From contig NZ_AP014879.1 in the NCBI RefSeq assembly GCF_002355735.1, positions 1,550,001-1,614,000 on the forward strand: 64,000 nucleotides of DNA, written 5' to 3'. Of the stretch, positions 1 through 64,000 are shown piece by piece. Made by a program: the position numbers and the translations under genes. How positions within the stretch are numbered: position 1 is the first letter of the stretch; each line of letters opens with the position of its first letter. The notes beneath the pieces were generated by a model that did no database searches, was not told where the DNA came from, and saw only the letters and a list, made by a program, of their open reading frames with translations. The DNA comes from Sulfuricaulis limicola. GTDB lineage: Bacteria > Pseudomonadota > Gammaproteobacteria > Acidiferrobacterales > Sulfurifustaceae.

Positions 1-684
<684 letters not shown>

Positions 685-2085
685 TCAAGAAATCAACTCC
701 AATCGCAATTTCCACCCCGGCTCATCACCGTGCGCGACATACGGCTCGCAAACCCAGCGATCGCCGATGGCGGCCAACTCGCCATCAACGTACACCAGCG
801 GCAGGCGCCGGCGCTCCCACGGCGGGATGCCGGCCTCCTGCAGCAGCTTCTTGAGCTTGTGATGATGCGCGCGACCGGGCAGACGGCAAATCTCTCCGCC
901 CTGGCGCAGCCCGACGACGAGTGGCGCGCGCTCGATACGCTCCTGCGATAAACCGTCGCCACGCGCGGGTTCCGCTCGCAGCCGCCCGACGCCGGGAATT
1001 TCCAGCGTGTCCGCCGGGTTCCAATGAAGCCGTAAAGTGGAATCCGGCTCGCGACGCGGTTTGCGCGCCGTGAGTTCATCGCGATAGCGGCACACCTCGG
1101 CTCCCGGCCAGCGGATCACGGCCTGTTTCGAGGCAGGGTCGCGCGCGACCTGTGCCAGCACCTGATCCAGATGCATGGCCGTGGGCGCCTGAAAGCCCTG
1201 CCGGCGCAGCCAGTAACGCACGAGATTGCGGCTCCGCGGCGGGGACAGCCCGCGCAGGGCGCCGACCGACAGCCTCCCCTCCTCCGTGCCGCGACAGAGA
1301 TTCCAGTCCGATTCAGCCAGTTCGTCCAGCAGTTCCACGGCCTCCGCCGCCATGCCCGCCGAACGCGCGATCCGGCGCGAGGCCTCGGGCCAATGCGCTT
1401 CCAGCAGGGGGAACACCCGGTGACGCAGGAAATTGCGCGCGAACCGCAGGTCCTGATTGCTGCTGTCTTCGATCCATTCCAGGCCTTCGCGCGCGGCCCA
1501 GGCCGCCAACTGCTCCCGGGTAAAATCCAGCAAGGGCCGCGCCAGCCGGCCCCGGTGAAACGGCACCACGGCCGGCATGGCCGCCAGGCCGTGCACCCCG
1601 GTCCCGCGCAACAGCTGCAACAAGACAGTCTCGGCCTGATCGTCCGCCTGATGCGCCGTGAGCAGAACCTCGCCCGGCCCGACATGCCGCGCGAGAGCGG
1701 CATAGCGCGCGCGCCGCGCCGCGTCCTCCAGCCCATGTCCGCGGATCTGCGTCACCTGGACACATTCCACCGTGCAGGGAATATTCAGGCGCGCGCAGGT
1801 CTGTTGTACCTGTCTGGACCAATCCGCCGAATGCGGGTGCAGGCCGTGGTCAACATGCACCGCGCGCAACGTCAACGCCAGCGATTCACGCAGACCGGCA
1901 AGCGCATGCAGAAGAACGCAGGAATCAAGACCGCCGCTGAAGGCGACCGTCAGGGGTGTGGCGGAGGACAGACCGAGGCGGCGCAGGACGTCCGCCAGTG
2001 CCGCGGGCGAAAAGACGGGCGTCGTTCCCGACATCCTGTCTCCCGCGACATGAGTGCCTCCCTGCACGTCATCAATGCTCTTCAA
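685..2085 (-). CDS. tilS: tRNA(Ile)-lysidine synthase
   Basis: Converts the wobble C34 of tRNA-Ile(CAU) to lysidine using ATP and lysine, so that the tRNA reads AUA instead of AUG. The PP-loop ATP pyrophosphatase signature SGGLDS is near residue 50, followed by the HVDHGLHP and [20 protein letters not shown] stretches typical of TilS and a C-terminal TilS domain ([20 protein letters not shown]). The ORF opens at 2085, overlapping the accA stop by 14 bp. An internal ATG at 2034 (MSGTTPVF) gives an N-terminus closer to the family norm and may be the real start. It is part of the dnaE-accA-tilS-pyrG transcription unit. Confidence 0.95.
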
Positions 2086-3031
2086 ATTCGCCGTAGTGCA
2101 TCAAACGATCGTAGCGCCGCTCCAGCAGGCGCTCGAGCGGCACTGAATTCAGGTTATCCAGCGCGGCGATGAGGGACGATTTGAGGATCTTGGCCATCGC
2201 TTCCATGTCGCGATGCGCGCCGCCCAGGGGTTCCGCCACGATCTCATCCACCAGGCCCTGGCGACTCAGGCTGTCGGCGGTAATTCCCATGGCCTGCGCC
2301 GCTTCTGCTGCCTTGTCGGCGGAACGCCACAGGATGGAAGCGCAGCCTTCGGGCGAAATCACGGAATAGGTCGAATACTGCAACATCATCAGCCGGTCGC
2401 ACACGCCGATGGCCAGGGCGCCACCGGAACCGCCCTCGCCGATGACGACGCTCACGATGGGCGTGTGCAGCCGCGCCATTTCATAGAGATTGCGCGCGAT
2501 GGCCTCGCTCTGGCCGCGTTCTTCCGCGCCCACGCCGGGATAGGCGCCGGGGGTGTCGATCAGCGTGATCAGCGGGAGATGAAAACGCTCGGCCAGGCGC
2601 ATCAGGCGCAGCGCCTTGCGGTAACCTTCCGGGCGCGGCATGCCGAAATTGCGCCGCACCTTCTCGCGCGTGTCGCGCCCTTTCTGGTGTCCGATGACCA
2701 CCACCGGGCGTCCATCGAGCCGCGCCAGACCGCCGACGATCGCCGGGTCGTCGGAGAAGGCACGATCGCCGTGCAGTTCCTCGAAGTCGGTGAAAGCAAG
2801 CGCCAGATAATCCAGCGTATAGGGACGCAGGGGATGGCGCGCCAGCTGCGAGATCTGCCACGGCGTCAGCGCGTGAAAAATGGATTCAGTCAGCTTGCGG
2901 CTTTTGGCGCTGAGCTTGTTGATCTCCTCGTTGATATTGATCGCCCCGCCCTTGTCGGCGTAACGCAGCGCTTCGATCTTGGCCTCCAGATCGGCGATGG
3001 ACTGTTCGAATTCGAGATAATTCTGATTCAT
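2072..3031 (-). CDS. accA: acetyl-CoA carboxylase carboxyltransferase, alpha subunit
   Basis: With AccD it transfers the carboxyl group from carboxybiotin-BCCP to acetyl-CoA, making malonyl-CoA for fatty acid synthesis. The 319-residue length is standard. The N-terminal helix ([20 protein letters not shown]) and the crotonase-fold core ([19 protein letters not shown], then [20 protein letters not shown] and [15 protein letters not shown]) are textbook AccA. It lies between dnaE (26 bp upstream) and tilS, same strand, and is probably co-transcribed. Confidence 0.97.
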
Positions 3032-3057
3032 GTGCCGTGTACGCGGTTCCCTGTTGG

Positions 3058-6000
3058 TCAGCGATATATCAGATGCACACTGCTTTCACCGGCCAGGCGC
3101 GACAGGCGCTCCAGCACGTTGTTCGTCGGGCTGATGCGCCATTCATCGCCCAGCACGATCTCGGCCTCCGCCTGCGGGCTCCGGTAATGCAGATACACCG
3201 GGCACTTGCCCTGCGCCGCGGGCCGGAGAATTTCCTTCAGCTCCTCGACAAAACCATTGCCCGCCTGCTCGGCATTGACGTCGATCACCAGCCGCGCGCT
3301 GAACGCGGCCCGGGCCTGATCAATATTATAGAGCTTCTCGGCGGACATTTTGAATCCGCCGGTGTATTCATCCACGCTCACCTGGCCTTCCACCACCAAC
3401 AGGGTGTCCTTGGCCAGCAGCTCCCGGCTTTGCGCGTACAGATCGGAAAACACCGCGAGCTCCAGGCGCCCGGTGCGATCGTCGAGCGTCACGAAGGCCA
3501 TGCGGTCACCGCGACGGGTCTGCATGGTGCGCTGGGCCACCACCAGCCCCGCCACCACCAGGGTGCTGTCGCTGGAGGGTTTGATCTCGGCAATGGTGGC
3601 ATCCGTGATGGCCTTGAGTTCCTCGGCGTAGCGCGCGATCGGGTGGCCGGTGAGATACAGGCCGAGCGTATCCCGCTCGCCATCGAGGCGCTGTTCCTCG
3701 CTCCACTCGGCCACGGTTTCGTAGACATGCGCCTCCGTGGGCGCGGCCGCGGTGGCGCCGAAAATGTCCGACTGCCCGGCCTCGAGGTTGCGACTGTGCT
3801 GGTCGGCGGCGGCCAGCGCCGCGTTGAGCGAGGCCATCAAGGCGGCGCGATGCGTGCCGAGGCCGTCGAGCGCGCCGGCCTTGATCAGCGACTCAAGCAC
3901 GCGCCGGTTGACCTTGCGCAGGTCGATGCGCTGGCAGAAATCGAACAAGTCCCTGAACGGCCCTTCGCGATGGCGCTCCTGCAGGATGGCCTCGATGGCG
4001 GCTGCGCCCAGGCCCTTGATGGCGCCCAGGCCGTAGAGAATCGTGCCGTCATCCACCGGCACGAAGTGATATTCGCAGCGGTTGATGTCGGGCGGCAGGA
4101 TGTTCAGCTTCATGTCGCGGCATTCGGCCATCATGGTCACGACCTTGTCGGTCTTGTCCATGTCCGACGACAGCACCGCGGCCATGAACGCCGCCGGGTA
4201 ATGCGCCTTGAGCCAGGCCGTCTGGTAGGCGATCAGGGCATAGGCCGCCGAGTGCGAGCGGTTGAAGCCGTAACCGGCGAACTTCTCGATGACGTCGAAG
4301 ATATGCGTCGCCAGCTTGTCGCTCACGCTGCGCGCGACCGCGCCCTGCACGAAGCCCTCGCGCTGCTGGGCCATCTCCTCCGGTTTTTTCTTGCCCATGG
4401 CGCGGCGCAGCAGATCGGCGCCGCCGAGCGTGTAGCCCGACAGCACCTGCGCGATCTGCATCACCTGCTCCTGGTACAGGATCACGCCGTAGGTGGGCTT
4501 GAGAATCGGTTCCAGGCTCGGATGCAGGTACTTGATGGCGGTGCGCTTGTGCTTGCGGTTGATGAAGTCGTCCACCATGCCGGACTGCAGCGGCCCCGGC
4601 CGGAACAGCGCCACCAGCGCCACGATCTCCTCGAAGTTGTCCGGTTGCAGGCGCTGGATCAGGTCCTTCATGCCGCGCGATTCCAGCTGGAACAGCGCGG
4701 TGGTGCGCGCCGACTTGATCAGCGCGTAGGTCGCGGGATCGTCGATGGGCAGCTGTTCGATGACCACCGGTGGCTCGCCCTTCTCTGCGCGCCCGGCATT
4801 GATGGTCTTGAGCGCCTTGTCGATGATCGTGAGGTTGCGCAGCCCCAGAAAATCGAACTTCACCAGCCCGATGGCCTCGACGTCACCCATGTCGAACTGG
4901 GTGACCGTCTGGGTGCTGCCCTGTTCACAGTAGAGCGGCATGTAATCCGTGAGCGGACCGGGCGCGATCACCACGCCCGCCGCGTGCTTGCCGGCGCTGC
5001 GCGCCAGGCCTTCGAGTACCCGCGCCGTGTCCAGCAGGTCGCGCACGTCATCTTCCTTCTGGTAGCGCTCCGCCAGCTGCGGCTCGATTTCGAGCGCGCG
5101 CTCGAGCGTCATGCCGATCTCGAAGGGAATGAGCTTCGCCAGCTTGTCCACGTAACCGTAGGGATGATCCATGACGCGCCCGACGTCGCGCACCACCGCC
5201 TTGGCCGCCATGGTGCCGTGGGTGATGATCTGCGCCACCTTGTCCTGGCCGTACTTGTGGTTGACGTATTCGATCACGCGATCTCGCCCTTCGATGCAGA
5301 AGTCCACGTCGAAGTCCGGCAGCGATACGCGTTCCGGGTTCAGGAAACGTTCGAACAGCAGGTCGTACTTGATCGGATCGAGCTCGGTGATGCCGAGACT
5401 CCAGGCCACCAGCGACCCGGCGCCGCTGCCGCGCCCCGGACCGACCGGAATGCCATTCTGCTTGGCCCACTGGATGAAGTCGGCCACGATCAGGAAGTAA
5501 CCGGGAAATCCCATCTTGACGATGGTGGCCAGCTCCAGCTCCAAGCGTTCGGTGTAAAGTTTACGCTTTGCCTCGCGCGTCTCCACCGGCATCAAATTCA
5601 GGCGCGCCTCCAGCCCCTGCTCCGAATCCCGCCGCAGCAGCTGGTCGATGGTCATACCTTCCGGCACCGGGTAGGCCGGCAGGTAATATTTGCCCAACTC
5701 GAGATGCAGGTTGCAGCGGCGCGCGATCTCCACCGTGTTGTCGAGGGCCTCGGGGATGTCCTGGAACAGCTCGGCCATCTCCTCGCTTGAGCGGAAATAC
5801 TGCTGCGGGGTGTAGCGGCGCGGGCGGCGGGTGTCGGTCAGCACGCGGCCGTCCTGGATGCAGACCCTGACCTCGTGCGCGTCGAAATCGTCCGGCTGCA
5901 GGAACACCACGTGATTCGTCGCCACCACCGGCAGCGACAGCCGGCGCGCCAGGTCCACCGCGGCGTGATTGTAATCTTCCTGAAACGGCTGGCCGGTACG

Positions 6001-6510
6001 CTGCAGCTCCAGATAAAAGCAGCCGGGGAACCATTGCTGCCAGGCATGCGCCAGCTCATCCGCGTGCGCGACATTGCCGGAGAGCAACGCCTGACCGATA
6101 TCGCCCTCGTGCGCGCCTGACAGCGCGATCAGCCCCGACATCGGCGCTTCCAGCCAGGACTTGGCGAGACAGGGCCGGCCGGAATGCTGGCCCTCCACGT
6201 AGGCGCGCGTCAGCAAGCGGCACAGACGTCTATAACCTTCGGTGTTCTGGCACAGCAAGACCAGACGATGCGGCTTGTGCGGGTCGGCGGGGTTCTCCAG
6301 CCACACATCCGCGCCGATGAGGGGCTTGACCCCGGCGGCGCAGGCGGCCTGATAGAACTTGACCACCCCGAAAAGGTTGGCCAGATCGGTCACGGCCACG
6401 GCCGGCATGCCATGGCGGACGGCGGTTTTGACCAGGTCGTCCGTGCGGACGATGCCGTCTGCCAGTGAAAACTCGGTATGGACGCGTAAATGGACGAAGG
6501 GCCGGCTCAC
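3058..6510 (-). CDS. dnaE: DNA polymerase III alpha subunit
   Basis: Catalytic subunit of the replicative polymerase. At 1150 residues it is normal for DnaE1. In order: an N-terminal PHP domain ([17 protein letters not shown]), the C-family polymerase core with [14 protein letters not shown] and the catalytic aspartates in PDFDVDFC (around residues 390-400), a helix-hairpin-helix region, then an OB fold ([20 protein letters not shown]) near residue 960 and the tau-binding C-terminus. First gene of the minus-strand housekeeping block. Its start faces gspC across a 148-bp divergent intergenic region. Confidence 0.97.
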
Positions 6511-6580
6511 GGCCGGTATTTGACCGTAAATCCGGGGGCCAGGGAAGCAGTAAAAACCGGTGGCACGAATACCCGATTAG

Positions 6581-6609
6581 TTAGGCTTTTCCGGATGTCC
6601 GGATATAAT
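6581..6609 (+). promoter_or_regulatory. candidate sigma-70 promoter for the gsp operon
   Basis: A perfect -10 hexamer TATAAT at 6604-6609, preceded by a weak -35 (TTAGGC, 6581-6586) at 17-bp spacing. It sits 49 bp upstream of the gspC start. The -10 match is strong but the -35 is poor, so this is a suggestion only. Confidence 0.4.
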
Positions 6610-6658
6610 GTTGATCAGGCACATCCAATCCACTGCGCAAGCGACTGAAACTGAATAA

Positions 6659-7534
6659 ATGAGCATTACCGAGGTCATCAGCAATCCCCGCGTCAGGCAG
6701 TGGCTTCCGGGCGTTCTCAACGGCGGCATGCTGTTGTTGCTTACCGCCAGCCTCGCGCAATGGACCTGGCTCATGATCAAGCCGCCGCTGCCGCCACTCG
6801 TGGTCGCGCCGCCTCCGCCTGCGGCGGCCGCCAATGCTTTTTCATTACAACCTCTGCTCGCGGCCCATCTCTTCGGTCAGGTCAGCCAGGAATTGACCGG
6901 CCGGCGTCTCGACAATCTGCCCATCAGCAGCCTAAACCTGATCCTCGCCGGCGTGATCGCCTCGGGCGCCGGTGGCTACGCGCTGATTTCGGTCAACGGC
7001 CAGGCGCAGGAACCGTTCGCGGTCGGCCAGACAATCACGGGCAGCGCGGTGTTGCAGGCGGTGTATTCGGACCGGGTCGTGATCGGACGTAATGGTGCGC
7101 TCGAAAGCCTGCTGCTCGAGGGCGCGGACCATTCTCAACCGCCACAGGAAATGGCTACCCCTGCCGTCAACCGGACGGCCGGCATGCCCGGCGGCGGCGC
7201 CATTGTGCAGGAAACCGGAACCAACCAATATACTGTGGCGCGCGATCAATTGGCGGCGCAGATGCGCACGCCGGATTTCCTGAAACAGGCCACCCTGGTA
7301 CCGTCCAGCGGCGGCGGCTTTCTGGTGCGGCAGATCCAGCCGGGCAGCCTCTATGAAAAACTGGGCATGCGCGCGGGCGACGTCATCAAGTCAGTCAATG
7401 GCCAGCCGATCAACTCCGCGGAAGACGCGATCAGGCTCTACCAGCAGATATCCAGCATCAGTTCGGTGCAAATGGATATCACGCGCGGCGGCAAAAGCGA
7501 GTCACTTTATTACCAGTTCGCGCAAAATCAGTAA
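6659..7534 (+). CDS. gspC: type II secretion protein GspC (inner-membrane clamp)
   Basis: Bitopic inner-membrane subunit that links the GspL/M platform to the GspD secretin. A short cytoplasmic N-terminus is followed by one membrane segment (about residues 20-40), a Pro/Ala-rich linker, the HR domain (AHLFGQ onward, about residues 70-140) and a C-terminal PDZ-like domain (FLVRQIQPGSLYEKLGMRAG to the end). The 291-residue length is typical. It is the first gene of a complete gspC-to-N run and is followed by gspD after 38 bp (44 bp if gspD starts at its ATG). Confidence 0.93.
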   Translation: MSITEVISNPRVRQWLPGVLNGGMLLLLTASLAQWTWLMIKPPLPPLVVAPPPPAAAANAFSLQPLLAAHLFGQVSQELTGRRLDNLPISSLNLILAGVIASGAGGYALISVNGQAQEPFAVGQTITGSAVLQAVYSDRVVIGRNGALESLLLEGADHSQPPQEMATPAVNRTAGMPGGGAIVQETGTNQYTVARDQLAAQMRTPDFLKQATLVPSSGGGFLVRQIQPGSLYEKLGMRAGDVIKSVNGQPINSAEDAIRLYQQISSISSVQMDITRGGKSESLYYQFAQNQ

Positions 7535-7572
7535 GGTTTTCCAATGCCCATGACGTCACTGAACATACCGGA

Positions 7573-9882
7573 TTGAGGATGGCCGACTCCCGTAATTCCC
7601 TGGCAGTACATCTCGCCGCGCTGGCGTTGGGCATCCTGCTCGCCACCCCGTTATCCACGCATGCGCAGGACCAGGCGGACGAGGCGGAAATGAACGCACC
7701 ACCCATGCCGGCCGCCCCGTCTCCGCCCCTGAACGGAGGAAGCCACCCGGCCTCACCCCTGACACCGATGGGCGCCGCCCCGGCGCCGCGCCCGGCTCCG
7801 CCCATGCCGCCTTCCCGGCCATCCTCGGTGACGCCGACCGTCACGGCGCCCGCCGGACCGGCCTTGCGCCCGGGCGAAATGATGTTCAACTTCCAGGAAG
7901 CGGACATCCAGGCGGTGGTCAAGACCGTATCGCAAATCACGGGCAAGAATTTCCTGCTCGATCCGCGCGTCAAGGGCAAGCTGACCATCATCTCCACCCA
8001 GCCGGTATCCCGGAAAGCCATTTACCAGATATTTCTGGCATCGCTGAAGGCGCAGGGTTATACCGCGATCGACAGCGCCAGCGGCTTCGTCAAGCTGGTG
8101 CCGATCGCCGATGCGAAACAGAATGCCGATGTCACCACCGGCATGATGCCGCGACCAGGCGAGCAGACCATGACGCATGTCATCACGGTCCAGCACAGCT
8201 CCGCCGCGCAACTGGTGCCGCTGTTGCGTCCGCTGATGGCGCCGACCAGCCAGCTTTCGGTGTACTCGCCGAGCAATACCCTGATTGTCACGGATTACGC
8301 CGACAACATTCGTAATCTGCTGCGTATCGTCGAGATCATCGACCAGCGTGGCGGCGCGGAGCTGGCCATCATTCCCCTGAAGTATGCTTCGGCATTGGAC
8401 ATTGCCGACATGGTCGTCCGGCTTTATCCCAATGTTTCCCAGTCTCCCGGAACGCCCGGCCCCGCCCAGGCTGCCGGCGGCGAGGCGGATCGCGTCACCA
8501 TCCTGCCCGATCTGCGCACCAACAGCCTGCTGGTGCGCGCGGAAAATCAGGGTGCCATCAAGGACCTGCGCGAATTCGTGGAAAAGCTGGACGTGCCGGC
8601 CAAGGTTTCCGGCAATACCCGCGTGGTATATCTGCGCAACGCCGAAGCCACCAAGCTGGCCGAAATTCTGCGCGGCTTGTTGACGGGCGAGGCACGCGCG
8701 CAAACGACCGCCGCGGTGGTGCCGGGACGCCCCGCGGCAACCAAATCCGGCGCCGAGTCCTCGCAAATCCAGGCCGACGAATCCACCAATTCACTGGTCA
8801 TCAGCGCCCCGGACGCGGTATTTAATAATCTGCGCGCCGTCATCGAAAAACTCGACGTGCGGCGCGCGCAGGTATACGTCGAAGCGCTCATTGCGGAAAT
8901 CACGACCGACAAGGCATCGCAATTCGGATTCCAGTGGGCGGCGGGCGCGCAATCGGGAAGCGGGACCGTTGGCGGCCTGACCAATTTCCCCAACTCCGGC
9001 ACATCGATCGTGGGAGTCGCCACCAACCCGACATCGCTGGGCTCCGCGGGCGGATTGTCGTTGGCCTATCTCGGCAGAAAAATTACCCTTTCGGACGGCA
9101 CCGAGGTACGCAGTCTCGGAGCCTTGGCGCGCGCGCTCGAGGAAAAAAGCATCGGCAATATTCTGTCCACGCCCAATCTGCTCACGCTGGACAACGCCGA
9201 GGCGAAAATCGTCGTGGGCCAGAACGTTCCCTTCGTGACGGGAAGTTTTTCGCAGGCGACATCCACCAGCGGAACCGTAAACCCGTTTCAGACCATTGAA
9301 CGCAAAGACGTCGGCCTGACCCTGAAAATCAAACCGCAGATATCGGAAGGCGGCACTGTCAAGCTCCAGATCTCCCAGGAAAGCTCCAGCGTCGCTCAGG
9401 CGACCGGCGTACAGGCCTCGGACCTGATCACGAACAAGCGCTCTCTCGAAACGACTGTCGTGGTGGATGATGGCAACACCATCGTGCTGGGTGGATTGAT
9501 CGAAGACAGCGCGCGGGAAAACACCCAGGCCGTTCCTTTCCTTGGCCGCATTCCCCTGTTGGGCTGGTTGTTCAAGTATCGCACCGAGACAAAAACAAAA
9601 ACCAATCTGATGGTGTTTTTGCGTCCGGTCATCGTCCGGGGCCCGGAAGACAGCTATGGTTTCAGCTCCAGCCGTTATTCGCACATCAATGCCGAGCAAA
9701 AGAAAATCAGCAATCAGCCGGCGCCCATCCTCGAGGACTTCAAACCGAGGGAGCCGCTGCCTCCCGGTCCGACCGAGAGCAAAAAGGACGCCAGAATTAC
9801 CGAAGAAATCCCGTCGGACAAAACATTTGGGCCGCCTAATGTTCCCGACGCGACGTCGCCATCCGACCGCGCATCGCCTTAA
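7573..9882 (+). CDS. gspD: type II secretion secretin GspD
   Basis: Forms the multimeric outer-membrane channel of the T2SS. Signal peptide at the N-terminus (SLAVHLAALALGILLATPLS, cut near THAQ), then an unusual Pro/Ala-rich spacer (about residues 38-95). The N0 domain follows (FNFQEADIQAVVKTVSQITG), then N1-N3 repeats and the secretin beta domain (from about residue 540; VPFVTGSFSQ, then VVDDGNTIVLGGLIED and VPFLGRIPLLGWLF). A 70-residue charged tail follows the secretin. The frame opens with TTG at 7573; the ATG at 7579 (MADSRNSL) is an equally likely start. Confidence 0.96.
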   Translation: MRMADSRNSLAVHLAALALGILLATPLSTHAQDQADEAEMNAPPMPAAPSPPLNGGSHPASPLTPMGAAPAPRPAPPMPPSRPSSVTPTVTAPAGPALRPGEMMFNFQEADIQAVVKTVSQITGKNFLLDPRVKGKLTIISTQPVSRKAIYQIFLASLKAQGYTAIDSASGFVKLVPIADAKQNADVTTGMMPRPGEQTMTHVITVQHSSAAQLVPLLRPLMAPTSQLSVYSPSNTLIVTDYADNIRNLLRIVEIIDQRGGAELAIIPLKYASALDIADMVVRLYPNVSQSPGTPGPAQAAGGEADRVTILPDLRTNSLLVRAENQGAIKDLREFVEKLDVPAKVSGNTRVVYLRNAEATKLAEILRGLLTGEARAQTTAAVVPGRPAATKSGAESSQIQADESTNSLVISAPDAVFNNLRAVIEKLDVRRAQVYVEALIAEITTDKASQFGFQWAAGAQSGSGTVGGLTNFPNSGTSIVGVATNPTSLGSAGGLSLAYLGRKITLSDGTEVRSLGALARALEEKSIGNILSTPNLLTLDNAEAKIVVGQNVPFVTGSFSQATSTSGTVNPFQTIERKDVGLTLKIKPQISEGGTVKLQISQESSSVAQATGVQASDLITNKRSLETTVVVDDGNTIVLGGLIEDSARENTQAVPFLGRIPLLGWLFKYRTETKTKTNLMVFLRPVIVRGPEDSYGFSSSRYSHINAEQKKISNQPAPILEDFKPREPLPPGPTESKKDARITEEIPSDKTFGPPNVPDATSPSDRASP

Positions 9883-9900
9883 CCATTCCTGACGGCCGCC

Positions 9901-11415
9901 ATGGACAACGCGCCCGACCTGCAAGCCCTGGACCCCGCCTGGACCCAGCGTCTGCCCTATCATTTCGCGCGCCGCCACGGTGTCATCAGCGCCTGCGTGC
10001 GTGACGGCCTGCTCGAGGTCTGGGCCAAACCGGGCGTCACCAGCGCGACCCTGGCGGAACTGGACCGCGCGCTGGGCCAGCCGATCCAGGTGCGCGAGCT
10101 GAGCCCGGCCATGTTCGATTCCGCCCTCAACCGCGCCTACGAGCGCGGCGTGTCGCAGGCCATGGACATCGTCGACGATCTCGACGAAGACCTCGACCTG
10201 GCGGAACTGGCGCAAAACCTGCCGCAGGCCATGGACCTGATGGAAAGCGAGGACGATGCGCCGATCGTGCGGCTCATCAACGCCCTGTTGACCCAGGCGG
10301 TGCGCGAGGGCGCTTCCGACATCCATATCGAACCGTTCGAGACCCGTTCCGTGGTGCGTTACCGCATCGACGGCGTGTTGCGCGACATCGTCGAGCCGCA
10401 GCGCGCCCTGCACGGCGTGATCGTCTCGCGCGTCAAGATCATGGCCAGCCTCGACATCGCCGAGAAGCGCCTGCCGCAGGACGGCCGCATCACGCTGCGA
10501 CTCGCAGGCCGGCCGGTGGACGTGCGCGTCTCGACGGTGCCGACCGGTCATGGCGAGCGCGTGGTGCTGCGTCTGCTGGACAAGCAGGCCGGGCGCCTTG
10601 ACCTGACAGGCCTGGGCATGTCGAACGACACGCTGAAAATACTGGTGGAACTGATCAACCAGCCGCACGGGATTATCCTGGTCACCGGCCCCACCGGCTC
10701 GGGCAAAACCACCACGTTGTACGCCGCACTGGGCAAGCTCGACAGCACCCAGCACAACATCCTCACGGTCGAGGACCCGGTCGAATACGATCTCGACGGC
10801 ATCGGCCAGATGCAGGTCAACGCCAAGATCGATCTCACTTTCGCGCGGGCGTTGCGCTCCATCCTGCGCCAGGATCCGGACATCATCATGATCGGCGAAA
10901 TCCGCGATCTCGAGACCGCGCAGATCGCGGTGCAGGCGAGCCTGACCGGACACCTGGTACTGGCCACCCTGCACACCAATGACGCCGTCGGCGCGGTGAC
11001 GCGCCTGGTGGACATGGGCGTGGAGCCGTTTCTGGTGGCCTCGAGCCTGCTCGGCGTGCTGGCCCAGCGCCTGGTGCGCAAACTCTGCCCGGTCTGCCGC
11101 CGCGAGCACACGCCGGACGCGGCCGAGCGCAAAATGCTCGATGACAGCCAGGGCACCTCCGGGGCAAGGTCCATCTACGCACCCGGAACCTGTCCCGCCT
11201 GCTCCAATACGGGATATCAGGGACGCACCGGTATTTACGAACTGCTGAGCATTGACGAAAGCATGCGTACCCTCATCCACGATGGCGCTTCCGAGGGAAA
11301 ATTGCGCGACTATGCCCGCGCGCACGGCATGCGCACCATCCGTGACGACGGCCTGCGCTGGGTGCGCGCGGGCGCGACCAGCCTCGAAGAAGTGCTGCGC
11401 GTGACACGCGAATGA
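9901..11415 (+). CDS. gspE: type II secretion ATPase GspE
   Basis: Cytoplasmic hexameric ATPase that powers pseudopilus assembly. An N-terminal domain binds GspL; the core has Walker A GPTGSGKTTTLYA (about residue 262), the Asp box, Walker B (DPDIIMIGEIRDLETAQIA) and the His box (LATLHTNDA). A zinc-binding CPVC...CPAC tetracysteine module near residues 400-440 is characteristic of GspE/PilB ATPases. It lies 18 bp after gspD. The 504-residue length is normal. Confidence 0.97.
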   Translation: MDNAPDLQALDPAWTQRLPYHFARRHGVISACVRDGLLEVWAKPGVTSATLAELDRALGQPIQVRELSPAMFDSALNRAYERGVSQAMDIVDDLDEDLDLAELAQNLPQAMDLMESEDDAPIVRLINALLTQAVREGASDIHIEPFETRSVVRYRIDGVLRDIVEPQRALHGVIVSRVKIMASLDIAEKRLPQDGRITLRLAGRPVDVRVSTVPTGHGERVVLRLLDKQAGRLDLTGLGMSNDTLKILVELINQPHGIILVTGPTGSGKTTTLYAALGKLDSTQHNILTVEDPVEYDLDGIGQMQVNAKIDLTFARALRSILRQDPDIIMIGEIRDLETAQIAVQASLTGHLVLATLHTNDAVGAVTRLVDMGVEPFLVASSLLGVLAQRLVRKLCPVCRREHTPDAAERKMLDDSQGTSGARSIYAPGTCPACSNTGYQGRTGIYELLSIDESMRTLIHDGASEGKLRDYARAHGMRTIRDDGLRWVRAGATSLEEVLRVTRE

Positions 11416-11442
11416 CGGACCGGAAAAAAAGAAATAACAGTT

Positions 11443-11525
11443 GTAGCCCGGATGAAGCGCAGCGGAATCCGGGGTTTGTTAATGCTTCCCCGGATTCCGG
11501 CGCTACGCGCCTCCATCCGGGCTAC
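11443..11525. repeat. REP-like long inverted repeat inside the gsp operon
   Basis: Arms read GTAGCCCGGATGAAGCGCAG (11443 on) and, in reverse complement, GTAGCCCGGATGGAGGCGCG (from 11525). Both lead into CGGAATCCGGGG and surround a short TTTGTTAATGCTT loop. This matches the widely scattered 'GTAGCCCGGAT...GGAATCCGGG' intergenic repeat of proteobacteria. It fills most of the 129-bp gspE-gspF gap and could form a stable transcript hairpin within the operon. Confidence 0.85.
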
Positions 11526-11544
11526 GTCGGGTTAGCGTAAGTCT

Positions 11545-12765
11545 ATGGCGGCCTTCGAATACCAGGCGCTGGATGCCATGGGTCACGCCGTGAAGGGCGT
11601 GATGGAAGGCGACGCCGAGCGCCAGGTGCGCGCGGCGCTGCGCGAGAAAGGCCTGACGCCGTTGCAGGTGGAAGTCATCGACCAGCGCGCGGAATCCAAA
11701 CGCGGCGGCTGGAATTTCTCCTTGCGCCGCGGCATACCCGGCGCCGAACTGGCATTGATCACGCGCCAGTTCGCCACCCTGATTCACGCCGGCCTCACCA
11801 TCGAGGAATGCCTCAACGCCCTCATTGAACAGACCGAAACCGCGCGTTCCCGCGCCGTGCTGGCCGGGGTGCGCACGCGCCTGCTGGAAGGCCAGTCGCT
11901 GGCGCGCAGCCTTGCGCAGTTTCCCGACTCCTTCCCGGATATTTTCCGCAGCATGGTGGATGCCGGCGAGCAGTCGGGCAAGCTCAGCGAGGTGCTGGAG
12001 CGCCTCGCGGATTACACCGAGAACCGGCAATCGCTGCAGCAGAAGGTATTGCTGGCGTTCATCTATCCGGCCCTGGTCACGCTGGTCGCCAGCGCCGTGG
12101 TCATCGGACTGGTCGTTTATGTCGTGCCACAGGTCACGCGGGTTTTCGAAAATACCGGACAAAAACTGCCGATCATCACGGAAATGCTCATCACGATCAG
12201 CAATTTCCTGCGCGCCGGCGGCTGGTGGTGGCTGGTGGCTGTCGTGGCGGCGTTCTTCGCTTTTCGCGTTGCCTTGCGCGAGCCGCATCTGCGCCTGCGC
12301 TGGCATCACCTGCTGTTGCGCCTGCCGATGGTGGGGCGCGTGATACGCGGCACCAACGCCGCGCGCCTGTCCAGCACGCTCGGCATCCTGACGGCGAGCG
12401 GCATACCGCTGCTCAACGCCATGCAGTCGTCGGTGCAGACCGTCACCAATATGCCCATGCGGGCGGCGGTGGAAGACGCCTTGCGGCAGGTGCGCGAAGG
12501 CGGCAGCCTTGCCCGGGCGCTCGGCAAAACCAAACTTTTCCCGCCCATGGTGATCCACCTGATCGCCAGCGGCGAGGCCACCGGCAAACTCGACCAGATG
12601 CTGGACCGCGCCGCCACGGCGCAGACACGGGAACTGGAAAACTGGGTACGGGCGCTGACTGCCCTGCTCGAACCGGTGCTAATTCTGGTGATGGGCGCGA
12701 TCGTATTATTCATCGTACTCGCCATCCTGTTGCCGATTTTCGAAATGAATCAACTTATCAAATGA
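11545..12765 (+). CDS. gspF: type II secretion inner-membrane platform protein GspF
   Basis: Polytopic inner-membrane protein at the base of the pseudopilus. It has two GspF/PilC repeats ([20 protein letters not shown] near residue 72 and [20 protein letters not shown] near residue 275) and three hydrophobic membrane segments, the last at the extreme C-terminus ([20 protein letters not shown]). The 406-residue length is standard. Its stop at 12763-12765 is 8 bp before gspG. Confidence 0.96.
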
Positions 12766-12773
12766 GGATTTCC

Positions 12774-13223
12774 ATGAAACAGGCGTTGCGGTCGAATAAT
12801 GCAGTCAGGGGCTTCACGCTCATCGAGGTCCTGGTGGTCGTGGTGATTCTCAGCATCCTCGCGGCGCTGATCGTGCCGCGCATCATGGACCGCCCGGATC
12901 AGGCCCGCATCATCGCCGCCAAAAGCGACATCCAGGCGATCACCAACGCGCTCAAGCTCTACCGCCTGGACAACGGCGTTTATCCGACGACCGAGCAGGG
13001 CCTGCAGGCGCTGACCAAAAAACCGGAGACCGGAGAGATCCCGCGCAACTGGAAATCCAGCGGCTACCTGGACCGCCTTCCGAAGGATCCATGGAAAAAC
13101 GATTACCAGTACCTCAACCCCGGCCTGCAAGGCGAGATCGACGTGTTCAGCTATGGCGCCGACGGACAGCCCGGGGGCGACGGCATCAACGCCGACATCG
13201 GGTCGTGGAATCTCGACTACTGA
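12774..13223 (+). CDS. gspG: major pseudopilin GspG
   Basis: Main subunit of the T2SS pseudopilus. Prepilin leader [13 protein letters not shown] then [19 protein letters not shown], with Gly at -1, Phe at +1 and Glu at +5. The C-terminal calcium-binding loop ([20 protein letters not shown]) is diagnostic of GspG. The ATG at 12774 was chosen over longer in-frame extensions because it gives an exact prepilin leader and has AGGA at 12765-12768 as ribosome binding site. 149 residues. Confidence 0.96.
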
Positions 13224-13231
13224 GCCTAGTC

Positions 13232-13738
13232 ATGTACCGCGCGCGCTCGCAACGGGGTTTCACGCTGATCGAGGTCGCGGTGGTGATGCTGGTGATCGTC
13301 ATCGTGCTCGGCATCGTCAGTGTCAACCTGGAACCCGACCGGGAAAGCCCGGTGCGCGACGAGGCCCGGCGCCTGGTGTTGCTGCTGCAAACCGCGCAAC
13401 AGGAATCCATTCTGCAAGGGAAGATACTGGCGGTGGCAATCGAGCGCGAAGGTTACTCCTTCCTGATGCTCGACGATGACCGTGAATTCAAGCCGATGGA
13501 CGGGGATGAAGTGCTGCGCGCGCGGCCGCTGCCGTCCGGCATTGTCATCTCCAGGGTGGACGTCGAGGGCGTGCCGGAAGACGACGAAACCAAAACACCG
13601 CGCCTGATCCTGCTGCCGACCGGAGAACTGTCCCCGTTCACGGTTATTTTCTCGCAGGGTGACGTGCGCTGGCGGGTGGAGGGCACACTCACGGGAGAAA
13701 TCACGGCGCAAACAATGACGCCGGCGGAGAAGGCATGA
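13232..13738 (+). CDS. gspH: minor pseudopilin GspH
   Basis: Minor pseudopilin, part of the tip or assembly complex. MYRARSQRG is followed by FTLIEVAVVMLVIVIVLGIV, the prepilin peptidase site (G|F, Glu at +5) and membrane helix. The remainder is a GspH-type beta-sandwich (168 residues). Its last codons overlap the gspI start (ATGA at 13735-13738). Start chosen at the prepilin-like ATG 13232; the frame itself is open further upstream within gspG. Confidence 0.9.
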   Translation: MYRARSQRGFTLIEVAVVMLVIVIVLGIVSVNLEPDRESPVRDEARRLVLLLQTAQQESILQGKILAVAIEREGYSFLMLDDDREFKPMDGDEVLRARPLPSGIVISRVDVEGVPEDDETKTPRLILLPTGELSPFTVIFSQGDVRWRVEGTLTGEITAQTMTPAEKA

Positions 13739-14157
13739 GGCCGCGCCGGCCGCGCGGTTTTACCCTGGTGGAAGTGCTGGTGGCGCTGGCGGTGCTGGCC
13801 ATCGCGCTGACCGCCGTCATGCGCACCCTGGCACAGGCGATTGACGCCACGGCCACGCTGCGCGAACGGCATGTGGCGCTATGGGTGGCGCAAAACCGTC
13901 TGGCCGAGCACCAGATACGCCGCGACTGGCCGGCCGCCGACACCAAGGACGGTGACACTGAAATCGGCGGGGAGAAATGGTTCTGGCGCGAGCAGGTATC
14001 CACCACACCCGAATCGGCGATCCGGCGCATCGAAATCACGGTACGGCGTCAGGCCGGCAGCGAGGACACCCAGGCCAGACTAGTGGGATATCTGCGCAAC
14101 ACAACAGGCACAACCCCGCCCGGCACACCCGCCGGCACAACCCCAGCCGGCACATGA
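13735..14157 (+). CDS. gspI: minor pseudopilin GspI
   Basis: Pseudopilus tip component (GspH-I-J-K complex). Short leader MRPRRPRG then FTLVEVLVALAVLAIALTAV with Glu at +5, followed by ALWVAQNRLAEHQIRRDWP, typical of GspI. The last ~20 residues are a Thr/Pro/Gly tail (RNTTGTTPPGTPAGTTPAGT) encoded by a short imperfect DNA repeat, which is not a family feature. It overlaps gspH and gspJ by 4 bp each, indicating translational coupling. Confidence 0.93.
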   Translation: MRPRRPRGFTLVEVLVALAVLAIALTAVMRTLAQAIDATATLRERHVALWVAQNRLAEHQIRRDWPAADTKDGDTEIGGEKWFWREQVSTTPESAIRRIEITVRRQAGSEDTQARLVGYLRNTTGTTPPGTPAGTTPAGT

Positions 14158-14759
14158 AGCAGCATCGCGGATTCACGCTGCTGGAACTGCTGGTGGCGAT
14201 CGGGATTTTCGCCATGATCTCCGCCATTGCCTATGGCAGTCTCACGCGGCTGATGGCTGACCGTGAACGCTTGCAGGTCGAACAGAGATTCTGGAGCCGT
14301 TTGTCGCTGACCTTCGCGCGCATGGAGGAGGACCTGTCGCAGGCACGCGAGCGCAGCGTGCGCGATGTGATTGGATTTACCCAGCCGGCGTTTCGCGGGC
14401 AGCCAACCGATACGCGCGCGTTGTCTCCACCCAGCATGGAATTCACCCGTGGCGGCGTGCTGACATTCAGCGACGGGGTGCGCAGCGATTTGCAGCGCGT
14501 TGCCTATCGCCTGGATGACGGTACGCTGAAACGGCTCACTTGGCCGGTACTCGACCTGGGCCCGCAAACCACGCCAGCCGAGGCACCGCTGCTCAGCGAT
14601 GTCGAGGAGTTCCGTGTGCGCTTCTACGCGCCGGCCGGCGCCTGGGTCGATGTGTGGCCCGCCCAAAGCATCACCGATCCTCTTCCCCGCGGAGTCGAGG
14701 TAAAAATCACACTCAAGGGACGCGGTGAATTCACGCGGTTGTTTCTCATCAATGGCTAG
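14154..14759 (+). CDS. gspJ: minor pseudopilin GspJ
   Basis: Pseudopilus tip component. MKQHRG is followed by FTLLELLVAIGIFAMISAIA (Glu at +5), then the GspJ domain with RMEEDLSQARERSVRD and the C-terminal GVEVKITLKGRGEFTRLFLI. The start at 14154 overlaps the gspI stop as ATGA; the longer in-frame extension upstream lies inside gspI and lacks the prepilin pattern. 201 residues, normal for the family. Confidence 0.93.
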   Translation: MKQHRGFTLLELLVAIGIFAMISAIAYGSLTRLMADRERLQVEQRFWSRLSLTFARMEEDLSQARERSVRDVIGFTQPAFRGQPTDTRALSPPSMEFTRGGVLTFSDGVRSDLQRVAYRLDDGTLKRLTWPVLDLGPQTTPAEAPLLSDVEEFRVRFYAPAGAWVDVWPAQSITDPLPRGVEVKITLKGRGEFTRLFLING

Positions 14760-15756
14760 GCCAACAGCTGCGCCGGTGTCACGGCAGCGCGGCCTGGCGC
14801 TGATCACCGCCATGCTGGTCGTCGCCATCGCCGCCGCCACGGCGGCCTACCTGAGCCTCGATCAGCAGATCTGGTCGCGTCAGGCACAGAACCTGACTGA
14901 CCGTGCCCAGGCGGAAGTCGTGCGCGACGGCGCGCTGGAATGGGCCATTACCATTCTGGCCAAGGACGCCAAGGACAACCCGGAGAGTGACAATCTCACG
15001 GAAGACTGGGCCAAGGATCTGCCTCCGCTCGCGGTCGAGGGCGGACAGGTCGCAGGCAAAATCCATGACGCTCAGGGGAGGTTCAATCTCAACAACCTGG
15101 TGCGCGGTGGCAAACCAAGCCCACCGGATATTGGCGCCTTCAGGTATCTTCTTCAGTCCCTGTCCATCGATCCAAATCTTACTGACGCCGTGATCGACTG
15201 GATAGACGCCGACAGCAATGCCAGCGCCGCCGGGGCCGAGGACATTGACTATCTCCAGATGCAGACTCCCTATCGCGCCGCGAATCAGCCGTTCCAGAGC
15301 ATCGAGGAATTGCGCCTGGTGCGCGGCTTTACCCGGGAGATGGTCGATAAACTGCGGAACTTCGTCACGGCCCTGCCCCAGCCCACGGCCATCAACGTGA
15401 ACACGGCCGACAAGAAAGTTCTGGAAGCGCTGTTATATCCTTCCCCCATCATGGCCGAGAATCTGGCCAAGGGGGCGCCCTACAAGTCGATAGCGGATAT
15501 TCGTGCCAAAAATCCGCAGCTGCCGTCTGATCCCAATACCATTGCCCCTTATGGCGTGCAAAGCACTTATTATGAAGTTGAGATAACAACCCTGTTCGGC
15601 CGCTATCAGCGCAACACGGAGGCCCTGATCCAGCGCGGCGCGGGCTCAGCGGGTTTTCGCATTCTCTGGCTCAGCCAGCGTCTGCCCTACCGCCCGGCTG
15701 CTTCGGAACCATCTTCCGCCGAAAATCCGGTTCCCGCCGCGGGCGGGAATATATAA
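14752..15756 (+). CDS. gspK: pseudopilin tip protein GspK
   Basis: Large minor pseudopilin capping the pseudopilus. Leader MARPTAAPVSRQRG then LALITAMLVVAIAAATAAYL. Residue +5 is Thr rather than Glu, as is usual for GspK. A large helical insertion follows, and the motif INVNTADKKVLEALL near residue 220 belongs to its helix-hairpin-helix-like part. The ATG at 14752 (8-bp overlap with gspJ) gives the cleanest leader; a GTG at 14725 would add nine residues. 334 residues. Confidence 0.93.
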   Translation: MARPTAAPVSRQRGLALITAMLVVAIAAATAAYLSLDQQIWSRQAQNLTDRAQAEVVRDGALEWAITILAKDAKDNPESDNLTEDWAKDLPPLAVEGGQVAGKIHDAQGRFNLNNLVRGGKPSPPDIGAFRYLLQSLSIDPNLTDAVIDWIDADSNASAAGAEDIDYLQMQTPYRAANQPFQSIEELRLVRGFTREMVDKLRNFVTALPQPTAINVNTADKKVLEALLYPSPIMAENLAKGAPYKSIADIRAKNPQLPSDPNTIAPYGVQSTYYEVEITTLFGRYQRNTEALIQRGAGSAGFRILWLSQRLPYRPAASEPSSAENPVPAAGGNI

Positions 15757-15787
15757 TGATGCCCAGAGACAACCCGACCCGATAATA

Positions 15788-17110
15788 ATGGCCGCCTCTC
15801 ACACTTCCCTGACAAAGCGCAGATTTTTCTCCGCGTCGTGGCTGCAATCCTTGCGGCAGTCCCTGGCAAGCCAGGGCGGTGACCTGGAACTGCTGCTGCC
15901 GCGCGGCTGGCCGGAAAACCGGGGCAAAATCCGCTGGCGCCTGCGCCGGGGTCCGGGCGCGGCGCCGCATGGCGAGGTCACGGAGCTGAACCAGATCCCT
16001 GGCGTCGGCGCCATGACGCGGGTGCTGGTGTGGACGCCGCCTTCCGACAGCCTGCTGACTCGCGTGACCCTGCCAACCCGCTCGCGCGCCAAAATCCAGC
16101 AGGCGCTGCCGTTCGCGCTCGAAGACCAGCTCATCGGCGAACCGGAGCATCTGCATTTTGCCTACCGGATACTCGAAGGCAACAATCTGGCGGTGGCGGT
16201 CACCGCGCGTGAGCGCATGCAGGCATGGATTTCACATCTGACCGATGCCGGCCTGCGGCCCACGGGCTTCTGCCCTGCCATCCTGGCGCTCCCGCTGGAT
16301 GCCGGCTCCTGGACGGTCACCTTCCACGAGAATGACATGTGGGTGCGTACCGGCATGGCCTCCGGCTTCTCCTGCGCCGCCGGCGCCAGCACCCCGCCCG
16401 CCATGCTGGAACTGGCGCTGCGCGAGGCGCGGGAAAAGCAGGATGCCCCGGTCGGCCTGACGGTGATTCATCCGCCCGCCGGCTTCGATCAGGCCGCCTG
16501 GGCCCAGCTCAAGCTGCCGCTGAGCCTCCAGAAACAGGATTTCTGGGCCGGTTATCACGAACCGCTTCCGGCGCTGAATCTGCTGCAAGGAGGCTTCGCG
16601 CCCTCGCACCAGATGCAGGAAATGCTGCCCGGCCTGCGGCCGGCGGCGATCATGCTGGCGATCTGGCTGATCGGCAGCCTCGCCTTCAGCGCGTGGGAAT
16701 GGTGGCAACTGAACCGCGAACACCAGAATCTGAAACAGGACATGACCCAGGTATTCCGCCAGACCTTTCCCGACGCCAAGGTGGTGGTGGACCCGGCGCT
16801 GCAGATGCAGCGCCTGTTGAGTGAATTGCAGGGCAAAAGCGGCAAGTCCTCGCAGGCCGACGCCCTGCCCCTGCTTGGCCATTTCGCGCCGGTGATGCAG
16901 TCCCATCCACAGATAAAACTGCGCGGCATCCAGTATGACGAATCGCGCCTGACGGCGGATCTGTCACTGCCGGATTTCCAGGCGATGGAAACCCTGAAGA
17001 ACGCCTTGATCGCGCGAGGCCTGCAGGTCGAAGTCGTCGGCGCCAACACCACTCCCGCCGGCATCGAGGGGCGATTGCGCCTGAGCCAGGGCGGCAAGGC
17101 GGGTGGATGA
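15788..17110 (+). CDS. gspL: type II secretion protein GspL
   Basis: Couples cytoplasmic GspE to the inner-membrane platform. The N-terminal ~280 residues form the actin-like cytoplasmic domain (TRVTLPTRSRAKIQQALPFA, DQLIGEPEHLHFAY). One membrane segment (AAIMLAIWLIGSLAFSAW, about residues 287-305) is followed by a periplasmic ferredoxin-like domain. 440 residues. It follows gspK by 31 bp; the stop at 17108-17110 abuts gspM. Confidence 0.93.
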   Translation: MAASHTSLTKRRFFSASWLQSLRQSLASQGGDLELLLPRGWPENRGKIRWRLRRGPGAAPHGEVTELNQIPGVGAMTRVLVWTPPSDSLLTRVTLPTRSRAKIQQALPFALEDQLIGEPEHLHFAYRILEGNNLAVAVTARERMQAWISHLTDAGLRPTGFCPAILALPLDAGSWTVTFHENDMWVRTGMASGFSCAAGASTPPAMLELALREAREKQDAPVGLTVIHPPAGFDQAAWAQLKLPLSLQKQDFWAGYHEPLPALNLLQGGFAPSHQMQEMLPGLRPAAIMLAIWLIGSLAFSAWEWWQLNREHQNLKQDMTQVFRQTFPDAKVVVDPALQMQRLLSELQGKSGKSSQADALPLLGHFAPVMQSHPQIKLRGIQYDESRLTADLSLPDFQAMETLKNALIARGLQVEVVGANTTPAGIEGRLRLSQGGKAGG

Positions 17111-17111
17111 C

Positions 17112-17621
17112 ATGAACCTCAAAGACACATTACGCATTGTATCGCTCGATCGCCTGCGCAACCTGCCGCAGCGCGAGCGCTGGATGGTCATCGGCGTGGC
17201 CGTCGGGGCGGTGATCCTGCTCTATCTCTCCCTGTGGCTGCCATGGCAGGCGCAAATCAGGAAACTGCGCACGACCGTGCCGCAGGAAAAAATCCAGCTG
17301 GCGCAGATGCGGGTGCAGGCCATGGAAATCAGCCAGCTGCGCGCCAGCGGACGCGTGCCGCTGGCCGGCGGCAACCTGCTGGCGAACCTGGAGCAATCGG
17401 CCACGGCCAACGGCATCCGCGGCCGCATCACACGCATGGAACCGGACGGCAGCAACGGCGCGCGCCTGTCGCTGGACGGCGTGCATTTCAACGCCCTGAT
17501 CACCTGGCTCGCCAGCCTCCAGAGTCAGGGCGGCGTGCGCATCGAAAAGGCCACGTTCGAGGCACAAGCGGAGGCCGGCACCGTGAATGCGCGCCTGGTG
17601 CTGCGAGGTGCCGGCGCGTGA
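17112..17621 (+). CDS. gspM: type II secretion protein GspM
   Basis: Bitopic inner-membrane partner of GspL. A short cytoplasmic N-terminus (LDRLRNLPQRERWMV) is followed by one membrane helix (GVAVGAVILLYLSLWLPW) and a ferredoxin-like periplasmic domain. The ATG at 17112 (MNLKDTLRI) is preceded by GGTGG; an alternative GTG at 17103 overlapping gspL would add three residues. 169 residues, typical of GspM. Its stop overlaps the gspN start. Confidence 0.9.
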   Translation: MNLKDTLRIVSLDRLRNLPQRERWMVIGVAVGAVILLYLSLWLPWQAQIRKLRTTVPQEKIQLAQMRVQAMEISQLRASGRVPLAGGNLLANLEQSATANGIRGRITRMEPDGSNGARLSLDGVHFNALITWLASLQSQGGVRIEKATFEAQAEAGTVNARLVLRGAGA

Positions 17622-18403
17622 AGAAACAGATAGTGCTGTATGTCGTGTTTGGACTGGTCTTTTATCTGCTGTTTCTCATCATCGAGATGCCGGCGTCCTG
17701 GTTCGCCTGGGGACTGAACCGCTACACCCAGGGCACCGTGCGCCTGGACCCCATTGCCGGCAGCCTGTGGAGCGGGAGCGGCAAACTGGTGATCTATTAC
17801 CCGCCAACCACGCCGCATGATTTTGGCCAAGCCGAATGGGGCATCAATCCATTCTGGCTGTTGACCGGACGCGTTCAGCTGTCGTTGCAGACCAGCAACC
17901 AGGATCGGAAAATAAAAACCATGCTGGGGATAGCCGGAAACAGTTTCAGGCTCGAGGACACCGAGACGGAATTTCCCGCTGCTTTCGTGGCGCAACTCTA
18001 CACGCCCTTGTCGCTGATGAGCCCGCAGGGGAAAGTCAGGATCAGTGCAGAGAGCCTGACGCTTGCATCAGGCAAGGTGGACGGCGTCGCCGCGCTGGAA
18101 TGGCTGAACGCCGGGAGCAGCCTTTCCAGCGTGCAACCGCTCGGAGATTACCGGCTGGACATCACGGGTGCGGAAAAGAACGCCAACCTCAAGCTCACCA
18201 CTTTGCGCGGCGATCTGGAATTCACGGGTCAGGGGCAGTGGCAGCCTCAAACCGGGCAGGTTCAGATAAACGGTACCGCCCTGCCGCGTGCCCGCGCCGG
18301 CGAACTGGAATCGCTGCTCAGCATGCTCGGTCCCGATCAGGGCGGCGGCAAGCGCGCGCTGAATATCAACACCCGCCTGCCGCCGGTTTATTCTTCGAAT
18401 TGA
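17618..18403 (+). CDS. gspN: type II secretion protein GspN
   Basis: Accessory T2SS inner-membrane/periplasmic protein of uncertain role. It starts with GTG in a GTGA overlap with gspM. N-terminal membrane helix (IVLYVVFGLVFYLLFLII) then MPASWFAWGLNRYTQGTVRL and GSLWSGSGKL, the conserved GspN opening. 261 residues. Last gene of the gsp run, converging on a PEP-CTERM gene with a 6-bp gap. No gspO (prepilin peptidase), gspA or gspB is present, so those functions must be encoded elsewhere. Confidence 0.9.
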   Translation: MKKQIVLYVVFGLVFYLLFLIIEMPASWFAWGLNRYTQGTVRLDPIAGSLWSGSGKLVIYYPPTTPHDFGQAEWGINPFWLLTGRVQLSLQTSNQDRKIKTMLGIAGNSFRLEDTETEFPAAFVAQLYTPLSLMSPQGKVRISAESLTLASGKVDGVAALEWLNAGSSLSSVQPLGDYRLDITGAEKNANLKLTTLRGDLEFTGQGQWQPQTGQVQINGTALPRARAGELESLLSMLGPDQGGGKRALNINTRLPPVYSSN

Positions 18404-18409
18404 GGCGCG

Positions 18410-19120
18410 TCAGATTTTCTTTTTGCGCCTCGCCATACCCACCAGCCCCAGCAGACCGGAACCGAACAGCCAGACCGTGGCCGGGACCGGAACGGCATTT
18501 ACATTGAAGTTGGCATTGAACCCCTGGAACGGGCCGTCAATCATGCCACCGCCGGCAATACCATCGCCATCCCAGTCGGTAGACACCAGATTGTAGATGG
18601 GGCCAATATAAGTACCATTCGCCCCCTTGAAGATCGGGTTGCCGGGATTCAGGCTGGTCCAGCTGCCGGATTGCCACACATTGACGACATCGATGCCTTC
18701 GGTGCTGCCCCAGGCGAATTTCATATGGACCATTACCTGGCTGGCGTCAGCGGTTACATTATAGTTCCCGCCTGAAGCGCAATTGGCTTGCAAGACCGTC
18801 GGACAGCCCGTACCACCGGCCGTGTCTGCCGTCGAGATGGTGTAAGTCCCCGGGCCGTAGATTTTAACGTTGTATGCCGTCCAGTTGATGCCGAAGAACG
18901 GGGTGGTCGAGGAGATGCTGGCGTTGCTGACGGCGGTATTCGGGTCAGTGTTAAACGAACCGTCCCAGGTGAAGACCACGTCGTTGGTGCCGCCGACCAT
19001 GCCGCCACCGCCGTCGAGCATGGTGAAGTTATTGTTGTAAGTCGTGGCCGCATGAACCGTTCCGGCGCTCAGGCCCAAGATAACGACAGCTGCCGATACA
19101 CTTTTCTTTATGCTGTACAT
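18410..19120 (-). CDS. PEP-CTERM surface protein, NFTMLD family (subtype B)
   Basis: Exported protein of unknown function with a Sec signal peptide (MYSIKKSVSAAVVILGLSAG, cut near VHAA). The C-terminal exosortase-type tail is VPVPATVWLFGSGLLGLVGM followed by ARRKKK. The body begins NNNFTMLDGGGGMVGGTNDV and contains the paired Cys stretch GCPTVLQANCASGG. It is clearly homologous to both halves of the duplicated protein at 47705-49105. A good ribosome site (GGAGGATGAT) precedes the ATG at 19120. Known of the family: PEP-CTERM proteins are sorted to the surface or matrix; the function of this body is not known. Confidence 0.9.
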   Translation of the reverse strand: MYSIKKSVSAAVVILGLSAGTVHAATTYNNNFTMLDGGGGMVGGTNDVVFTWDGSFNTDPNTAVSNASISSTTPFFGINWTAYNVKIYGPGTYTISTADTAGGTGCPTVLQANCASGGNYNVTADASQVMVHMKFAWGSTEGIDVVNVWQSGSWTSLNPGNPIFKGANGTYIGPIYNLVSTDWDGDGIAGGGMIDGPFQGFNANFNVNAVPVPATVWLFGSGLLGLVGMARRKKKI

Positions 19121-19206
19121 ATCATCCTCCTGTTGTTGTTGGTTGTTAACTCAGTCATGTAAAGACGGAAGAATGGGCCCGCATCAATATCGGACCGACG
19201 CTGCCA

Positions 19207-20037
19207 TCAGTTTTTCTTTTTGCGCCTCGCCATACCCACCAGCCCCAGCAGACCGGAGCCAAACAGCCAGACCGCGGCCGGGACGGGCACCACCGTCATG
19301 GAGCCTTGCAGGTTGAAGTTGAAGTTGTGGCCACCAAATCCGGGATCGTAGAACGGGCCGCCCTCGACCATCGGTATCCCGAGGGTGCCGTCACCGTCAT
19401 TGTCGGTCGAGGCAAGCAGGAAAACGGTGCCGGCATGGTTACCTGCAGGATTGTGGGCGGTCCCGGTCCACAGGCAATTCAACGCAGCCTCATCATAAGT
19501 GGATGATCCGCAATTCGAGAATGTCGAGTTGATGTTCCAGACATTGACGATGTCGATGTTGGAGTTGAGGTTCCAATCCAGCAACATGTGAACGCCAAGC
19601 TGACCGGCACCTACGGTCATGTTCAGCATGGATGTCTCGGAAACGCCGCCGCCAAGACTGGTATCGAAGCTGTAAGTTCCGGGCCCAAATATCTGAACAC
19701 CGTGAATAGACCAGTTGGACTGACCCAGGAGCGGCGTCGGCGACGAGATGGTCGCATTGCTGGCGCCGCCCGGACCGGTGTAATCGGTCGAAGAGGTGAA
19801 GATCGTGCCATCCCAAGCGAAGGTGAAATCGTTCGTATGACCGAACGTGAAACCATGGCCGCCGTAGCTGTTACATTCCGGCGTACTACAGCCCGTGCCT
19901 TCGGGTGTCAGCCAGGTAAGGTTGCTCACTCCGCCCGCGCCGGTGAAGGTCGCGTACGGCGTCTGGGCGGCAAAGGCGGAACCGGAAACGAGAGCCATGG
20001 AGATTGCGGCGAACAAGGAGATTTTTCGTGTTGTCAT
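19207..20037 (-). CDS. PEP-CTERM surface protein, NFTMLD family (divergent member)
   Basis: Signal peptide MTTRKISLFAAISMALVSGS (cut near AFAA) and sorting tail VPVPAAVWLFGSGLLGLVGM then ARRKKKN. The body keeps the family core (FTFAWDG, SSTDYTGPGGASNATISSPT, GPGTYSFDTSLGGGVSETSM, GQLGVHMLLDWN). In place of the usual TMLD segment it carries an insertion with two cysteines (GCSTPECNSYGG). It is upstream of the 18410-19120 paralogue on the same strand, 86 bp apart, so the two may be co-expressed. Confidence 0.88.
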   Translation of the reverse strand: MTTRKISLFAAISMALVSGSAFAAQTPYATFTGAGGVSNLTWLTPEGTGCSTPECNSYGGHGFTFGHTNDFTFAWDGTIFTSSTDYTGPGGASNATISSPTPLLGQSNWSIHGVQIFGPGTYSFDTSLGGGVSETSMLNMTVGAGQLGVHMLLDWNLNSNIDIVNVWNINSTFSNCGSSTYDEAALNCLWTGTAHNPAGNHAGTVFLLASTDNDGDGTLGIPMVEGGPFYDPGFGGHNFNFNLQGSMTVVPVPAAVWLFGSGLLGLVGMARRKKKN

Positions 20038-20162
20038 TGCCTGTATCCTCCGTGAGGTGTGATGAGCTGTGGGTAACTAATACAGCGTCATGTCATTACC
20101 ATAATCCGGTTAACATCATGTATAAAAGGACCGTCGGGCCGGCGATGCCGGCATTGCCGGTC

Positions 20163-21107
20163 TTACGGGAAATACTCCAGAGTCGGCTGAACGGAAATCG
20201 GCGCGCCATCCACGCCGTACACGGCGACACTGGTCAGCACGAAATTGGGCGAGCCGCTCAATCCTTTTGGATGAATTACGAAGAATTGCAGATATTTCCC
20301 CGCGATCCCCTGCGGCGCGACGACATCAACATACAGATACTGGCCGTCGTGGCGCCAATACACCATGCGCTGGGTATCGCCAAAGGCGCCGCCTGACTTC
20401 ACCGCCGATTCCGGCGTATACAGATTGATGTCGTTCCCGTTGAGTACCGCGCCATTGAAACCGATTTTCAGCGAAGCGGCCCCGATAGCCGTACTGCCGC
20501 CGAAGCTGATCTTGGCGTGCGGCGCCGGTTCCAATTTGCCGAAATTCACTGGCATGGAGGTTCCGGACAGGGAATCCTGCCGGAAAAACTGGTCCTGACT
20601 GCCGCTGCCGGGGACGATTTGAAGATTCACCGTGAATGGATCGGAGACGCCCGAACTGTTGTCGGAGGCATTCAGTGAAATGGTCATGCTCGCGGCTCCG
20701 GGCGCCGCATTGGCGGGGATGTCGGCAATCAACACTGTCTGTACCGGCTCATGCCCGAGAATCCAGGAAATGTCGCCTTCCAGGGTGGAGGAATAATGCA
20801 GGCCCTGCGCCCGGCCATCGGTGCGCAGATTGAACACCGAGCGCACAAGGCCCAGTGTCTTCAAATTCCACGTCTGGCCGTTGACATCCCTCAGCGTCAC
20901 GCCGATCGTTTCCTTGCGCGCCCGCTCCGACCCGCCGACCATGACCGAAACGGTGTCTCCCGGGCGGGCGATCGTGGGAAAGGTATTGACACTGGTGCAG
21001 GCCGGAAGGGTAAAAATTGCAATTACCGCGCTGGCCAGCCAGGCGAGTGATTGCCTCCCCGACCGGACTACCGGGGAGACACGGGTGCTTGCAAGGTATT
21101 GACTCAT
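20163..21107 (-). CDS. predicted lipoprotein of unknown function
   Basis: The N-terminus has a hydrophobic stretch ending in a lipobox (ASAVIAIFTLPAC|TSVNTF), so the mature protein is probably acylated at that Cys. The rest (about 270 residues) is beta-rich, with PGDTVSVMVGGSERARKETI and KISFGGSTAIGAASLKIGFN, and no family was recognised. It starts 11 bp after the stop of the secreted subtilisin gene at 21119-23155 and is almost certainly co-transcribed with it. It could be an anchor or partner for that protease, but this is inference from position only. Confidence 0.75.
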   Translation of the reverse strand: MSQYLASTRVSPVVRSGRQSLAWLASAVIAIFTLPACTSVNTFPTIARPGDTVSVMVGGSERARKETIGVTLRDVNGQTWNLKTLGLVRSVFNLRTDGRAQGLHYSSTLEGDISWILGHEPVQTVLIADIPANAAPGAASMTISLNASDNSSGVSDPFTVNLQIVPGSGSQDQFFRQDSLSGTSMPVNFGKLEPAPHAKISFGGSTAIGAASLKIGFNGAVLNGNDINLYTPESAVKSGGAFGDTQRMVYWRHDGQYLYVDVVAPQGIAGKYLQFFVIHPKGLSGSPNFVLTSVAVYGVDGAPISVQPTLEYFP

Positions 21108-21118
21108 GGTTAGCCTCT

Positions 21119-23155
21119 CTAAAATCCAAGCTGCCGCCGCAGCATTAAAACGTCCCGCACATCCAGCGTGCCGTCGTTATTCATGTCGCCCAGGGTCAGG
21201 TCCCGGGCTCCCGGGACCTGCAACTGCCCCACGAATCGCATCAGCATCATCAGATCGGATACGTTGATCTGGTTATCCGGCACGCCGGACGGCGCCAGGT
21301 CTCCCTTGTTCGACAACTTCGGATTCGTGCCGTAGGTAATCTCCAGTCCGTCCGGCAAACCATCGCCATCGGTATCGGCCAACAGGGGATTGGTCCCGTG
21401 AGTGTTGACCTCCACCCCGTCCGTGAGTCCGTCGCCGTCGGTATCCGGGTTATACGGGTCTGTGTTGAGGGCGCTTTCCTGTGTGTTGGTCAGACCATCG
21501 CCGTCAATATCGGTATCACAGGCATCACCGATACCATCGCCGTCGAGATCAGCCTGGGTCGGGTTGTAAACCAGACGGCAATTGTCGACATCATGGTTGA
21601 ACCCGTCGCCATCGGCATCCAGGCTCATGCGTCCGTTTCCCGTGCGGTAATCGAATCCGGCTGTATTGACGTCCTTGGCGGTGCTGGTCAGAAGCCACCT
21701 TATCTGGGCCAGCGAGAAGCCGGGGTGTTGCGCCTTCAACAGCGCCACGGCGCCGCCCGCGTGCGGCGCGGAGGCAGAAGTGCCGTAGAATCCTGAAGAC
21801 AACGACGTACTGACGCCATCCGGTCCACTTATTTCCGGCTTGGCCCGGCCGTCCGTCGTCGGGCCCTCCGAGCTGTATCCTTCGGGAACATCGCTGAGAT
21901 TGGTCGCGCCCACGGCCAGCGTGCTTGAACAATCGGACGGTTGCGTCAGACTGCTGGCGGTGGTCTTGGTCCCCAATGCAGGACCGGTCGTGAACAGGGT
22001 CAGCCGCCGGTTGGCGGTCGCGCTGCTGATCTTGCGTACCACGATGTAATAGGTGCCGGTAACGGCCGGCACATAATTTGCGATCGCCTCGTAGGGATAG
22101 GGATACCAGGCCCCGCCCTTGCCCGACTGCCTGTTCAGCGAGGATGCCACCAGACTGCCACCGGCGCCGGGATCGCCAAGATAGAGCTCCAGGTCATAGT
22201 CTATGGTCGTGGTCGGATATGCCTCCCAGTTCATGTAGAGCGACACGGCGCTGCCCGCGGTCAGGCTGACGGTATTGTAATTCTGCCCGGCCGCGAACTC
22301 ATGCCGCAGGTTGCCGTCGGTGTCCGTGAAGGTGCCGAGATAATGCGCGGTACGGTAATTGCCCGCGGCGTTGGCCCACTGTATCCCGGCCGCCTCGGCG
22401 CGCGCGGTAATGTCGCACAAGGCGCCCGTGCCGTCGTAGAAAGCGGCATTGAACCACGACACCGAATGCACGATGACATCGGTCCCGGCCGCGATCATGT
22501 CGTCCACCGCCTGCGACAACTGCGTTTCGCTGCCAATCTTGGCCAGGCGCAACGCGGCGCCCGGCGCCATTTCATGCACGATCTCGGCGACGTTGGTCCC
22601 ATGCGTGCCGCCACCGGTACCGGTACCGGTGTAATCAGTAATGACCAGGCTGGCCGGGAGATCTCCCGAGGCCTGCGAATTGGTGTAGTTTGAGAATTGC
22701 AGATCGATGACGCCGATGGTCACACCCGCGCCTGTTTGACCGAGCGCCTGCATGTCCGCCGCGCCGGTCAGCGCCACCCCCTGCCCGGTCACGGCGGAGG
22801 GTTCGTGCGGATAGGGCAAGCGCAGCAGGGCTGTCTCCGGCAGGGAGCGGATCAGGGCTGACAGCTTTCCGGCGGGAACGGAAACCTCATGCAGGCGGTT
22901 CCAGCGATGACGCAACGCGCCGCCTTGTTTTGCAATCAATGACGATATGGGCGTCTCGGGACCGGCCTCGACAATAACGGTCACCGGTGCCGCGGCAGCG
23001 CCGGGCTCGCGTCCCGCGAGCTCCATCTTCAGCCGAATTTCGTGAGAATAGCGGGAGTCCGCCGCCGCGTCATGCACCAGCACCGACAACAGGCCGGCAA
23101 AAAGAATGGCAGCGCACAGCAGCGCAGATGAACGCCTGATAAACGCTGCTGCCAT
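21119..23155 (-). CDS. secreted subtilisin-like (S8) protease with TSP3 calcium repeats and dockerin-like C-terminus
   Basis: Signal peptide (SSALLCAAILFAGLLSVLV then HDAAAD). The catalytic triad is visible: Asp in TIGVIDLQF, His in GGTHGTNVAE, Ser in FYGTSASAPHAGGA. After the catalytic domain come thrombospondin type 3-like Asp-rich repeats (DGDGFNHDVDNC, DLDGDGIGDACD, DTDGDGLTDG, about residues 530-620). Next is a dockerin-like pair (NQINVSDLMMLMRFVGQ, then GDMNNDGTLDVRDVLMLRRQ) at the extreme end. The ATG at 23155 is chosen because GGAGGAGAAGG lies just upstream and the signal peptide follows at once; the longer open frame runs into the upstream gene's terminator. 678 residues. Confidence 0.88.
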   Translation of the reverse strand: MAAAFIRRSSALLCAAILFAGLLSVLVHDAAADSRYSHEIRLKMELAGREPGAAAAPVTVIVEAGPETPISSLIAKQGGALRHRWNRLHEVSVPAGKLSALIRSLPETALLRLPYPHEPSAVTGQGVALTGAADMQALGQTGAGVTIGVIDLQFSNYTNSQASGDLPASLVITDYTGTGTGGGTHGTNVAEIVHEMAPGAALRLAKIGSETQLSQAVDDMIAAGTDVIVHSVSWFNAAFYDGTGALCDITARAEAAGIQWANAAGNYRTAHYLGTFTDTDGNLRHEFAAGQNYNTVSLTAGSAVSLYMNWEAYPTTTIDYDLELYLGDPGAGGSLVASSLNRQSGKGGAWYPYPYEAIANYVPAVTGTYYIVVRKISSATANRRLTLFTTGPALGTKTTASSLTQPSDCSSTLAVGATNLSDVPEGYSSEGPTTDGRAKPEISGPDGVSTSLSSGFYGTSASAPHAGGAVALLKAQHPGFSLAQIRWLLTSTAKDVNTAGFDYRTGNGRMSLDADGDGFNHDVDNCRLVYNPTQADLDGDGIGDACDTDIDGDGLTNTQESALNTDPYNPDTDGDGLTDGVEVNTHGTNPLLADTDGDGLPDGLEITYGTNPKLSNKGDLAPSGVPDNQINVSDLMMLMRFVGQLQVPGARDLTLGDMNNDGTLDVRDVLMLRRQLGF

Positions 23156-23296
23156 CCTTCTCCTCCGGATAAAACAATCGGCCAGAAGCCAGCTCTCATG
23201 CGGCATTTTCATGCGTGGCCGGCATGCACACGATCGGTGCTTCCTTATGTTACTGCTCCCGATTTCTCGTGCTGCTTCGCGCTCTCCTGAAAGCAA

Positions 23297-23329
23297 AACG
23301 GCGGGGCACAAATCCTGTGCCCCGCCGTT
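23297..23329 (-). terminator. intrinsic terminator of the 23412-23978 gene
   Basis: A perfect 14-bp stem (AACGGCGGGGCACA / TGTGCCCCGCCGTT) with a 5-nt loop. On the minus strand the stem is followed by TTTTGCTTTC. It lies 83 bp past the stop of the PEP-CTERM gene and before the start of the subtilisin gene. Confidence 0.85.
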
Positions 23330-23411
23330 CCATACTCCCCATCCAAAATTCCTTCTTCAGGCAGGTCGGCCCATGAACCGGGATAACCCGACAAAAGATT
23401 ATATTTGAATT

Positions 23412-23978
23412 TTACTGATTATTTTTTCTGCGCCGGGCGATACCCGCCAGACCAAGCAAGCCGGAGCCAAACAACCACGCTGCTGCCGGCACGGGTATCG
23501 GAGCCGGAGCCACGGTGAGGCTCATGCTGGTCCACTGTCCCAGCAATTGGTCATAGTCATCAAAAAACAGGAACGATGAATTGAAGCTTGGCGAACCGGT
23601 TTTCTGGAAATCGAAATCATACAGAGACCCGGCGGTGAAAGTCAGGGAAGGCCCAAGCCCCGAGCCATAACCATTGTCATCGGTCGCGTAAACGAACGTT
23701 CCGTTGAGGTTAATGCTCATGGTATTGCCGGTGCCGGTAGCGAAGGAAACCGTGCCGGTTTCGCTGCCGATGGTTCCCAAGTCTGCCGTAAAGGTGCCGG
23801 TAGCGGTAACGCTTTCACCGACCGTCAGGTTGTAGGCGTTGGGTGACCATTCATCACCGCTCAGCACATCGCCCGTGATCGTGAAGTTATAGGTGGTTGA
23901 AACGGCGTGAGCCGCAGGCGCTGCACAGAATAATGCCAAGGTCGCCGCCAATCCTGAGAAGGTTTTATTCATCTTCAT
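23412..23978 (-). CDS. small PEP-CTERM surface protein
   Basis: Signal peptide MKMNKTFSGLAATLALFCAA (cut near AHAV), then about 130 residues of Ser/Thr/Gly-rich beta-type sequence (TTYNFTITGDVLSGDEW, TGTVSFATGTGNTMSINLNG). The sorting tail is PVPAAAWLFGSGLLGLAGIA then RRRKNN. The body is unrelated to the NFTMLD family. The ATG at 23978 has GGAGAG about 9 bp upstream; the longer open frame lacks a ribosome site. It is followed by a strong intrinsic terminator and lies 64 bp downstream of the Cys-rich secreted protein gene. Confidence 0.88.
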   Translation of the reverse strand: MKMNKTFSGLAATLALFCAAPAAHAVSTTYNFTITGDVLSGDEWSPNAYNLTVGESVTATGTFTADLGTIGSETGTVSFATGTGNTMSINLNGTFVYATDDNGYGSGLGPSLTFTAGSLYDFDFQKTGSPSFNSSFLFFDDYDQLLGQWTSMSLTVAPAPIPVPAAAWLFGSGLLGLAGIARRRKNNQ

Positions 23979-24042
23979 AATAAGACTCTCCGTCCTGTGG
24001 TCCTGGTGCAAACGTTATGAACTTTTTAATTAAATTATTAAA

Positions 24043-24600
24043 TTAAAGCCCTACAGCCGAACAAGCGCTGCTTACCGCCGCATAACAGGCGGCAGCCTCG
24101 GGTGCGGTAATGTTGAAACTCCTGATCACCGTTGGCGCCACGTTCAGATCGATATAACGGCAACGTTCCCGGCTTACGGTCGTATCCGACTCGGCAAAAT
24201 GAGTTCTGGGCGCATTGTCGATGATCTGGATTCTGTTCGTGGCGCGCATGCAGGCCGCCGCCATGTTGTCGGCCGTGATGGAAGCCAGTTCGGCATCGCT
24301 CCAGCATGGGCAGGGGATCTTCACGCAAGGCATGTCGGGATCGCTTGCCTGTTTCTTCTTGTTGTAATTGGCAAGTATCTTGGAATTGACGGGTTCTTTT
24401 TCAAAAGTGTCCAGATCCTGCGCCTCGCAATAGGCGACGCACAGACCGTACAGACCCGGCGTTGCATTCGTCTTCAACACGTCGCACACGCCTTCATTGG
24501 CCGGGGTGGTGCCATCCGGCGTTTCAGCCATGGCAGGAGCCAGGATAGCGAGCCCCGCGATAAAAAATGCACCCACCAGAGCAAACGATATTTTTTTCAT
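24043..24600 (-). CDS. small exported Cys-rich protein of unknown function
   Basis: MKKISFALVGAFFIAGLAIL and a signal peptidase site near AMAE indicate export. The 160-residue mature part carries ten cysteines: GVCDVL, GLYGLCVAYCEAQDLD, PCVKIPCPCW, AACMRA, ERCRY, AACYAA and SSACSAV. They are likely disulfide-bonded in the periplasm or outside the cell. No sorting tail. I do not recognise a named domain. The ATG at 24600 has GGAGAG 6 bp upstream; a GTG at 24606 is also in frame. It is probably co-transcribed with the PEP-CTERM gene 64 bp downstream. Confidence 0.78.
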   Translation of the reverse strand: MKKISFALVGAFFIAGLAILAPAMAETPDGTTPANEGVCDVLKTNATPGLYGLCVAYCEAQDLDTFEKEPVNSKILANYNKKKQASDPDMPCVKIPCPCWSDAELASITADNMAAACMRATNRIQIIDNAPRTHFAESDTTVSRERCRYIDLNVAPTVIRSFNITAPEAAACYAAVSSACSAVGL

Positions 24601-24786
24601 ATGCACTCTCCACGCCCAGGGCGCTTGCCCGTTTCTTCGTTGTTCCCGTTGTTTCTTCCGACTCTGTTGAATCCGAACAAAAAACGGCAGAGAGCAAAAA
24701 CCGCACCCTCTGTCATTTAAAATTTCCCCAAAATATTATTGTTTAATTCTCCTCCGAACTCCGAATACGATTTCGGACAAGCGTAT

Positions 24787-24812
24787 GGGTGCGGTCCTTG
24801 CGGACCGCACCC
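24787..24812. terminator. perfect hairpin downstream of the 24895-25722 gene
   Basis: An 11-bp perfect stem (GGGTGCGGTCC / GGACCGCACCC) with a 4-nt loop, 83 bp beyond the stop of the minus-strand PEP-CTERM gene. There is no clear U-tract on either strand, so it may stabilise the 3' end or terminate weakly. Confidence 0.55.
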
Positions 24813-24894
24813 ACCACCTTACCGATTATTATTATTCCTCATGGACCGTTACAGGATTTGCTCTGACGGATTCAGCTCGTCAGACAATTCCCGT

Positions 24895-25722
24895 TTAGGC
24901 CTTCTTCTTGCGACGGGCGATACCAACCAGGCCGAGCAGGCCCGAGCCGAACAGCCACACCGCGGCCGGCACCGGGATAACGGCATCCGGGGTTGCGGTC
25001 ATGTTGGCGTTGAAGTTGGCGTTGAAGTTCTGGAACGGTCCGCCGGTCGGCATGGGGATACCCATGACGCCGTCAGCGTTGCCGTCGGCCGACGCCAGCA
25101 TCCACACCGTGGAGCCGGCCGGCTTGTTGGTGGCAAGACCACCCACATAGCCCGGGCCATCCCACAGACAGTTCTGAGTGGTCGCCGAGGCGGTGGAATC
25201 GCAGCCGCTGATGTTCGAGCTGCGGGCGATGCCGGGGCCGAACATGCTGCCCGGGTTGGCCACCACGAACACGTCAATGTTCTTGGCGGTGTTCCAATCG
25301 AAGAGCATGTGCATGCCGATCTGGCCAGCGCCGACGGTCGCGTTCAGGAAGCCAGTCTCAGCCGCGCCGCCACCCAGGGTGACATCGAAGCTGTAGCTGC
25401 CCGGCGTGAACACCTGGATGTCATGCGCGGTCCAGGTATGACCGAAGAAACCCGTGGTTGACGACGCGGTCACGTTCGACCCGCTGCCCGGGCCGGTGTA
25501 GTCCGAGCTGGACGTGTAGCCGTTGCCGTCCCACGTCATGGCCACGTCGTTGGTGCCGCCGACGGTGTAGCCACCGGCATCCAACATGGTGAAGTTGGCG
25601 CGGTCAGTGGAAAAGTCAAAAGCGCCGTACAGGTTCGTGACGAGCGCGGCCTGAGCGGCCGGCGCGCCAAAAGCGAGCACGATGCTGGAAGCAATAAGCG
25701 ACTTCTTGATCATAGGATTCAT
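24895..25722 (-). CDS. PEP-CTERM surface protein, NFTMLD family (subtype A), with sigma-54 promoter
   Basis: Signal peptide MNPMIKKSLIASSIVLAFGA (cut near AQAA). The body has TDRANFTMLDAGGYTVGGTN, SSSDYTGPGSGSNVTASSTT, GPGIARSSNISGCDSTA and NCLWDGPGYVGG. The sorting tail is VIPVPAAVWLFGSGLLGLVG then IARRKKKA. It is closely related to the three-gene array at 41105-43805. GGAGGAAGG precedes the ATG. The only perfect -24/-12 promoter found in this window lies 163 bp upstream, which fits control by the RpoN activator PrsR encoded at 56483-57835. Function of the body unknown; 275 residues. Confidence 0.92.
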   Translation of the reverse strand: MNPMIKKSLIASSIVLAFGAPAAQAALVTNLYGAFDFSTDRANFTMLDAGGYTVGGTNDVAMTWDGNGYTSSSDYTGPGSGSNVTASSTTGFFGHTWTAHDIQVFTPGSYSFDVTLGGGAAETGFLNATVGAGQIGMHMLFDWNTAKNIDVFVVANPGSMFGPGIARSSNISGCDSTASATTQNCLWDGPGYVGGLATNKPAGSTVWMLASADGNADGVMGIPMPTGGPFQNFNANFNANMTATPDAVIPVPAAVWLFGSGLLGLVGIARRKKKA

Positions 25723-25884
25723 TAACCTTCCTCCAGTTAAAACACAGTTTTATCGAACACAAATTACGCTTTTCAAAATGCACAGCATGTTTTTACGTAA
25801 AAACCGCGTCCGGACTTACACGCAACCCCTCGCCTAAGAAAAAGCTTGGCACTGCGAGCAGTGTCCTTTCCGCCTCTGCCTAAA

Positions 25885-25900
25885 TGCAATCCATGTGCCA
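25885..25900 (-). promoter_or_regulatory. sigma-54 (RpoN) -24/-12 promoter
   Basis: The minus strand reads TGGCACATGGATTGCA, an exact match to the consensus TGGCAC-N5-TTGCA with the GG-N10-GC spacing. Expected transcription start is near 25873, giving a leader of about 150 nt before the PEP-CTERM start at 25722. A sigma-54 activator, PrsR, is encoded in the same window. Confidence 0.85.
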
Positions 25901-26022
25901 CATAATTTATACAATTAAATTCATATAGTTATGTCACATTTCGGGTTTGCCTGATTCAAGAATGTAAATAATACCGACAGATATGCTGTGTCGAATGGGC
26001 CTATAAATCCATTACATCAGTT

Positions 26023-26039
26023 GCGTCAGCCCCTGATGC
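26023..26039. promoter_or_regulatory. candidate upstream activator site for the sigma-54 promoter
   Basis: Imperfect inverted repeat GCGTCAG-CCC-CTGATGC, about 125-140 bp upstream of the -24/-12 box, the usual distance for a bacterial enhancer-binding protein. A second candidate (CGACA-N9-TGTCG, 25975-25993) is nearer. Neither is proven to bind PrsR. Confidence 0.3.
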
Positions 26040-26427
26040 ATGGCTGAATACTCGGCATGCCAAGCGCAAAATACATTAAATAATAATTTATTCAATAAGT
26101 TAAATGCAGCCGACAGCGCGCCGGAACCACAATGGACCAAATACATAAAGGCCCTATGGATCTGTAAAGTCTACCGACTTATTTTCCTGAAACATACACA
26201 ACATTATGTTTTTACAAAGTAAAATGACAATTACTGGGGCATTATCAGGAGCTACCCGATAGCATCCGCATCCGGAATTCATTTCAGCGATCAGCCTGCC
26301 CGGGGAACACAGCTACGCGATCTGGCCAAGTGTGAACTGATCCGGAGAGCCGCGTCGATCTTTTGGGATAGTATCCGACTGCACAGCGATACCGCGTGCC
26401 GCAATAAACAGAAACAGGGGTAATGTC

Positions 26428-27015
26428 ATGACGCAGGATGTATTGCCTGACGATGTGCGGAAGGGGCGCGCGAAGGACCTGCTCAGCCAGGGTCGCCTGG
26501 AAGAAGCGCGCGCCTTGCTGGCCGAGCTTTGCCAGGGCGATCAGCGCGACGTGGAGGCCTGGATCATGTACAGCGCCGCCTGCGCACATCTCGGAAACTT
26601 CGAGGACGTCATCACGGCGTGCCGCCGGGCGCTCGCCATCCAGCCGGACTATCTGCCGGCGCTGACCAACCTCGCCAGCGCTTCGGCGGCTCTGGGACGG
26701 CACGCCGAAGCCGCCGCTCAATTCGGCGATGTCCTGAGGTTTGCCCCGGACAACCCCGCGGTGCTCAATAATTACGCCCATGCCCTGATCCTCGCGGGCC
26801 GCGCCGGGGAAGCACGGGCTGCGCTGGAAAATGCCGTGCGCCTGCAACCGTATTACGCGGAGGCGCATTACAACCTGGCGATTCTGCTGGATCAGATCGG
26901 ACTGCCGGCGGAAGCCTTGCGCGAATACGAACAGGCGGCGACGCTGAAACCGGGCCTGCCCCGGCTCGAAGAACGCATGGCCCAGCTGCGGCAGTCCGCC
27001 GGACGCATGGCATGA
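26428..27015 (+). CDS. small TPR-repeat protein
   Basis: 195 residues made almost entirely of tetratricopeptide repeats (KDLLSQGRLEEARALLAELC, LGNFEDVITACRRALAIQPD, LPALTNLASASAALGRHAEA, AGRAGEARAALENAVRLQPY and EAHYNLAILLDQIGLPAEAL). No signal peptide and no enzymatic domain, so it is a likely cytoplasmic scaffold. Its repeats resemble the TPR halves of the neighbouring glycosyltransferases, sulfotransferase and methyltransferases. It converges with the GT41 gene (7-bp gap) and opens the modification island. The start ATG follows AGGGG by a few bases. Confidence 0.82.
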   Translation: MTQDVLPDDVRKGRAKDLLSQGRLEEARALLAELCQGDQRDVEAWIMYSAACAHLGNFEDVITACRRALAIQPDYLPALTNLASASAALGRHAEAAAQFGDVLRFAPDNPAVLNNYAHALILAGRAGEARAALENAVRLQPYYAEAHYNLAILLDQIGLPAEALREYEQAATLKPGLPRLEERMAQLRQSAGRMA

Positions 27016-27022
27016 ACCGGTC

Positions 27023-28915
27023 TCATCCTCCCGCCGTGTCGCGAACTCCCGTCCGCATCGCTTCATAAGCCGACTCCACCGTCCGCGCATAATCCCCGGC
27101 CGCGCACAGGCGCGACTGTTTGACGCGTTCGCGCAACTGTGCGCGGAGCCCGGCCAATTTTGCGCCATCGGCCGCGAGTTCGCGCCCTGTCGCGACATAG
27201 CGCTCGGGTGTGTCCGCGATCCATTCCGGAAATCCCGCCGCCGTCAGCAGGCTCGCCCCCACGCGCGCGCTGTGGCGATCGCCGCACAGGCTGACGACAG
27301 GCACGCCCATCCACAGCGCCTCGCAGGTTGTCGTGGTGCCGTTGTACGGAAACGTGTCCAGCGCCAGGTCGATGCGGGAATAGGCACCGAGATGACCGGC
27401 GTCATCCGGAATGTAGCCGATCAGGTCGAGACGCTCACCGGGAATTCCGGCCTCCGCAAACAGAGCCTGATAGCGTTCGCGCGTGGACCGGTCGGTCAAC
27501 GAAGGATTCTTCAGGACCAGCCGGCTGCCCGGCACAGCAAGTAACAGTCTCGCCCACAGCGCGATGACCTCCGGATTGACCTTGGCCAGATTGTTGAACG
27601 AACCGAAGGTGACGAAACCGTTCGTCTCGCATGGCGACCGTGCCGGCGGCGGCGCGTTCTCCGGCGGCCGGTAGCACAGGAAACATCCGGGCAGACGATA
27701 CAGCGATTCGGTGCAAAACCGCTCCGCGCCCGGCGGATCGGCGATGGCGTCGGAGAGGCGATAATCCATCCCGGTGACGCCGGTCGTATCGGGATAACCG
27801 ATAAAAGACACTTGCACCGGCGCTGCCCGGGATGCAAAGACGGTGAGCCGGTTGCCGGAGGTATGGCCGTTGAGGTCCACCAGGATGTCAATCGCATCAT
27901 CGGCGATGGCGCGCGACAACTGTGCATCGTCCATGTCGGCGACATCGCGCCAGCGATGCGCCAGACGCCGCAGCCGCCCGGTGGTGTCATCGGCTTCCTT
28001 GTGCGAGAAATAACAGGTGATTTCGTAACGCGCGGGATCGTGATGCGCCAGCAGCGGTTCGATGAAATAGGCCACCGAGTGCTTGCGCAGGTCCGCGGAC
28101 ACATAACCGATGCGCAGGCGCGCCGACCGTTCGCCGGCGGCCGCGATCGGCCCCGGCGCGGACGCGGGAACCGGGCGCGCCACGTTGCCCGGCCATTGGC
28201 GGTGGCGCTCCAGCAGCTCCACTGGATCCTGCCCGGCAAGATAATGCAGCGTGAGCAACATACTGGAATGGATGCGCGCATTGCGCGGTTCCAGCTTCAG
28301 CGCCGCGTCGAAATACTCGATGGATTCGCGGTATTTTCCCTGCATGCACAACGCCGCGGCCGCATTCTCCTGGATTTCGGCGAGCCGCGGATGCTTCAGA
28401 CGGATCGCCTTGTCGTAGGCGTTGATGGCGGCCTCGTAACGGCCCAGCGTCTGCATCGCGGACCCGTACACGGCGTAAAACTCGGCGTTGCCGGGCTGAT
28501 AGCGCAGTATTCCGCGAAACACCTCCTCCGCTTCCTCGTAACGGTGCAGCGCCGCGAGGACATGCCCGAGACTCGTGGCCGCGCCTTCGTGCCGCGGATT
28601 CAGCGCGAGTGTCCGGCGCAGGGCGGTCACGGACTTTTCCAGCTGACGCGTGTCACGCAGCGCAATGCCAAGGTTGTACCAGGCGCCGACATGCCGCGGA
28701 TTCAGCTCCACCGCCTTCGAACAGCAGGCCACGGCCTCGTCGTGCCGCTTGAGCATGCCGTTGATGGCGCCGAGCGTGTGCCAGCAGTCGGCATCGGTTT
28801 TGAGCCCGGCGCAGACCTGCTGATACACCAGCCGCGCCTCGTCGAAGCGGCGGGCGGCGATGAGGTCCTTGCCGAGCTTGAGCTTGGAGCGCAGAAGGAT
28901 ATCGGTCTGGGACAT
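27023..28915 (-). CDS. TPR-containing GT41 (O-GlcNAc transferase/SPINDLY-like) glycosyltransferase
   Basis: Residues 1 to about 235 are TPRs (LGAINGMLKRHDEAVACCSK, NLGIALRDTRQLEKSVTALR and others). From about residue 266 comes the OGT catalytic region: LRIGYVSADLRKHSVAYFIE, ILVDLNGHTSGNRLTVFASR, APVQVSFIGYPDTTGVTGMD, VTFGSFNNLAKVNPEVIALW, and the nucleotide-sugar loop DTFPYNGTTTTCEALWMGVP followed by GDRHSARVGAS. Family knowledge: these enzymes transfer a sugar from a nucleotide donor to Ser/Thr of proteins chosen by the TPR groove; donor and target here are unknown. 630 residues. It is downstream of the TPR-methyltransferase gene (120 bp gap), same strand. Confidence 0.9.
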   Translation of the reverse strand: MSQTDILLRSKLKLGKDLIAARRFDEARLVYQQVCAGLKTDADCWHTLGAINGMLKRHDEAVACCSKAVELNPRHVGAWYNLGIALRDTRQLEKSVTALRRTLALNPRHEGAATSLGHVLAALHRYEEAEEVFRGILRYQPGNAEFYAVYGSAMQTLGRYEAAINAYDKAIRLKHPRLAEIQENAAAALCMQGKYRESIEYFDAALKLEPRNARIHSSMLLTLHYLAGQDPVELLERHRQWPGNVARPVPASAPGPIAAAGERSARLRIGYVSADLRKHSVAYFIEPLLAHHDPARYEITCYFSHKEADDTTGRLRRLAHRWRDVADMDDAQLSRAIADDAIDILVDLNGHTSGNRLTVFASRAAPVQVSFIGYPDTTGVTGMDYRLSDAIADPPGAERFCTESLYRLPGCFLCYRPPENAPPPARSPCETNGFVTFGSFNNLAKVNPEVIALWARLLLAVPGSRLVLKNPSLTDRSTRERYQALFAEAGIPGERLDLIGYIPDDAGHLGAYSRIDLALDTFPYNGTTTTCEALWMGVPVVSLCGDRHSARVGASLLTAAGFPEWIADTPERYVATGRELAADGAKLAGLRAQLRERVKQSRLCAAGDYARTVESAYEAMRTGVRDTAGG

Positions 28916-29035
28916 GTATCAGGATGGCATCGGTGGCGCCGGCGGCATGGTCGTGGTCATGAGACTTCAGCCGTTTCGACGCATGCGACGGCCCGGATTC
29001 CCGGCCCGCGCCGTTCCGGCAGCCGTCGCGCGGCG

Positions 29036-30790
29036 TCAGTCAAAAGAATATTTTACCCGATAAACGCTCTCGGCCAGGATGAGCGGGCGGCGCAGAAGAT
29101 ACAACCGGCCTTGCACGTCCCGCCCCGACTCGCGGCGCAACACGGCGGCGTGACTTCCGACCTCGGTAAAGCCGGCGTCGGCGGCGAGCGCGCGGATGTA
29201 GTTGTCGGAATGGGCATAGCGTCCCGTTTGCCGCAACACGAATGTCCCGTTGTCGTCGCCGGTCTCGACGGAAAACGCCAGAATCCCGCCGGGTCTGAGC
29301 GCCGTGGCGCAGGCGGCGAATACCTCCCGCAGATCGCCCAGATAGACGAACACGTCGGCGGCGATGGCGAGGTCCCACGCAGCCGCTTTCGATCGCAGGC
29401 TGGCGGTGATGTCGCCAACTTCCAGCGCATCATACAGGTTGCCCTGTTTCGCCTTCTCGATCATCCGCGGGGAAAGATCGACACCCTGCATGAAATGCGC
29501 GATGTCACGGAAAAGCGGCGCGCACAATCCGGTGCCGCAGCCCAGGTCGATGATGTCCTGCGACTTCCCCGCCGGCGCCACATGCTGCCGCATCAGTTCA
29601 CGCAGCAGCTGCGGTGTGCGGTACTGCAGCGTTCCGACCAGCTTCTCGTCGAACGTGTCGGCTGCCTCGTCGAAAAGCGAGGCAACATAGGCGGCCGGCG
29701 CCGTGGATGGCGTGTCTCCCCGCTGCGCCGCCAGCAGGTGCCGCGCCTGGTCGTCGTGCGGGTTGATGCGCAGAATTTCCTCGAAATGTTTCGCCGCCTC
29801 TTCATGGTGGCCCGCGGCTTGCAGACCGAAGGCAAGCCGGTAATGCGCCTGCAGATGATCGTTGTCGAGCGCGATCGTCCGGCGATAAGCGGCTTCGGCC
29901 TTGCCGAACAGCCTCTGGACGCGAAAACTCTCCCCCATGAGGTAATGCACCCCGGGCAGATCCTGCCTGAGATCCAGGACTCTCCGGTAGCTTTCAACCG
30001 CGGCCGCAGGCTCGCCCAGCCGGTCGAGAACCATGCCCAGTCGCAGATGGGCCTCGGGGAATCCCGGCAGGAGGTCCGCGGCCTGCGCGTAGTGCCGGCG
30101 TGCCTGCTGAATTTCATCACGGCCTTCGAGCAGGCCCGCCAGCGTGAAGTGCGCCTCGCCGGTACGCGGCTCCAGGGCGATGGCGCGCATGGCCGCGGCT
30201 TCCGCCTCAGCGAACTTGCGCTGGCCGATTCTGGCCTGTGCCAACATGCTCCACGCCCGCACCAGTTCCGGCTCGATCTTCAGCGCCGCTTCATAGCCTG
30301 CCTCGGCTTCGGCGAACCTTCCCTGTGCCTGCAGGGCATTTGCCAGGTTGAAGTGCGCCGGCGCGGAGCCGGGTTGAAGCGCGAGCGACCGGTGGCAGCA
30401 TTCTTCAGCGCGAGTCAGCTGTTTCGCCAAGCCGTGGGCGATGCCGAGCGTCAGCCAGATATCGGCATTGTCCGGCTGCAACGCGGCCGCCTGCTGGAGC
30501 CGGTCAATCGCCGCCGCGTGTTCGCCGAGGGTCGCCAGCAACTTGCCAAGTCCGAATTGGGCCTCGACCTGGCCGGGATTGAGCTCAACCGCCCTGCCGA
30601 GCGCCATTAGGGCCGTGGCGCTGTCGCCGGTATCAGCGCTGACACAGCCATACAAAAACCAGTCATCGGATGTCGCGCCGGATGTCTCGCAAACCCGCCG
30701 ACACAGCTCGATCGCTTCCTGTGGCCGTCCGGTCCTGAACAGCTGCTCGACGCGGTCGGCCGTGGTGTTGCGCTGCGGGTCTGTCATCAT
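29036..30790 (-). CDS. TPR-containing class I SAM methyltransferase
   Basis: An array of roughly eleven TPRs fills the first ~370 residues (EAIELCRRVCETSG, LGKLLATLGEHAAAIDRLQQ, HFNLANALQAQGRFAEAEAG and others). The SAM fold follows: IIDLGCGTGLCAPLFRD (about residue 411), GVDLSPRMIEKAKQ, LAIAADVFVYLGDLREVF and LRPGGILAFSVET. Substrate unknown; the architecture is mirrored by the gene at 44129-45655. Two adjacent ATGs (30790, 30787) are possible starts. It sits between a GT41 gene and a PEP-CTERM gene on the same strand. Confidence 0.9.
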   Translation of the reverse strand: MMTDPQRNTTADRVEQLFRTGRPQEAIELCRRVCETSGATSDDWFLYGCVSADTGDSATALMALGRAVELNPGQVEAQFGLGKLLATLGEHAAAIDRLQQAAALQPDNADIWLTLGIAHGLAKQLTRAEECCHRSLALQPGSAPAHFNLANALQAQGRFAEAEAGYEAALKIEPELVRAWSMLAQARIGQRKFAEAEAAAMRAIALEPRTGEAHFTLAGLLEGRDEIQQARRHYAQAADLLPGFPEAHLRLGMVLDRLGEPAAAVESYRRVLDLRQDLPGVHYLMGESFRVQRLFGKAEAAYRRTIALDNDHLQAHYRLAFGLQAAGHHEEAAKHFEEILRINPHDDQARHLLAAQRGDTPSTAPAAYVASLFDEAADTFDEKLVGTLQYRTPQLLRELMRQHVAPAGKSQDIIDLGCGTGLCAPLFRDIAHFMQGVDLSPRMIEKAKQGNLYDALEVGDITASLRSKAAAWDLAIAADVFVYLGDLREVFAACATALRPGGILAFSVETGDDNGTFVLRQTGRYAHSDNYIRALAADAGFTEVGSHAAVLRRESGRDVQGRLYLLRRPLILAESVYRVKYSFD

Positions 30791-31081
30791 GGATTTGCTT
30801 GCACAATTAAATGGATTTTACGGGCTAACGCCCTGCTCCGGGCGGCATCAGATGCCTTCCCGCACGGCTTGCAGCGTCAACGGTACCTGAAATGGGGGAT
30901 GTTTTCCAAGCGAGCGGCCGGTATCGTGGGAACCCACCGGTTTGGCATGGCAGAAACGGATCAGCGTGTTCAGCGGCGCGACGACACGCGCTGAACATCG
31001 CTGATTTCGCGGACATCTCTCCGTGAGGCGGATAATGTGCCCGGGGCCGGCCCGTGCCCGGCGATCAAAAAACTTGTTTTT

Positions 31082-32341
31082 TCAGCTGCTGCGCCGGCGC
31101 CGCGCGACGCCCATCAGCCCGAGCAAGCCGGAACCGAACAACCAGGCCGCCGCCGGCACCGGCACGACGCTCGCCGTGCTCACATAGTCCGAGTGGCCGG
31201 TGGGAGCGATGAAGTCCAGCGTGCGCGAACCATCGGCACGCAACATGAACGCATAGCCGCCAAAGGCGTTGCTGTGCCAGACCGCGCCTGGCGTGCCGGC
31301 GGGAACAATCGTGACATCCCAGCGCTGGCCGCTGGCGCCGGTCGTGGGGTTGGAATCGGTCCGCATTTTCCGGCTGCCATCGGGATTGAACGAATCCGCG
31401 GAAACCCAGACGCCCGCCGGCACCACACCCGCGCCGAGGAATGAAACCAGGTTCTGATAAGCCGGATCGAGCGCGGCTCCGGATACCACACCGTTGGCAT
31501 CGAGCGGATTGATGGCGGGATTGCTGTTGTTCATCACCGCGCTGCCGGAAAAGTTCATGGGCACGCCTTCGACGGTGGTGGTGGTCACGACGTAATCACC
31601 GTAACTGCGCATGACGAAGCCCGGGATCAACTGCGTCGAGGAGAACGTGCCGGGATTGGTGCCATAGTCGTAATACACGTCCATGGCGAAATCGAAGGTC
31701 ACCTGCCCCGCCATGATGCCGACGCCGTTGGGGTCGGCGTTGAGCACCGAGCCGCACCATCCCTGCGCGTCCGAGATCGCGTACGGCTGGAAGTTGAAGA
31801 ACGTGTCTTTTGTCGTGCTGGCCTTGATTCCGGCCGTGTCCGAGTACTTGAACACGTCGTAGAAGCCGAACGACATGTCGCTTTTGCCGATATTATAGTT
31901 GCCGGCCTTGTCTATCTGCATGTTGCTGAAGGTGCTGTTGACTGGCGTCGTGTAGGCCCATTGGTAAAAATTCACCGCCCCGTCCATGTTAGCCCGGGGA
32001 TACGGCGATGAACTCGTGGTTGAATCCGTCAGCTCCCGGTAGGCGTCGTACGGTGCATCGCGCGTGATTCCGTCGGGATTGTTCGTGATGACATGCTGAA
32101 CCTGGCCGATGCGCGAGGCATCGAAGCCGGACCCAACCTGGAAATCATTCGCACCGACGCCCGTCGGACCGGTGTAACCCCAATCGTTGAAAGTGATGGC
32201 ACCGGTTGTGCCGGAACTGATGGTGGGATCAATGGTCGTGGTCCACGTGGTCGGTGTTGCCGCCATGAGCACCGGACTCACCATCGAAACAAGCGCCGCA
32301 CCGATGCCGCTGGCAAGCGTTTTCCTCGTCACGTCTTTCAT
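31082..32341 (-). CDS. PEP-CTERM surface protein embedded in the modification island
   Basis: Signal peptide MKDVTRKTLASGIGAALVSM (cut near LMAA), a 360-residue Thr/Ser/Asn/Gly-rich body (TTWTTTIDPTISSGTTGAIT, YRELTDSTTSSSPYPRAN, VVTTTTVEGVPMNFSGSAVM) and sorting tail VVPVPAAAWLFGSGLLGLMG then VARRRRSS. Not a member of the NFTMLD family. The ATG at 32341 is preceded by AGGAGGAGTGAA; a longer open frame to 32425 lacks a ribosome site. It is flanked by GT41 (upstream) and TPR-methyltransferase (downstream) genes on the same strand, which makes it a natural candidate substrate for them. 419 residues. Confidence 0.9.
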   Translation of the reverse strand: MKDVTRKTLASGIGAALVSMVSPVLMAATPTTWTTTIDPTISSGTTGAITFNDWGYTGPTGVGANDFQVGSGFDASRIGQVQHVITNNPDGITRDAPYDAYRELTDSTTSSSPYPRANMDGAVNFYQWAYTTPVNSTFSNMQIDKAGNYNIGKSDMSFGFYDVFKYSDTAGIKASTTKDTFFNFQPYAISDAQGWCGSVLNADPNGVGIMAGQVTFDFAMDVYYDYGTNPGTFSSTQLIPGFVMRSYGDYVVTTTTVEGVPMNFSGSAVMNNSNPAINPLDANGVVSGAALDPAYQNLVSFLGAGVVPAGVWVSADSFNPDGSRKMRTDSNPTTGASGQRWDVTIVPAGTPGAVWHSNAFGGYAFMLRADGSRTLDFIAPTGHSDYVSTASVVPVPAAAWLFGSGLLGLMGVARRRRSS

Positions 32342-32618
32342 TTCACTCCTCCTGTCGATCTGGTTTTGAAGCACATTGGTGCCTTCCAGGCTGATGAATG
32401 GGGACCTTTGCGGAATTCCCCTCAATCACGATCCAGCGCCCGGTTTCTTGAACGGCGATCAACACGAGACCATAAAAACCATGGAATTATCAGTGCCTTT
32501 TGTTACATATTTCCTCATTGAGACTACTTTATTTTTCACGACCGGCTCGATCATGCAATGTTTCGCGTCGGGAAAGACACAAAAAAGCTCTATTGATCCG
32601 GCTGAATGCATCCCGGCA

Positions 32619-34436
32619 TCATTGAACAATCAGATCCTTGAGCACTCTGGTCATCTCCGCGCCGCACCACTTCGAATCGAGAAATTTCGGCGGCTTGGTC
32701 ATTCTCTGGCTGATCTCTTTGGCAAGTTGCCGGCGTTTTTCCCGGTCCTGTCCCAATTCCACGGCCAGGCGAATAAACGCTTCCTCGTCGGAGGCGATCA
32801 GCTGCGGGAGATCCATGTCGCGCAACGCGCCTGAGGCCATCCGGGAGCGCTGTGAATTTCCCTCCAGCACGACGGTCGGAACGCCGACCAGCAAGGGGTC
32901 AATCAGGGAGGTCATGCCGGAATGCGGAAAGGAATCCAGGTAAACATCCGCCACGCTGCCCAGCATGGCCCGGACATCGGCGATATCCGGCAATGGCGGC
33001 TTGATCGCCACGCGATTGACGTCAATGCCGAGCCGCTTGCAGGTGGCCGTAATGCGCAGGAACAGCGGACCCACGAAATAATAATTCGTCCAGTTCAGAT
33101 TGAAGGGATAGAGCAGCAGTCTCGAACCGGGGGTGGCCGCCAGGATCCGGATCCAGGTTTCCTCCAGCTCGGGCGTAATCTTGAAGAAATTCGCCCCCGC
33201 GGCGTAGACCGTCACATCTTCGGGAATCCCCAGCATGGCCCGGCTGATGTTTTGAGTCGCCGCCCGTTCGTTCTGCTGTCCGAAATCGAAACAGAGAACG
33301 GGGCCGTCCATGCACACCAGCTTTTCCGTGTAATGCTCCTGCGCGCCTTTGACCGGCTCGGAAAGATGGCCGGAGACGAACACGTCCAGATTATGAAACC
33401 CGGTCGTGACCGGCGAGCAACCGCCCGTGAGCTGAAGGCGCGCCAGGCGATGCGCGCACAACTGCACGAAAGTGGACGTTCCGGCGGCCAGGTTGGTCCC
33501 GATCCAGATGGCATCAAGGTCCAGGGCGCGGATGATTTCAACGGATGCCTTGATGTCAGCGGGTATCTCCACCAGCCGGTCGGCGCGTGCGGAGCAATAT
33601 TTCTCCAGCTCCGCGCTCTTCTTGTCGCGGATGGCGCGCGTGATGAGAACGACCTCGATGGCGTCGCGGTCGAGATGCGCGAACACCGGCAGGGTCGCGA
33701 AGGTCTCGGACCGGGGGTCAAGGTCCTGCATGAGCACGCCGAAGCGGATGCGGCCGCCGTCCCGCGCGCGCGGACCGAACTGGAAATCGGGCCGGGCGTC
33801 CCACAGTTCCTGCGCGAGTTCGATCAGCTCGGCACGCTTGCGGCAGAGATCGCGCAGGTTGTGCCAGGAAAAATAAAGTGACACGAAGGAGGCGTACTGC
33901 AGGAACGCACGCAACACTTCCTGCCAGTGGGCGGAAGAACGATTAGCCAGGATATTGGCGTGGAGATAATCCACCCAGCGCGAAACATTCCGGTAGTAAA
34001 GCTCGATCTCGCCCTTCTCCCTGAACAACCACTGCTGCCCCAACACGCACCGGAACACGGTGCGCAACATCCAGACGGGAATGCCGGGCAATGTTTCGCA
34101 GGGCAGGTACTTGTATGGATTTTCATAGAGCGACGCCGCCAGGACCGCGTTCAGGGCGGCGTGATTCGCATTGTCCCCGGTCACCTGCCGCATCACTTCG
34201 GCGACAAACTCCCGCTCCTGATCCAAAGCGGGATATCCCGAGATACCGCCATTGAGCATCGTGAAGCAGGCTTCACCGAAGTCGCTCTTGTAGAGCGGTT
34301 CCAGCCGGGCAGGTGGCGTCGCCAGCAGCGTCCGCGCCATCTCGTGCCGGAGACCGAGCATGCGCCGCGCCCAGATGAGGTCCGCCGGGTTCCTCCCCAG
34401 CTGTGTCAAAATTTCTTCGAGGCGTTGTGAATACAT
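32619..34436 (-). CDS. divergent GT41-like glycosyltransferase without clear TPRs
   Basis: The first ~220 residues are helical without obvious TPR periodicity (QRLEEILTQLGRNPADLIWA, WVDYLHANILANRSSAHWQE). From about residue 228 there is an OGT/SPINDLY-like double Rossmann region: IRFGVLMQDLDPRSETFATL, DLDAIWIGTNLAAGTSTFVQ, LQLTGGCSPVTTGFHNLDVF, FFKITPELEETWIRILAATP, and the donor-binding equivalent SFPHSGMTSLIDPLLVGVPT with EGNSQRSRMASGAL. That places it near GT41, but it is clearly divergent from the copies at 27023 and 39042, so donor or acceptor may differ. 605 residues. Confidence 0.8.
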   Translation of the reverse strand: MYSQRLEEILTQLGRNPADLIWARRMLGLRHEMARTLLATPPARLEPLYKSDFGEACFTMLNGGISGYPALDQEREFVAEVMRQVTGDNANHAALNAVLAASLYENPYKYLPCETLPGIPVWMLRTVFRCVLGQQWLFREKGEIELYYRNVSRWVDYLHANILANRSSAHWQEVLRAFLQYASFVSLYFSWHNLRDLCRKRAELIELAQELWDARPDFQFGPRARDGGRIRFGVLMQDLDPRSETFATLPVFAHLDRDAIEVVLITRAIRDKKSAELEKYCSARADRLVEIPADIKASVEIIRALDLDAIWIGTNLAAGTSTFVQLCAHRLARLQLTGGCSPVTTGFHNLDVFVSGHLSEPVKGAQEHYTEKLVCMDGPVLCFDFGQQNERAATQNISRAMLGIPEDVTVYAAGANFFKITPELEETWIRILAATPGSRLLLYPFNLNWTNYYFVGPLFLRITATCKRLGIDVNRVAIKPPLPDIADVRAMLGSVADVYLDSFPHSGMTSLIDPLLVGVPTVVLEGNSQRSRMASGALRDMDLPQLIASDEEAFIRLAVELGQDREKRRQLAKEISQRMTKPPKFLDSKWCGAEMTRVLKDLIVQ

Positions 34437-34864
34437 GGTCAGGAGTTCATTGCCGCGCCGCGAAACCGGCTGCAGTCCGGCGCCGTAACGATTCGTTTCC
34501 GGGCGATCAATCGCGGTGCTTCAGCAGGTTCTGTTATCGTCGCGGAAATCGACGCGCGGCCTGCCGCGTTTTATAATCGGAACCTCCCGGGTGTACGGGA
34601 TATTTCCGTGTACGGCATGGCGGACGTGCGGATCAACAGGCCTCTCCCCGGGATGCCACACGCAGGCAGGCTGCCGGGGGAACCCGTCAGGCGTGAAAAA
34701 ACGGACGCCATTACCGGCGAAATTATCGCGAACAGTGAAGGCGAGAAGCTCTGACTTGTATTTTATGTGTTCACGCATAAGCGATGTCATCGTGTGCCTG
34801 GCGATTTACCATCGTAAACTCCGGCAGTTTCCCGAATTGTGGAATTTAAGGTAAGGCCAGGTCA
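34437..34864. other. 428-bp divergent intergenic region
   Basis: Lies between the minus-strand GT41-like gene and the plus-strand FkbM operon. A TATAAT at 34572-34577 could be a plus-strand -10 but has no good -35. No sigma-54 box and no convincing small gene were seen. Confidence 0.4.
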
Positions 34865-35725
34865 ATGCCAGAATTCGATTATCTGGTTGGTGGGCACAAA
34901 ATCCGGCTCCCGGAAGGCCACGCCCTGCCCGACTACCAGAGCCGGTACAGGCGTTATGACTACACGCTGGGCGAACTCGCCGGAATCGTATCAGAAAAAT
35001 ATCCGGGCTCTCCCCGAATTGATGTTGGGGCCAACATCGGGGACTCCTGGGCGTTGATGAACAAGCACGTCATCACGGAAACGCTCCTGATTGAGGGCGA
35101 CCCTGCCTACACCAACCTGCTGAAGTTTAACGTAAACCGGCTGGGTCACCCGGCGCAGGTTTGCGAAGCCTTCTGCGGAACGACGAGCGGGACCGTTTCA
35201 GAGCAAAGCATCCGGAGGACCGGAGCCGGGACGTCCAGCATCAACAATGCCGCCGCGCCCGCGGGCGATGCGACCATACCGATCCTCACCTTCCATGAAA
35301 TTCTCGATCGGCATCCTGTTTTCAAGTCATCCAGACTCATCAAGCTCGATACCGACGGATACGATTTCGGCATCCTTGAAGCCTATGCTTCGCTTTTTTC
35401 GCAAATGCAGGCGACGGTTTACTATGAGTGCGCGCCTTTCGAACAGGAAAGGGGCCTGGACGAGAGCTTAAAATCCTTTCAGGAACTGGTTAAATTCTTC
35501 AAATATTATGTCGTCTATGACAATTTCGGACACTTCATGTGCAGCATGGAAGGCGACAACCTGCTCGAAAAATATCTCGAATTGATGGTGTTTCTGGTTT
35601 CAAATAGAGTAGACGGCGCAGCGGTTTATTATTTCGACATTGCGGCATTTACTCCAGACAATAAAGACTTGTTTTTAAAATTGAAGGATCTTGAAATATC
35701 CCGTTTTTTCAGGCGCCACTCGTGA
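34865..35725 (+). CDS. FkbM-family methyltransferase
   Basis: Rossmann-fold methyltransferase of the FkbM type, often acting on sugar hydroxyls in glycan synthesis. The SAM-binding signature is RIDVGANIGDSWALMNK (about residue 57), followed by ETLLIEGDPAYTNLLKFNVN, RLIKLDTDGYDFGILEAYAS and TVYYECAPFE, which is the FkbM acidic loop pattern. 286 residues, cytoplasmic. First gene of a tight plus-strand operon: FkbM, GT4, TPR-sulfotransferase, TPR-GT41 with gaps of 15, 22 and 39 bp. AAGGTAAGG just upstream could serve as ribosome site. Confidence 0.85.
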   Translation: MPEFDYLVGGHKIRLPEGHALPDYQSRYRRYDYTLGELAGIVSEKYPGSPRIDVGANIGDSWALMNKHVITETLLIEGDPAYTNLLKFNVNRLGHPAQVCEAFCGTTSGTVSEQSIRRTGAGTSSINNAAAPAGDATIPILTFHEILDRHPVFKSSRLIKLDTDGYDFGILEAYASLFSQMQATVYYECAPFEQERGLDESLKSFQELVKFFKYYVVYDNFGHFMCSMEGDNLLEKYLELMVFLVSNRVDGAAVYYFDIAAFTPDNKDLFLKLKDLEISRFFRRHS

Positions 35726-35740
35726 GGCCTCATTTCGTGA

Positions 35741-36925
35741 ATGGCCGACACAAGGCGCGGAACGCTCCGTGAACCACAAATGAAAATCGGGCTTTATCTG
35801 TACGGCTACGACCCCAAATTGGGCGGCGGCTACACCTTCGTTGACAGCATTGTCACCGCCCTGGGCGCCACCGAAAGCCGCCATGAGGTGTACTGTTTCC
35901 ATTACGGCCAGGGCCAGCCCGCCTCGACGGGCTCCGTGCGCTGGGTGCAACTTATTAATAGTCCCGGCAAGCAGGGGGAACGGCCCCTGAATGACGCGGT
36001 ACTCCGGCACGGGATTGAGCTGGTCTGGTTTGTCACAGTGCCGATTTACGAAACCGTGGATGTGCCTTACATTTTCACGGTCTGGGATTTGATGCATCGC
36101 ACACACCCCTGTTTTCCCGAAGTCGGCGCGTTCGGCGGATGGCCGTGGGATCAGCGCGAGAAGTTCTATCAATATATATTGCCTCGCGCCACTTACGTGG
36201 TTACCGGCAACGAGGCCGGCAAGAAGGATGTGGTGGATTATTACCGGGTGCCGCCGGAGCGGGTCAAAACCCTGCCCTTGCCGACGCCGGAGTTTGCACT
36301 CGGTTCCGTCGCGGCGCGTGCACCGGCCGGATTCAGCGACCGGACGCCGTTCCTGTTCTACCCCGCCCAGTTCTGGCCGCACAAGAATCACGTCACCTTG
36401 CTGTTGGCGCTCAAGATCCTCATTGAACAGCATCATCTGGATTTTTCCATCGTTCTGACCGGAGCCGACAAGGGAAATCTGAATTTCGTCCGGCAGACCG
36501 CGAAGGAACTGGGGCTTGAGGATCGCGCGCATATCCTGGGGTTCGTTTCGCGGGAAGAACTGGTTTACCTGTACCAGAACGCCTTCGCGCTGGCTTATCC
36601 CTCTTTTTTCGGCCCGGACAATATCCCGCCCATGGAGGCATTCGCATCGGGTTGCCCGGTGGTGGCCGCCGGAGTTCCCGGCGCGGAGGAACAAATGGGA
36701 GACGCCGCGCTGTTCTTCGACCCCGCCAGCGAGACGCAACTGGCCGCCAGAATACATGAACTTCATTCCAGACCCGCTCTCCGGGAGACCCTGATCGAGC
36801 GTGGTCGCACACGGGCCCGTCAGTGGACGGCCAGGGATTATGTGCGCAGGATTTTCCAGATAGCGGAAGAATTTCAGCCCATGCGCCGCAACTGGAGCAG
36901 CCGCGAACCCGGCAAGTACCTGTGA
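35741..36925 (+). CDS. GT4-family glycosyltransferase
   Basis: Retaining GT-B glycosyltransferase. The N-terminal acceptor domain starts MKIGLYLYGYDPKLGGGYTF. The C-terminal donor domain has LFYPAQFWPHKNHVTLLLAL, IVLTGADKGN, AHILGFVSREELVYLYQNAF and the E-x7-E type region PSFFGPDNIPPMEAFASGCP. The ATG at 35741 is used; the ATG at 35780 (MKIGLY) matches the family N-terminus better but has no ribosome site. 394 residues. Second gene of the FkbM operon; probably adds a hexose to the glycan handled by its neighbours. Confidence 0.88.
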   Translation: MADTRRGTLREPQMKIGLYLYGYDPKLGGGYTFVDSIVTALGATESRHEVYCFHYGQGQPASTGSVRWVQLINSPGKQGERPLNDAVLRHGIELVWFVTVPIYETVDVPYIFTVWDLMHRTHPCFPEVGAFGGWPWDQREKFYQYILPRATYVVTGNEAGKKDVVDYYRVPPERVKTLPLPTPEFALGSVAARAPAGFSDRTPFLFYPAQFWPHKNHVTLLLALKILIEQHHLDFSIVLTGADKGNLNFVRQTAKELGLEDRAHILGFVSREELVYLYQNAFALAYPSFFGPDNIPPMEAFASGCPVVAAGVPGAEEQMGDAALFFDPASETQLAARIHELHSRPALRETLIERGRTRARQWTARDYVRRIFQIAEEFQPMRRNWSSREPGKYL

Positions 36926-36947
36926 GATCAATTCACCCGGGCCCGAC

Positions 36948-39002
36948 ATGAGCAATCTTCCCAAACTGCTGGCCAGGGGCGGCGCGCTCGTCCGCCAGGG
37001 CGATATCGCCGGTGCGCGGGCGGAATTTGAAAGAGCCGCTCGCGATCACACGCGCAACGCCGAACCCTGGATCAGTCTGGCCGCCGTTCATGGCATGCAG
37101 GGTAACTACGCCGAGGCCTTGCGCTGCGCCCGCAAGGCCGTCGAGCTGGCGCCGCATTCGCTTCAAGCCTGGGTAAATCTCGGAAACGCGGCACAGCATA
37201 CCGGCGAGCTCACCCAGGCGGCGGAGGCCTTTCAGCGGGCGCGCGGGCTGCCGGGCTGTCCTGCCGATATCGTCCTGCAACTCGGCCTGACGCTGGCCCA
37301 GCTCGGGCGCTGGATGGAAGCGGAAAAACCCTTGCGTGAATATCTCGTTCACCACCCCGGTCATCGGGAAGCCACGCTCCGGCTCGCCCGGATTCTGACC
37401 ATCAAGGGCGAAACCGCCGCTGCCGCGGCCATGACCGAGGAGTATTGCCGACGCCACAGCGGCGATACGCGGGCGCTGTTGCAGCTGGGCGCCATTTATC
37501 TCGATCAGGGGCGCCTCCAGGACGCCTGGCGACTGTGCGACCAGGCTATGCGGGAATCCGCCGGCGCGGCGGAGGCATTGCTGTTCAAGGGCACGCTGCT
37601 GACATTCGAAGGACGTCACGCGGCGGCGCGCGAAGTGTATGAACAGCTCGCGCGCCTGCAGCCGGACAATCCGCAGACGCTGATCATGCTGTCGCTCGCC
37701 TGCTACCAGTCGGCCGACCCGGATGCCGGGCTGGCTTACGCGCGCACGGCATTGAAAGCGAATCCGCGCACGATCGACGATCTGACCTCGCTCGGCAACA
37801 TATTCATGATGACCGACCCGGCGGAATCGCGGCGGCTGATGGAAAAGGCGCTGACGCTGGCGCCGGATGATCCGAGGGCGCTGGTGCTCAGGGGACAGGT
37901 GCTGGAATTCGAGGGGGACAAACAGGGGGCCTGGAGCAGCGCGTTCGCAGCCATTGAGCGTGGTTCTGTCAGCACCGAGGCTGTCGTCGTCGCCGCCAAC
38001 GTCGCCCCGTCGGTCGGTCGGACGGAAGAAGCCATCGGCTTGCTCGAACAGGTCGTTGCGCGCGCCGGTATTTCCGCCACGAATCAGCGGGCATTGCACT
38101 TCGCGCTGGCCAATCTGTGCGACAAGGCAAAACAATACGACCGGGCCTTCGATCACGCCGTTATCGCCAACCGGCTGAAGAACGTTCCACAGAACATCCA
38201 TCATGGCCATCTGGCGCAGATCAACAGCCACATGCAGGTGTACGCCGCGACCGCAATCGCGTCACTGCCCCGCTCCACCGTGCGTTCCGAGCTGCCGGTG
38301 TTCATCGTCGGCATGCCGCGCTCCGGGACCAGCCTGGTCGAACAGATCCTCTCCTGCCACAGCAAGGTACATGCCCGCGGCGAGACCACGGACATCGAAA
38401 AACTGGCGGACCAGATTCCCTATTATCCCGATGGCGTGCGCAATCTTGCGCCGGAGAAGCTGAACGTCATGGCGGGTGCCTATGTCCAGCGCTTGCATGA
38501 CATGGCCCCTTCCGCAACCCGCGTCACTGACAAGCTGCCCGGCAACTACATGTATCTCGGCATCATCAGCCAGCTGTTCCCGGGCGCGCGGGTATTGCAC
38601 TGCAAGCGCGACCCGCGCGACATCTGCCTGTCCAATTACTTCATTGATTTTGGCGCGGGGCTGGGCTTTACCTACGATCTCGAGGCGCTGGCGTACACCT
38701 ACAAAGCCTACCAGGAGCTGATGGAGCACTGGAAAGCGATGCTGCCGATCCCGATCCTGGACGTGCAATACGAGGAACTGGTCGAGGAGCCGCGTTCCCA
38801 TGTCGAAGCCATCCTGAAATTCTGCGGTCTCGAGTGGGAAGACGCCTGTCTCGACTTTCATCAATCCAAACGACAGGTGATGACGGCCAGTTACGACCAG
38901 GTGCGGCGCCCGCTGTACAAAAGCTCAAAGGCGCGCTGGAAGAATTATGCGCGGCAGCTGGAGCCGGTCAGCCGTATTCTCGGCCTGAAAGACGACGCAT
39001 GA
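36948..39002 (+). CDS. TPR-containing sulfotransferase
   Basis: About 400 residues of TPRs (LAAVHGMQGNYAEALRCARK, NLGNAAQHTGELTQAAEAFQ and others) are followed by a PAPS-dependent sulfotransferase domain. The 5'-phosphosulfate loop VFIVGMPRSGTSLVEQILS is near residue 448, the 3'-phosphate site at HCKRDPRDICLSNYF, then DVQYEELVEEPRSHVEAILK. This resembles the bacterial TPR-sulfotransferase group related to protein-tyrosine sulfotransferases. Its target could be a protein or a protein-linked sugar. 684 residues; third gene of the FkbM operon, 22 bp after the GT4 gene. Confidence 0.9.
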   Translation: MSNLPKLLARGGALVRQGDIAGARAEFERAARDHTRNAEPWISLAAVHGMQGNYAEALRCARKAVELAPHSLQAWVNLGNAAQHTGELTQAAEAFQRARGLPGCPADIVLQLGLTLAQLGRWMEAEKPLREYLVHHPGHREATLRLARILTIKGETAAAAAMTEEYCRRHSGDTRALLQLGAIYLDQGRLQDAWRLCDQAMRESAGAAEALLFKGTLLTFEGRHAAAREVYEQLARLQPDNPQTLIMLSLACYQSADPDAGLAYARTALKANPRTIDDLTSLGNIFMMTDPAESRRLMEKALTLAPDDPRALVLRGQVLEFEGDKQGAWSSAFAAIERGSVSTEAVVVAANVAPSVGRTEEAIGLLEQVVARAGISATNQRALHFALANLCDKAKQYDRAFDHAVIANRLKNVPQNIHHGHLAQINSHMQVYAATAIASLPRSTVRSELPVFIVGMPRSGTSLVEQILSCHSKVHARGETTDIEKLADQIPYYPDGVRNLAPEKLNVMAGAYVQRLHDMAPSATRVTDKLPGNYMYLGIISQLFPGARVLHCKRDPRDICLSNYFIDFGAGLGFTYDLEALAYTYKAYQELMEHWKAMLPIPILDVQYEELVEEPRSHVEAILKFCGLEWEDACLDFHQSKRQVMTASYDQVRRPLYKSSKARWKNYARQLEPVSRILGLKDDA

Positions 39003-39041
39003 CGACATGCCGCACTGGCGCTGAACGGCGGAATGATTTGA

Positions 39042-41042
39042 ATGGGCACCAGAGATGAAGCCATCGCCGCCCACCGGCGCGGGGATCTCGTCAAGGCGGA
39101 GCGTCTCTATCGCCATCTGCTCCGTGCCGCCCCGTCGGACGCGGAACTTCACTACTGTCTCGGATTGCTTTGCTTTCAAACCAGCCGCGCGCGCGAAAGC
39201 ATCCAGTGGCTGCAACAGGCCCTCGCTCTGGCTCCCGCGTCCGGCCCGACGCTGCAACTGCTGATCCGCGTCAGCGTTGAGACCGGCGATGCCGAAGGCG
39301 CCCTCGCCTCGCTCGATCGTTATCTCGCGCTGCATCCCCATGATGCCGGGATGCTTCATCTCAAAGGTCAGCAACTCGCGCGCCTGGGGAAACTGCGCGA
39401 CGCCGAGCGCGCTTTCTTTCAGGCGGCCGAACGTACCGGTGAGGCGGCGATGCATCACGATCTGGGACTGTGCCGGCAATTGCAGGGAAACCTGCCGGGG
39501 GCGATACAGGCCTACCGCGAGGCGATCCGGCGCGGACACGATCATCCCCGCACAAGATTGTGGCTGGCCCAGTGCCTTCGCGCAGTTGGACGAATCCGCG
39601 AGTACTACGAGACCGCCACGGGCGCGACCGGCGACGCGCTGAATGACATCGAGCTGGCCATCGAGGCGCAGACCGCGCGTCGCTACGTGTGCGACTGGGA
39701 AGGCGTCGAGACCAACCAGCCCGCCTTCATGGCCGGTCTGCAGAGCGCGCTGAAGCAGGGCAGCGGCGCGAGCATTCCGCCCGGCATCCTGAACTTCATG
39801 GAGGTGGACGAGCCAACCATCGCATCAGCCGCAAAAAAATATGCACGTCAGCTGGCCACGGCCGGCGATGCATTGCGACAGAAGCTCCGCAGGCCGCCCG
39901 CGCGCGGCGATACGGGAAAACTGCGCGTGGGTTATCTGTCCACCGATTTTTTTGCCCACGCCGTCGGTTTCCTGGTGCGCGATCTCTTTGCCTGTCACGA
40001 TCGCACGCGTTTCGAAATTTGCGGATACTCGCTGCGGCATCATCCTGATGAAGTGCAGGCGCGCATACGGGAAGGCTGCGACACGTACCGCAATCTTGCC
40101 GGAAAAAATCCGGAAGAAATCGCGCATGCGATCCTCGGCGACCGGATCGACATCCTGATCGATCTGGCGGGTTACACCAGCGCGGCGCAGCCGGCGGTCC
40201 TCGCGGCCCGTCCGGCGCCGGTCCAGATTTCCTGGCTCGGCTACCTCGGGACCAGCGGCGCGGATTTCATCGACTACCTCATCGCCGATGACGTCGCGCT
40301 GCCGGAGGAACTGGCCGGGGATTACACCGAACGCATCATCCGCCTGCCGCATTTCATGATTACGTCGCCGTTATCCACTTCGGAAAAAAGTCCCTCGCGC
40401 GAGGCGCTGGGGCTGGGCAACGATGGATTCGTGTTTTGCAGTTTCAACCAGCCTTACAAGCTCGACCGGAGAACCTTCGGGGCATGGATGGATATCCTGC
40501 GGCGGGTCCCGGGAAGCCGGTTGTGGATGTACGTCCCCGATCTGGAGGCATGCGGCGGCAACCTGCGGCGCGAAGCGATGCGCCTGGAGGTGGATCCCGG
40601 CCGTCTGGTTTTTGCCGGGAGCGAACCGATGGCGCAACATCTGGCGCGGATGGCGCTGGCTGACCTGGCGCTCGATCCGTTCCACATCAGCGGCGGCGCC
40701 ACTTCCGTCGCAGCGCTGTACGCAGGTGTCCCGGTCCTGACGCTGCGAGGACAATCGTTCCTCGCGCGCATGGGTAGCTCGATAAACTCCCGTCTCGGGA
40801 TGGACGCTCTCGATTGCACGACGCCGGAGCAATACGTAATGACCGCCGTCGAGCTGGCGCTGAATCCCGCGGCACTGGCGGCGGTCAAGGATCAGCTCAA
40901 GGAGACACGGCGAACGCACCGCTTCTTCGACACCGGCGCGTTTGTGCACTCGCTGGAGGAGGCGCTGCGGATCGCCTGGGAACGCCATGCGGCCGGACAG
41001 GCGCCGGCCGACATCAGGGTGACGGACTCGCCATCGGGCTGA
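39042..41042 (+). CDS. TPR-containing GT41 (O-GlcNAc transferase/SPINDLY-like) glycosyltransferase
   Basis: TPR half (EAIAAHRRGDLVKAERLYRH, YCLGLLCFQTSRARESIQWL, RLGKLRDAERAFFQAAERTG) to about residue 190, then a helical linker. The catalytic region starts at about residue 294 (LRVGYLSTDFFAHAVGFLVR) and continues with ILIDLAGYTSAAQPAVLAAR, APVQISWLGYLGTSGADFID, VFCSFNQPYKLDRRTFGAWM and the donor loop LDPFHISGGATSVAALYAGV with RGQSFLARMGSS. 666 residues. Last gene of the FkbM operon, converging with the PEP-CTERM array. Confidence 0.9.
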   Translation: MGTRDEAIAAHRRGDLVKAERLYRHLLRAAPSDAELHYCLGLLCFQTSRARESIQWLQQALALAPASGPTLQLLIRVSVETGDAEGALASLDRYLALHPHDAGMLHLKGQQLARLGKLRDAERAFFQAAERTGEAAMHHDLGLCRQLQGNLPGAIQAYREAIRRGHDHPRTRLWLAQCLRAVGRIREYYETATGATGDALNDIELAIEAQTARRYVCDWEGVETNQPAFMAGLQSALKQGSGASIPPGILNFMEVDEPTIASAAKKYARQLATAGDALRQKLRRPPARGDTGKLRVGYLSTDFFAHAVGFLVRDLFACHDRTRFEICGYSLRHHPDEVQARIREGCDTYRNLAGKNPEEIAHAILGDRIDILIDLAGYTSAAQPAVLAARPAPVQISWLGYLGTSGADFIDYLIADDVALPEELAGDYTERIIRLPHFMITSPLSTSEKSPSREALGLGNDGFVFCSFNQPYKLDRRTFGAWMDILRRVPGSRLWMYVPDLEACGGNLRREAMRLEVDPGRLVFAGSEPMAQHLARMALADLALDPFHISGGATSVAALYAGVPVLTLRGQSFLARMGSSINSRLGMDALDCTTPEQYVMTAVELALNPAALAAVKDQLKETRRTHRFFDTGAFVHSLEEALRIAWERHAAGQAPADIRVTDSPSG

Positions 41043-41073
41043 AAAAAAGAGGGCAGGTTTCCCCTGCCCCCTC
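41042..41073 (-). terminator. intrinsic terminator of the three-gene PEP-CTERM array
   Basis: On the minus strand a GC-rich stem (GAGGGGGCAGG / CCTGCCCTC, two unpaired bases) is followed by seven Ts. It lies 32 bp beyond the stop at 41105 and reaches the stop codon of the converging GT41 gene. Confidence 0.75.
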
Positions 41074-41104
41074 GCTAAAAAAACTGCTACCTATATATAC
41101 CCAG

Positions 41105-41926
41105 TCAGGCCGTTGCCTTCCTGCGACGCGCGACACCGAGCAATCCCAGCAGGCCCGAGCCGAACAACCACACCGCCGCCGGCACCGGGATCGGATTCAT
41201 GTTGGCGTTGAAGTTGGCATTGAAACCGTGGAACGGTCCGCCGGCCGGCAAGGAGATACCCATGACGCCGTCACCGTCGCCGTCGGTCGAGGCCAACATC
41301 CATACGGTGGAACCGGCCGGCTTGTTGACGGGAAAACCGCCCGCATAGCCCGGGCCATCCCACAGGCAGTTCGTTTGCGTGGCCAGTCCACCGAATGCAC
41401 ATCCACTTGGATTTGAACTGTTGGCAATACCGGAGCCAAACACGCTGTTCTGGTTCGCCACCACGAACACGTCGATGTTCTTGGTAATATTCCAATCGAA
41501 CAGCATGTGCATGCCAATCTGGCCGGCGCCGACGGTCACATTCTGGAAGCCCACTTCGAAGTCCGCCGGGTCGGCACCCGCCGTGACATCGAAACTGTAG
41601 CTGCCCGGCAGGAACACCTGGATGTCATGCGCGCTCCAGGGCATGCCGAAAAATGGGGTCGTGGAAGATGCGGTCACATTCGCGGCGCCGCCCGGGCCGG
41701 TGTAGTCCGAGCTGGCATTGTAGGCATTGCCGTCCCACTTCATTGATACGTCGTTGGTGCCGCCGACCATATAACCGGTAGGATCCAGCATGGTGAAGTT
41801 GGCGCGGTCGGTGACCCAGCTATAAGGACCGAATACGTTGGCGACGAGCGCCGCGTTGGCGGCCGGAGCGCCGAGGGCCAGGGCAAGACTGGACACAAGC
41901 AGGGATTTTTTCATGATGGGATTCAT
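41105..41926 (-). CDS. PEP-CTERM surface protein, NFTMLD family (array copy 3)
   Basis: Signal peptide MNPIMKKSLLVSSLALALGA (cut near ANAA). The body has TDRANFTMLDPTGYMVGGTN, NASSDYTGPGGAANVTASST, GQIGMHMLFDWNITKNIDVF and TNCLWDGPGYAGG. The sorting tail is IPVPAAVWLFGSGLLGLLGV then ARRRKATA. The ATG at 41926 follows GAGGAGAAGAC closely; upstream in-frame Met (41968) has no ribosome site. 273 residues. Last of three tandem paralogues transcribed together toward the terminator at 41042-41073. Confidence 0.92.
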   Translation of the reverse strand: MNPIMKKSLLVSSLALALGAPAANAALVANVFGPYSWVTDRANFTMLDPTGYMVGGTNDVSMKWDGNAYNASSDYTGPGGAANVTASSTTPFFGMPWSAHDIQVFLPGSYSFDVTAGADPADFEVGFQNVTVGAGQIGMHMLFDWNITKNIDVFVVANQNSVFGSGIANSSNPSGCAFGGLATQTNCLWDGPGYAGGFPVNKPAGSTVWMLASTDGDGDGVMGISLPAGGPFHGFNANFNANMNPIPVPAAVWLFGSGLLGLLGVARRRKATA

Positions 41927-42003
41927 TGTCTTCTCCTCTTTGGTGGTTGATTTATGAAGTCGTTTCAAAAAACCGGATCAAACCGCACTGTCACGAATAC
42001 TGC

Positions 42004-42846
42004 TTAACTATGCCGTACGTTCTTCTTGCGGCGCGCGACACCGAACAATCCCAACAGGCCCGAGCCGAACAGCCACGCCGCGGCCGGGAGCGGTATGGGA
42101 TCTATCACCACGGGTGCCAGGTTGGCATTAAAGTTGAAATTGTGCCCTTGGAATGCAGAACCGGTGGCACCCGGAATACCCATGATGCCATCGCCGTTGC
42201 CATCGGTAGAGGACAGCATCCAAATGGTGCTGCCGGCGGGTTTGTTGCTACTGAGCCCACCCGCATAGCCTGGACCATCCCATAAGCAGTTCTGGATGGT
42301 TCGGTCGTAGACAGAATTGCAGCCGGAAGGATTCGCGCTGTGGGCAATACCGGGACCGAAAACGCTATTCGCAGCCCACACCACAAACAGATCCATGTTT
42401 TTCACGGAATTCCAGTCGAACAGCATGTGCATGCCGAGCTGGCCGCTGCCGACCATCGCGGTCAACGTGCCTGTCTCGTAGTCATTAGGATGACCGCCTG
42501 CCGTCACATCGAAGGAGTACGTGCCCGGTATAAAGACCTGAATGTCGTGCGCCGTCCACATATGTCCGAGAAAACTGGTCGTCGACGAAGCGGTCAGGTT
42601 TGCGGCGCTGCCCGGGCCAGCGTAGTCGGAGCTGGCATTGTAGGCGTTACCGTCCCACGCGATGGCGATGTCATTGGTGCCAGCCCAGACATAACCAGTC
42701 GGATCAAGCAAGGTCATGTTTCCTCGGTCGGTGTACCAGTTGTAGGGGCCAAGCACATTAGTAACAAGTGCGGCCTGGGCATTCGTTGCCCCGAGCGTCA
42801 CAGCAATAGTGGAAGCAATGAGCGCTTTTTTCATGCGCGGATTCAT
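42004..42846 (-). CDS. PEP-CTERM surface protein, NFTMLD family (array copy 2)
   Basis: Signal peptide MNPRMKKALIASTIAVTLGA (cut near AQAA). The body follows the family (TDRGNMTLLDPTGYVWAGTN, NASSDYAGPGSAANLTASST, VFGPGIAHSANPSGCNSVYD, NCLWDGPGYAGG). The tail is PIPLPAAAWLFGSGLLGLFG then VARRKKNVRHS. A GAGGAGAAG ribosome site precedes the ATG at 42846. 280 residues. Gaps to its array neighbours are 77 and 80 bp and themselves look alike, as expected if gene plus leader were duplicated as a unit. Confidence 0.92.
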   Translation of the reverse strand: MNPRMKKALIASTIAVTLGATNAQAALVTNVLGPYNWYTDRGNMTLLDPTGYVWAGTNDIAIAWDGNAYNASSDYAGPGSAANLTASSTTSFLGHMWTAHDIQVFIPGTYSFDVTAGGHPNDYETGTLTAMVGSGQLGMHMLFDWNSVKNMDLFVVWAANSVFGPGIAHSANPSGCNSVYDRTIQNCLWDGPGYAGGLSSNKPAGSTIWMLSSTDGNGDGIMGIPGATGSAFQGHNFNFNANLAPVVIDPIPLPAAAWLFGSGLLGLFGVARRKKNVRHS

Positions 42847-42926
42847 CGCGATCTTCTCCTCTTTAGTGATGGATTCTTAATATTATTTCGAATGCACCGG
42901 TCAGACTGAACTGCTGCGAATTTTGC

Positions 42927-43805
42927 TTAATGGTGCCGGACACCCCTCCTGCGGCGCGCGATACCGAGCAACCCCAACAGGCCCGAGCCGAGCAGCCAGA
43001 CAGCGGTCGGCACGGGGACTTCCGGCGGCGGGGGACAGTCGCCGCACTCGATCACGTTCAGCGAGGTATTGAAGTTGGCGTTGAAACCCTGGAACGGGCC
43101 ACCGCTTGCCATCGGGATACCCATGACACCGTCACCATTGCCATCAACCGACGCCATCATCCACACCGTGCTGCCGGCCGGCTTGTTGGCGGAAAGACCA
43201 CCCACGGAAAAACCACCCACATAACCCGGGCCGTCCCACAGGCAGTTCGGAACGGTCGCCGCCGCAGTGAAATCGCAACCGCTGGTGTTGGAACTGCGGG
43301 CGATGCCTGAACCGAAAGTGCTGTTCAGGGAAAACACCACGAACATGTCTATGTTCCTGGCCTTCCAATCAAACAGCATGTGCATGCCGATCTGGCCGGT
43401 GCCAACAGTAACATTAAGAAAGCCTGTTTCTGTGTCTGACGGATCGCCACCCGCACTGGCGTCAAAAGAGTAACTGCCCGGCATAAACATCTGGATGTCA
43501 TGCGCGGCCCAGGTGTGACCGAAGAACGGCGTGGTGGACGAAAGCGTGACATTCGCGGCGCCGCCCGGGCCGGTGTAGTCCGAGCTGGCGTTGTAAGCGT
43601 TGCCATCCCACAACATGGCGATGTCGTTGGTGCCACCTACGGTATAACCCCCGCCATCCAGCATGGTGAAGTTGGCACGGTCGGTAGTCCAATTGTGGAA
43701 GGGACCGAATATATCGGTGACAAGCGCCGCTTGGGCGCTCGGAGCGCAGAGGGCCAGGGCGAGACTAGAGGCAAGCAGAGTTTTCCGGATCGACGGCGGA
43801 TGCAT
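42927..43805 (-). CDS. PEP-CTERM surface protein, NFTMLD family (array copy 1)
   Basis: Signal peptide MHPPSIRKTLLASSLALALC (cut near AQAA). Family body (TDRANFTMLDGGGYTVGGTN, NASSDYTGPGGAANVTLSST, GSGIARSSNTSGCDFTA, NCLWDGPGYVGG with an extra FSVGGLS). A Cys/Pro spacer IECGDCPPPPE precedes the tail VPVPTAVWLLGSGLLGLLGI then ARRRRGVRHH. The ATG at 43805 has a GGAGGAG site upstream; the longer open frame to 43967 is not supported. 292 residues. First gene of the array. Confidence 0.91.
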   Translation of the reverse strand: MHPPSIRKTLLASSLALALCAPSAQAALVTDIFGPFHNWTTDRANFTMLDGGGYTVGGTNDIAMLWDGNAYNASSDYTGPGGAANVTLSSTTPFFGHTWAAHDIQMFMPGSYSFDASAGGDPSDTETGFLNVTVGTGQIGMHMLFDWKARNIDMFVVFSLNSTFGSGIARSSNTSGCDFTAAATVPNCLWDGPGYVGGFSVGGLSANKPAGSTVWMMASVDGNGDGVMGIPMASGGPFQGFNANFNTSLNVIECGDCPPPPEVPVPTAVWLLGSGLLGLLGIARRRRGVRHH

Positions 43806-44128
43806 GACTGGGCTCCTCCATGTTGTTATTTTGTGGAAACTGACTGCGGCCGGATTTAAGTTACGCCTTGCCCGGGAGACTGGCAAGTAATTCACGCCGG
43901 CGTGACTGCGAACCGCAGTCCGCTCAATTCCGGTGCGACCGGCCCGGAAATGCGGTGACCGATGCATCCCGGCCGGAGAGTCCTTATGTCATTTCCAATC
44001 CAATCCACGGGTTGGCGCGTTTCCTTTGCCCGCCTGCCAGCATGGAGCCCGCGCATGGATCGGCCTTGCCGCCAGCGTGACCTGTATCAGTCAATTATCG
44101 GCGATAACCTATATAATGATCGGGGTTA
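43806..44128. other. 323-bp divergent intergenic region
   Basis: Separates the PEP-CTERM array (minus) from the TPR-methyltransferase (plus). It contains a candidate minus-strand promoter (43858-43886), an inverted repeat GACTGCG-AAC-CGCAGTC (43904-43920) just upstream of it, and a plus-strand TATAAT at 44112-44117. No gene was seen. Confidence 0.5.
43858..43886 (-). promoter_or_regulatory. candidate sigma-70 promoter of the PEP-CTERM array
   Basis: On the minus strand: -35 TTGCCA (43881-43886), 17-bp spacer, -10 TAACTT (43858-43863). The -35 matches 5 of 6 and the -10 only 3 of 6. The 17-bp inverted repeat at 43904-43920 could be an operator. No sigma-54 box was found here, unlike the related gene at 24895. 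Confidence 0.3.
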
Positions 44129-45655
44129 TTGGAAATTCCTTGGTGTCTCTTGGAAAGCGCAGCACTCAAGCAACAGGCGTTAGACGACATACGCAGCGGC
44201 CGGATGCGCCCTGCCCTGCAACTCCTCTCCCGGGCGTGCGAGCAGGACAACCGCGATCCCGAGATCTGGTTTTACCTCGGCGCTGTTTACGGATCGCTCG
44301 GTGACGCTCCCAATGCGGAAAAATCCTTTCGCGCGGCCATCGCCCTGCGCCCGGATTTCGTGCAGGCTCGCTTCAATCTGGCCAACGCCCTCGGGGACCA
44401 GGGCCGGCTGGCGGAGGCGGAGGCGGAATATCGCGCCGTGACCACCCTTGCGCCACAACATGCCATGGCCTGGTGCGCGCTCGGGTATGTCTGCGCCAAG
44501 CAAGACAGACTCGCGGAGGCCGAACAGGCGGCGCGGCGCGCGCTCGCGCTGGCGCCGAATACCGCCGAACCCTATGCTGCCCTCGCCAGCGTGCACCTGG
44601 CGAAAAAAGAACTGGCTGAGGCGATAAAGCAGTGCACAAAAGCGCTTGAGCGCGACCCGAATTCAATTTCGGCGCTGGTCAACCTCGGCCTGGCGCATAA
44701 AACGGCGGGAAGATTTTCCGAGGCGAAAAGATTTTTCAATCGCGCCCTCGCCATCCAGCCACGGCTGCCCGAAGCGCATTACACGCTCGGCGTGATTTTT
44801 CTGCACGAGGGCAACATGGATGAAGCCGAGTCCGCGTTTTTTCTGGCCCTGGATCATGACCCGCGCAACGTCCACGCCTTCGAACAACTCGGCGCGCTGC
44901 TGCGACACCGCGACAAGCGCGGGAAGGCGCTGGAGCTGTACCGGCGTTTTGCCGAGGCCTGTCCGGAGCATCCGGACGCCAAATTTTTCCTCGCTGTCCT
45001 GGAAGGCGGCGAGGACCCCGGGCGCATACCCGTCGAGCTGCTCGCCGAGCGCTATCGCGACGAACAGGTCGCCAGCACGTTCGACGAAGGCATGACCAAA
45101 AAACTGGATTACGTCGTCCCGGTACGCCTGAAAGAACACATGTCCGGACTGCTCGGCAGCGAATCCGCGAATCTGGATGCCCTGGACCTCGGCTGCGGCA
45201 CCGGCCTTTACGGTTCCGTAGTGAAACCCTGGACGCGGCGCCTCGTCGGAGTGGACCTCTCCGCCGTCATGCTGGCGGAAGCCAGGCGCAAGGGCGTGTA
45301 TGACGAATTAGTGCAGGGCGAACTGATCGAGACACTGGATGCCATCGACACGCAATACGATCTCGTGATAGCGATGGACGTTCTGGTGTTCTTCGGCGAT
45401 CTCGCGCCGATTTTCGAACGCGTGAAGAAAGTATTGCGCCCGCGAGGGCTGTTCATCTTCGATCTTGAAAAGGCGGACGAGTCGCATCGCTGGCAACTGC
45501 ACATCTTCGGCAACTACGTGCATTCGCGCGGCTATATCACCGAGTTGGCCGGACGTCACGGTTTTTCCGAGTTGCTGTGCGAAGAGCTCGATATACGCAA
45601 GGAGGTAAATTCGTACATCAAGGGACACCTGGTATTTTTCCGAAGCACGCAATAA
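44129..45655 (+). CDS. TPR-containing class I SAM methyltransferase
   Basis: TPRs fill residues ~10-300 (RSGRMRPALQLLSRACEQ, YLGAVYGSLGDAPNAEKSFR, LAKKELAEAIKQCTKALERD and more). A SAM-dependent methyltransferase domain follows: LDALDLGCGTGLYGSV (about residue 350), GVDLSAVMLAEARRKG, YDLVIAMDVLVFFGDLAPIF and VLRPRGLFIFDLEKAD. Same architecture as the gene at 29036-30790. Start uncertain: TTG at 44129 or TTG at 44150. A TATAAT at 44112-44117 would put the transcript start at about 44124, which favours the later one. Substrate unknown. Confidence 0.87.
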   Translation: MEIPWCLLESAALKQQALDDIRSGRMRPALQLLSRACEQDNRDPEIWFYLGAVYGSLGDAPNAEKSFRAAIALRPDFVQARFNLANALGDQGRLAEAEAEYRAVTTLAPQHAMAWCALGYVCAKQDRLAEAEQAARRALALAPNTAEPYAALASVHLAKKELAEAIKQCTKALERDPNSISALVNLGLAHKTAGRFSEAKRFFNRALAIQPRLPEAHYTLGVIFLHEGNMDEAESAFFLALDHDPRNVHAFEQLGALLRHRDKRGKALELYRRFAEACPEHPDAKFFLAVLEGGEDPGRIPVELLAERYRDEQVASTFDEGMTKKLDYVVPVRLKEHMSGLLGSESANLDALDLGCGTGLYGSVVKPWTRRLVGVDLSAVMLAEARRKGVYDELVQGELIETLDAIDTQYDLVIAMDVLVFFGDLAPIFERVKKVLRPRGLFIFDLEKADESHRWQLHIFGNYVHSRGYITELAGRHGFSELLCEELDIRKEVNSYIKGHLVFFRSTQ

Positions 45656-46296
45656 GCAACCCGCGCCGCAAGGCGGATTCGCTCCGCCATCCATCGGCGC
45701 CGCATCCAGGAACCCGGCCAAAACGGTGAGCGAGACAGACGCCCCTGCCACATCCGGCCTGGCATTGCAAACATGATATTCACAGCCAACCGGCCGGGCC
45801 AATACGCCGCCGACGCCCGGATGGCGGCGACCGGGAAACAGGCACAGATCAGCATTCGAGGTTCAGGATACGGTGGATATATACCTATTATTGAGGACTG
45901 GCGGCAAACTGGTCGCGTGCCCGCGCGACACAGCCCGTCTCTGATTGAAGATCGTGATTTTCCGCGTGATGTAACGCACCTGCCAGCCCGGACAAGTGTC
46001 TTGACATTTATAATTTCAGAGGTGCACCATACATCATAATTCGCATTGGGTGGGGTGGATTTGCGCTGGTTTCGCTGCCAGAACTGCAAGATCTATATAA
46101 AAAATCAAAGATAAGCTGTTAACGCTGTCGCTGTTAGCAATTATCCTCAGAATCAAATTCCCCGTCGCGCGAGAAATGCTTTTTTACAGCGTCAGATTCA
46201 GACGCTTTGCGTCAGGCACGAGCAGTGAGAAAATCGCCTCAACGAAGGCCACGCTCAATAATAAAGTTGTTTGATACACATTCAGGAGGAGCAGCA
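45656..46296. other. 641-bp intergenic region
   Basis: No convincing gene. It holds a weak hairpin after the methyltransferase stop (GGCGGA/TCCGCC, 45672-45688), AT-rich stretches around 46000-46110, and a hairpin AGCGTC/GACGCT (46188-46206). Two GCGTCAG copies exactly 20 bp apart (46189-46195 and 46209-46215) lie about 80-110 bp upstream of the FadL-type gene. Confidence 0.4.
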
Positions 46297-47655
46297 ATGA
46301 AGGTATTCACCAGGCACGCGCTCGTATCAGCGTTTGCATTTGCGTTGGCGTCCCCTGTCAGCGTCTATGCCACCAACGGCATGTGGATGATCGGGTATGG
46401 CGCCAAAGGCACCGCCATGGGCGGCGCCGGTGTTGCGTATCCGCAGGATGCGATGGCCGCCGCCTACAACCCTGCCAGCATGACAGAGGTCGGCGAAGCG
46501 CGGCTCGACGCAACCGTTGAGTTCTTCCGCCCGCCACGCAGTGTTACGCATGACCCTTCGTTATTGCTCGGCGATACCAGCGAGCGCAGCAAGGACGATC
46601 TCTTTCCCATTCCCGCCATCGGCGCGGTGCTCTCCAGCCCGGGCACACCCATCGCCATGGGCATGGCGGTCATTGGCGCGGGGCTGGGCACCAATTATGC
46701 GCAGTCGAATGGCACTTTCTTCGACCCAACATCTCCGGCCAATCCTGCCAATCCAAACTTGGATGCATACAACCGTGTCGGTGTGTTTCTGATGCAAATG
46801 CAAATGCTGCCGAGCATGGCCTATAAGGTGAGTGAAAATCACAGTGTCGGAGCCAGTCTCGTCATCGCCATGCAGACATTCAGGGCATTTGGTCTCGAAT
46901 CGTTCGCCAGCAACCAAATTCCGATATCCGGCGATCCTGAGCATTTGACAAACAAAGGCTACGACTGGTCGTTCGGCTGGGGATGGCGCGCCGGCTGGTT
47001 CGGGAAATTTCTGGACGGCAAACTGAATCTCGGCCTGAATTACGCGCCACGAGTTTCCATGCAGAAATTCAACCGTTACTCGGGACTTTTTGCCGAACAT
47101 GGCGAATTCGACATCCCCGAGAGCATAACGGCCGGTCTCGCCATCAAGGTGACACCCAAGATGAACGTTGCCTTCGATGTGCAACGCATTTACTGGAATG
47201 ATGTGAAGTCCATCGGCAATCCGGGCCCGGTTGACACCTCTGACTTCAACCCGCTCTGTCCGGGCACTGACCCTGCCATATGCAAGCTCGGCGGCGATCT
47301 CGGCATGGGTTTCGGCTGGACGAATCAGACCGTTTACAAGCTTGGTTTTGATTACAAGTACAGAAAAGATCTGGTTCTGCGTGCAGGGTTGAACTATGGC
47401 AAGACGCCTATCCCGAATGATCAGGTGTTGTTCAACATGCTGGCACCGGCGACCACCGAGAAACATCTCACGTTCGGCGCGACCTACACGCTTGCCAACA
47501 AAGACGAGCTGACGCTCGGTTTCATGCATGCTTTTGAGAAAACCATTGAGGGACCTACGGCATTCCGCACTTCTGGCACTGCGGGTCCGGGTGTTAATGC
47601 CGCCATTTCCATGAGCCAGACTTCGTTCAGCATCGCCTACGGTCTGAAGTTCTAG
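46297..47655 (+). CDS. OmpP1/FadL-family outer-membrane transporter
   Basis: Outer-membrane beta-barrel for uptake of hydrophobic compounds such as long-chain fatty acids or hydrocarbons. Signal peptide MKVFTRHALVSAFAFALASP (cut near VYAT). The mature N-terminus TNGMWMIGYGAKGTAMGGAG and PQDAMAAAYNPASMTEVG is the classic FadL hatch region (NPA motif). The C-terminus ends MSQTSFSIAYGLKF with the terminal aromatic typical of barrels. The ATG at 46297 follows AGGAGGAG; an upstream in-frame start at 46207 would destroy the signal peptide. 452 residues. Confidence 0.93.
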   Translation: MKVFTRHALVSAFAFALASPVSVYATNGMWMIGYGAKGTAMGGAGVAYPQDAMAAAYNPASMTEVGEARLDATVEFFRPPRSVTHDPSLLLGDTSERSKDDLFPIPAIGAVLSSPGTPIAMGMAVIGAGLGTNYAQSNGTFFDPTSPANPANPNLDAYNRVGVFLMQMQMLPSMAYKVSENHSVGASLVIAMQTFRAFGLESFASNQIPISGDPEHLTNKGYDWSFGWGWRAGWFGKFLDGKLNLGLNYAPRVSMQKFNRYSGLFAEHGEFDIPESITAGLAIKVTPKMNVAFDVQRIYWNDVKSIGNPGPVDTSDFNPLCPGTDPAICKLGGDLGMGFGWTNQTVYKLGFDYKYRKDLVLRAGLNYGKTPIPNDQVLFNMLAPATTEKHLTFGATYTLANKDELTLGFMHAFEKTIEGPTAFRTSGTAGPGVNAAISMSQTSFSIAYGLKF

Positions 47656-47704
47656 GCCCGGCACGTAGGTATATTTGTATATTTACTGTAGTGGAGAATG
47701 AATC

Positions 47705-49105
47705 ATGAGCAAGACAAATCACATCTCTATCAAACAACTGTTGTGCGCGACTGCGTTTCTGGTTTTGTGGGGCGCAGCTCCCGCGGCCAACGCTGCTGTC
47801 AGCGCCACCAACAGCAACTTCACCATGCTCGATGGCACTGGCGCCACGGTCGGCGGCACCAATGACGTGGTCTTCACCTGGGATGGCACCCTCAACACCG
47901 ACGTGAACACGGCAGTCAGCAACGCCACCATCTCCTCGGTTACTCCGTTCTTCGGGATCAACTGGACGGCGTATAACGTCAAGATCTACGGCCCGGGGAC
48001 TTACACCATCTCGACGGCAGACACGGCCGGGCAGGCGGGCTGCCCGACGGTCTTGCAAGCCAACTGTGCTTCGGGTGGTGACTACACGGTCACCGTACCT
48101 GCCGGCAGGATCATGACTCACATGAAGTTCGCCTGGGGCTCAACCGAGGGCATCGACGTGATCGATGTCTGGACGCCCGGTAATTGGTCGGTGCTCAATC
48201 CCGGCAACCCGATCTACAGGGGAGCCGGCGGCATCTATGCCGGCCCGGTCTACAGTCTCGTTTCGACCGACTGGGACAGCGATGGCATTGCCGGCGGCGC
48301 CATGGTCGACGGGCCGTTCCAGGGGTTTAATGCGAACTTCAATATTCCCGCCGTCAGCAACACGACAAACAATAACTTCACCATGCTCGATGGCACTGGC
48401 GCCACGGTCGGCGGCACCAATGACGTGGTCTTCACCTGGGATGGCACCCTCAACACCGACGTGAACACGGCAGTCAGCAACGCCACCATCTCCTCGGTTA
48501 CTCCGTTCTTCGGGATCAACTGGACGGCGTATAACGTCAAGATCTACGGCCCGGGGACTTACACCATCTCGACGGCAGACACGGCCGGGCAGGCGGGCTG
48601 CCCGACGGTCTTGCAAGCCAACTGTGCTTCGGGTGGTGACTACACGGTCACCGTACCTGCCGGCAGGATCATGACTCACATGAAGTTCGCCTGGGGCTCA
48701 ACCGAGGGCATCGACGTGATCGATGTCTGGACGCCCGGTAATTGGTCGGTGCTCAATCCCGGCAACCCGATCTACAGGGGAGCCGGCGGCATCTATGCCG
48801 GCCCGGTCTACAGTCTCGTTTCGACCGACTGGGACAGCGATGGCATTGCCGGCGGCGCCATGGTCGACGGGCCGTTCCAGGGGTTTAATGCGAATTTTAA
48901 TGTAAATGCTGGCGGCGTTACGACTATCGTGTGTACAGACTGCACGGATCCGAATCAAACCGCACCAGAACCAAGCACAGCTGGCGGCTGCAGCATCAGC
49001 ACGAAGCCGGTCAATGCGCGGGAACGCGGTGACTGGTGGCTGGTCGCGGGCTTCCTCGCTTGGCTGGGATTGATTATCAATCGCCGCAAAACATTAAAGA
49101 ATTAA
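47705..49105 (+). CDS. duplicated NFTMLD-family surface protein with cysteine-type C-terminal sorting tail
   Basis: Signal peptide (ISIKQLLCATAFLVLWGAAP, cut near ANAA), then two identical ~174-residue copies of the NFTMLD module (residues about 38-211 and 224-397; GTGATVGGTNDVVFTWDG, GCPTVLQANCASGGDY). The end differs from all its relatives: a spacer with CTDCTDP, then AGGCSISTKPVNARERGDWW, a membrane helix (WLVAGFLAWLGLIINRR) and a basic end. That is a GGC-type tail resembling cysteine-containing sorting signals such as JDVT-CTERM or MYXO-CTERM, not a PEP-CTERM tail. 466 residues. Followed by a strong terminator. Confidence 0.88.
   Translation: MSKTNHISIKQLLCATAFLVLWGAAPAANAAVSATNSNFTMLDGTGATVGGTNDVVFTWDGTLNTDVNTAVSNATISSVTPFFGINWTAYNVKIYGPGTYTISTADTAGQAGCPTVLQANCASGGDYTVTVPAGRIMTHMKFAWGSTEGIDVIDVWTPGNWSVLNPGNPIYRGAGGIYAGPVYSLVSTDWDSDGIAGGAMVDGPFQGFNANFNIPAVSNTTNNNFTMLDGTGATVGGTNDVVFTWDGTLNTDVNTAVSNATISSVTPFFGINWTAYNVKIYGPGTYTISTADTAGQAGCPTVLQANCASGGDYTVTVPAGRIMTHMKFAWGSTEGIDVIDVWTPGNWSVLNPGNPIYRGAGGIYAGPVYSLVSTDWDSDGIAGGAMVDGPFQGFNANFNVNAGGVTTIVCTDCTDPNQTAPEPSTAGGCSISTKPVNARERGDWWLVAGFLAWLGLIINRRKTLKN
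47816..48336 (+). repeat. 521-bp tandem duplication, copy 1
   Basis: Read base by base against 48374-48894 I found no difference. The period is 558 bp (186 codons), so the duplication is in frame and doubles the protein module. Confidence 0.95.
48374..48894 (+). repeat. 521-bp tandem duplication, copy 2
   Basis: Second copy of 47816-48336. The copies are separated by a 37-bp unique spacer, and identity stops sharply at GCGAA on the right and before AACTTCACC on the left. Confidence 0.95.
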
Positions 49106-49131
49106 GCAAGGGGAATAAAGCCGTATCAACA

Positions 49132-49169
49132 AACGCCATGCCGGGATTTGCCGGCATGGCGTTTTTTTT
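49132..49169 (+). terminator. strong intrinsic terminator
   Basis: A 13-bp perfect stem (AACGCCATGCCGG / CCGGCATGGCGTT) with a 6-nt loop, running straight into eight Ts. It ends the transcript of the duplicated surface-protein gene. Confidence 0.93.
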
Positions 49170-49247
49170 GCAAAAAATCCGAGCAGAAGTAGCGGCTTAT
49201 ATTGATTTAATTCTATTGCCAAGCTCAACAGACAACGCGGAGGAGCT

Positions 49248-49706
49248 ATGTTCAAGCATTATCTTTCCGGAATCCTTTCCGTGGTTTTATTTGGCATGCA
49301 TTTATCGGCGCATGCCCAGCCGACCTCCGATCAAACACTCTACCTGATCCTGCGCGCCACCGGGAACGCGGTCACGGTGCAAGAAGCCATCGTCAAACCG
49401 CTGCGATTCCGCCCGACTGCCTCCCATGCCACCGATCCTTACCGCTACGTACTGCTGTCCCAGGATAATAAGGAACTCTTTTCCTCCTATTTCTACGATC
49501 CCTTGGCAATCAATGTCGACGATTTCTCTGACCCCCAACACCCCAAGGGTGGAAAAAAAATCTTGGCCGAGGCCAGCTTTCACCTGAAGGTTCCTTATCT
49601 GCCGGAAGCCACGCGCATCCGCTTCGAGCGTAAAAACGAACAGACTGGAAAATTCCAGCCGATGGGGACCTCGCCGCTCAACGTCTTCCCCAGGAACCAG
49701 CCGTAA
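49248..49706 (+). CDS. small exported protein of unknown function
   Basis: Signal peptide MFKHYLSGILSVVLFGMHLS (cut near AHAQ), then about 130 residues (LYLILRATGNAVTVQEAIVK, YRYVLLSQDNKELFSSYFYD, RIRFERKNEQTGKF) without a recognised domain. The pattern suggests a single beta-sandwich. Good ribosome site (GGAGGAG) before the ATG. It lies 72 bp upstream of the M64-type metalloprotease gene on the same strand and may be an inhibitor, chaperone or partner of it; that is inference from position only. 152 residues. Confidence 0.75.
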   Translation: MFKHYLSGILSVVLFGMHLSAHAQPTSDQTLYLILRATGNAVTVQEAIVKPLRFRPTASHATDPYRYVLLSQDNKELFSSYFYDPLAINVDDFSDPQHPKGGKKILAEASFHLKVPYLPEATRIRFERKNEQTGKFQPMGTSPLNVFPRNQP

Positions 49707-49777
49707 CCCCTAACGCCAAACGCCCACAGTTAAGTATCGGGGGTAAGAAAAAGAGTAATAACAATCTGGAGGAGAGC

Positions 49778-51931
49778 ATGCATAACAATGCTAAAGACAA
49801 CAAGCTTCTTTCAGCATGGTCACGCCTCATCATCGTCCTTCTGCTGTTGTGCCTCGGGGCCCTGCGCCCGGCGGGGGCGGCGACTTATCTCGGCACCGCT
49901 ACCGTATATCAGGGCGGTGATCCGGCGCGTGTGATCGATGTCGTCTATGTGCCGATCGGGTTCACCGACAGCTGGCTCTACCCGGCATTCACGGAAGGCA
50001 CGGTGCCCTATACCTCGCAGTTCCTGACGAGCTATGCGCCCTTCACGAGCTACCAGTCGTTCTTCAACATCCACCGCCTTGACGCCTATTCCACCGTCAA
50101 CGAGGAAGCGGCATTGCGTACCCTCGCCAGCCAATACCTGCCGGATGTGGATGTGATCATCTTCGTTTATCGCGATGCTACTGCTCTTGTTAACAGATGC
50201 GGTGGTGAGCCTAATGTTCTCGCTTGCGCCAATATGGGCGGAGATGTGCATATTCATTACGGTACATACATGGATGTTCTGGCTCATGAACTTGGGCACG
50301 CTATCGGTTATCTCGCCGACGAATACGTCTCTACGACAAATTGTCCCAGCGGAGTCTATGAGGGATTGGAACCTACCTCCATAAACGCCACCATCAACAC
50401 CGATCGCACGGCCCTCAAGTGGCGCGACTGGTTGGGCATTGACGGGGTGGATCTCTTCCCAGGCGCGTTGTACTGCTCGACGGGAGCATATCGGCCCCGC
50501 GCAACGTGCAGGATGGGCGCGTATGATGGTGGGTCTCCTCAGCAGCCATTTGACCCCGTGTGCCGCGAAGGTCTCATCCGGGAGATTAACAGCAGAGTCT
50601 ATCCTTTTGTTTCGCTGACCCCGAGCAATCAATTTCAATTCAATCTTTCTCCGCAGCCCAAGACCTTCAGTGTCGTGCCCGATCTCAATATTCGTCCTCA
50701 GGGGGCTGCCTATCAATACGAGTGGTATCTCAACTACCAGCTGATCCCAGGTGCTACCTCCACCAGTTACACACTTGATCTTAGTACCTTAGCACCAGGA
50801 CAAACGCACACCCTCCGAATTGTTCCGGTTGACCCCGACATCAATGATTTTGTGCGGATTGCAAATCTGGAAAAGCCTGCGGCAATTGAGACAGGTTGGT
50901 TTATTAGTGTTGTCGCGACAGCTCCGACGATCAGTTCCTTTACACCGACCTCTGGTGGTGCAGGCGTCCCGGTGACAATTTCGGGATCGAATTTCACCGG
51001 CGCAACGGCCGTTAAGTTCAATGGAACTTTATCCACATACCAGGTGGTCAGCGCCATGCAAATAAATGCCACCGTGCCCGCAAGCGCCACCACCGGCCCT
51101 ATCACCGTGACCACTCCCAACGGTACGGCCACGAGTGCACAGACATTTACGGTGTATTCACCGCCGACCATCACCTATTACAGCCCTCTTAGCGCGCTAC
51201 CGGGAGCCTTGGTAAATGTCTATGGAAACAATTTCTGCGGCATTCCGTGCAATCCTGCCGATACCCAGCTGAAGCTGAACGGTGTCAGCATTACGCCGAC
51301 GTCCGTGTCAGCGACCAATATTCAGTTCACGCTTCCGGCAGGATCTACCAGTGGTTATTTAACAGTCACCACGCCGTTTGGCGCGGGCTCGGTGTACTTT
51401 ATCGTACAGGGGGTTCCCCAAATTATTTATTTCGGCCCCTTTATCGCTACGACCGGAACGATCGTGACCATCCAGGGTTTCAATTTTTGCGGCATTCCCT
51501 GTTTTGCTTCGCAAACCCAAGCAAGGTTGAATGGCCTTTTACTTCCGATTACGGAGATATTTCCGGGCTATCTCAAGGTCCAAATCCCGGCAGGGGCCGC
51601 ATCGGGCTATCTCACCGTCACCACGCCGGCGGGTATGGCCACCAGTTCCAGCCAGTTGATCATCCAGCAGCCCCCGACGATAAGCTCGTTCACGCCCACG
51701 AGCGGACCCGTGGGCACCCTTGTCGACATGAGCGGCTTCCCCTTCTGCGCGTTTCCCTGTGACGCCTCGCAGATACGTGTGTCGCTGAACGGCGCACCGG
51801 TCACGTTGCGGGCGGCACTTCCCGGCTACCTGCGGTTAGAGATCCCGCCGGGGGCCACGTCGGGCAAGTTTACCGTCACCACGGCGGTCGGGTCGGTGAC
51901 CAGTACCGGGACGTTTACGGTGACACCGTGA
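49778..51931 (+). CDS. secreted M64-type metalloprotease with IPT/TIG repeats
   Basis: Signal peptide (LIIVLLLLCLGALRPAGA). The catalytic domain opens DVVYVPIGFTDSWLYPAF and carries the zinc motif VLAHELGHAIGYLADEYV (about residue 170), the HExxH...ADEY pattern of M64 (IgA-type) peptidases. A beta-sandwich follows, then four IPT/TIG repeats from about residue 385 (APTISSFTPTSGG, PPTITYYSPLSA, VPQIIYFGPF, PPTISSFTPTSGP). Repeats 2-4 carry an FCxxxC pair. It ends GTFTVTP with no anchor or sorting tail, so it is likely a freely secreted protein. GGAGGAGAG precedes the ATG. 717 residues. Confidence 0.88.
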   Translation: MHNNAKDNKLLSAWSRLIIVLLLLCLGALRPAGAATYLGTATVYQGGDPARVIDVVYVPIGFTDSWLYPAFTEGTVPYTSQFLTSYAPFTSYQSFFNIHRLDAYSTVNEEAALRTLASQYLPDVDVIIFVYRDATALVNRCGGEPNVLACANMGGDVHIHYGTYMDVLAHELGHAIGYLADEYVSTTNCPSGVYEGLEPTSINATINTDRTALKWRDWLGIDGVDLFPGALYCSTGAYRPRATCRMGAYDGGSPQQPFDPVCREGLIREINSRVYPFVSLTPSNQFQFNLSPQPKTFSVVPDLNIRPQGAAYQYEWYLNYQLIPGATSTSYTLDLSTLAPGQTHTLRIVPVDPDINDFVRIANLEKPAAIETGWFISVVATAPTISSFTPTSGGAGVPVTISGSNFTGATAVKFNGTLSTYQVVSAMQINATVPASATTGPITVTTPNGTATSAQTFTVYSPPTITYYSPLSALPGALVNVYGNNFCGIPCNPADTQLKLNGVSITPTSVSATNIQFTLPAGSTSGYLTVTTPFGAGSVYFIVQGVPQIIYFGPFIATTGTIVTIQGFNFCGIPCFASQTQARLNGLLLPITEIFPGYLKVQIPAGAASGYLTVTTPAGMATSSSQLIIQQPPTISSFTPTSGPVGTLVDMSGFPFCAFPCDASQIRVSLNGAPVTLRAALPGYLRLEIPPGATSGKFTVTTAVGSVTSTGTFTVTP

Positions 51932-51991
51932 AGCTGATAGGCTTCCGAATCAAGTGCCTAGGACTTATTTTGCCATAAGCAGTTGTTGAGC

Positions 51992-52070
51992 AAGTCCGAT
52001 TCAGAAAAAAAGAGCAGCGTCTGAATAACCGACTTTTCCTATTAGTCAACGGCGCCGTCCTCGCGGGCGG
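51992..52070. repeat. 79-bp direct repeat, copy 1 (after the M64-type gene)
   Basis: Matches 55013-55091 with two mismatches. It starts 61 bp after the protease stop. The terminator hairpin that ends copy 2 is degraded here (the right arm reads GCGGGCGCGC instead of CGGCGCCG). Confidence 0.92.
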
Positions 52071-52185
52071 GCGCGCTTTCTGTGTCACGCCGATTGTCCA
52101 CGGCGATCGTTTTTTGTTGTGCAATTAATAGATTTTTGGCGCTAACAGTGCGTCTGTAAGCACATGCACCACGGAGGATTTCGAC

Positions 52186-54996
52186 ATGAGAAAAAAAATC
52201 AACATAGGGTTGTTGCTTGTGCTGGCGCTCTCCTTGCTGCTACAACCTGCCTGGAGCGAGCCTTCCTCCGCACCAATCAGTCAGCGGCATGCGCCGATCA
52301 AACCACAACACACCCAAGTCGCAGGGCAAGTCCAGAAGGACCGCATCGTCGTCAAATTCAACGAGGGCACCACTGTCCGGCTGCGGGGTAAACAGCTTAA
52401 GTCGCTTGCCGGTGCCGATCTAGCTGCGTTCAACACGCTCCTCCAGAATTACCCAGGCACCACCGTACAGCGGCTCTTCAGCCGCCCCGAGCCGGATCTG
52501 GAGCAGGAGAAAGATGACGCCGAGCAGCGCTCCGGATGGCAGCTCGCGGACCTCAACCTGTATTACATGATTCAACTTCCTTCCGCCCTCTCCGTCGCCG
52601 AGGTCGAGGCCCTGATCAACGCGCTAAATGCGCTCGATGTCGTCGAAATCGCCTATCCTAATTCGATCGATACGCTGCCCTTTGCCGACATTCCGCCAAC
52701 GACGCCAGATTTTCAGTCCCTTCAGGGGTATCTTGTTGCTCCGACGCCGTTTGGATATCCACAGCCATCACCAGCTATTATGGAAGGTATCGATGCCTTC
52801 TATGCCTGGACTTTTCCCGGCGGCGACGGAGCCGACACCAAGTTCATTGACGTGGAATACGGCTGGAACTTGACGCATGAAGATTTTAAGGCCCCCTTTT
52901 TTCAAACGGGTGGCAACGATGGTGGTTATCATGGCACCGCCGTCCTCGGCATAATCATCGGGCAACACGATGGTTTTGGCGTAACGGGCATCGCTCCGGC
53001 AGCAGATTTCGGCGTGGCGTCGGCATACCCTGCGTACGACTATTCTGCGAAGATCAACGAGGCAACGGCAGCGCTAGCCCCCGGCGACGTCATCTTGATC
53101 GAACTTTCGACGCTGGGTCCGACAGCGAACAACACTCTTGCAACGTGGGGTTGCGAGTATCCAGATAATGTCCCCGAAGAATGGCGCCCGGACGTGTTCG
53201 ATGCGATTCGCACGGCGACCGCCAAAGGCATCGTGGTTGTCGAGGGCGCGGGCAATGGCGTAGTCAATCTGGATGACCCGGCGTTCAATGGCTATTTTGA
53301 TCGCAGCCTGCGGGATTCCGGGGCAATCCTGGTGGCGGCTGGCGAAGTGCAGCTAAACGCTCAAACGGGCCAGTATGTTTATACGCGAAACGCCGCCTGT
53401 TTCACCAATTACGGCTCACGCGTGGATGTCAATGCATGGGGAGGCGGGGTTGTTACCACCGGCTCCGGTGATATGTTCAAAGGCGATCCCACCAGCCCGG
53501 ATCCGAATCAATATTACACGCAATCTTTCGGGGGTACTTCCAGCGCTTCTGCCATCGTAGCCGGCGCGGTGCTCTCTCTTCAAGGTTACATGAAGCAATT
53601 GCTGGGAGCAAAACTTGACCCCCTCGCGATCAGAACGCTACTCACCCAGACCGGCACGCCAAAGAGCTTCTCGGAATCCAGACAAATCGGTCGTATGCCC
53701 AACCTGAAGGTCGCTTATAACCGGTTGCAGCTAAATCCACCACCCACTATCTCGGGCTTCATGCCCACAGCGGCCTACGCGGGCGCCACCGTCACCATCT
53801 CGGGCACGAGCCTGAACAGCGCGAGCCAAGTCACCTTCAACGACATCGCCGCGTCGTTTACGGTGCTGAGCGCCACGCAGATCAACGCCACGGTCCCGGG
53901 CAGCGCGACTACAGGATACATCAAGGTCACCACCCCTAGCGGCACAGCCACGAGTTCGCAAATCTTCACGCTCGGTTTTCCGCCGACGATTAGCTCCTTC
54001 ACGCCAACCAGCGGTCCGGCAGGTGCTCTCGTTACCATTACCGGCACAAACTTTACGACAACCACATCCGTTTCGTTCAACGGTGTCGCTGCACAATTTA
54101 CGGTGGTCAGCACTACGCAAATTCAAGCAGCGGCGCCCATCGGAGCCGGCAGCGGACCGATCCGTGTCACCAATCCTGACGGTATGGCCACCAGTACGCA
54201 GAGCTTCACGGTGTATCCGCCGCCTGTTATTTCCTCTTTCGCTCCCACCAACGGCCCGGTGGGAACCAGTGTCAGCGTCAATGGTTCAAATTTTTGCGCG
54301 GGTGCTTGTAACTTGACTCAGATCAAGCTAAACGGAACACTGATCACTCCGTCGTCGCTATTCCCCGGTGTCATTCTGTTCACGATTCCCTCTGGGGTCA
54401 CATCCGGCAAGTTCACCGTCACCACCCCGGCCGGCACCGTCACCAGTAAGGGTGCGTTTTATCTGCCGCCGGCGATTTTCTACTTTACCCCGGCCATCGC
54501 GGCAGTCGGGACATCGGTAAGCATCTACGGTTCGAATTTCTGTTATAGCAAGTGCGGCTACTACAACCCGGCCAACAACGAAACCCAGGTCACGTTAAAC
54601 GGGGTCTCCATCACCCCAACGATGGTGTTCCCCGGCTTCATCGAATTCACGCTCCCGGCGGGCGCGACGTCTGGCAAGTTCACCATCACGACGTCGGGGG
54701 GAACGATCACCAGTACGGGGTGGTTTAATGTCCAGGGACCGCCGACCATCGACTACTTCAACCCCCCGAGTGGGCCGGTGGGTACCCTCGTTACCATGGG
54801 CGGCTCGTACTTCTGTGGCGTCCCCTGTAGCATCATGCCCGAGGTCAAGTTGAACAGCACCCCGGTTAACCTGTGGACGGTGTTTCCCGGCTACATGCAG
54901 TTCACGATCCCTGTCGGCGCGACCACTGGCAAGTTCACTGTCACCACGCCAGTCGGGACGAAGACCAGCGGGGGGACGTTTACGGTAACGCCGTGA
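52186..54996 (+). CDS. secreted subtilisin-like (S8) protease with IPT/TIG repeats
   Basis: Signal peptide MRKKINIGLLLVLALSLLLQ (cut near AWSE), then an inhibitor-I9-like propeptide region (KDRIVVKFNEGTTVRLRGKQ). The catalytic domain shows Asp in TKFIDVEYGWN, His in GGYHGTAVLGI and Ser in FGGTSSASAIVAGA. Five IPT/TIG repeats follow from about residue 520 (PPTISGFMPTAA, PPTISSFTPTSGP, PPVISSFAPTNGP, PPAIFYFTPAIA, PPTIDYFNPPSGP), the last three with FCxxxC pairs. It ends GTFTVTP like the preceding M64-type protein. 936 residues. A candidate T2SS substrate. Confidence 0.9.
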   Translation: MRKKINIGLLLVLALSLLLQPAWSEPSSAPISQRHAPIKPQHTQVAGQVQKDRIVVKFNEGTTVRLRGKQLKSLAGADLAAFNTLLQNYPGTTVQRLFSRPEPDLEQEKDDAEQRSGWQLADLNLYYMIQLPSALSVAEVEALINALNALDVVEIAYPNSIDTLPFADIPPTTPDFQSLQGYLVAPTPFGYPQPSPAIMEGIDAFYAWTFPGGDGADTKFIDVEYGWNLTHEDFKAPFFQTGGNDGGYHGTAVLGIIIGQHDGFGVTGIAPAADFGVASAYPAYDYSAKINEATAALAPGDVILIELSTLGPTANNTLATWGCEYPDNVPEEWRPDVFDAIRTATAKGIVVVEGAGNGVVNLDDPAFNGYFDRSLRDSGAILVAAGEVQLNAQTGQYVYTRNAACFTNYGSRVDVNAWGGGVVTTGSGDMFKGDPTSPDPNQYYTQSFGGTSSASAIVAGAVLSLQGYMKQLLGAKLDPLAIRTLLTQTGTPKSFSESRQIGRMPNLKVAYNRLQLNPPPTISGFMPTAAYAGATVTISGTSLNSASQVTFNDIAASFTVLSATQINATVPGSATTGYIKVTTPSGTATSSQIFTLGFPPTISSFTPTSGPAGALVTITGTNFTTTTSVSFNGVAAQFTVVSTTQIQAAAPIGAGSGPIRVTNPDGMATSTQSFTVYPPPVISSFAPTNGPVGTSVSVNGSNFCAGACNLTQIKLNGTLITPSSLFPGVILFTIPSGVTSGKFTVTTPAGTVTSKGAFYLPPAIFYFTPAIAAVGTSVSIYGSNFCYSKCGYYNPANNETQVTLNGVSITPTMVFPGFIEFTLPAGATSGKFTITTSGGTITSTGWFNVQGPPTIDYFNPPSGPVGTLVTMGGSYFCGVPCSIMPEVKLNSTPVNLWTVFPGYMQFTIPVGATTGKFTVTTPVGTKTSGGTFTVTP

Positions 54997-55012
54997 AACC
55001 GAGTTGAAAAGT

Positions 55013-55091
55013 AAGCCCGATTCAGAAAAAAAGAGCAGCGTCTGAATAACCGACTTTTCCCATTAGTCAACGGCGCCGTCCTCGCGGGCGG
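55013..55091. repeat. 79-bp direct repeat, copy 2 (after the S8/IPT gene)
   Basis: Near-identical to 51992-52070 (two mismatches), starting 17 bp after the stop codon. Together the two copies bracket the whole S8/IPT gene. This copy runs into a functional-looking terminator. Confidence 0.92.
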
Positions 55092-55102
55092 CGCCGTTTT
55101 TT
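55069..55102 (+). terminator. intrinsic terminator after the S8/IPT protease
   Basis: A 10-bp stem AACGGCGCCG / CGGCGCCGTT with a 10-nt loop, then TTTTTT. It overlaps the end of the 79-bp repeat. Confidence 0.88.
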
Positions 55103-55134
55103 CTTACCCGGGCCGGGATTACGTCCTGGTCGGA

Positions 55135-55581
55135 TTGATGCTGTTTCTCCCGCTGCTCGATCGCGGCTGGCGGGTACCCGCCTTGCCCCGCTCCCGTGCT
55201 CATTACCTCATCTGGGCCGCATTACTGGTTGCCGGTCTTGTGCTCCTGGCATGGCGGCCGTCAGCGATGCCGTTCGCGGTTTCCACGCTCTTGATGGCCG
55301 CCATCCCCGAGGAGTGGTTTTTCCGCGGCTATTTCATGACGCGCCTGGGTAACGGCCTGAAAGCCAATGTCATCGCTTCCGTGCTGTTCTGCCTCATGCA
55401 CGGATTGACGCGGGGCTGGACGGCTGCCGCACTGGTATTCGCGCCATCCCTCCTTTACGGCTGGCTGTACCAGCGTACACGGGATTTGCCGTTGCTTGTG
55501 CTGGTGCACGCCCTGTCCAATCTCGTTTACATCCTGTTCCTCGCCGGTATGGTGGCGACGTGGGCGCCTGATTTACGTTAA
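55135..55581 (+). CDS. CPBP-family glutamic intramembrane protease (MrtJ-like candidate)
   Basis: Short hydrophobic protein (148 residues) with several membrane helices and the three CPBP/Abi motifs: EEWFFRGY (catalytic Glu pair and Arg), FCLMHGLTRG (His) and LVHALSNLVY (His/Asn). The family cleaves substrates within the membrane. Small members of this type have been linked to cysteine-type C-terminal sorting tails (JDVT-CTERM system, MrtJ), and such a tail ends the protein at 47705-49105. Start TTG 55135 or ATG 55138. The frame is open back to 55012 through the terminator, so the N-terminus may be truncated or misjudged. The link to MrtJ is from memory of the family and not verified. Confidence 0.78.
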   Translation: MMLFLPLLDRGWRVPALPRSRAHYLIWAALLVAGLVLLAWRPSAMPFAVSTLLMAAIPEEWFFRGYFMTRLGNGLKANVIASVLFCLMHGLTRGWTAAALVFAPSLLYGWLYQRTRDLPLLVLVHALSNLVYILFLAGMVATWAPDLR

Positions 55582-55606
55582 TATATGCCGGTTTTCAACC
55601 CGGATT

Positions 55607-56299
55607 ATGAAGAAGGCGAGCAGACCCATGCAGAGACTCAACAAGCTGTTTCAGTTCCTGGTGATGATATTGGCCATGGCGGCCCTGGTTTCCTGCGGCA
55701 CCGCCCCGTCCGCCGTCGCGTCGGACATGGACAACACCGGCTCGGCCTCCGCGCCGGGTATTGCGGCGCCAGGCGCCGCAGCGGGAGCGAAGACTGCGCC
55801 AGAAACCGCTCCCCGTGACGCCTACATCATCCAGCCCGGCGATATTCTTGCCGTTTCCGTGTGGAAAGAGAAAGATCTTCAGGGTGAGTATGCAGTTCGT
55901 CCCGATGGTGGAATCAATTTCCCTCTCGCCGGCGATATTGTGGTTGCCGGCAAAACCATCGAGCAAATACAGGTGACTATTGCCGCCAAGCTGACCAAAT
56001 ATGTCCCCGATCCGGTTGTCACGGCCTCCGTCAAACAAAGCCAGGGCAACAAGATCTATGTCGTCGGAAAAGTCAACAAACCGGGTGAATTTGCCTCTAA
56101 CCGGACTATCGACGTCATGCAGGCGCTCAGCATGGCGGGCGGGCCGAATCCTTTTGCCTCGGTGAACAAAATAAAAATAATTCGCCGGGTCAATGGCGAG
56201 CAGAAAATATTCTATTTCAAGTATTCACGGGTGGAGAAAGGCGAAGACCTGGAACAGAACATCATCCTGCAAGGCGGCGATATCGTGGTCGTGCCGTAA
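55607..56299 (+). CDS. polysaccharide export lipoprotein (Wza/BexD-like)
   Basis: Outer-membrane polysaccharide export protein. Lipoprotein signal with lipobox (FLVMILAMAALVSC|GTAP), an Ala/Pro/Gly-rich linker, then the Poly_export domain (YIIQPGDILAVSVWKEKDLQ, YAVRPDGGINFPLAGDIVVA) and a SLBB domain (IYVVGKVNKPGEFASNRTID, VMQALSMAGGPNPFA). 230 residues from the ATG at 55607; ATG 55628 is an alternative. It ends at VVVP with no C-terminal membrane helix, unlike Wza. Part of the exopolysaccharide machinery that accompanies PEP-CTERM systems; converges with prsR. Confidence 0.92.
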   Translation: MKKASRPMQRLNKLFQFLVMILAMAALVSCGTAPSAVASDMDNTGSASAPGIAAPGAAAGAKTAPETAPRDAYIIQPGDILAVSVWKEKDLQGEYAVRPDGGINFPLAGDIVVAGKTIEQIQVTIAAKLTKYVPDPVVTASVKQSQGNKIYVVGKVNKPGEFASNRTIDVMQALSMAGGPNPFASVNKIKIIRRVNGEQKIFYFKYSRVEKGEDLEQNIILQGGDIVVVP

Positions 56300-56315
56300 G
56301 AAATTCCCGGAACTT

Positions 56316-56400
56316 TGTCGTCCCGGCGAAAGCCGGGGCCAGGGAAGCTGATATCAATAAAACCATTTATATGCAGGATTCCGGCTTGCGCCGGAATGAC
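56316..56400. repeat. pair of REP-like hairpin repeats between convergent genes
   Basis: The first element (GTCGTCCCGGCGAAAGCCGG onward) matches the repeat at 654-681. The second is ATTCCGGC-TTGC-GCCGGAAT (56378-56397) followed by GAC. The two outward-facing GTC ends bracket an 85-bp unit in the 183-bp gap between the export gene and prsR. Likely role is bidirectional 3'-end protection. Confidence 0.75.
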
Positions 56401-56482
56401 GAATTTAGTGTACTCACGCTTGCAGCAGACTTCTCGGCGACACACATCAACCCATTAATGTGTTCTTGCGTATGTCCGGCTT

Positions 56483-57835
56483 TTATACCTTGAGGTTCAG
56501 CTTCCGAATCATGTCATACATGGTCGGCCGGCTGATGCCGAGCATGTCGGCGGCGGCGCTGACCTTGCCGGCAGAGTGGCTCAGGGCCCGCAGAATCGCC
56601 TGACGCTCCGCCTGCTCACGCACGTGGCGCAGATCCAGACTCTTCTCATCCAGCGCCACCTCTTCGAGCTCCAGATCGCGCGCCACGATCGTCTTGCCCT
56701 CTGCCATGATGACGGCGCGCTTGATGCGGTTTTTCAGTTCACGCACATTACCCGGCCAGCTGTAGGCCTCCATGGCGGTCAACGCCTCCTTGCTGAAGCT
56801 GCGGAGGTTTCGTCCCTGTTCACGGTTGAAGTGATCGAGATACATACGCGCCAGCAGCAGGATATCCCCGCCCCGCTCCCGCAGTGGCGGGATCTGGATG
56901 GCAATCTCGCTGATGCGGTAGTAGAGGTCCTCGCGGAAAGTGCCTGAACGGATCTTTTCCTGGAGATCCTGATGCGTGGCGCAAACAACACGCACATCCA
57001 CGGGGATCTCCTCGCGCCCACCCACCCGCTCCACCACGCGCTCCTGCAGGAACCGCAACAGCTTGGCCTGCAGCGACATGGGAAGATCGCCTACTTCATC
57101 CAGAAACAGCGATCCGCCGCTGGCGTACTCGATCTTGCCGGGGGTTTGCTTGGCAGCGCCGGTAAAGGCGCCCTTTTCGTAGCCGAAGAGTTCGCTCTCC
57201 AGCAGGTTCTCGGGGATCGCGGCGCAATTGATGGCGATGAAACGGCCGCTGGCGCGGGGGCTCAGGTCATGCAGGGAGCGCGCGCACAGCTCCTTGCCGG
57301 TGCCGCTGTCGCCCAGCAGCAGAATCGAGGCGTTCGAGGGCGCGACCTTCTCCACCGTGCGGCATACCCTGACCATCTCGGCGCTGCAAGCCACCACGCC
57401 TTCCACGGAATGGTCGGTTTTCTGCTGCATGAGCGCGTAATTTTCCAGCTCCAGCTCACGCAACCGATAGGCACGATTGACGATCATGCCGAGGATCTCC
57501 GCGTCGATCGGCTTGTGATAAAAATCATAGGCCCCGGAACCGACGGCACGCACGGCGTTCTCGCGGTCGTTCTGTCCGGTGACCACGATCACCTTGGTGT
57601 CAGGACGCTGCGAGACGATTGCCTCCAGGGTCGCGAGACCTTCACTGATGCCATTGGCATCGGGCGGCAGGCCGAGATCGAGGGTCACCACCGGCGGCTG
57701 ATGTTTGCGCAGTTGCTCCATCGCCGCGGCACGGTCGCCGGCCACAACCACCTCGTAACGGTCGAAGCACCAGCGCAGCTGGTCCTGCAGCCCGGGGTCG
57801 TCTTCCACCACCAGCAGTTTGTTGTTCATCGGCAT
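56483..57835 (-). CDS. prsR: PEP-CTERM-system sigma-54-dependent response regulator PrsR
   Basis: NtrC/AtoC-type activator: receiver domain (LLVVEDDPGLQDQL; phosphoacceptor Asp in VVTLDLGLPP), AAA+ domain with Walker A GDSGTGKELCARSLHDL and the sigma-54 contact loop GYEKGAFTGA, and a C-terminal Fis-type helix-turn-helix (GKVSAAADMLGISRPTMYDM). 450 residues, family length. It starts 9 bp after prsK; ATG 57835 or 57829. Family knowledge: PrsR proteins occur in exosortase genomes and activate RpoN-dependent PEP-CTERM genes. The sigma-54 box at 25885-25900 is a likely target. Confidence 0.93.
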   Translation of the reverse strand: MPMNNKLLVVEDDPGLQDQLRWCFDRYEVVVAGDRAAAMEQLRKHQPPVVTLDLGLPPDANGISEGLATLEAIVSQRPDTKVIVVTGQNDRENAVRAVGSGAYDFYHKPIDAEILGMIVNRAYRLRELELENYALMQQKTDHSVEGVVACSAEMVRVCRTVEKVAPSNASILLLGDSGTGKELCARSLHDLSPRASGRFIAINCAAIPENLLESELFGYEKGAFTGAAKQTPGKIEYASGGSLFLDEVGDLPMSLQAKLLRFLQERVVERVGGREEIPVDVRVVCATHQDLQEKIRSGTFREDLYYRISEIAIQIPPLRERGGDILLLARMYLDHFNREQGRNLRSFSKEALTAMEAYSWPGNVRELKNRIKRAVIMAEGKTIVARDLELEEVALDEKSLDLRHVREQAERQAILRALSHSAGKVSAAADMLGISRPTMYDMIRKLNLKV

Positions 57836-57844
57836 AATGACGGG

Positions 57845-59947
57845 TCAATGCTGATTCTGCTGATATCGCACCGGTTCCAGCGCGGGTTGATGCGGCAAAC
57901 GGATGCGGAAAATCGTCCCCTTGCCCGGTTTGCTCTCCACCTCGATATCGCCTCCCAGGGAGCGCACGAACTCGCGCGCTTCGTAGACGCCAATGCCCAT
58001 GCCGGAATCTCCCTTGGTCGTCTGGAATGGCCGGAACAGCCGGGCACGAATGAAGGCCTCATCCATGCCGCAACCGGTATCCTCCACCTCCACCACCGCA
58101 TGGCTGTTGAGCTTATGCAGCCGAACAGTGACGCGCCCGTCTTCCGACGTCGCATCCTGGGCATTACGGATTACATGGCCCATCACCGACGCCAGGCGAT
58201 CGCGGTCGGCTGTAACCGCCATGTCCCTCGTATCGCATTCCAGCACCGGCGCGGGTGTGGATGCCTGCGCTTCGCGCACAACCTCTTCCAGCAATCCAGC
58301 CAGGTTGACCATGCGCCTGGTCTCGGTCTGCGCGCCTTCGCGCATGCGCGCCAGGAGGCGGTTCATTTTTGAAACCGAATTTTCCACGGTACTGATGACA
58401 TTTTCCATGAACAACGGATTGTTGCGGTGCCGGGCGGCGTTGGACACCACCAGCGACAGCTGGGAAATCAGATTCTTGAGATCGTGCACGACATAGGTGG
58501 AAAGCCGGTTGAATGCCTCGAACTGCCTCGCCTCCGCCAGGGCCTGGGAAGCGGCGTGCTGCGCCAGATGGCTGGCCGCCTGGGTGCCGGTGGTCTTGAG
58601 AAGATCGCAGTCCTCCCAGTTGAAATGACGGGTCACCGCGGGAGAACGCGCCAGCACCACGAAACCGTGGAGTTTTTCCTGCAAGATGAGCGGTGCAATC
58701 AGCCAGGCGTCGGTCAAGGTCCGCAGCCAGCTCGGCATCACCAGATCGCCGAGACTCTGGTACAGCCCCGGGTCACGCCGGTATTCGTCGAGATTGATGA
58801 CCCATTTCTGGATTTCCAGAAACCGGATGAGCGAACTGCCCGCGGGCTCATTGGCGGACAACGGCGGCTCCATGTTCCATTTGGCTTCAGGCTCATAATG
58901 ACCTTGTTCCCGTCGCAACCACAACACCCCGCCCGGACTGTCGATCATCTGGGCGATGGCGCGGATGGCCCGTTCCGGGAGCGGGATATCCGTTTCATTC
59001 GACGACAGCGTCCGGATAAACCGCAACCACTCCTCGCGGTAATCGTATTTGTAATGGAAAAAATGCTTGTTGATAAAAACCCTCAAGCGCGCACGCAACG
59101 GGCCCGAGAACAGCAGGATCAAAAGCAGTAGTCCGGCACCGAACAGGAAAATGGTCTGCGCGACAATACCCCAGGTTCCGCCATAGTCGCGGACATAATA
59201 CCCGCCGACTCCCATGGCAAGCAGGTAAACACCGCTGCCCAGCAAGGCCGAGGTATGAAAGATGATTCTGCGGGACACCAGAACACCCGGTGACCACTGC
59301 GGGTTTCTGGCCAGCGCAATGCCTACCATCGGCACCACCGTGGCATTGATAAACCCTCGCGCTTCCCATAACGCAGGATCGATACGCTGGAATAACAGGG
59401 CATCGGAATAGAGATAAAAATCGTACACGAACATCCCGCCCACGCCGAAACACAGGTATTTGATGGCGCGCATCAGATCCTTCGGTGTATTGCGCAGAAT
59501 ATGCTCCAGCAACACCAGACCCGCGATGGCAAGCGTCAAATGACCGGCCAGCTGGAAATCGAATCCTGACAGGAAAGACAGGCCAGTGGCACTGAAGTGG
59601 TGATAAAGCGCAAACAGCGTCGTTACCGCTGTCACCGCATAAAGCCCGTGTCGCACAAGGGCGAGCCAGGTGGACATGGCGCCCTTTTCCCCGAGCTTGA
59701 CGTGCAGCATGTGCAGCAAAAAAGTCAGCCACGCGAAATCGCGCAACAGCTCCAGAAGCTGGGGGACAATCAGGGGAGTTCCATAGGCGGCCTGGTAAGC
59801 GGCGGCGGCGGCCCACAACGCGCTCGCGGTGCTGGCCAGAGCCAGCAGGCGTTTAAACGAGCCATCTGCACGGCCGATCAGCAATACCGCCAGAAGCACG
59901 AGAAAAATGCCCGCCGCGGACAGGTAGCTAATCACGCCGACATTCAT
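57845..59947 (-). CDS. prsK: PEP-CTERM-system histidine kinase PrsK
   Basis: Membrane sensor kinase paired with PrsR. The N-terminal ~300 residues form about nine hydrophobic helices. A GAF-like domain (residues ~310-470; GGVLWLRREQGHYEPEAKWN, WLIAPLILQEKLHGFVVLAR) is followed by the phospho-acceptor His in YVVHDLKNLISQL (about residue 485) and the HATPase with VIRNAQDATSEDG, DTGCGMDEAF and KGDSGMGIGVYEAREFV. 700 residues, the usual PrsK length. First gene of the prsK-prsR unit. Confidence 0.93.
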   Translation of the reverse strand: MNVGVISYLSAAGIFLVLLAVLLIGRADGSFKRLLALASTASALWAAAAAYQAAYGTPLIVPQLLELLRDFAWLTFLLHMLHVKLGEKGAMSTWLALVRHGLYAVTAVTTLFALYHHFSATGLSFLSGFDFQLAGHLTLAIAGLVLLEHILRNTPKDLMRAIKYLCFGVGGMFVYDFYLYSDALLFQRIDPALWEARGFINATVVPMVGIALARNPQWSPGVLVSRRIIFHTSALLGSGVYLLAMGVGGYYVRDYGGTWGIVAQTIFLFGAGLLLLILLFSGPLRARLRVFINKHFFHYKYDYREEWLRFIRTLSSNETDIPLPERAIRAIAQMIDSPGGVLWLRREQGHYEPEAKWNMEPPLSANEPAGSSLIRFLEIQKWVINLDEYRRDPGLYQSLGDLVMPSWLRTLTDAWLIAPLILQEKLHGFVVLARSPAVTRHFNWEDCDLLKTTGTQAASHLAQHAASQALAEARQFEAFNRLSTYVVHDLKNLISQLSLVVSNAARHRNNPLFMENVISTVENSVSKMNRLLARMREGAQTETRRMVNLAGLLEEVVREAQASTPAPVLECDTRDMAVTADRDRLASVMGHVIRNAQDATSEDGRVTVRLHKLNSHAVVEVEDTGCGMDEAFIRARLFRPFQTTKGDSGMGIGVYEAREFVRSLGGDIEVESKPGKGTIFRIRLPHQPALEPVRYQQNQH

Positions 59948-60500
59948 ATTCGATCAGCACCAGCTCATGCATGACAACCAAAAGCAAATCTCTGCCTCGA
60001 GTTCATCAATACCTGTTTGACATCTTTAAACTTCATTCCTGGCCAAAAATGAAAATGTCGTGGTTTGCCTTCCAACGAGTCTCGTCGGCCAGCTTTGGTG
60101 CAGGCTGACAATCCACGCCGAGTTAACGCCATTTTGTTTTTCCGGGTCTCGGTGCAACAATGCGCTCGTAGGGGCTATCCTGCCGTCCTTCCTTTGTTTA
60201 ACCGGGCCCGAGCATGCCCGATCTTTCAATCGCCGCGCTTCTCTTTGAATAATATACCTGAAATCAGAGTCGAATAAAGCACGGTTCCAAACAGAAGTTT
60301 GGCATAAGTTTCAGGCTATTGGCAGCCCTTCTTAAGGCAGGGAGTGACACAATCCACGGCCTGGATTGCGGCACGTGGCGCCGCAATCCAGAAGATATTT
60401 TGTCATGGCCTGGCTTGTTTTTTCGTTCGGCCCGGATTACCGGTTCATGTCGCCGACACCACATGGGCCATACACACAAGAACCCGGCCCCGGATTCTGC
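59948..60500. other. 553-bp intergenic region
   Basis: Contains the upstream region of prsKR (minus, starts at 59947) and the 3' flank of prsT (minus, ends at 60501). The only clear structure is a perfect 12-bp hairpin at 60361-60391. No gene and no sigma-54 box were recognised. Confidence 0.5.
60361..60391. repeat. perfect 12-bp inverted repeat downstream of prsT
   Basis: CTGGATTGCGGC / GCCGCAATCCAG with a 7-nt loop, about 110 bp beyond the prsT stop. No U-tract on the minus strand. It could end or stabilise the prsT transcript. Confidence 0.6.
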
Positions 60501-62894
60501 CTATGGGATCTTTTTGAGCGTCTCTCGGGCTTCATCTTTTCCGGCAAAATCATCCTTGCCAGTCGATGCCTTGGCGAGCTCGGCCTTGGCTTCGGCCAGG
60601 TTACCCTGCTTGTAATAAGCCATGCCCAGATGGTACCGGAAAACAGATACATTCGGCGCCTGTTTTACAACATTCTGCAAAATCGACACCGCTTTTTCCA
60701 GGTCACCGGATTTGTAATATACCCAGCCCAGCGTGTCACGGAAGGCCGGTTGCGACGATGTATCAAAGTGCTCGACCAGCGTCCTGGCTTTTTTCAGGCT
60801 CTCAGCGTCTCCCTGATGATCCACCAGCAAGGCCGCCAGGTTGTTTGCGGCAACGTGAACGTTCGGATTTTTGCTCAAAATACGTTCGTAAGCAGCGATA
60901 GCCTCTTTGAAGTTTCGGGTTCTTTCATGGAACTCCGCCTTATGCAGCAACAACATCGCGTCATCGGGAATCGCCTGAAGGCCCTGTCGATAGACTTCTT
61001 CCGCCGCCGGCATATCACCGAGCATGAATTTGAGATTGGCAAGATTTCTGTATGGCACATTCCATTTTGGATTGGCCTTGATTGCCTGGCGCAACGCCTT
61101 CTCTGCTTCGGGGTACTGTTTGCGCGCGATATGAACTTCGGCCAGCAATTCATGCACAAACCGGTGATCAGGCGTTTTCTCTATAATTGCTTCCAGGCGG
61201 CTGACCGCGCGTTCCGGTTTACCCTGCGCCATATAGGCGTTCACTATTCCGGACAGCGGCTGCAGGACATCGACGCCGGATTTTTTGAGTGCCTGGTCGA
61301 ATTCAAGAATTGCCGCGTCATATTTCTTCTGCGCCAGATAAAACTGCCCCATTTGATAATAACCACGCGAGTCGTCTGGATAGATCTCCTTGATTTTTGC
61401 GATCGCAGCTTGCAGACCTTTCAAATCGCGCTTGGCGGCATGTACTTCCACCTTGGCTTGCAGCGCGTCGATATCCTTCGGCGACACTTTGAGTGCTTCA
61501 TCTATCCATTTCTGGGCGCTCGCATAATCCTTGGCCTTTACATAAAATTGCGCCATTCCCAGTCGTACTTTCGGATTCCCGGGATTCAACTCTACAGCTT
61601 TGAGCAGGCTTTCTTTCGCAAGCTCCGGCGCCTCATTCAACATGTGCGCGCTGGCAAGCAGCGTGAGAACCTCAATGGACTTTGGCTGATCTTTCTCCAC
61701 TATCCGCAGACTGGTAATGGCATCTTGTGCGTTGCCCTTTGCCAGGGATAATTTGGCCTTGAGGAGCAACGCCTCGTTGTCCTGCTGATTTTCCTCAAGA
61801 ACCTCGGACATCAGCCGCTCGGACTCATCCAGGCGGCTGCGCGCAAACAACAGGTTGGCCAACCTTGTTTTGGCAGCGAGGGTTTCCTGCTTGGTTCCAT
61901 CAGCCTTGATGATCGCCCTGTAGGCGTCTTCGGCCTTGTCTAAAGCGCCGTTACGCTCATACAGGCTGGCCAGCCCGAATTGAAGCTTGAGGCCATCGGG
62001 ATTGGCCTTGATGGCGGCAAGCAGTACCGTCTCCGCCTTCGGGAAATCGTTCCGACCCACGAAATAGTTCGCCAACAACAAATGACGATCCATGTCGGCG
62101 GGATCGGCCTCGACAGCATTGCGCAGGGTTGCTTCCGCCTTGTCAGCCTGACCGAGCTGGGAATAAAAGTTTGCAAGCGATACACGATGCGGCAGTTTGT
62201 CCGGCTCGATGCGTATTATTTCCTGAAGAAGCTCTTCAGCCTTGGCGCTGTCTTTTTTGCTGAAATAGATACCGGCTAACGCGACACGGAATGACACATT
62301 TTTCGGGCTTGCCGCAATCCCTTTTTCAAGCACCTTCACCGCCATGTCGGGTTTGCCCTGCTTCATGTAAAACACTGAAAGGAGATCAATAACATCATCC
62401 TCGGTTGATTTGGTCGCCAGCAATTCATCCGCCTTCTGAAAGGCGGATTTGGTATCACCCTTCTGGGCCATGACCAGGATCTTCAGTGCCTGGCACACGC
62501 TGTTGTCGGGCTGCTTTGCCAGGACATAATCCGCCATTTCCAGCGCTTTGTCGGCGTTTCCGGAGAGAAGATACATAAGTCCCAGCCTGACTCTGGCTTT
62601 AAGATGCTCAGGATTCAGTTCTACTGCTTTTGCATAGGAACCGAATGCTTGCTGCCAATTTTGCTTTTTCTCTTCGAGAAGGCCGAGCAGATAATAAGCT
62701 TCTGCAAACTTGGGGTCGATTTGCAGTGCATTCTTGATCTCGATCTTGGCTTTATCGTAATTCTGCGCCTCCATGTAGGCCTTGCCCTTCTCAAGGTACC
62801 TGGCCTTGCGTTGCTCGGCGCCGCCACAACCGGAAATAACCAGTGCGACCAGCGCCAGCGCGATCGTCTTGATGATGATAGTTCTGTGAACCAT
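60501..62894 (-). CDS. prsT: PEP-CTERM-system TPR-repeat lipoprotein PrsT
   Basis: Lipoprotein signal with lipobox (ALALVALVISGC|GGAEQ), then continuous TPRs to the C-terminus (KGKAYMEAQNYDKAKIEIKN, YYLLGLLEEKKQNWQQAFGS, MGQFYLAQKKYDAAILEFDQ and around twenty in all). 797 residues, slightly short of the commonly seen ~900. Family knowledge: PrsT occurs with exosortase/EPS loci and is thought to be an assembly scaffold for polysaccharide export or surface-protein secretion. It is downstream of the WecA-like gene (51-bp gap) on the same strand. Confidence 0.92.
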   Translation of the reverse strand: MVHRTIIIKTIALALVALVISGCGGAEQRKARYLEKGKAYMEAQNYDKAKIEIKNALQIDPKFAEAYYLLGLLEEKKQNWQQAFGSYAKAVELNPEHLKARVRLGLMYLLSGNADKALEMADYVLAKQPDNSVCQALKILVMAQKGDTKSAFQKADELLATKSTEDDVIDLLSVFYMKQGKPDMAVKVLEKGIAASPKNVSFRVALAGIYFSKKDSAKAEELLQEIIRIEPDKLPHRVSLANFYSQLGQADKAEATLRNAVEADPADMDRHLLLANYFVGRNDFPKAETVLLAAIKANPDGLKLQFGLASLYERNGALDKAEDAYRAIIKADGTKQETLAAKTRLANLLFARSRLDESERLMSEVLEENQQDNEALLLKAKLSLAKGNAQDAITSLRIVEKDQPKSIEVLTLLASAHMLNEAPELAKESLLKAVELNPGNPKVRLGMAQFYVKAKDYASAQKWIDEALKVSPKDIDALQAKVEVHAAKRDLKGLQAAIAKIKEIYPDDSRGYYQMGQFYLAQKKYDAAILEFDQALKKSGVDVLQPLSGIVNAYMAQGKPERAVSRLEAIIEKTPDHRFVHELLAEVHIARKQYPEAEKALRQAIKANPKWNVPYRNLANLKFMLGDMPAAEEVYRQGLQAIPDDAMLLLHKAEFHERTRNFKEAIAAYERILSKNPNVHVAANNLAALLVDHQGDAESLKKARTLVEHFDTSSQPAFRDTLGWVYYKSGDLEKAVSILQNVVKQAPNVSVFRYHLGMAYYKQGNLAEAKAELAKASTGKDDFAGKDEARETLKKIP

Positions 62895-62945
62895 TACATG
62901 CCCCAGGGTGTTTATGTTTGAGTTGAAAGGATTCGTGGCAACCGG

Positions 62946-64000
62946 CTAGATCAGACCGCGTACAGCAATTGTCGCCAGGGTGGTGAGCGTAGCGAAAGTC
63001 AGAAGATGCACCAGTTTGCGCATGCGCGTAATGATGAGTTCGCAACCATAAAAGAGAATCATAAGCTTGACCGCCATGCCTCCCAGCTCTGCCTTCTCAG
63101 GCAGATTATGCAGTAAAAATCCGGCAAACAGAACCACAAAAATGATCAGATAATCCATGGGCGTGGTCTTGAACTCGGCCTTGCTGCCATAGCGGATGGT
63201 AATCCCGATTGCAGCCACCAGCAGGACAAAATACACAACCTCGATCGTATCCAGGTACGGCGCCCACTGCTTGCAATACTGGGTCTCGAGATAGACGACA
63301 AAGGCGGCTGTCACATAGGCGACGACTTGCAGCACCGTTGTGTCCCTGGCCCGGCGCAGCGCCAGATACACGAGCAGGATCACCACCAGTACGGCCGACA
63401 CAACGCCGAGGTCACGGGGAATCCGGGACGCCATGAATCCAGTCAGAACAAACAGTACCGGTATGGCCAGCGACACAAAACGCATCGGGATGGCGGAAAA
63501 CAGCCGGTGCTGCTTGATCGAATCAATGATCTTTGCCAGGCCTGTGGGACGCTGGGACTTGGTTGCACGCCACCTGTTTTTTTCCGCAACAATGAGGAAG
63601 GCGAAAACCAGGGCACAGACACCCAGATAGATGGACAGGATGAGCGCGTCAGATTCATACATCAGGAAAATCGCGCTGATGACAAAGAACGTCTGAATTG
63701 AATAGATGATCACTACCGCTTCGTAATGATCAAAACCAAGCGCCAGCAGTCGATGATGAATATGATTCTTGCTTGCCCGGAACCAGTTCATGCCGTGGTA
63801 AACGCGCTGGGCGAAAACCGCCAGAATGTCCACGATCGGCAACCCCAGCAACAGGGCGGGCAACGCAGGACTGACAGCCGTGTTTACCTTTTCGACCAGG
63901 AGAACGGCGAGAAATCCTGCCGTGAAGCCGAGAAACTGGCTGCCTCCATCGCCCATGAAAACACGGGCAGGATGGGTGTTGTAACGCAGGAAGCCGACTA
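62946..64000 (-). CDS. WecA/MraY-family polyprenyl-phosphate sugar-1-phosphate transferase (5' end beyond window)
   Basis: Integral membrane enzyme that loads a sugar phosphate on undecaprenyl phosphate, the first step of a lipid-linked glycan. The visible part begins VGFLRYNTHPARVFMGDGGS, the conserved WecA/TagO catalytic loop, then GLPIVDILAVFAQRV and ASKNHIHHRLLALGFDHYEA with the HIHH motif. After the catalytic half there is an extra membrane-rich C-terminal region (about 200 residues, six or more helices, from RFVSLAIPVLFVLTGF on), longer than in plain WecA. The start codon lies beyond 64000. Confidence 0.9.
   Translation of the reverse strand, partial: VGFLRYNTHPARVFMGDGGSQFLGFTAGFLAVLLVEKVNTAVSPALPALLLGLPIVDILAVFAQRVYHGMNWFRASKNHIHHRLLALGFDHYEAVVIIYSIQTFFVISAIFLMYESDALILSIYLGVCALVFAFLIVAEKNRWRATKSQRPTGLAKIIDSIKQHRLFSAIPMRFVSLAIPVLFVLTGFMASRIPRDLGVVSAVLVVILLVYLALRRARDTTVLQVVAYVTAAFVVYLETQYCKQWAPYLDTIEVVYFVLLVAAIGITIRYGSKAEFKTTPMDYLIIFVVLFAGFLLHNLPEKAELGGMAVKLMILFYGCELIITRMRKLVHLLTFATLTTLATIAVRGLI

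Follow-up and report, generated by a model that had tools for sequence, protein, structure and literature searches.

A gene island in Sulfuricaulis limicola linking TPR-bearing glycosyl-, sulfo- and methyltransferases to a new surface-protein domain

Several described bacterial enzymes modify a polypeptide ahead of its export. In Caulobacter FlmG, flagellin is bound by the N-terminal TPR region and modified by the GT-B C-terminus while still in the cytoplasm, ahead of its export (excerpt of PMC7591256); the GT41-like enzyme HMW1C glycosylates an adhesin before secretion (excerpt of PMC2877744); and RaxST, a bacterial tyrosylprotein sulfotransferase, works in the cytoplasm ahead of secretion (excerpt of PMC9372746). 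For C-terminal sorting, JDVT-CTERM/MrtJ and MYXO-CTERM/myxosortase combine a Cys, transmembrane (TM) segment and Arg tail with a CPBP protease (excerpt of PMC11980579), and the PEP-CTERM/exosortase system is described with PrsK, PrsR and PrsT (excerpt of PMC1569441).

The locus considered here lies in a 64,000-nucleotide stretch of the sulfur-oxidising bacterium Sulfuricaulis limicola HA5, hereafter the window. It has the TPR and GT-B layout of FlmG, and cytoplasmic action is likewise proposed for it, but there is no flagellin match in this genome (PF00669), the candidate substrate is a new and rare surface family, and the sulfo- and methyltransferases carry the same TPR module as the glycosyltransferase GT41_A. 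GT41_A matches SPINDLY and GT41_C matches OGT; unlike those enzymes, the island enzymes are bacterial, clustered and encoded beside surface proteins, with GT41_B being divergent and missing the conserved His. The sulfotransferase resembles tyrosylprotein sulfotransferases in its catalytic domain and differs in being fused to TPRs. One surface protein has a Cys, TM and Arg tail, and a protease with EExxxR and HxxxN motifs that belongs to the Rce1-like family of Pfam is encoded nearby, but the JDVT-CTERM model NF033191 gives no match to that protein at E <= 10 and the protease scores 59.6 of 75 bits with the MrtJ model, under the cut-off. XrtD, VPLPA tails, PrsK, PrsR, PrsT and an EPS export neighbour are shared with the PEP-CTERM/exosortase system, to which the island adds the TPR enzymes, a FadL-type protein and the Cys-tailed protein.

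To our knowledge, bacterial clusters of GT41 and TPR-sulfotransferase genes have for the most part no assigned function, flagellin and RaxX aside, and what PEP-CTERM proteins do has been poorly understood so far. Because the island points to a candidate substrate family and a recognition module, and offers a natural domain swap, the question becomes testable with one enzyme and one substrate.

Gene content and C-terminal sorting

The earlier note had named three GT41 enzymes, a TPR-sulfotransferase, two TPR-methyltransferases, a GT4, an FkbM methyltransferase, a lone TPR protein and four PEP-CTERM proteins within 26428-45655; all of these genes were found at their coordinates. That range is too narrow, as island genes lie on both sides of it: on the left, 18410-25722 holds four further VPLPA-CTERM genes, and on the right, 46207-55581 holds a FadL-type gene, a tandem gene of the new domain (PEPfam) and a myxosortase-like gene. 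The genome has three GT41 genes, and every one of them falls inside one 14 kb stretch of the island. The features, in window positions, are as follows.

6659-18403, +, type II secretion (T2SS) cluster, GspD, E, F, H, K, L and N, with GspC under cut-off (NCBIfam, Pfam)
18410-19120, -, PEPfam VPLPA-CTERM surface protein
19207-20037, -, PEPfam VPLPA-CTERM surface protein, contains SSTDYTGPG
23412-24011, -, VPLPA-CTERM protein without PEPfam domain
24895-25722, -, PEPfam VPLPA-CTERM surface protein, SSSDYTGPG, sigma-54-like site 162 bp upstream
26428-27015, +, stand-alone TPR protein with the shared N-terminal module (sequence searches)
27023-28915, -, GT41_A, SPINDLY-like TPR-GT41 (Pfam GT41; Arabidopsis SPINDLY)
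29036-30790, -, TPR-methyltransferase 1, class I SAM
31082-32425, -, VPLPA-CTERM surface protein lacking the PEPfam domain, with homologues known from G006, G007 and G116
32619-34436, -, GT41_B, divergent GT41 of 605 aa, no TPR recognised (Pfam)
34865-35725, +, FkbM-family methyltransferase, accessory
35741-36925, +, GT4-type glycosyltransferase, accessory
36948-39002, +, TPR-sulfotransferase, catalytic domain nearest protein-tyrosine sulfotransferases
39042-41042, +, GT41_C, OGT-like TPR-GT41 without the shared N-terminal module
41105-41968, -, PEPfam VPLPA-CTERM surface protein
42004-42846, -, PEPfam VPLPA-CTERM surface protein
42927-43967, -, PEPfam protein, VPLPA-like tail under curated cut-off
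44129-45655, +, TPR-methyltransferase 2
46207-47655, +, FadL/OMPP1/TodX-family outer-membrane protein (Pfam PF03349)
47705-49105, +, tandem PEPfam protein, two near-identical copies, Cys, TM and Arg tail like JDVT/MYXO-CTERM
55135-55581, +, myxosortase/MrtJ-like Rce1-type intramembrane protease, EEWFFR and HALSN
55496-56299, +, Wza-like EPS export protein (NCBIfam TIGR03027 under cut-off, 136.5 of 180)
56483-57835, -, PrsR, PEP-CTERM-box response regulator
57845-59947, -, PrsK, XrtA/PEP-CTERM histidine kinase
60501-62894, -, PrsT, XrtA/PEP-CTERM TPR protein

PEPfam is carried by VPLPA-CTERM proteins and by the one Cys-tailed tandem protein; its structure model has a pLDDT of 52. Three of the four PEP-CTERM assignments held in the genome search, in which the tails of 31082, 41105 and 42004 exceed the curated cut-off (in protein scans 31082, at 20.9, and 41105, at 21.6, fall under it); the fourth, 42927, reaches 21.8 of 25.35 bits. 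The genome has 19 VPLPA-type tails at E <= 0.0014, 13 of them above the cut-off, and eight of the 19 lie in 1.1% of the chromosome (binomial P about 2e-11, for an interval picked post hoc from their positions and with tandem duplication ignored). The exosortase gene adjoins the island, and XrtD (591.9 bits, cut-off 400) occurs in the same genome as the tails, the pairing that marks VPLPA-CTERM/XrtD sorting. In 11 of the 13 PEPfam genomes the tandem PEPfam gene has a homologue of the FadL-type gene next to it, and in G006 a true JDVT-CTERM (39.1 of 27) stands at the corresponding place.

Catalytic domains and the shared TPR module

All three GT41 proteins exceed the curated cut-off of Pfam Glyco_transf_41 (94-220 bits vs 25), as the earlier note had it; the TPR fusion does not extend to GT41_B, which has no TPR recognised by Pfam. 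GT41_A matches Arabidopsis SPINDLY over about 560 residues (1.2e-127), GT41_C matches OGT (3.4e-59), and the structure model of GT41_B (pLDDT 74) has SPINDLY/OGT as its nearest folds. The conserved Lys of the second lobe does not vary across 15 of 15 rows aligned, and the conserved His of the first lobe is kept in GT41_A and GT41_C and replaced by Arg in GT41_B. HMW1C-type N-glycosylation at NxS/T was an early leading idea because the PEPfam proteins of the window are rich in sequons (3 to 10 each, 1.1-2.3 per 100 residues). It was dropped because neither GT41 scanned approached the NGT model NF049992 (GT41_A 32.1 of 1000 bits, GT41_B no match) and because the sequon is absent from 3 of 11 rows of the PEPfam core alignment.

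The best solved relatives of the TPR-sulfotransferase are protein-tyrosine sulfotransferases (8w5z, 3.1e-11; TPST2, 1.2e-9). When it is aligned to TPSTs the PRSGT, GE and K columns match, which we read as the 5'-PSB Arg and the catalytic Glu and Lys. Sulfation of sugars, as suggested before, is therefore not favoured. Nor were GT4 and FkbM borne out as core parts of the pathway: at a threshold of 1e-5, nothing in 28 island loci matched FkbM, and the GT4 matches were three in number and distant (E about 1e-10).

A common N-terminal TPR module is present in GT41_A, the sulfotransferase, both methyltransferases and the lone TPR protein. With an HMM built from 11 GT41s, island sulfotransferases score 41-104 (median 92, n=14, including L130 of G007:C67, 103.7, which was fetched as a control and regrouped because its neighbour is a PEPfam gene), methyltransferases 57-104 (n=7) and control TPR-sulfotransferases 6-49 (median 32, n=24). 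Twelve of the 14 island sulfotransferases exceed all 24 controls and the other two (41.2, 43.4) fall inside the control range. GT41_B, GT41_C and three Thiogranum GT41s (21-40) lack the module. It also occurs in GT41s of genomes with no PEPfam match (G002, G013, G014, G045) and is therefore not specific to PEPfam. In Sulfurifustis, the TPR part of a methyltransferase shares 54% identity with the adjacent GT41 (237 aa aligned) and 35% with the nearest methyltransferase, to whose catalytic domain its own is 56% identical. Judged by sequence, this methyltransferase evidently carries the TPR domain of the adjacent GT41, a natural swap between two enzyme classes. Together with the HMM scores it upholds the claim that one TPR module is common to different enzyme classes; a best TPR match across classes was found for only 4 of 40 enzymes.

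Recurrence beside PEPfam and competing explanations

Among 116 relatives, PEPfam occurs in seven and GT41 in 29, and all seven PEPfam genomes have a GT41 (Fisher p 3.3e-5, with genomes treated as independent and phylogeny ignored), the nearest one within 6 kb of PEPfam in each. This supports the proposed link of TPR enzymes to surface proteins. A separate scan outside the 116 gave six further PEPfam genomes: G116, G119 and G120 have GT41 and a TPR-sulfotransferase beside PEPfam, and no GT41 match was obtained in G117, G118 and G121 (3 of 13 PEPfam genomes), G117 having no sulfotransferase-domain match either. In one of the seven PEPfam relatives, G046 (97% complete), the GT41-PEPfam cassette is present with no exosortase hit, so PEPfam fits as the partner better than PEP-CTERM, which the earlier note had made the defining feature. 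We accordingly regard PEPfam as a new surface domain by which the island's partner is better defined than by PEP-CTERM proteins at large.

Linkage without function, in which TPR paralogues and surface genes pile up in a fast-evolving region and the TPR likeness stems from repeat recombination, seems very unlikely to us. The repeats of the tandem PEPfam gene differ at only 2 of 525 bases and gene number varies, one array in G119 having at least six TPR-sulfotransferases; yet the arrangement recurs in three families of the order and in Thiogranum and Thiohalobacter, the FadL-PEPfam-export-gene order is similar between islands, and the one TPR swap involves the whole domain and leaves the catalytic part unaffected. 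A TPR-sulfotransferase and PEPfam on G007:C67 were considered as a second, independent locus; sequence further along carries the T2SS and subtilase genes that mark the same superlocus, and it was therefore not counted separately. The T2SS cluster has the same placement relative to the island in G007:C67 and G002:C222.

PEPfam-enzyme linkage is not proof of a substrate, as an EPS export gene is a conserved neighbour too. The enzymes might instead act on exopolysaccharide or its lipid-linked precursor, their placement reflecting the XrtD/EPS region: a Wza-like gene follows the cassette in this genome and eight others (G006, G007, G011, G024, G029, G046, G119, G120; none was seen in the G033 contig), and GT41 and exosortase co-occur (13/29 vs 14/87, p 0.0024). 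We hold this to be unlikely, given that GT41_A, GT41_C and the sulfotransferase have close relatives of solved structure that modify polypeptides, that every PEPfam-bearing relative has GT41, and that sulfotransferase, GT41 and PEPfam lie together on another contig in G024 (G024:C14).

Somewhat less improbable is that PEPfam is one client among several that the TPR enzymes modify before or during export, the others being FadL, subtilases and the second kind of VPLPA-CTERM protein. The non-PEPfam protein at 31082 accompanies GT41_B, the TPR-sulfotransferase and GT41_C in G116, and other TPR-sulfotransferases of this genome adjoin an autotransporter-like gene; the latter, however, score 33 and 38 for the module, inside the control range, and PEPfam is the protein common to the islands compared.

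Flagellin was rejected as a GT41 partner (8/29 vs 23/87, p 0.54). Flagellin-linked GT41s, which the earlier note would have counted against it, do exist (G111, G063 and, about 9 kb apart, G078), but the five checked have low module scores (23-41).

A proposed route for PEPfam proteins

From the gene content, the PEPfam-enzyme linkage, the module and its swap, and the nearest catalytic relatives, we infer as the best reading, slightly more likely than not, that TPR-addressed enzymes of the island glycosylate, sulfate and methylate PEPfam proteins in the cytoplasm, ahead of export. TPR superhelices would grip the unfolded PEPfam chain; the SPINDLY-like, OGT-like and divergent GT41 enzymes would place sugars on Ser/Thr, the TPST-like domain would add sulfate, with Tyr as the simplest acceptor, and the class-I methyltransferase domains would methylate residues or sugars. 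The modified chain would leave via Sec, be processed by XrtD at VPLPA tails or by the myxosortase-like protease at the Cys tail, and plausibly pass outward through the neighbouring T2SS. The earlier caveat that GT41 enzymes are cytoplasmic and the substrates Sec-exported is eased by FlmG, HMW1C and RaxST, as described in the excerpts cited above; that PEPfam chains are modified at that stage is the part we propose.

More tentatively, one swappable TPR domain on glycosyl-, sulfo- and methyltransferases may send several chemistries to a single new surface domain anchored by two different C-terminal sorting signals, with bacterial O-fucosylation or O-GlcNAcylation and protein tyrosine sulfation on one exported family. 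If so, tyrosine sulfation and SPINDLY/OGT-type glycosylation would join the surface-protein and biofilm biology of environmental bacteria, and protein modification would have a portable address tag in the TPR domain.

D-Y sites in PEPfam are candidate sulfation sites. S[ST]DY[TA]GPG occurs in five PEPfam proteins of the window and three of G116; no D-Y site was found in the PEPfam proteins seen in G024, G029, G033, G046, G119 and G120, all sulfotransferase-bearing. Asp precedes 8 of 55 PEPfam tyrosines in the window vs 31 of 491 in other non-PEP-CTERM proteins, which is not an independent enrichment because the PEPfam sites are homologous.

Common sigma-54 control of the PEPfam genes was discarded: only 24895 has a good upstream site, and matches are at chance level (46 observed, 43.7 expected) with no promoters in common. 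A second PEPfam-type domain (A2), in which NTT is invariant (10/10 rows), occurs in 6 of the 116 relatives, and each of its 13 strong copies has a GT41 or TPR-sulfotransferase less than 8 kb away.

Genomic setting and the PEPfam proteins

The window corresponds to positions 1550001-1614000 of a single 2,864,672-base chromosome, and the island in it is flanked by a type II secretion cluster (6659-18403) on one side and by the PrsR-PrsK-PrsT genes on the other. XrtD, the VPLPA-specific exosortase, is encoded just outside the window (591.9 bits; cut-off 400). All the enzymes listed in the earlier note were found; every GT41 match of the genome falls within the island, as does one of the five sulfotransferase matches, and two of the other sulfotransferases, likewise TPR-fused, sit together at 2.81 Mb. 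The genome encodes 19 VPLPA-type tails (E <= 0.0014), eight of them in the island region; the range first drawn (26428-45655) does include VPLPA genes, but four of these eight tails lie outside it. Only one PEPfam gene has a near-consensus sigma-54 site (25885-25900) upstream, at a distance of 162 bp.

Six of the eight VPLPA proteins of the region have a common surface-protein domain, named PEPfam here. In those of them that were scanned, Pfam and NCBIfam gave no body model above its cut-off; the tail models alone passed, with further sub-threshold matches to PEP-CTERM families such as PepA. Surface proteins are retained as the probable partners of the enzymes, as had been suggested, but the PEPfam domain fits better than the PEP-CTERM tail as their defining feature. 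The gene at 47705, adjoining a FadL-type gene, encodes the domain twice and ends in a Cys, transmembrane and Arg tail, not VPLPA. Its two copies (47819-48343 and 48377-48901, period 558) differ at 2 of 525 bases, so close a match that either the duplication is very recent or the copies are still being homogenised. Two large exported genes, the second with subtilase and IPT/TIG domains, occupy 49778-54996, between the tandem gene and that of a protease:

55135, Pfam Rce1-like protease with the motifs EExxxR and HxxxN

The protease gene comes straight after the tandem PEPfam gene in relatives such as G007, G024 and G046. The Cys-tailed protein and protease of the window are classed as a JDVT/MYXO-like pair, not as a member, because the JDVT-CTERM tail model does not match the tandem protein and the protease scores 59.6 bits with the MrtJ model, below the cut-off of 75. 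At the same place G006, of the same genus, encodes a protein with a genuine JDVT-CTERM (39.1 bits; cut-off 27). Protease relatives with both motifs occur in G006, G007, G024, G029, G033 and G046; the EExxxR motif is absent from the ORFs examined at this place in G011 (Sulfurifustis variabilis) and G120, and Cys is absent from the tails of G120 and G117. The myxosortase-like frame is open upstream of its first ATG/GTG/TTG (55015-55135) and its homologues start about 30-45 residues earlier; translation may begin at a non-standard codon such as CTG.

Co-occurrence of PEPfam with the enzymes

Among 116 relatives, the PEPfam alignment (A1) matched seven (G000, the genome of the window, and G007, G011, G024, G029, G033 and G046), all of which are included in the 29 with GT41 (Fisher p 3.3e-5, in tests that ignore phylogeny, all seven being from one order and three families). 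The nearest GT41 lies within 6 kb of PEPfam in each. Exosortase is present in six of the seven and has no match in G046 (97% complete), which despite this retains GT41, TPR-sulfotransferases, FadL, tandem PEPfam, the protease and the export gene. GT41 is more weakly associated with exosortase (13/29 against 14/87, p 0.0024) and shows no association with flagellin across the 116 relatives (p 0.54); these tests, too, take no account of phylogeny. A second PEPfam-type domain (A2) occurs in 6/116. Its 13 strong matches all have a GT41 or TPR-sulfotransferase no more than 8 kb away; there are also two weaker ones, a repeat of a protein already listed and a 46-residue match in G033 (C164), with no recognised enzyme in the 3.1 kb examined. 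G006 has a TPR-methyltransferase, TPR-sulfotransferase, FadL, protease and export gene, and no match to GT41, A1 or A2.

A contig scan with A1 found 12 loci, spread over 11 contigs, and missed G011; five contigs belong to relatives already counted (G007, G024, G029, G033 and G046), leaving six further genomes. Three of these carry GT41 and TPR-sulfotransferase beside PEPfam: a groundwater MAG (G116), a Thiogranum (G119) and Thiohalobacter thiocyanaticus (G120). In G116, relatives of GT41_B, the TPR-sulfotransferase and GT41_C are found between three PEPfam genes and a homologue of VPLPA protein 31082; in G119 at least six TPR-sulfotransferases form one array. GT41 has no match in G117, G118 and G121; a TPR-sulfotransferase is present somewhere in the genomes of G118 and G121, and in G117 nothing matches over the sulfotransferase domain. 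Of the co-occurrence near surface genes that the earlier note proposed to look for, GT41 shows it in 7/7 PEPfam relatives and in 3/6 further genomes; altogether GT41 is present in 10/13 PEPfam genomes and TPR-sulfotransferase in 12/13.

A TPR module in several enzyme classes

An HMM made from the N-terminal 100 residues of 11 GT41s of the island detects a module common to several enzyme classes. Island TPR-sulfotransferases score 41.2-104.4 (median 92.3, n=14), TPR-methyltransferases 56.6-104.0 (n=7) and the lone TPR protein 73.9, against 6.0-49.4 for control TPR-sulfotransferases (median 32.1, n=24) and 20-31 for PrsT (four rows, two being the same protein). Two of the 14 fall inside the control range, and one of the 14 (L130) was first chosen as a control and reassigned after PEPfam was recognised as its neighbour. 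Nine additional rows, representing six sulfotransferases and one methyltransferase of G119 and two sulfotransferases of G120 (one already counted), have scores up to 96.1, the lowest being 31.9 (a fragment) and 36.1 (complete); a tenth repeats the G116 protein. The module is absent from GT41_B, and scores are low for GT41_C (18.9), for the three GT41s of Thiogranum (21-40) and for the five GT41s checked that are linked to flagellin (23-41). It is also found in GT41s of G002, G013, G014 and G045, genomes with no PEPfam match (80-96).

A tree of 44 modules requires 13 changes of enzyme class, where the minimum would be 3 and shuffling gives a mean of 20, and the modules therefore still cluster by class; most branches are weak, and the starred ones call for two or more changes each for GT41 and for methyltransferases. 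In S. variabilis (G011) a methyltransferase and the neighbouring GT41 have their TPR domain in common (53.6% identity over 237 residues). The TPR part of this methyltransferase is 56.8% identical to the G007 GT41 and 35.1% to the G007 methyltransferase, and its catalytic domain is 55.7% identical to the latter. Such a swap would be expected of two enzymes needing one recognition surface; alternatively, it could be repeat recombination between neighbours, and only 4 of 40 enzymes have their best TPR match in another class. In FlmG, a TPR domain is described as binding flagellin for cytoplasmic O-glycosylation (PMC7591256). With reference to OGT, Haft and colleagues suggested in 2006 that a role in directing covalent modification was conceivable for TPR proteins of the PEP-CTERM system (PMC1569441).

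Catalytic relatives and a proposed order of modification

GT41_A is nearest to SPINDLY (1.2e-127) and GT41_C to OGT (3.4e-59). GT41_B is divergent (SPINDLY match 7e-19), with Arg at the conserved first-lobe His; the nearest folds to its structure model (pLDDT 74) are SPINDLY and bacterial OGT. The sulfotransferase domain is nearest to protein-tyrosine sulfotransferases (3e-11 to 1e-9), and its aligned residues are what we take to be the PAPS-binding Arg and the catalytic Glu and Lys. Because PF13469 also includes small-molecule enzymes, Tyr is put forward only as a candidate sulfate acceptor. Solved relatives of methyltransferase 2 are generic only. In G046, two genes that by eye encode GDP-fucose synthesis (gmd and fcl), about 9 kb beyond the tandem PEPfam gene, are compatible with O-fucosylation; no others were seen among the genes called in the other locus stretches examined.

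What the analysis shows directly is linkage, sharing of the module and homology; we infer that PEPfam proteins are the substrates, and the acceptor residues and export route are likewise proposed. Since GT41 and the TPST-like enzymes have no export signal evident by eye and PEPfam proteins have one, modification before export would be the simplest order. Sulfation is described as preceding secretion for RaxST in a source that also mentions, as an unpublished observation, that bacterial TPST genes frequently neighbour those of exported proteins (PMC9372746); MYXO-CTERM proteins are described as using the T2SS (PMC11980579). Such a system was not described in titles and abstract openings on PEP-CTERM with sulfotransferase, PEP-CTERM with glycosylation and exosortase, tetratricopeptide sulfotransferase with tyrosine sulfation, and GT41 with surface proteins (part of the GT41 literature; mostly non-subscription papers).

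The two TPR-sulfotransferases at 2.81 Mb (L064:6060-14132) are divergently oriented, lack the island module and lie beside a 1344-aa autotransporter-like gene. By eye, control TPR-sulfotransferases of G051, G053 and G054 are near genes with an N-terminus like the autotransporter extended signal peptide, and other controls (L122, L123, L129 and L131) adjoin genes with ends like TonB-dependent receptors. A wider link of TPR-sulfotransferases with outer-membrane proteins is possible. In G005 (L088:2-10945), a GT41 lies close to an open frame that runs for at least 3647 residues and whose sequence resembles repeat proteins and RTX proteins.
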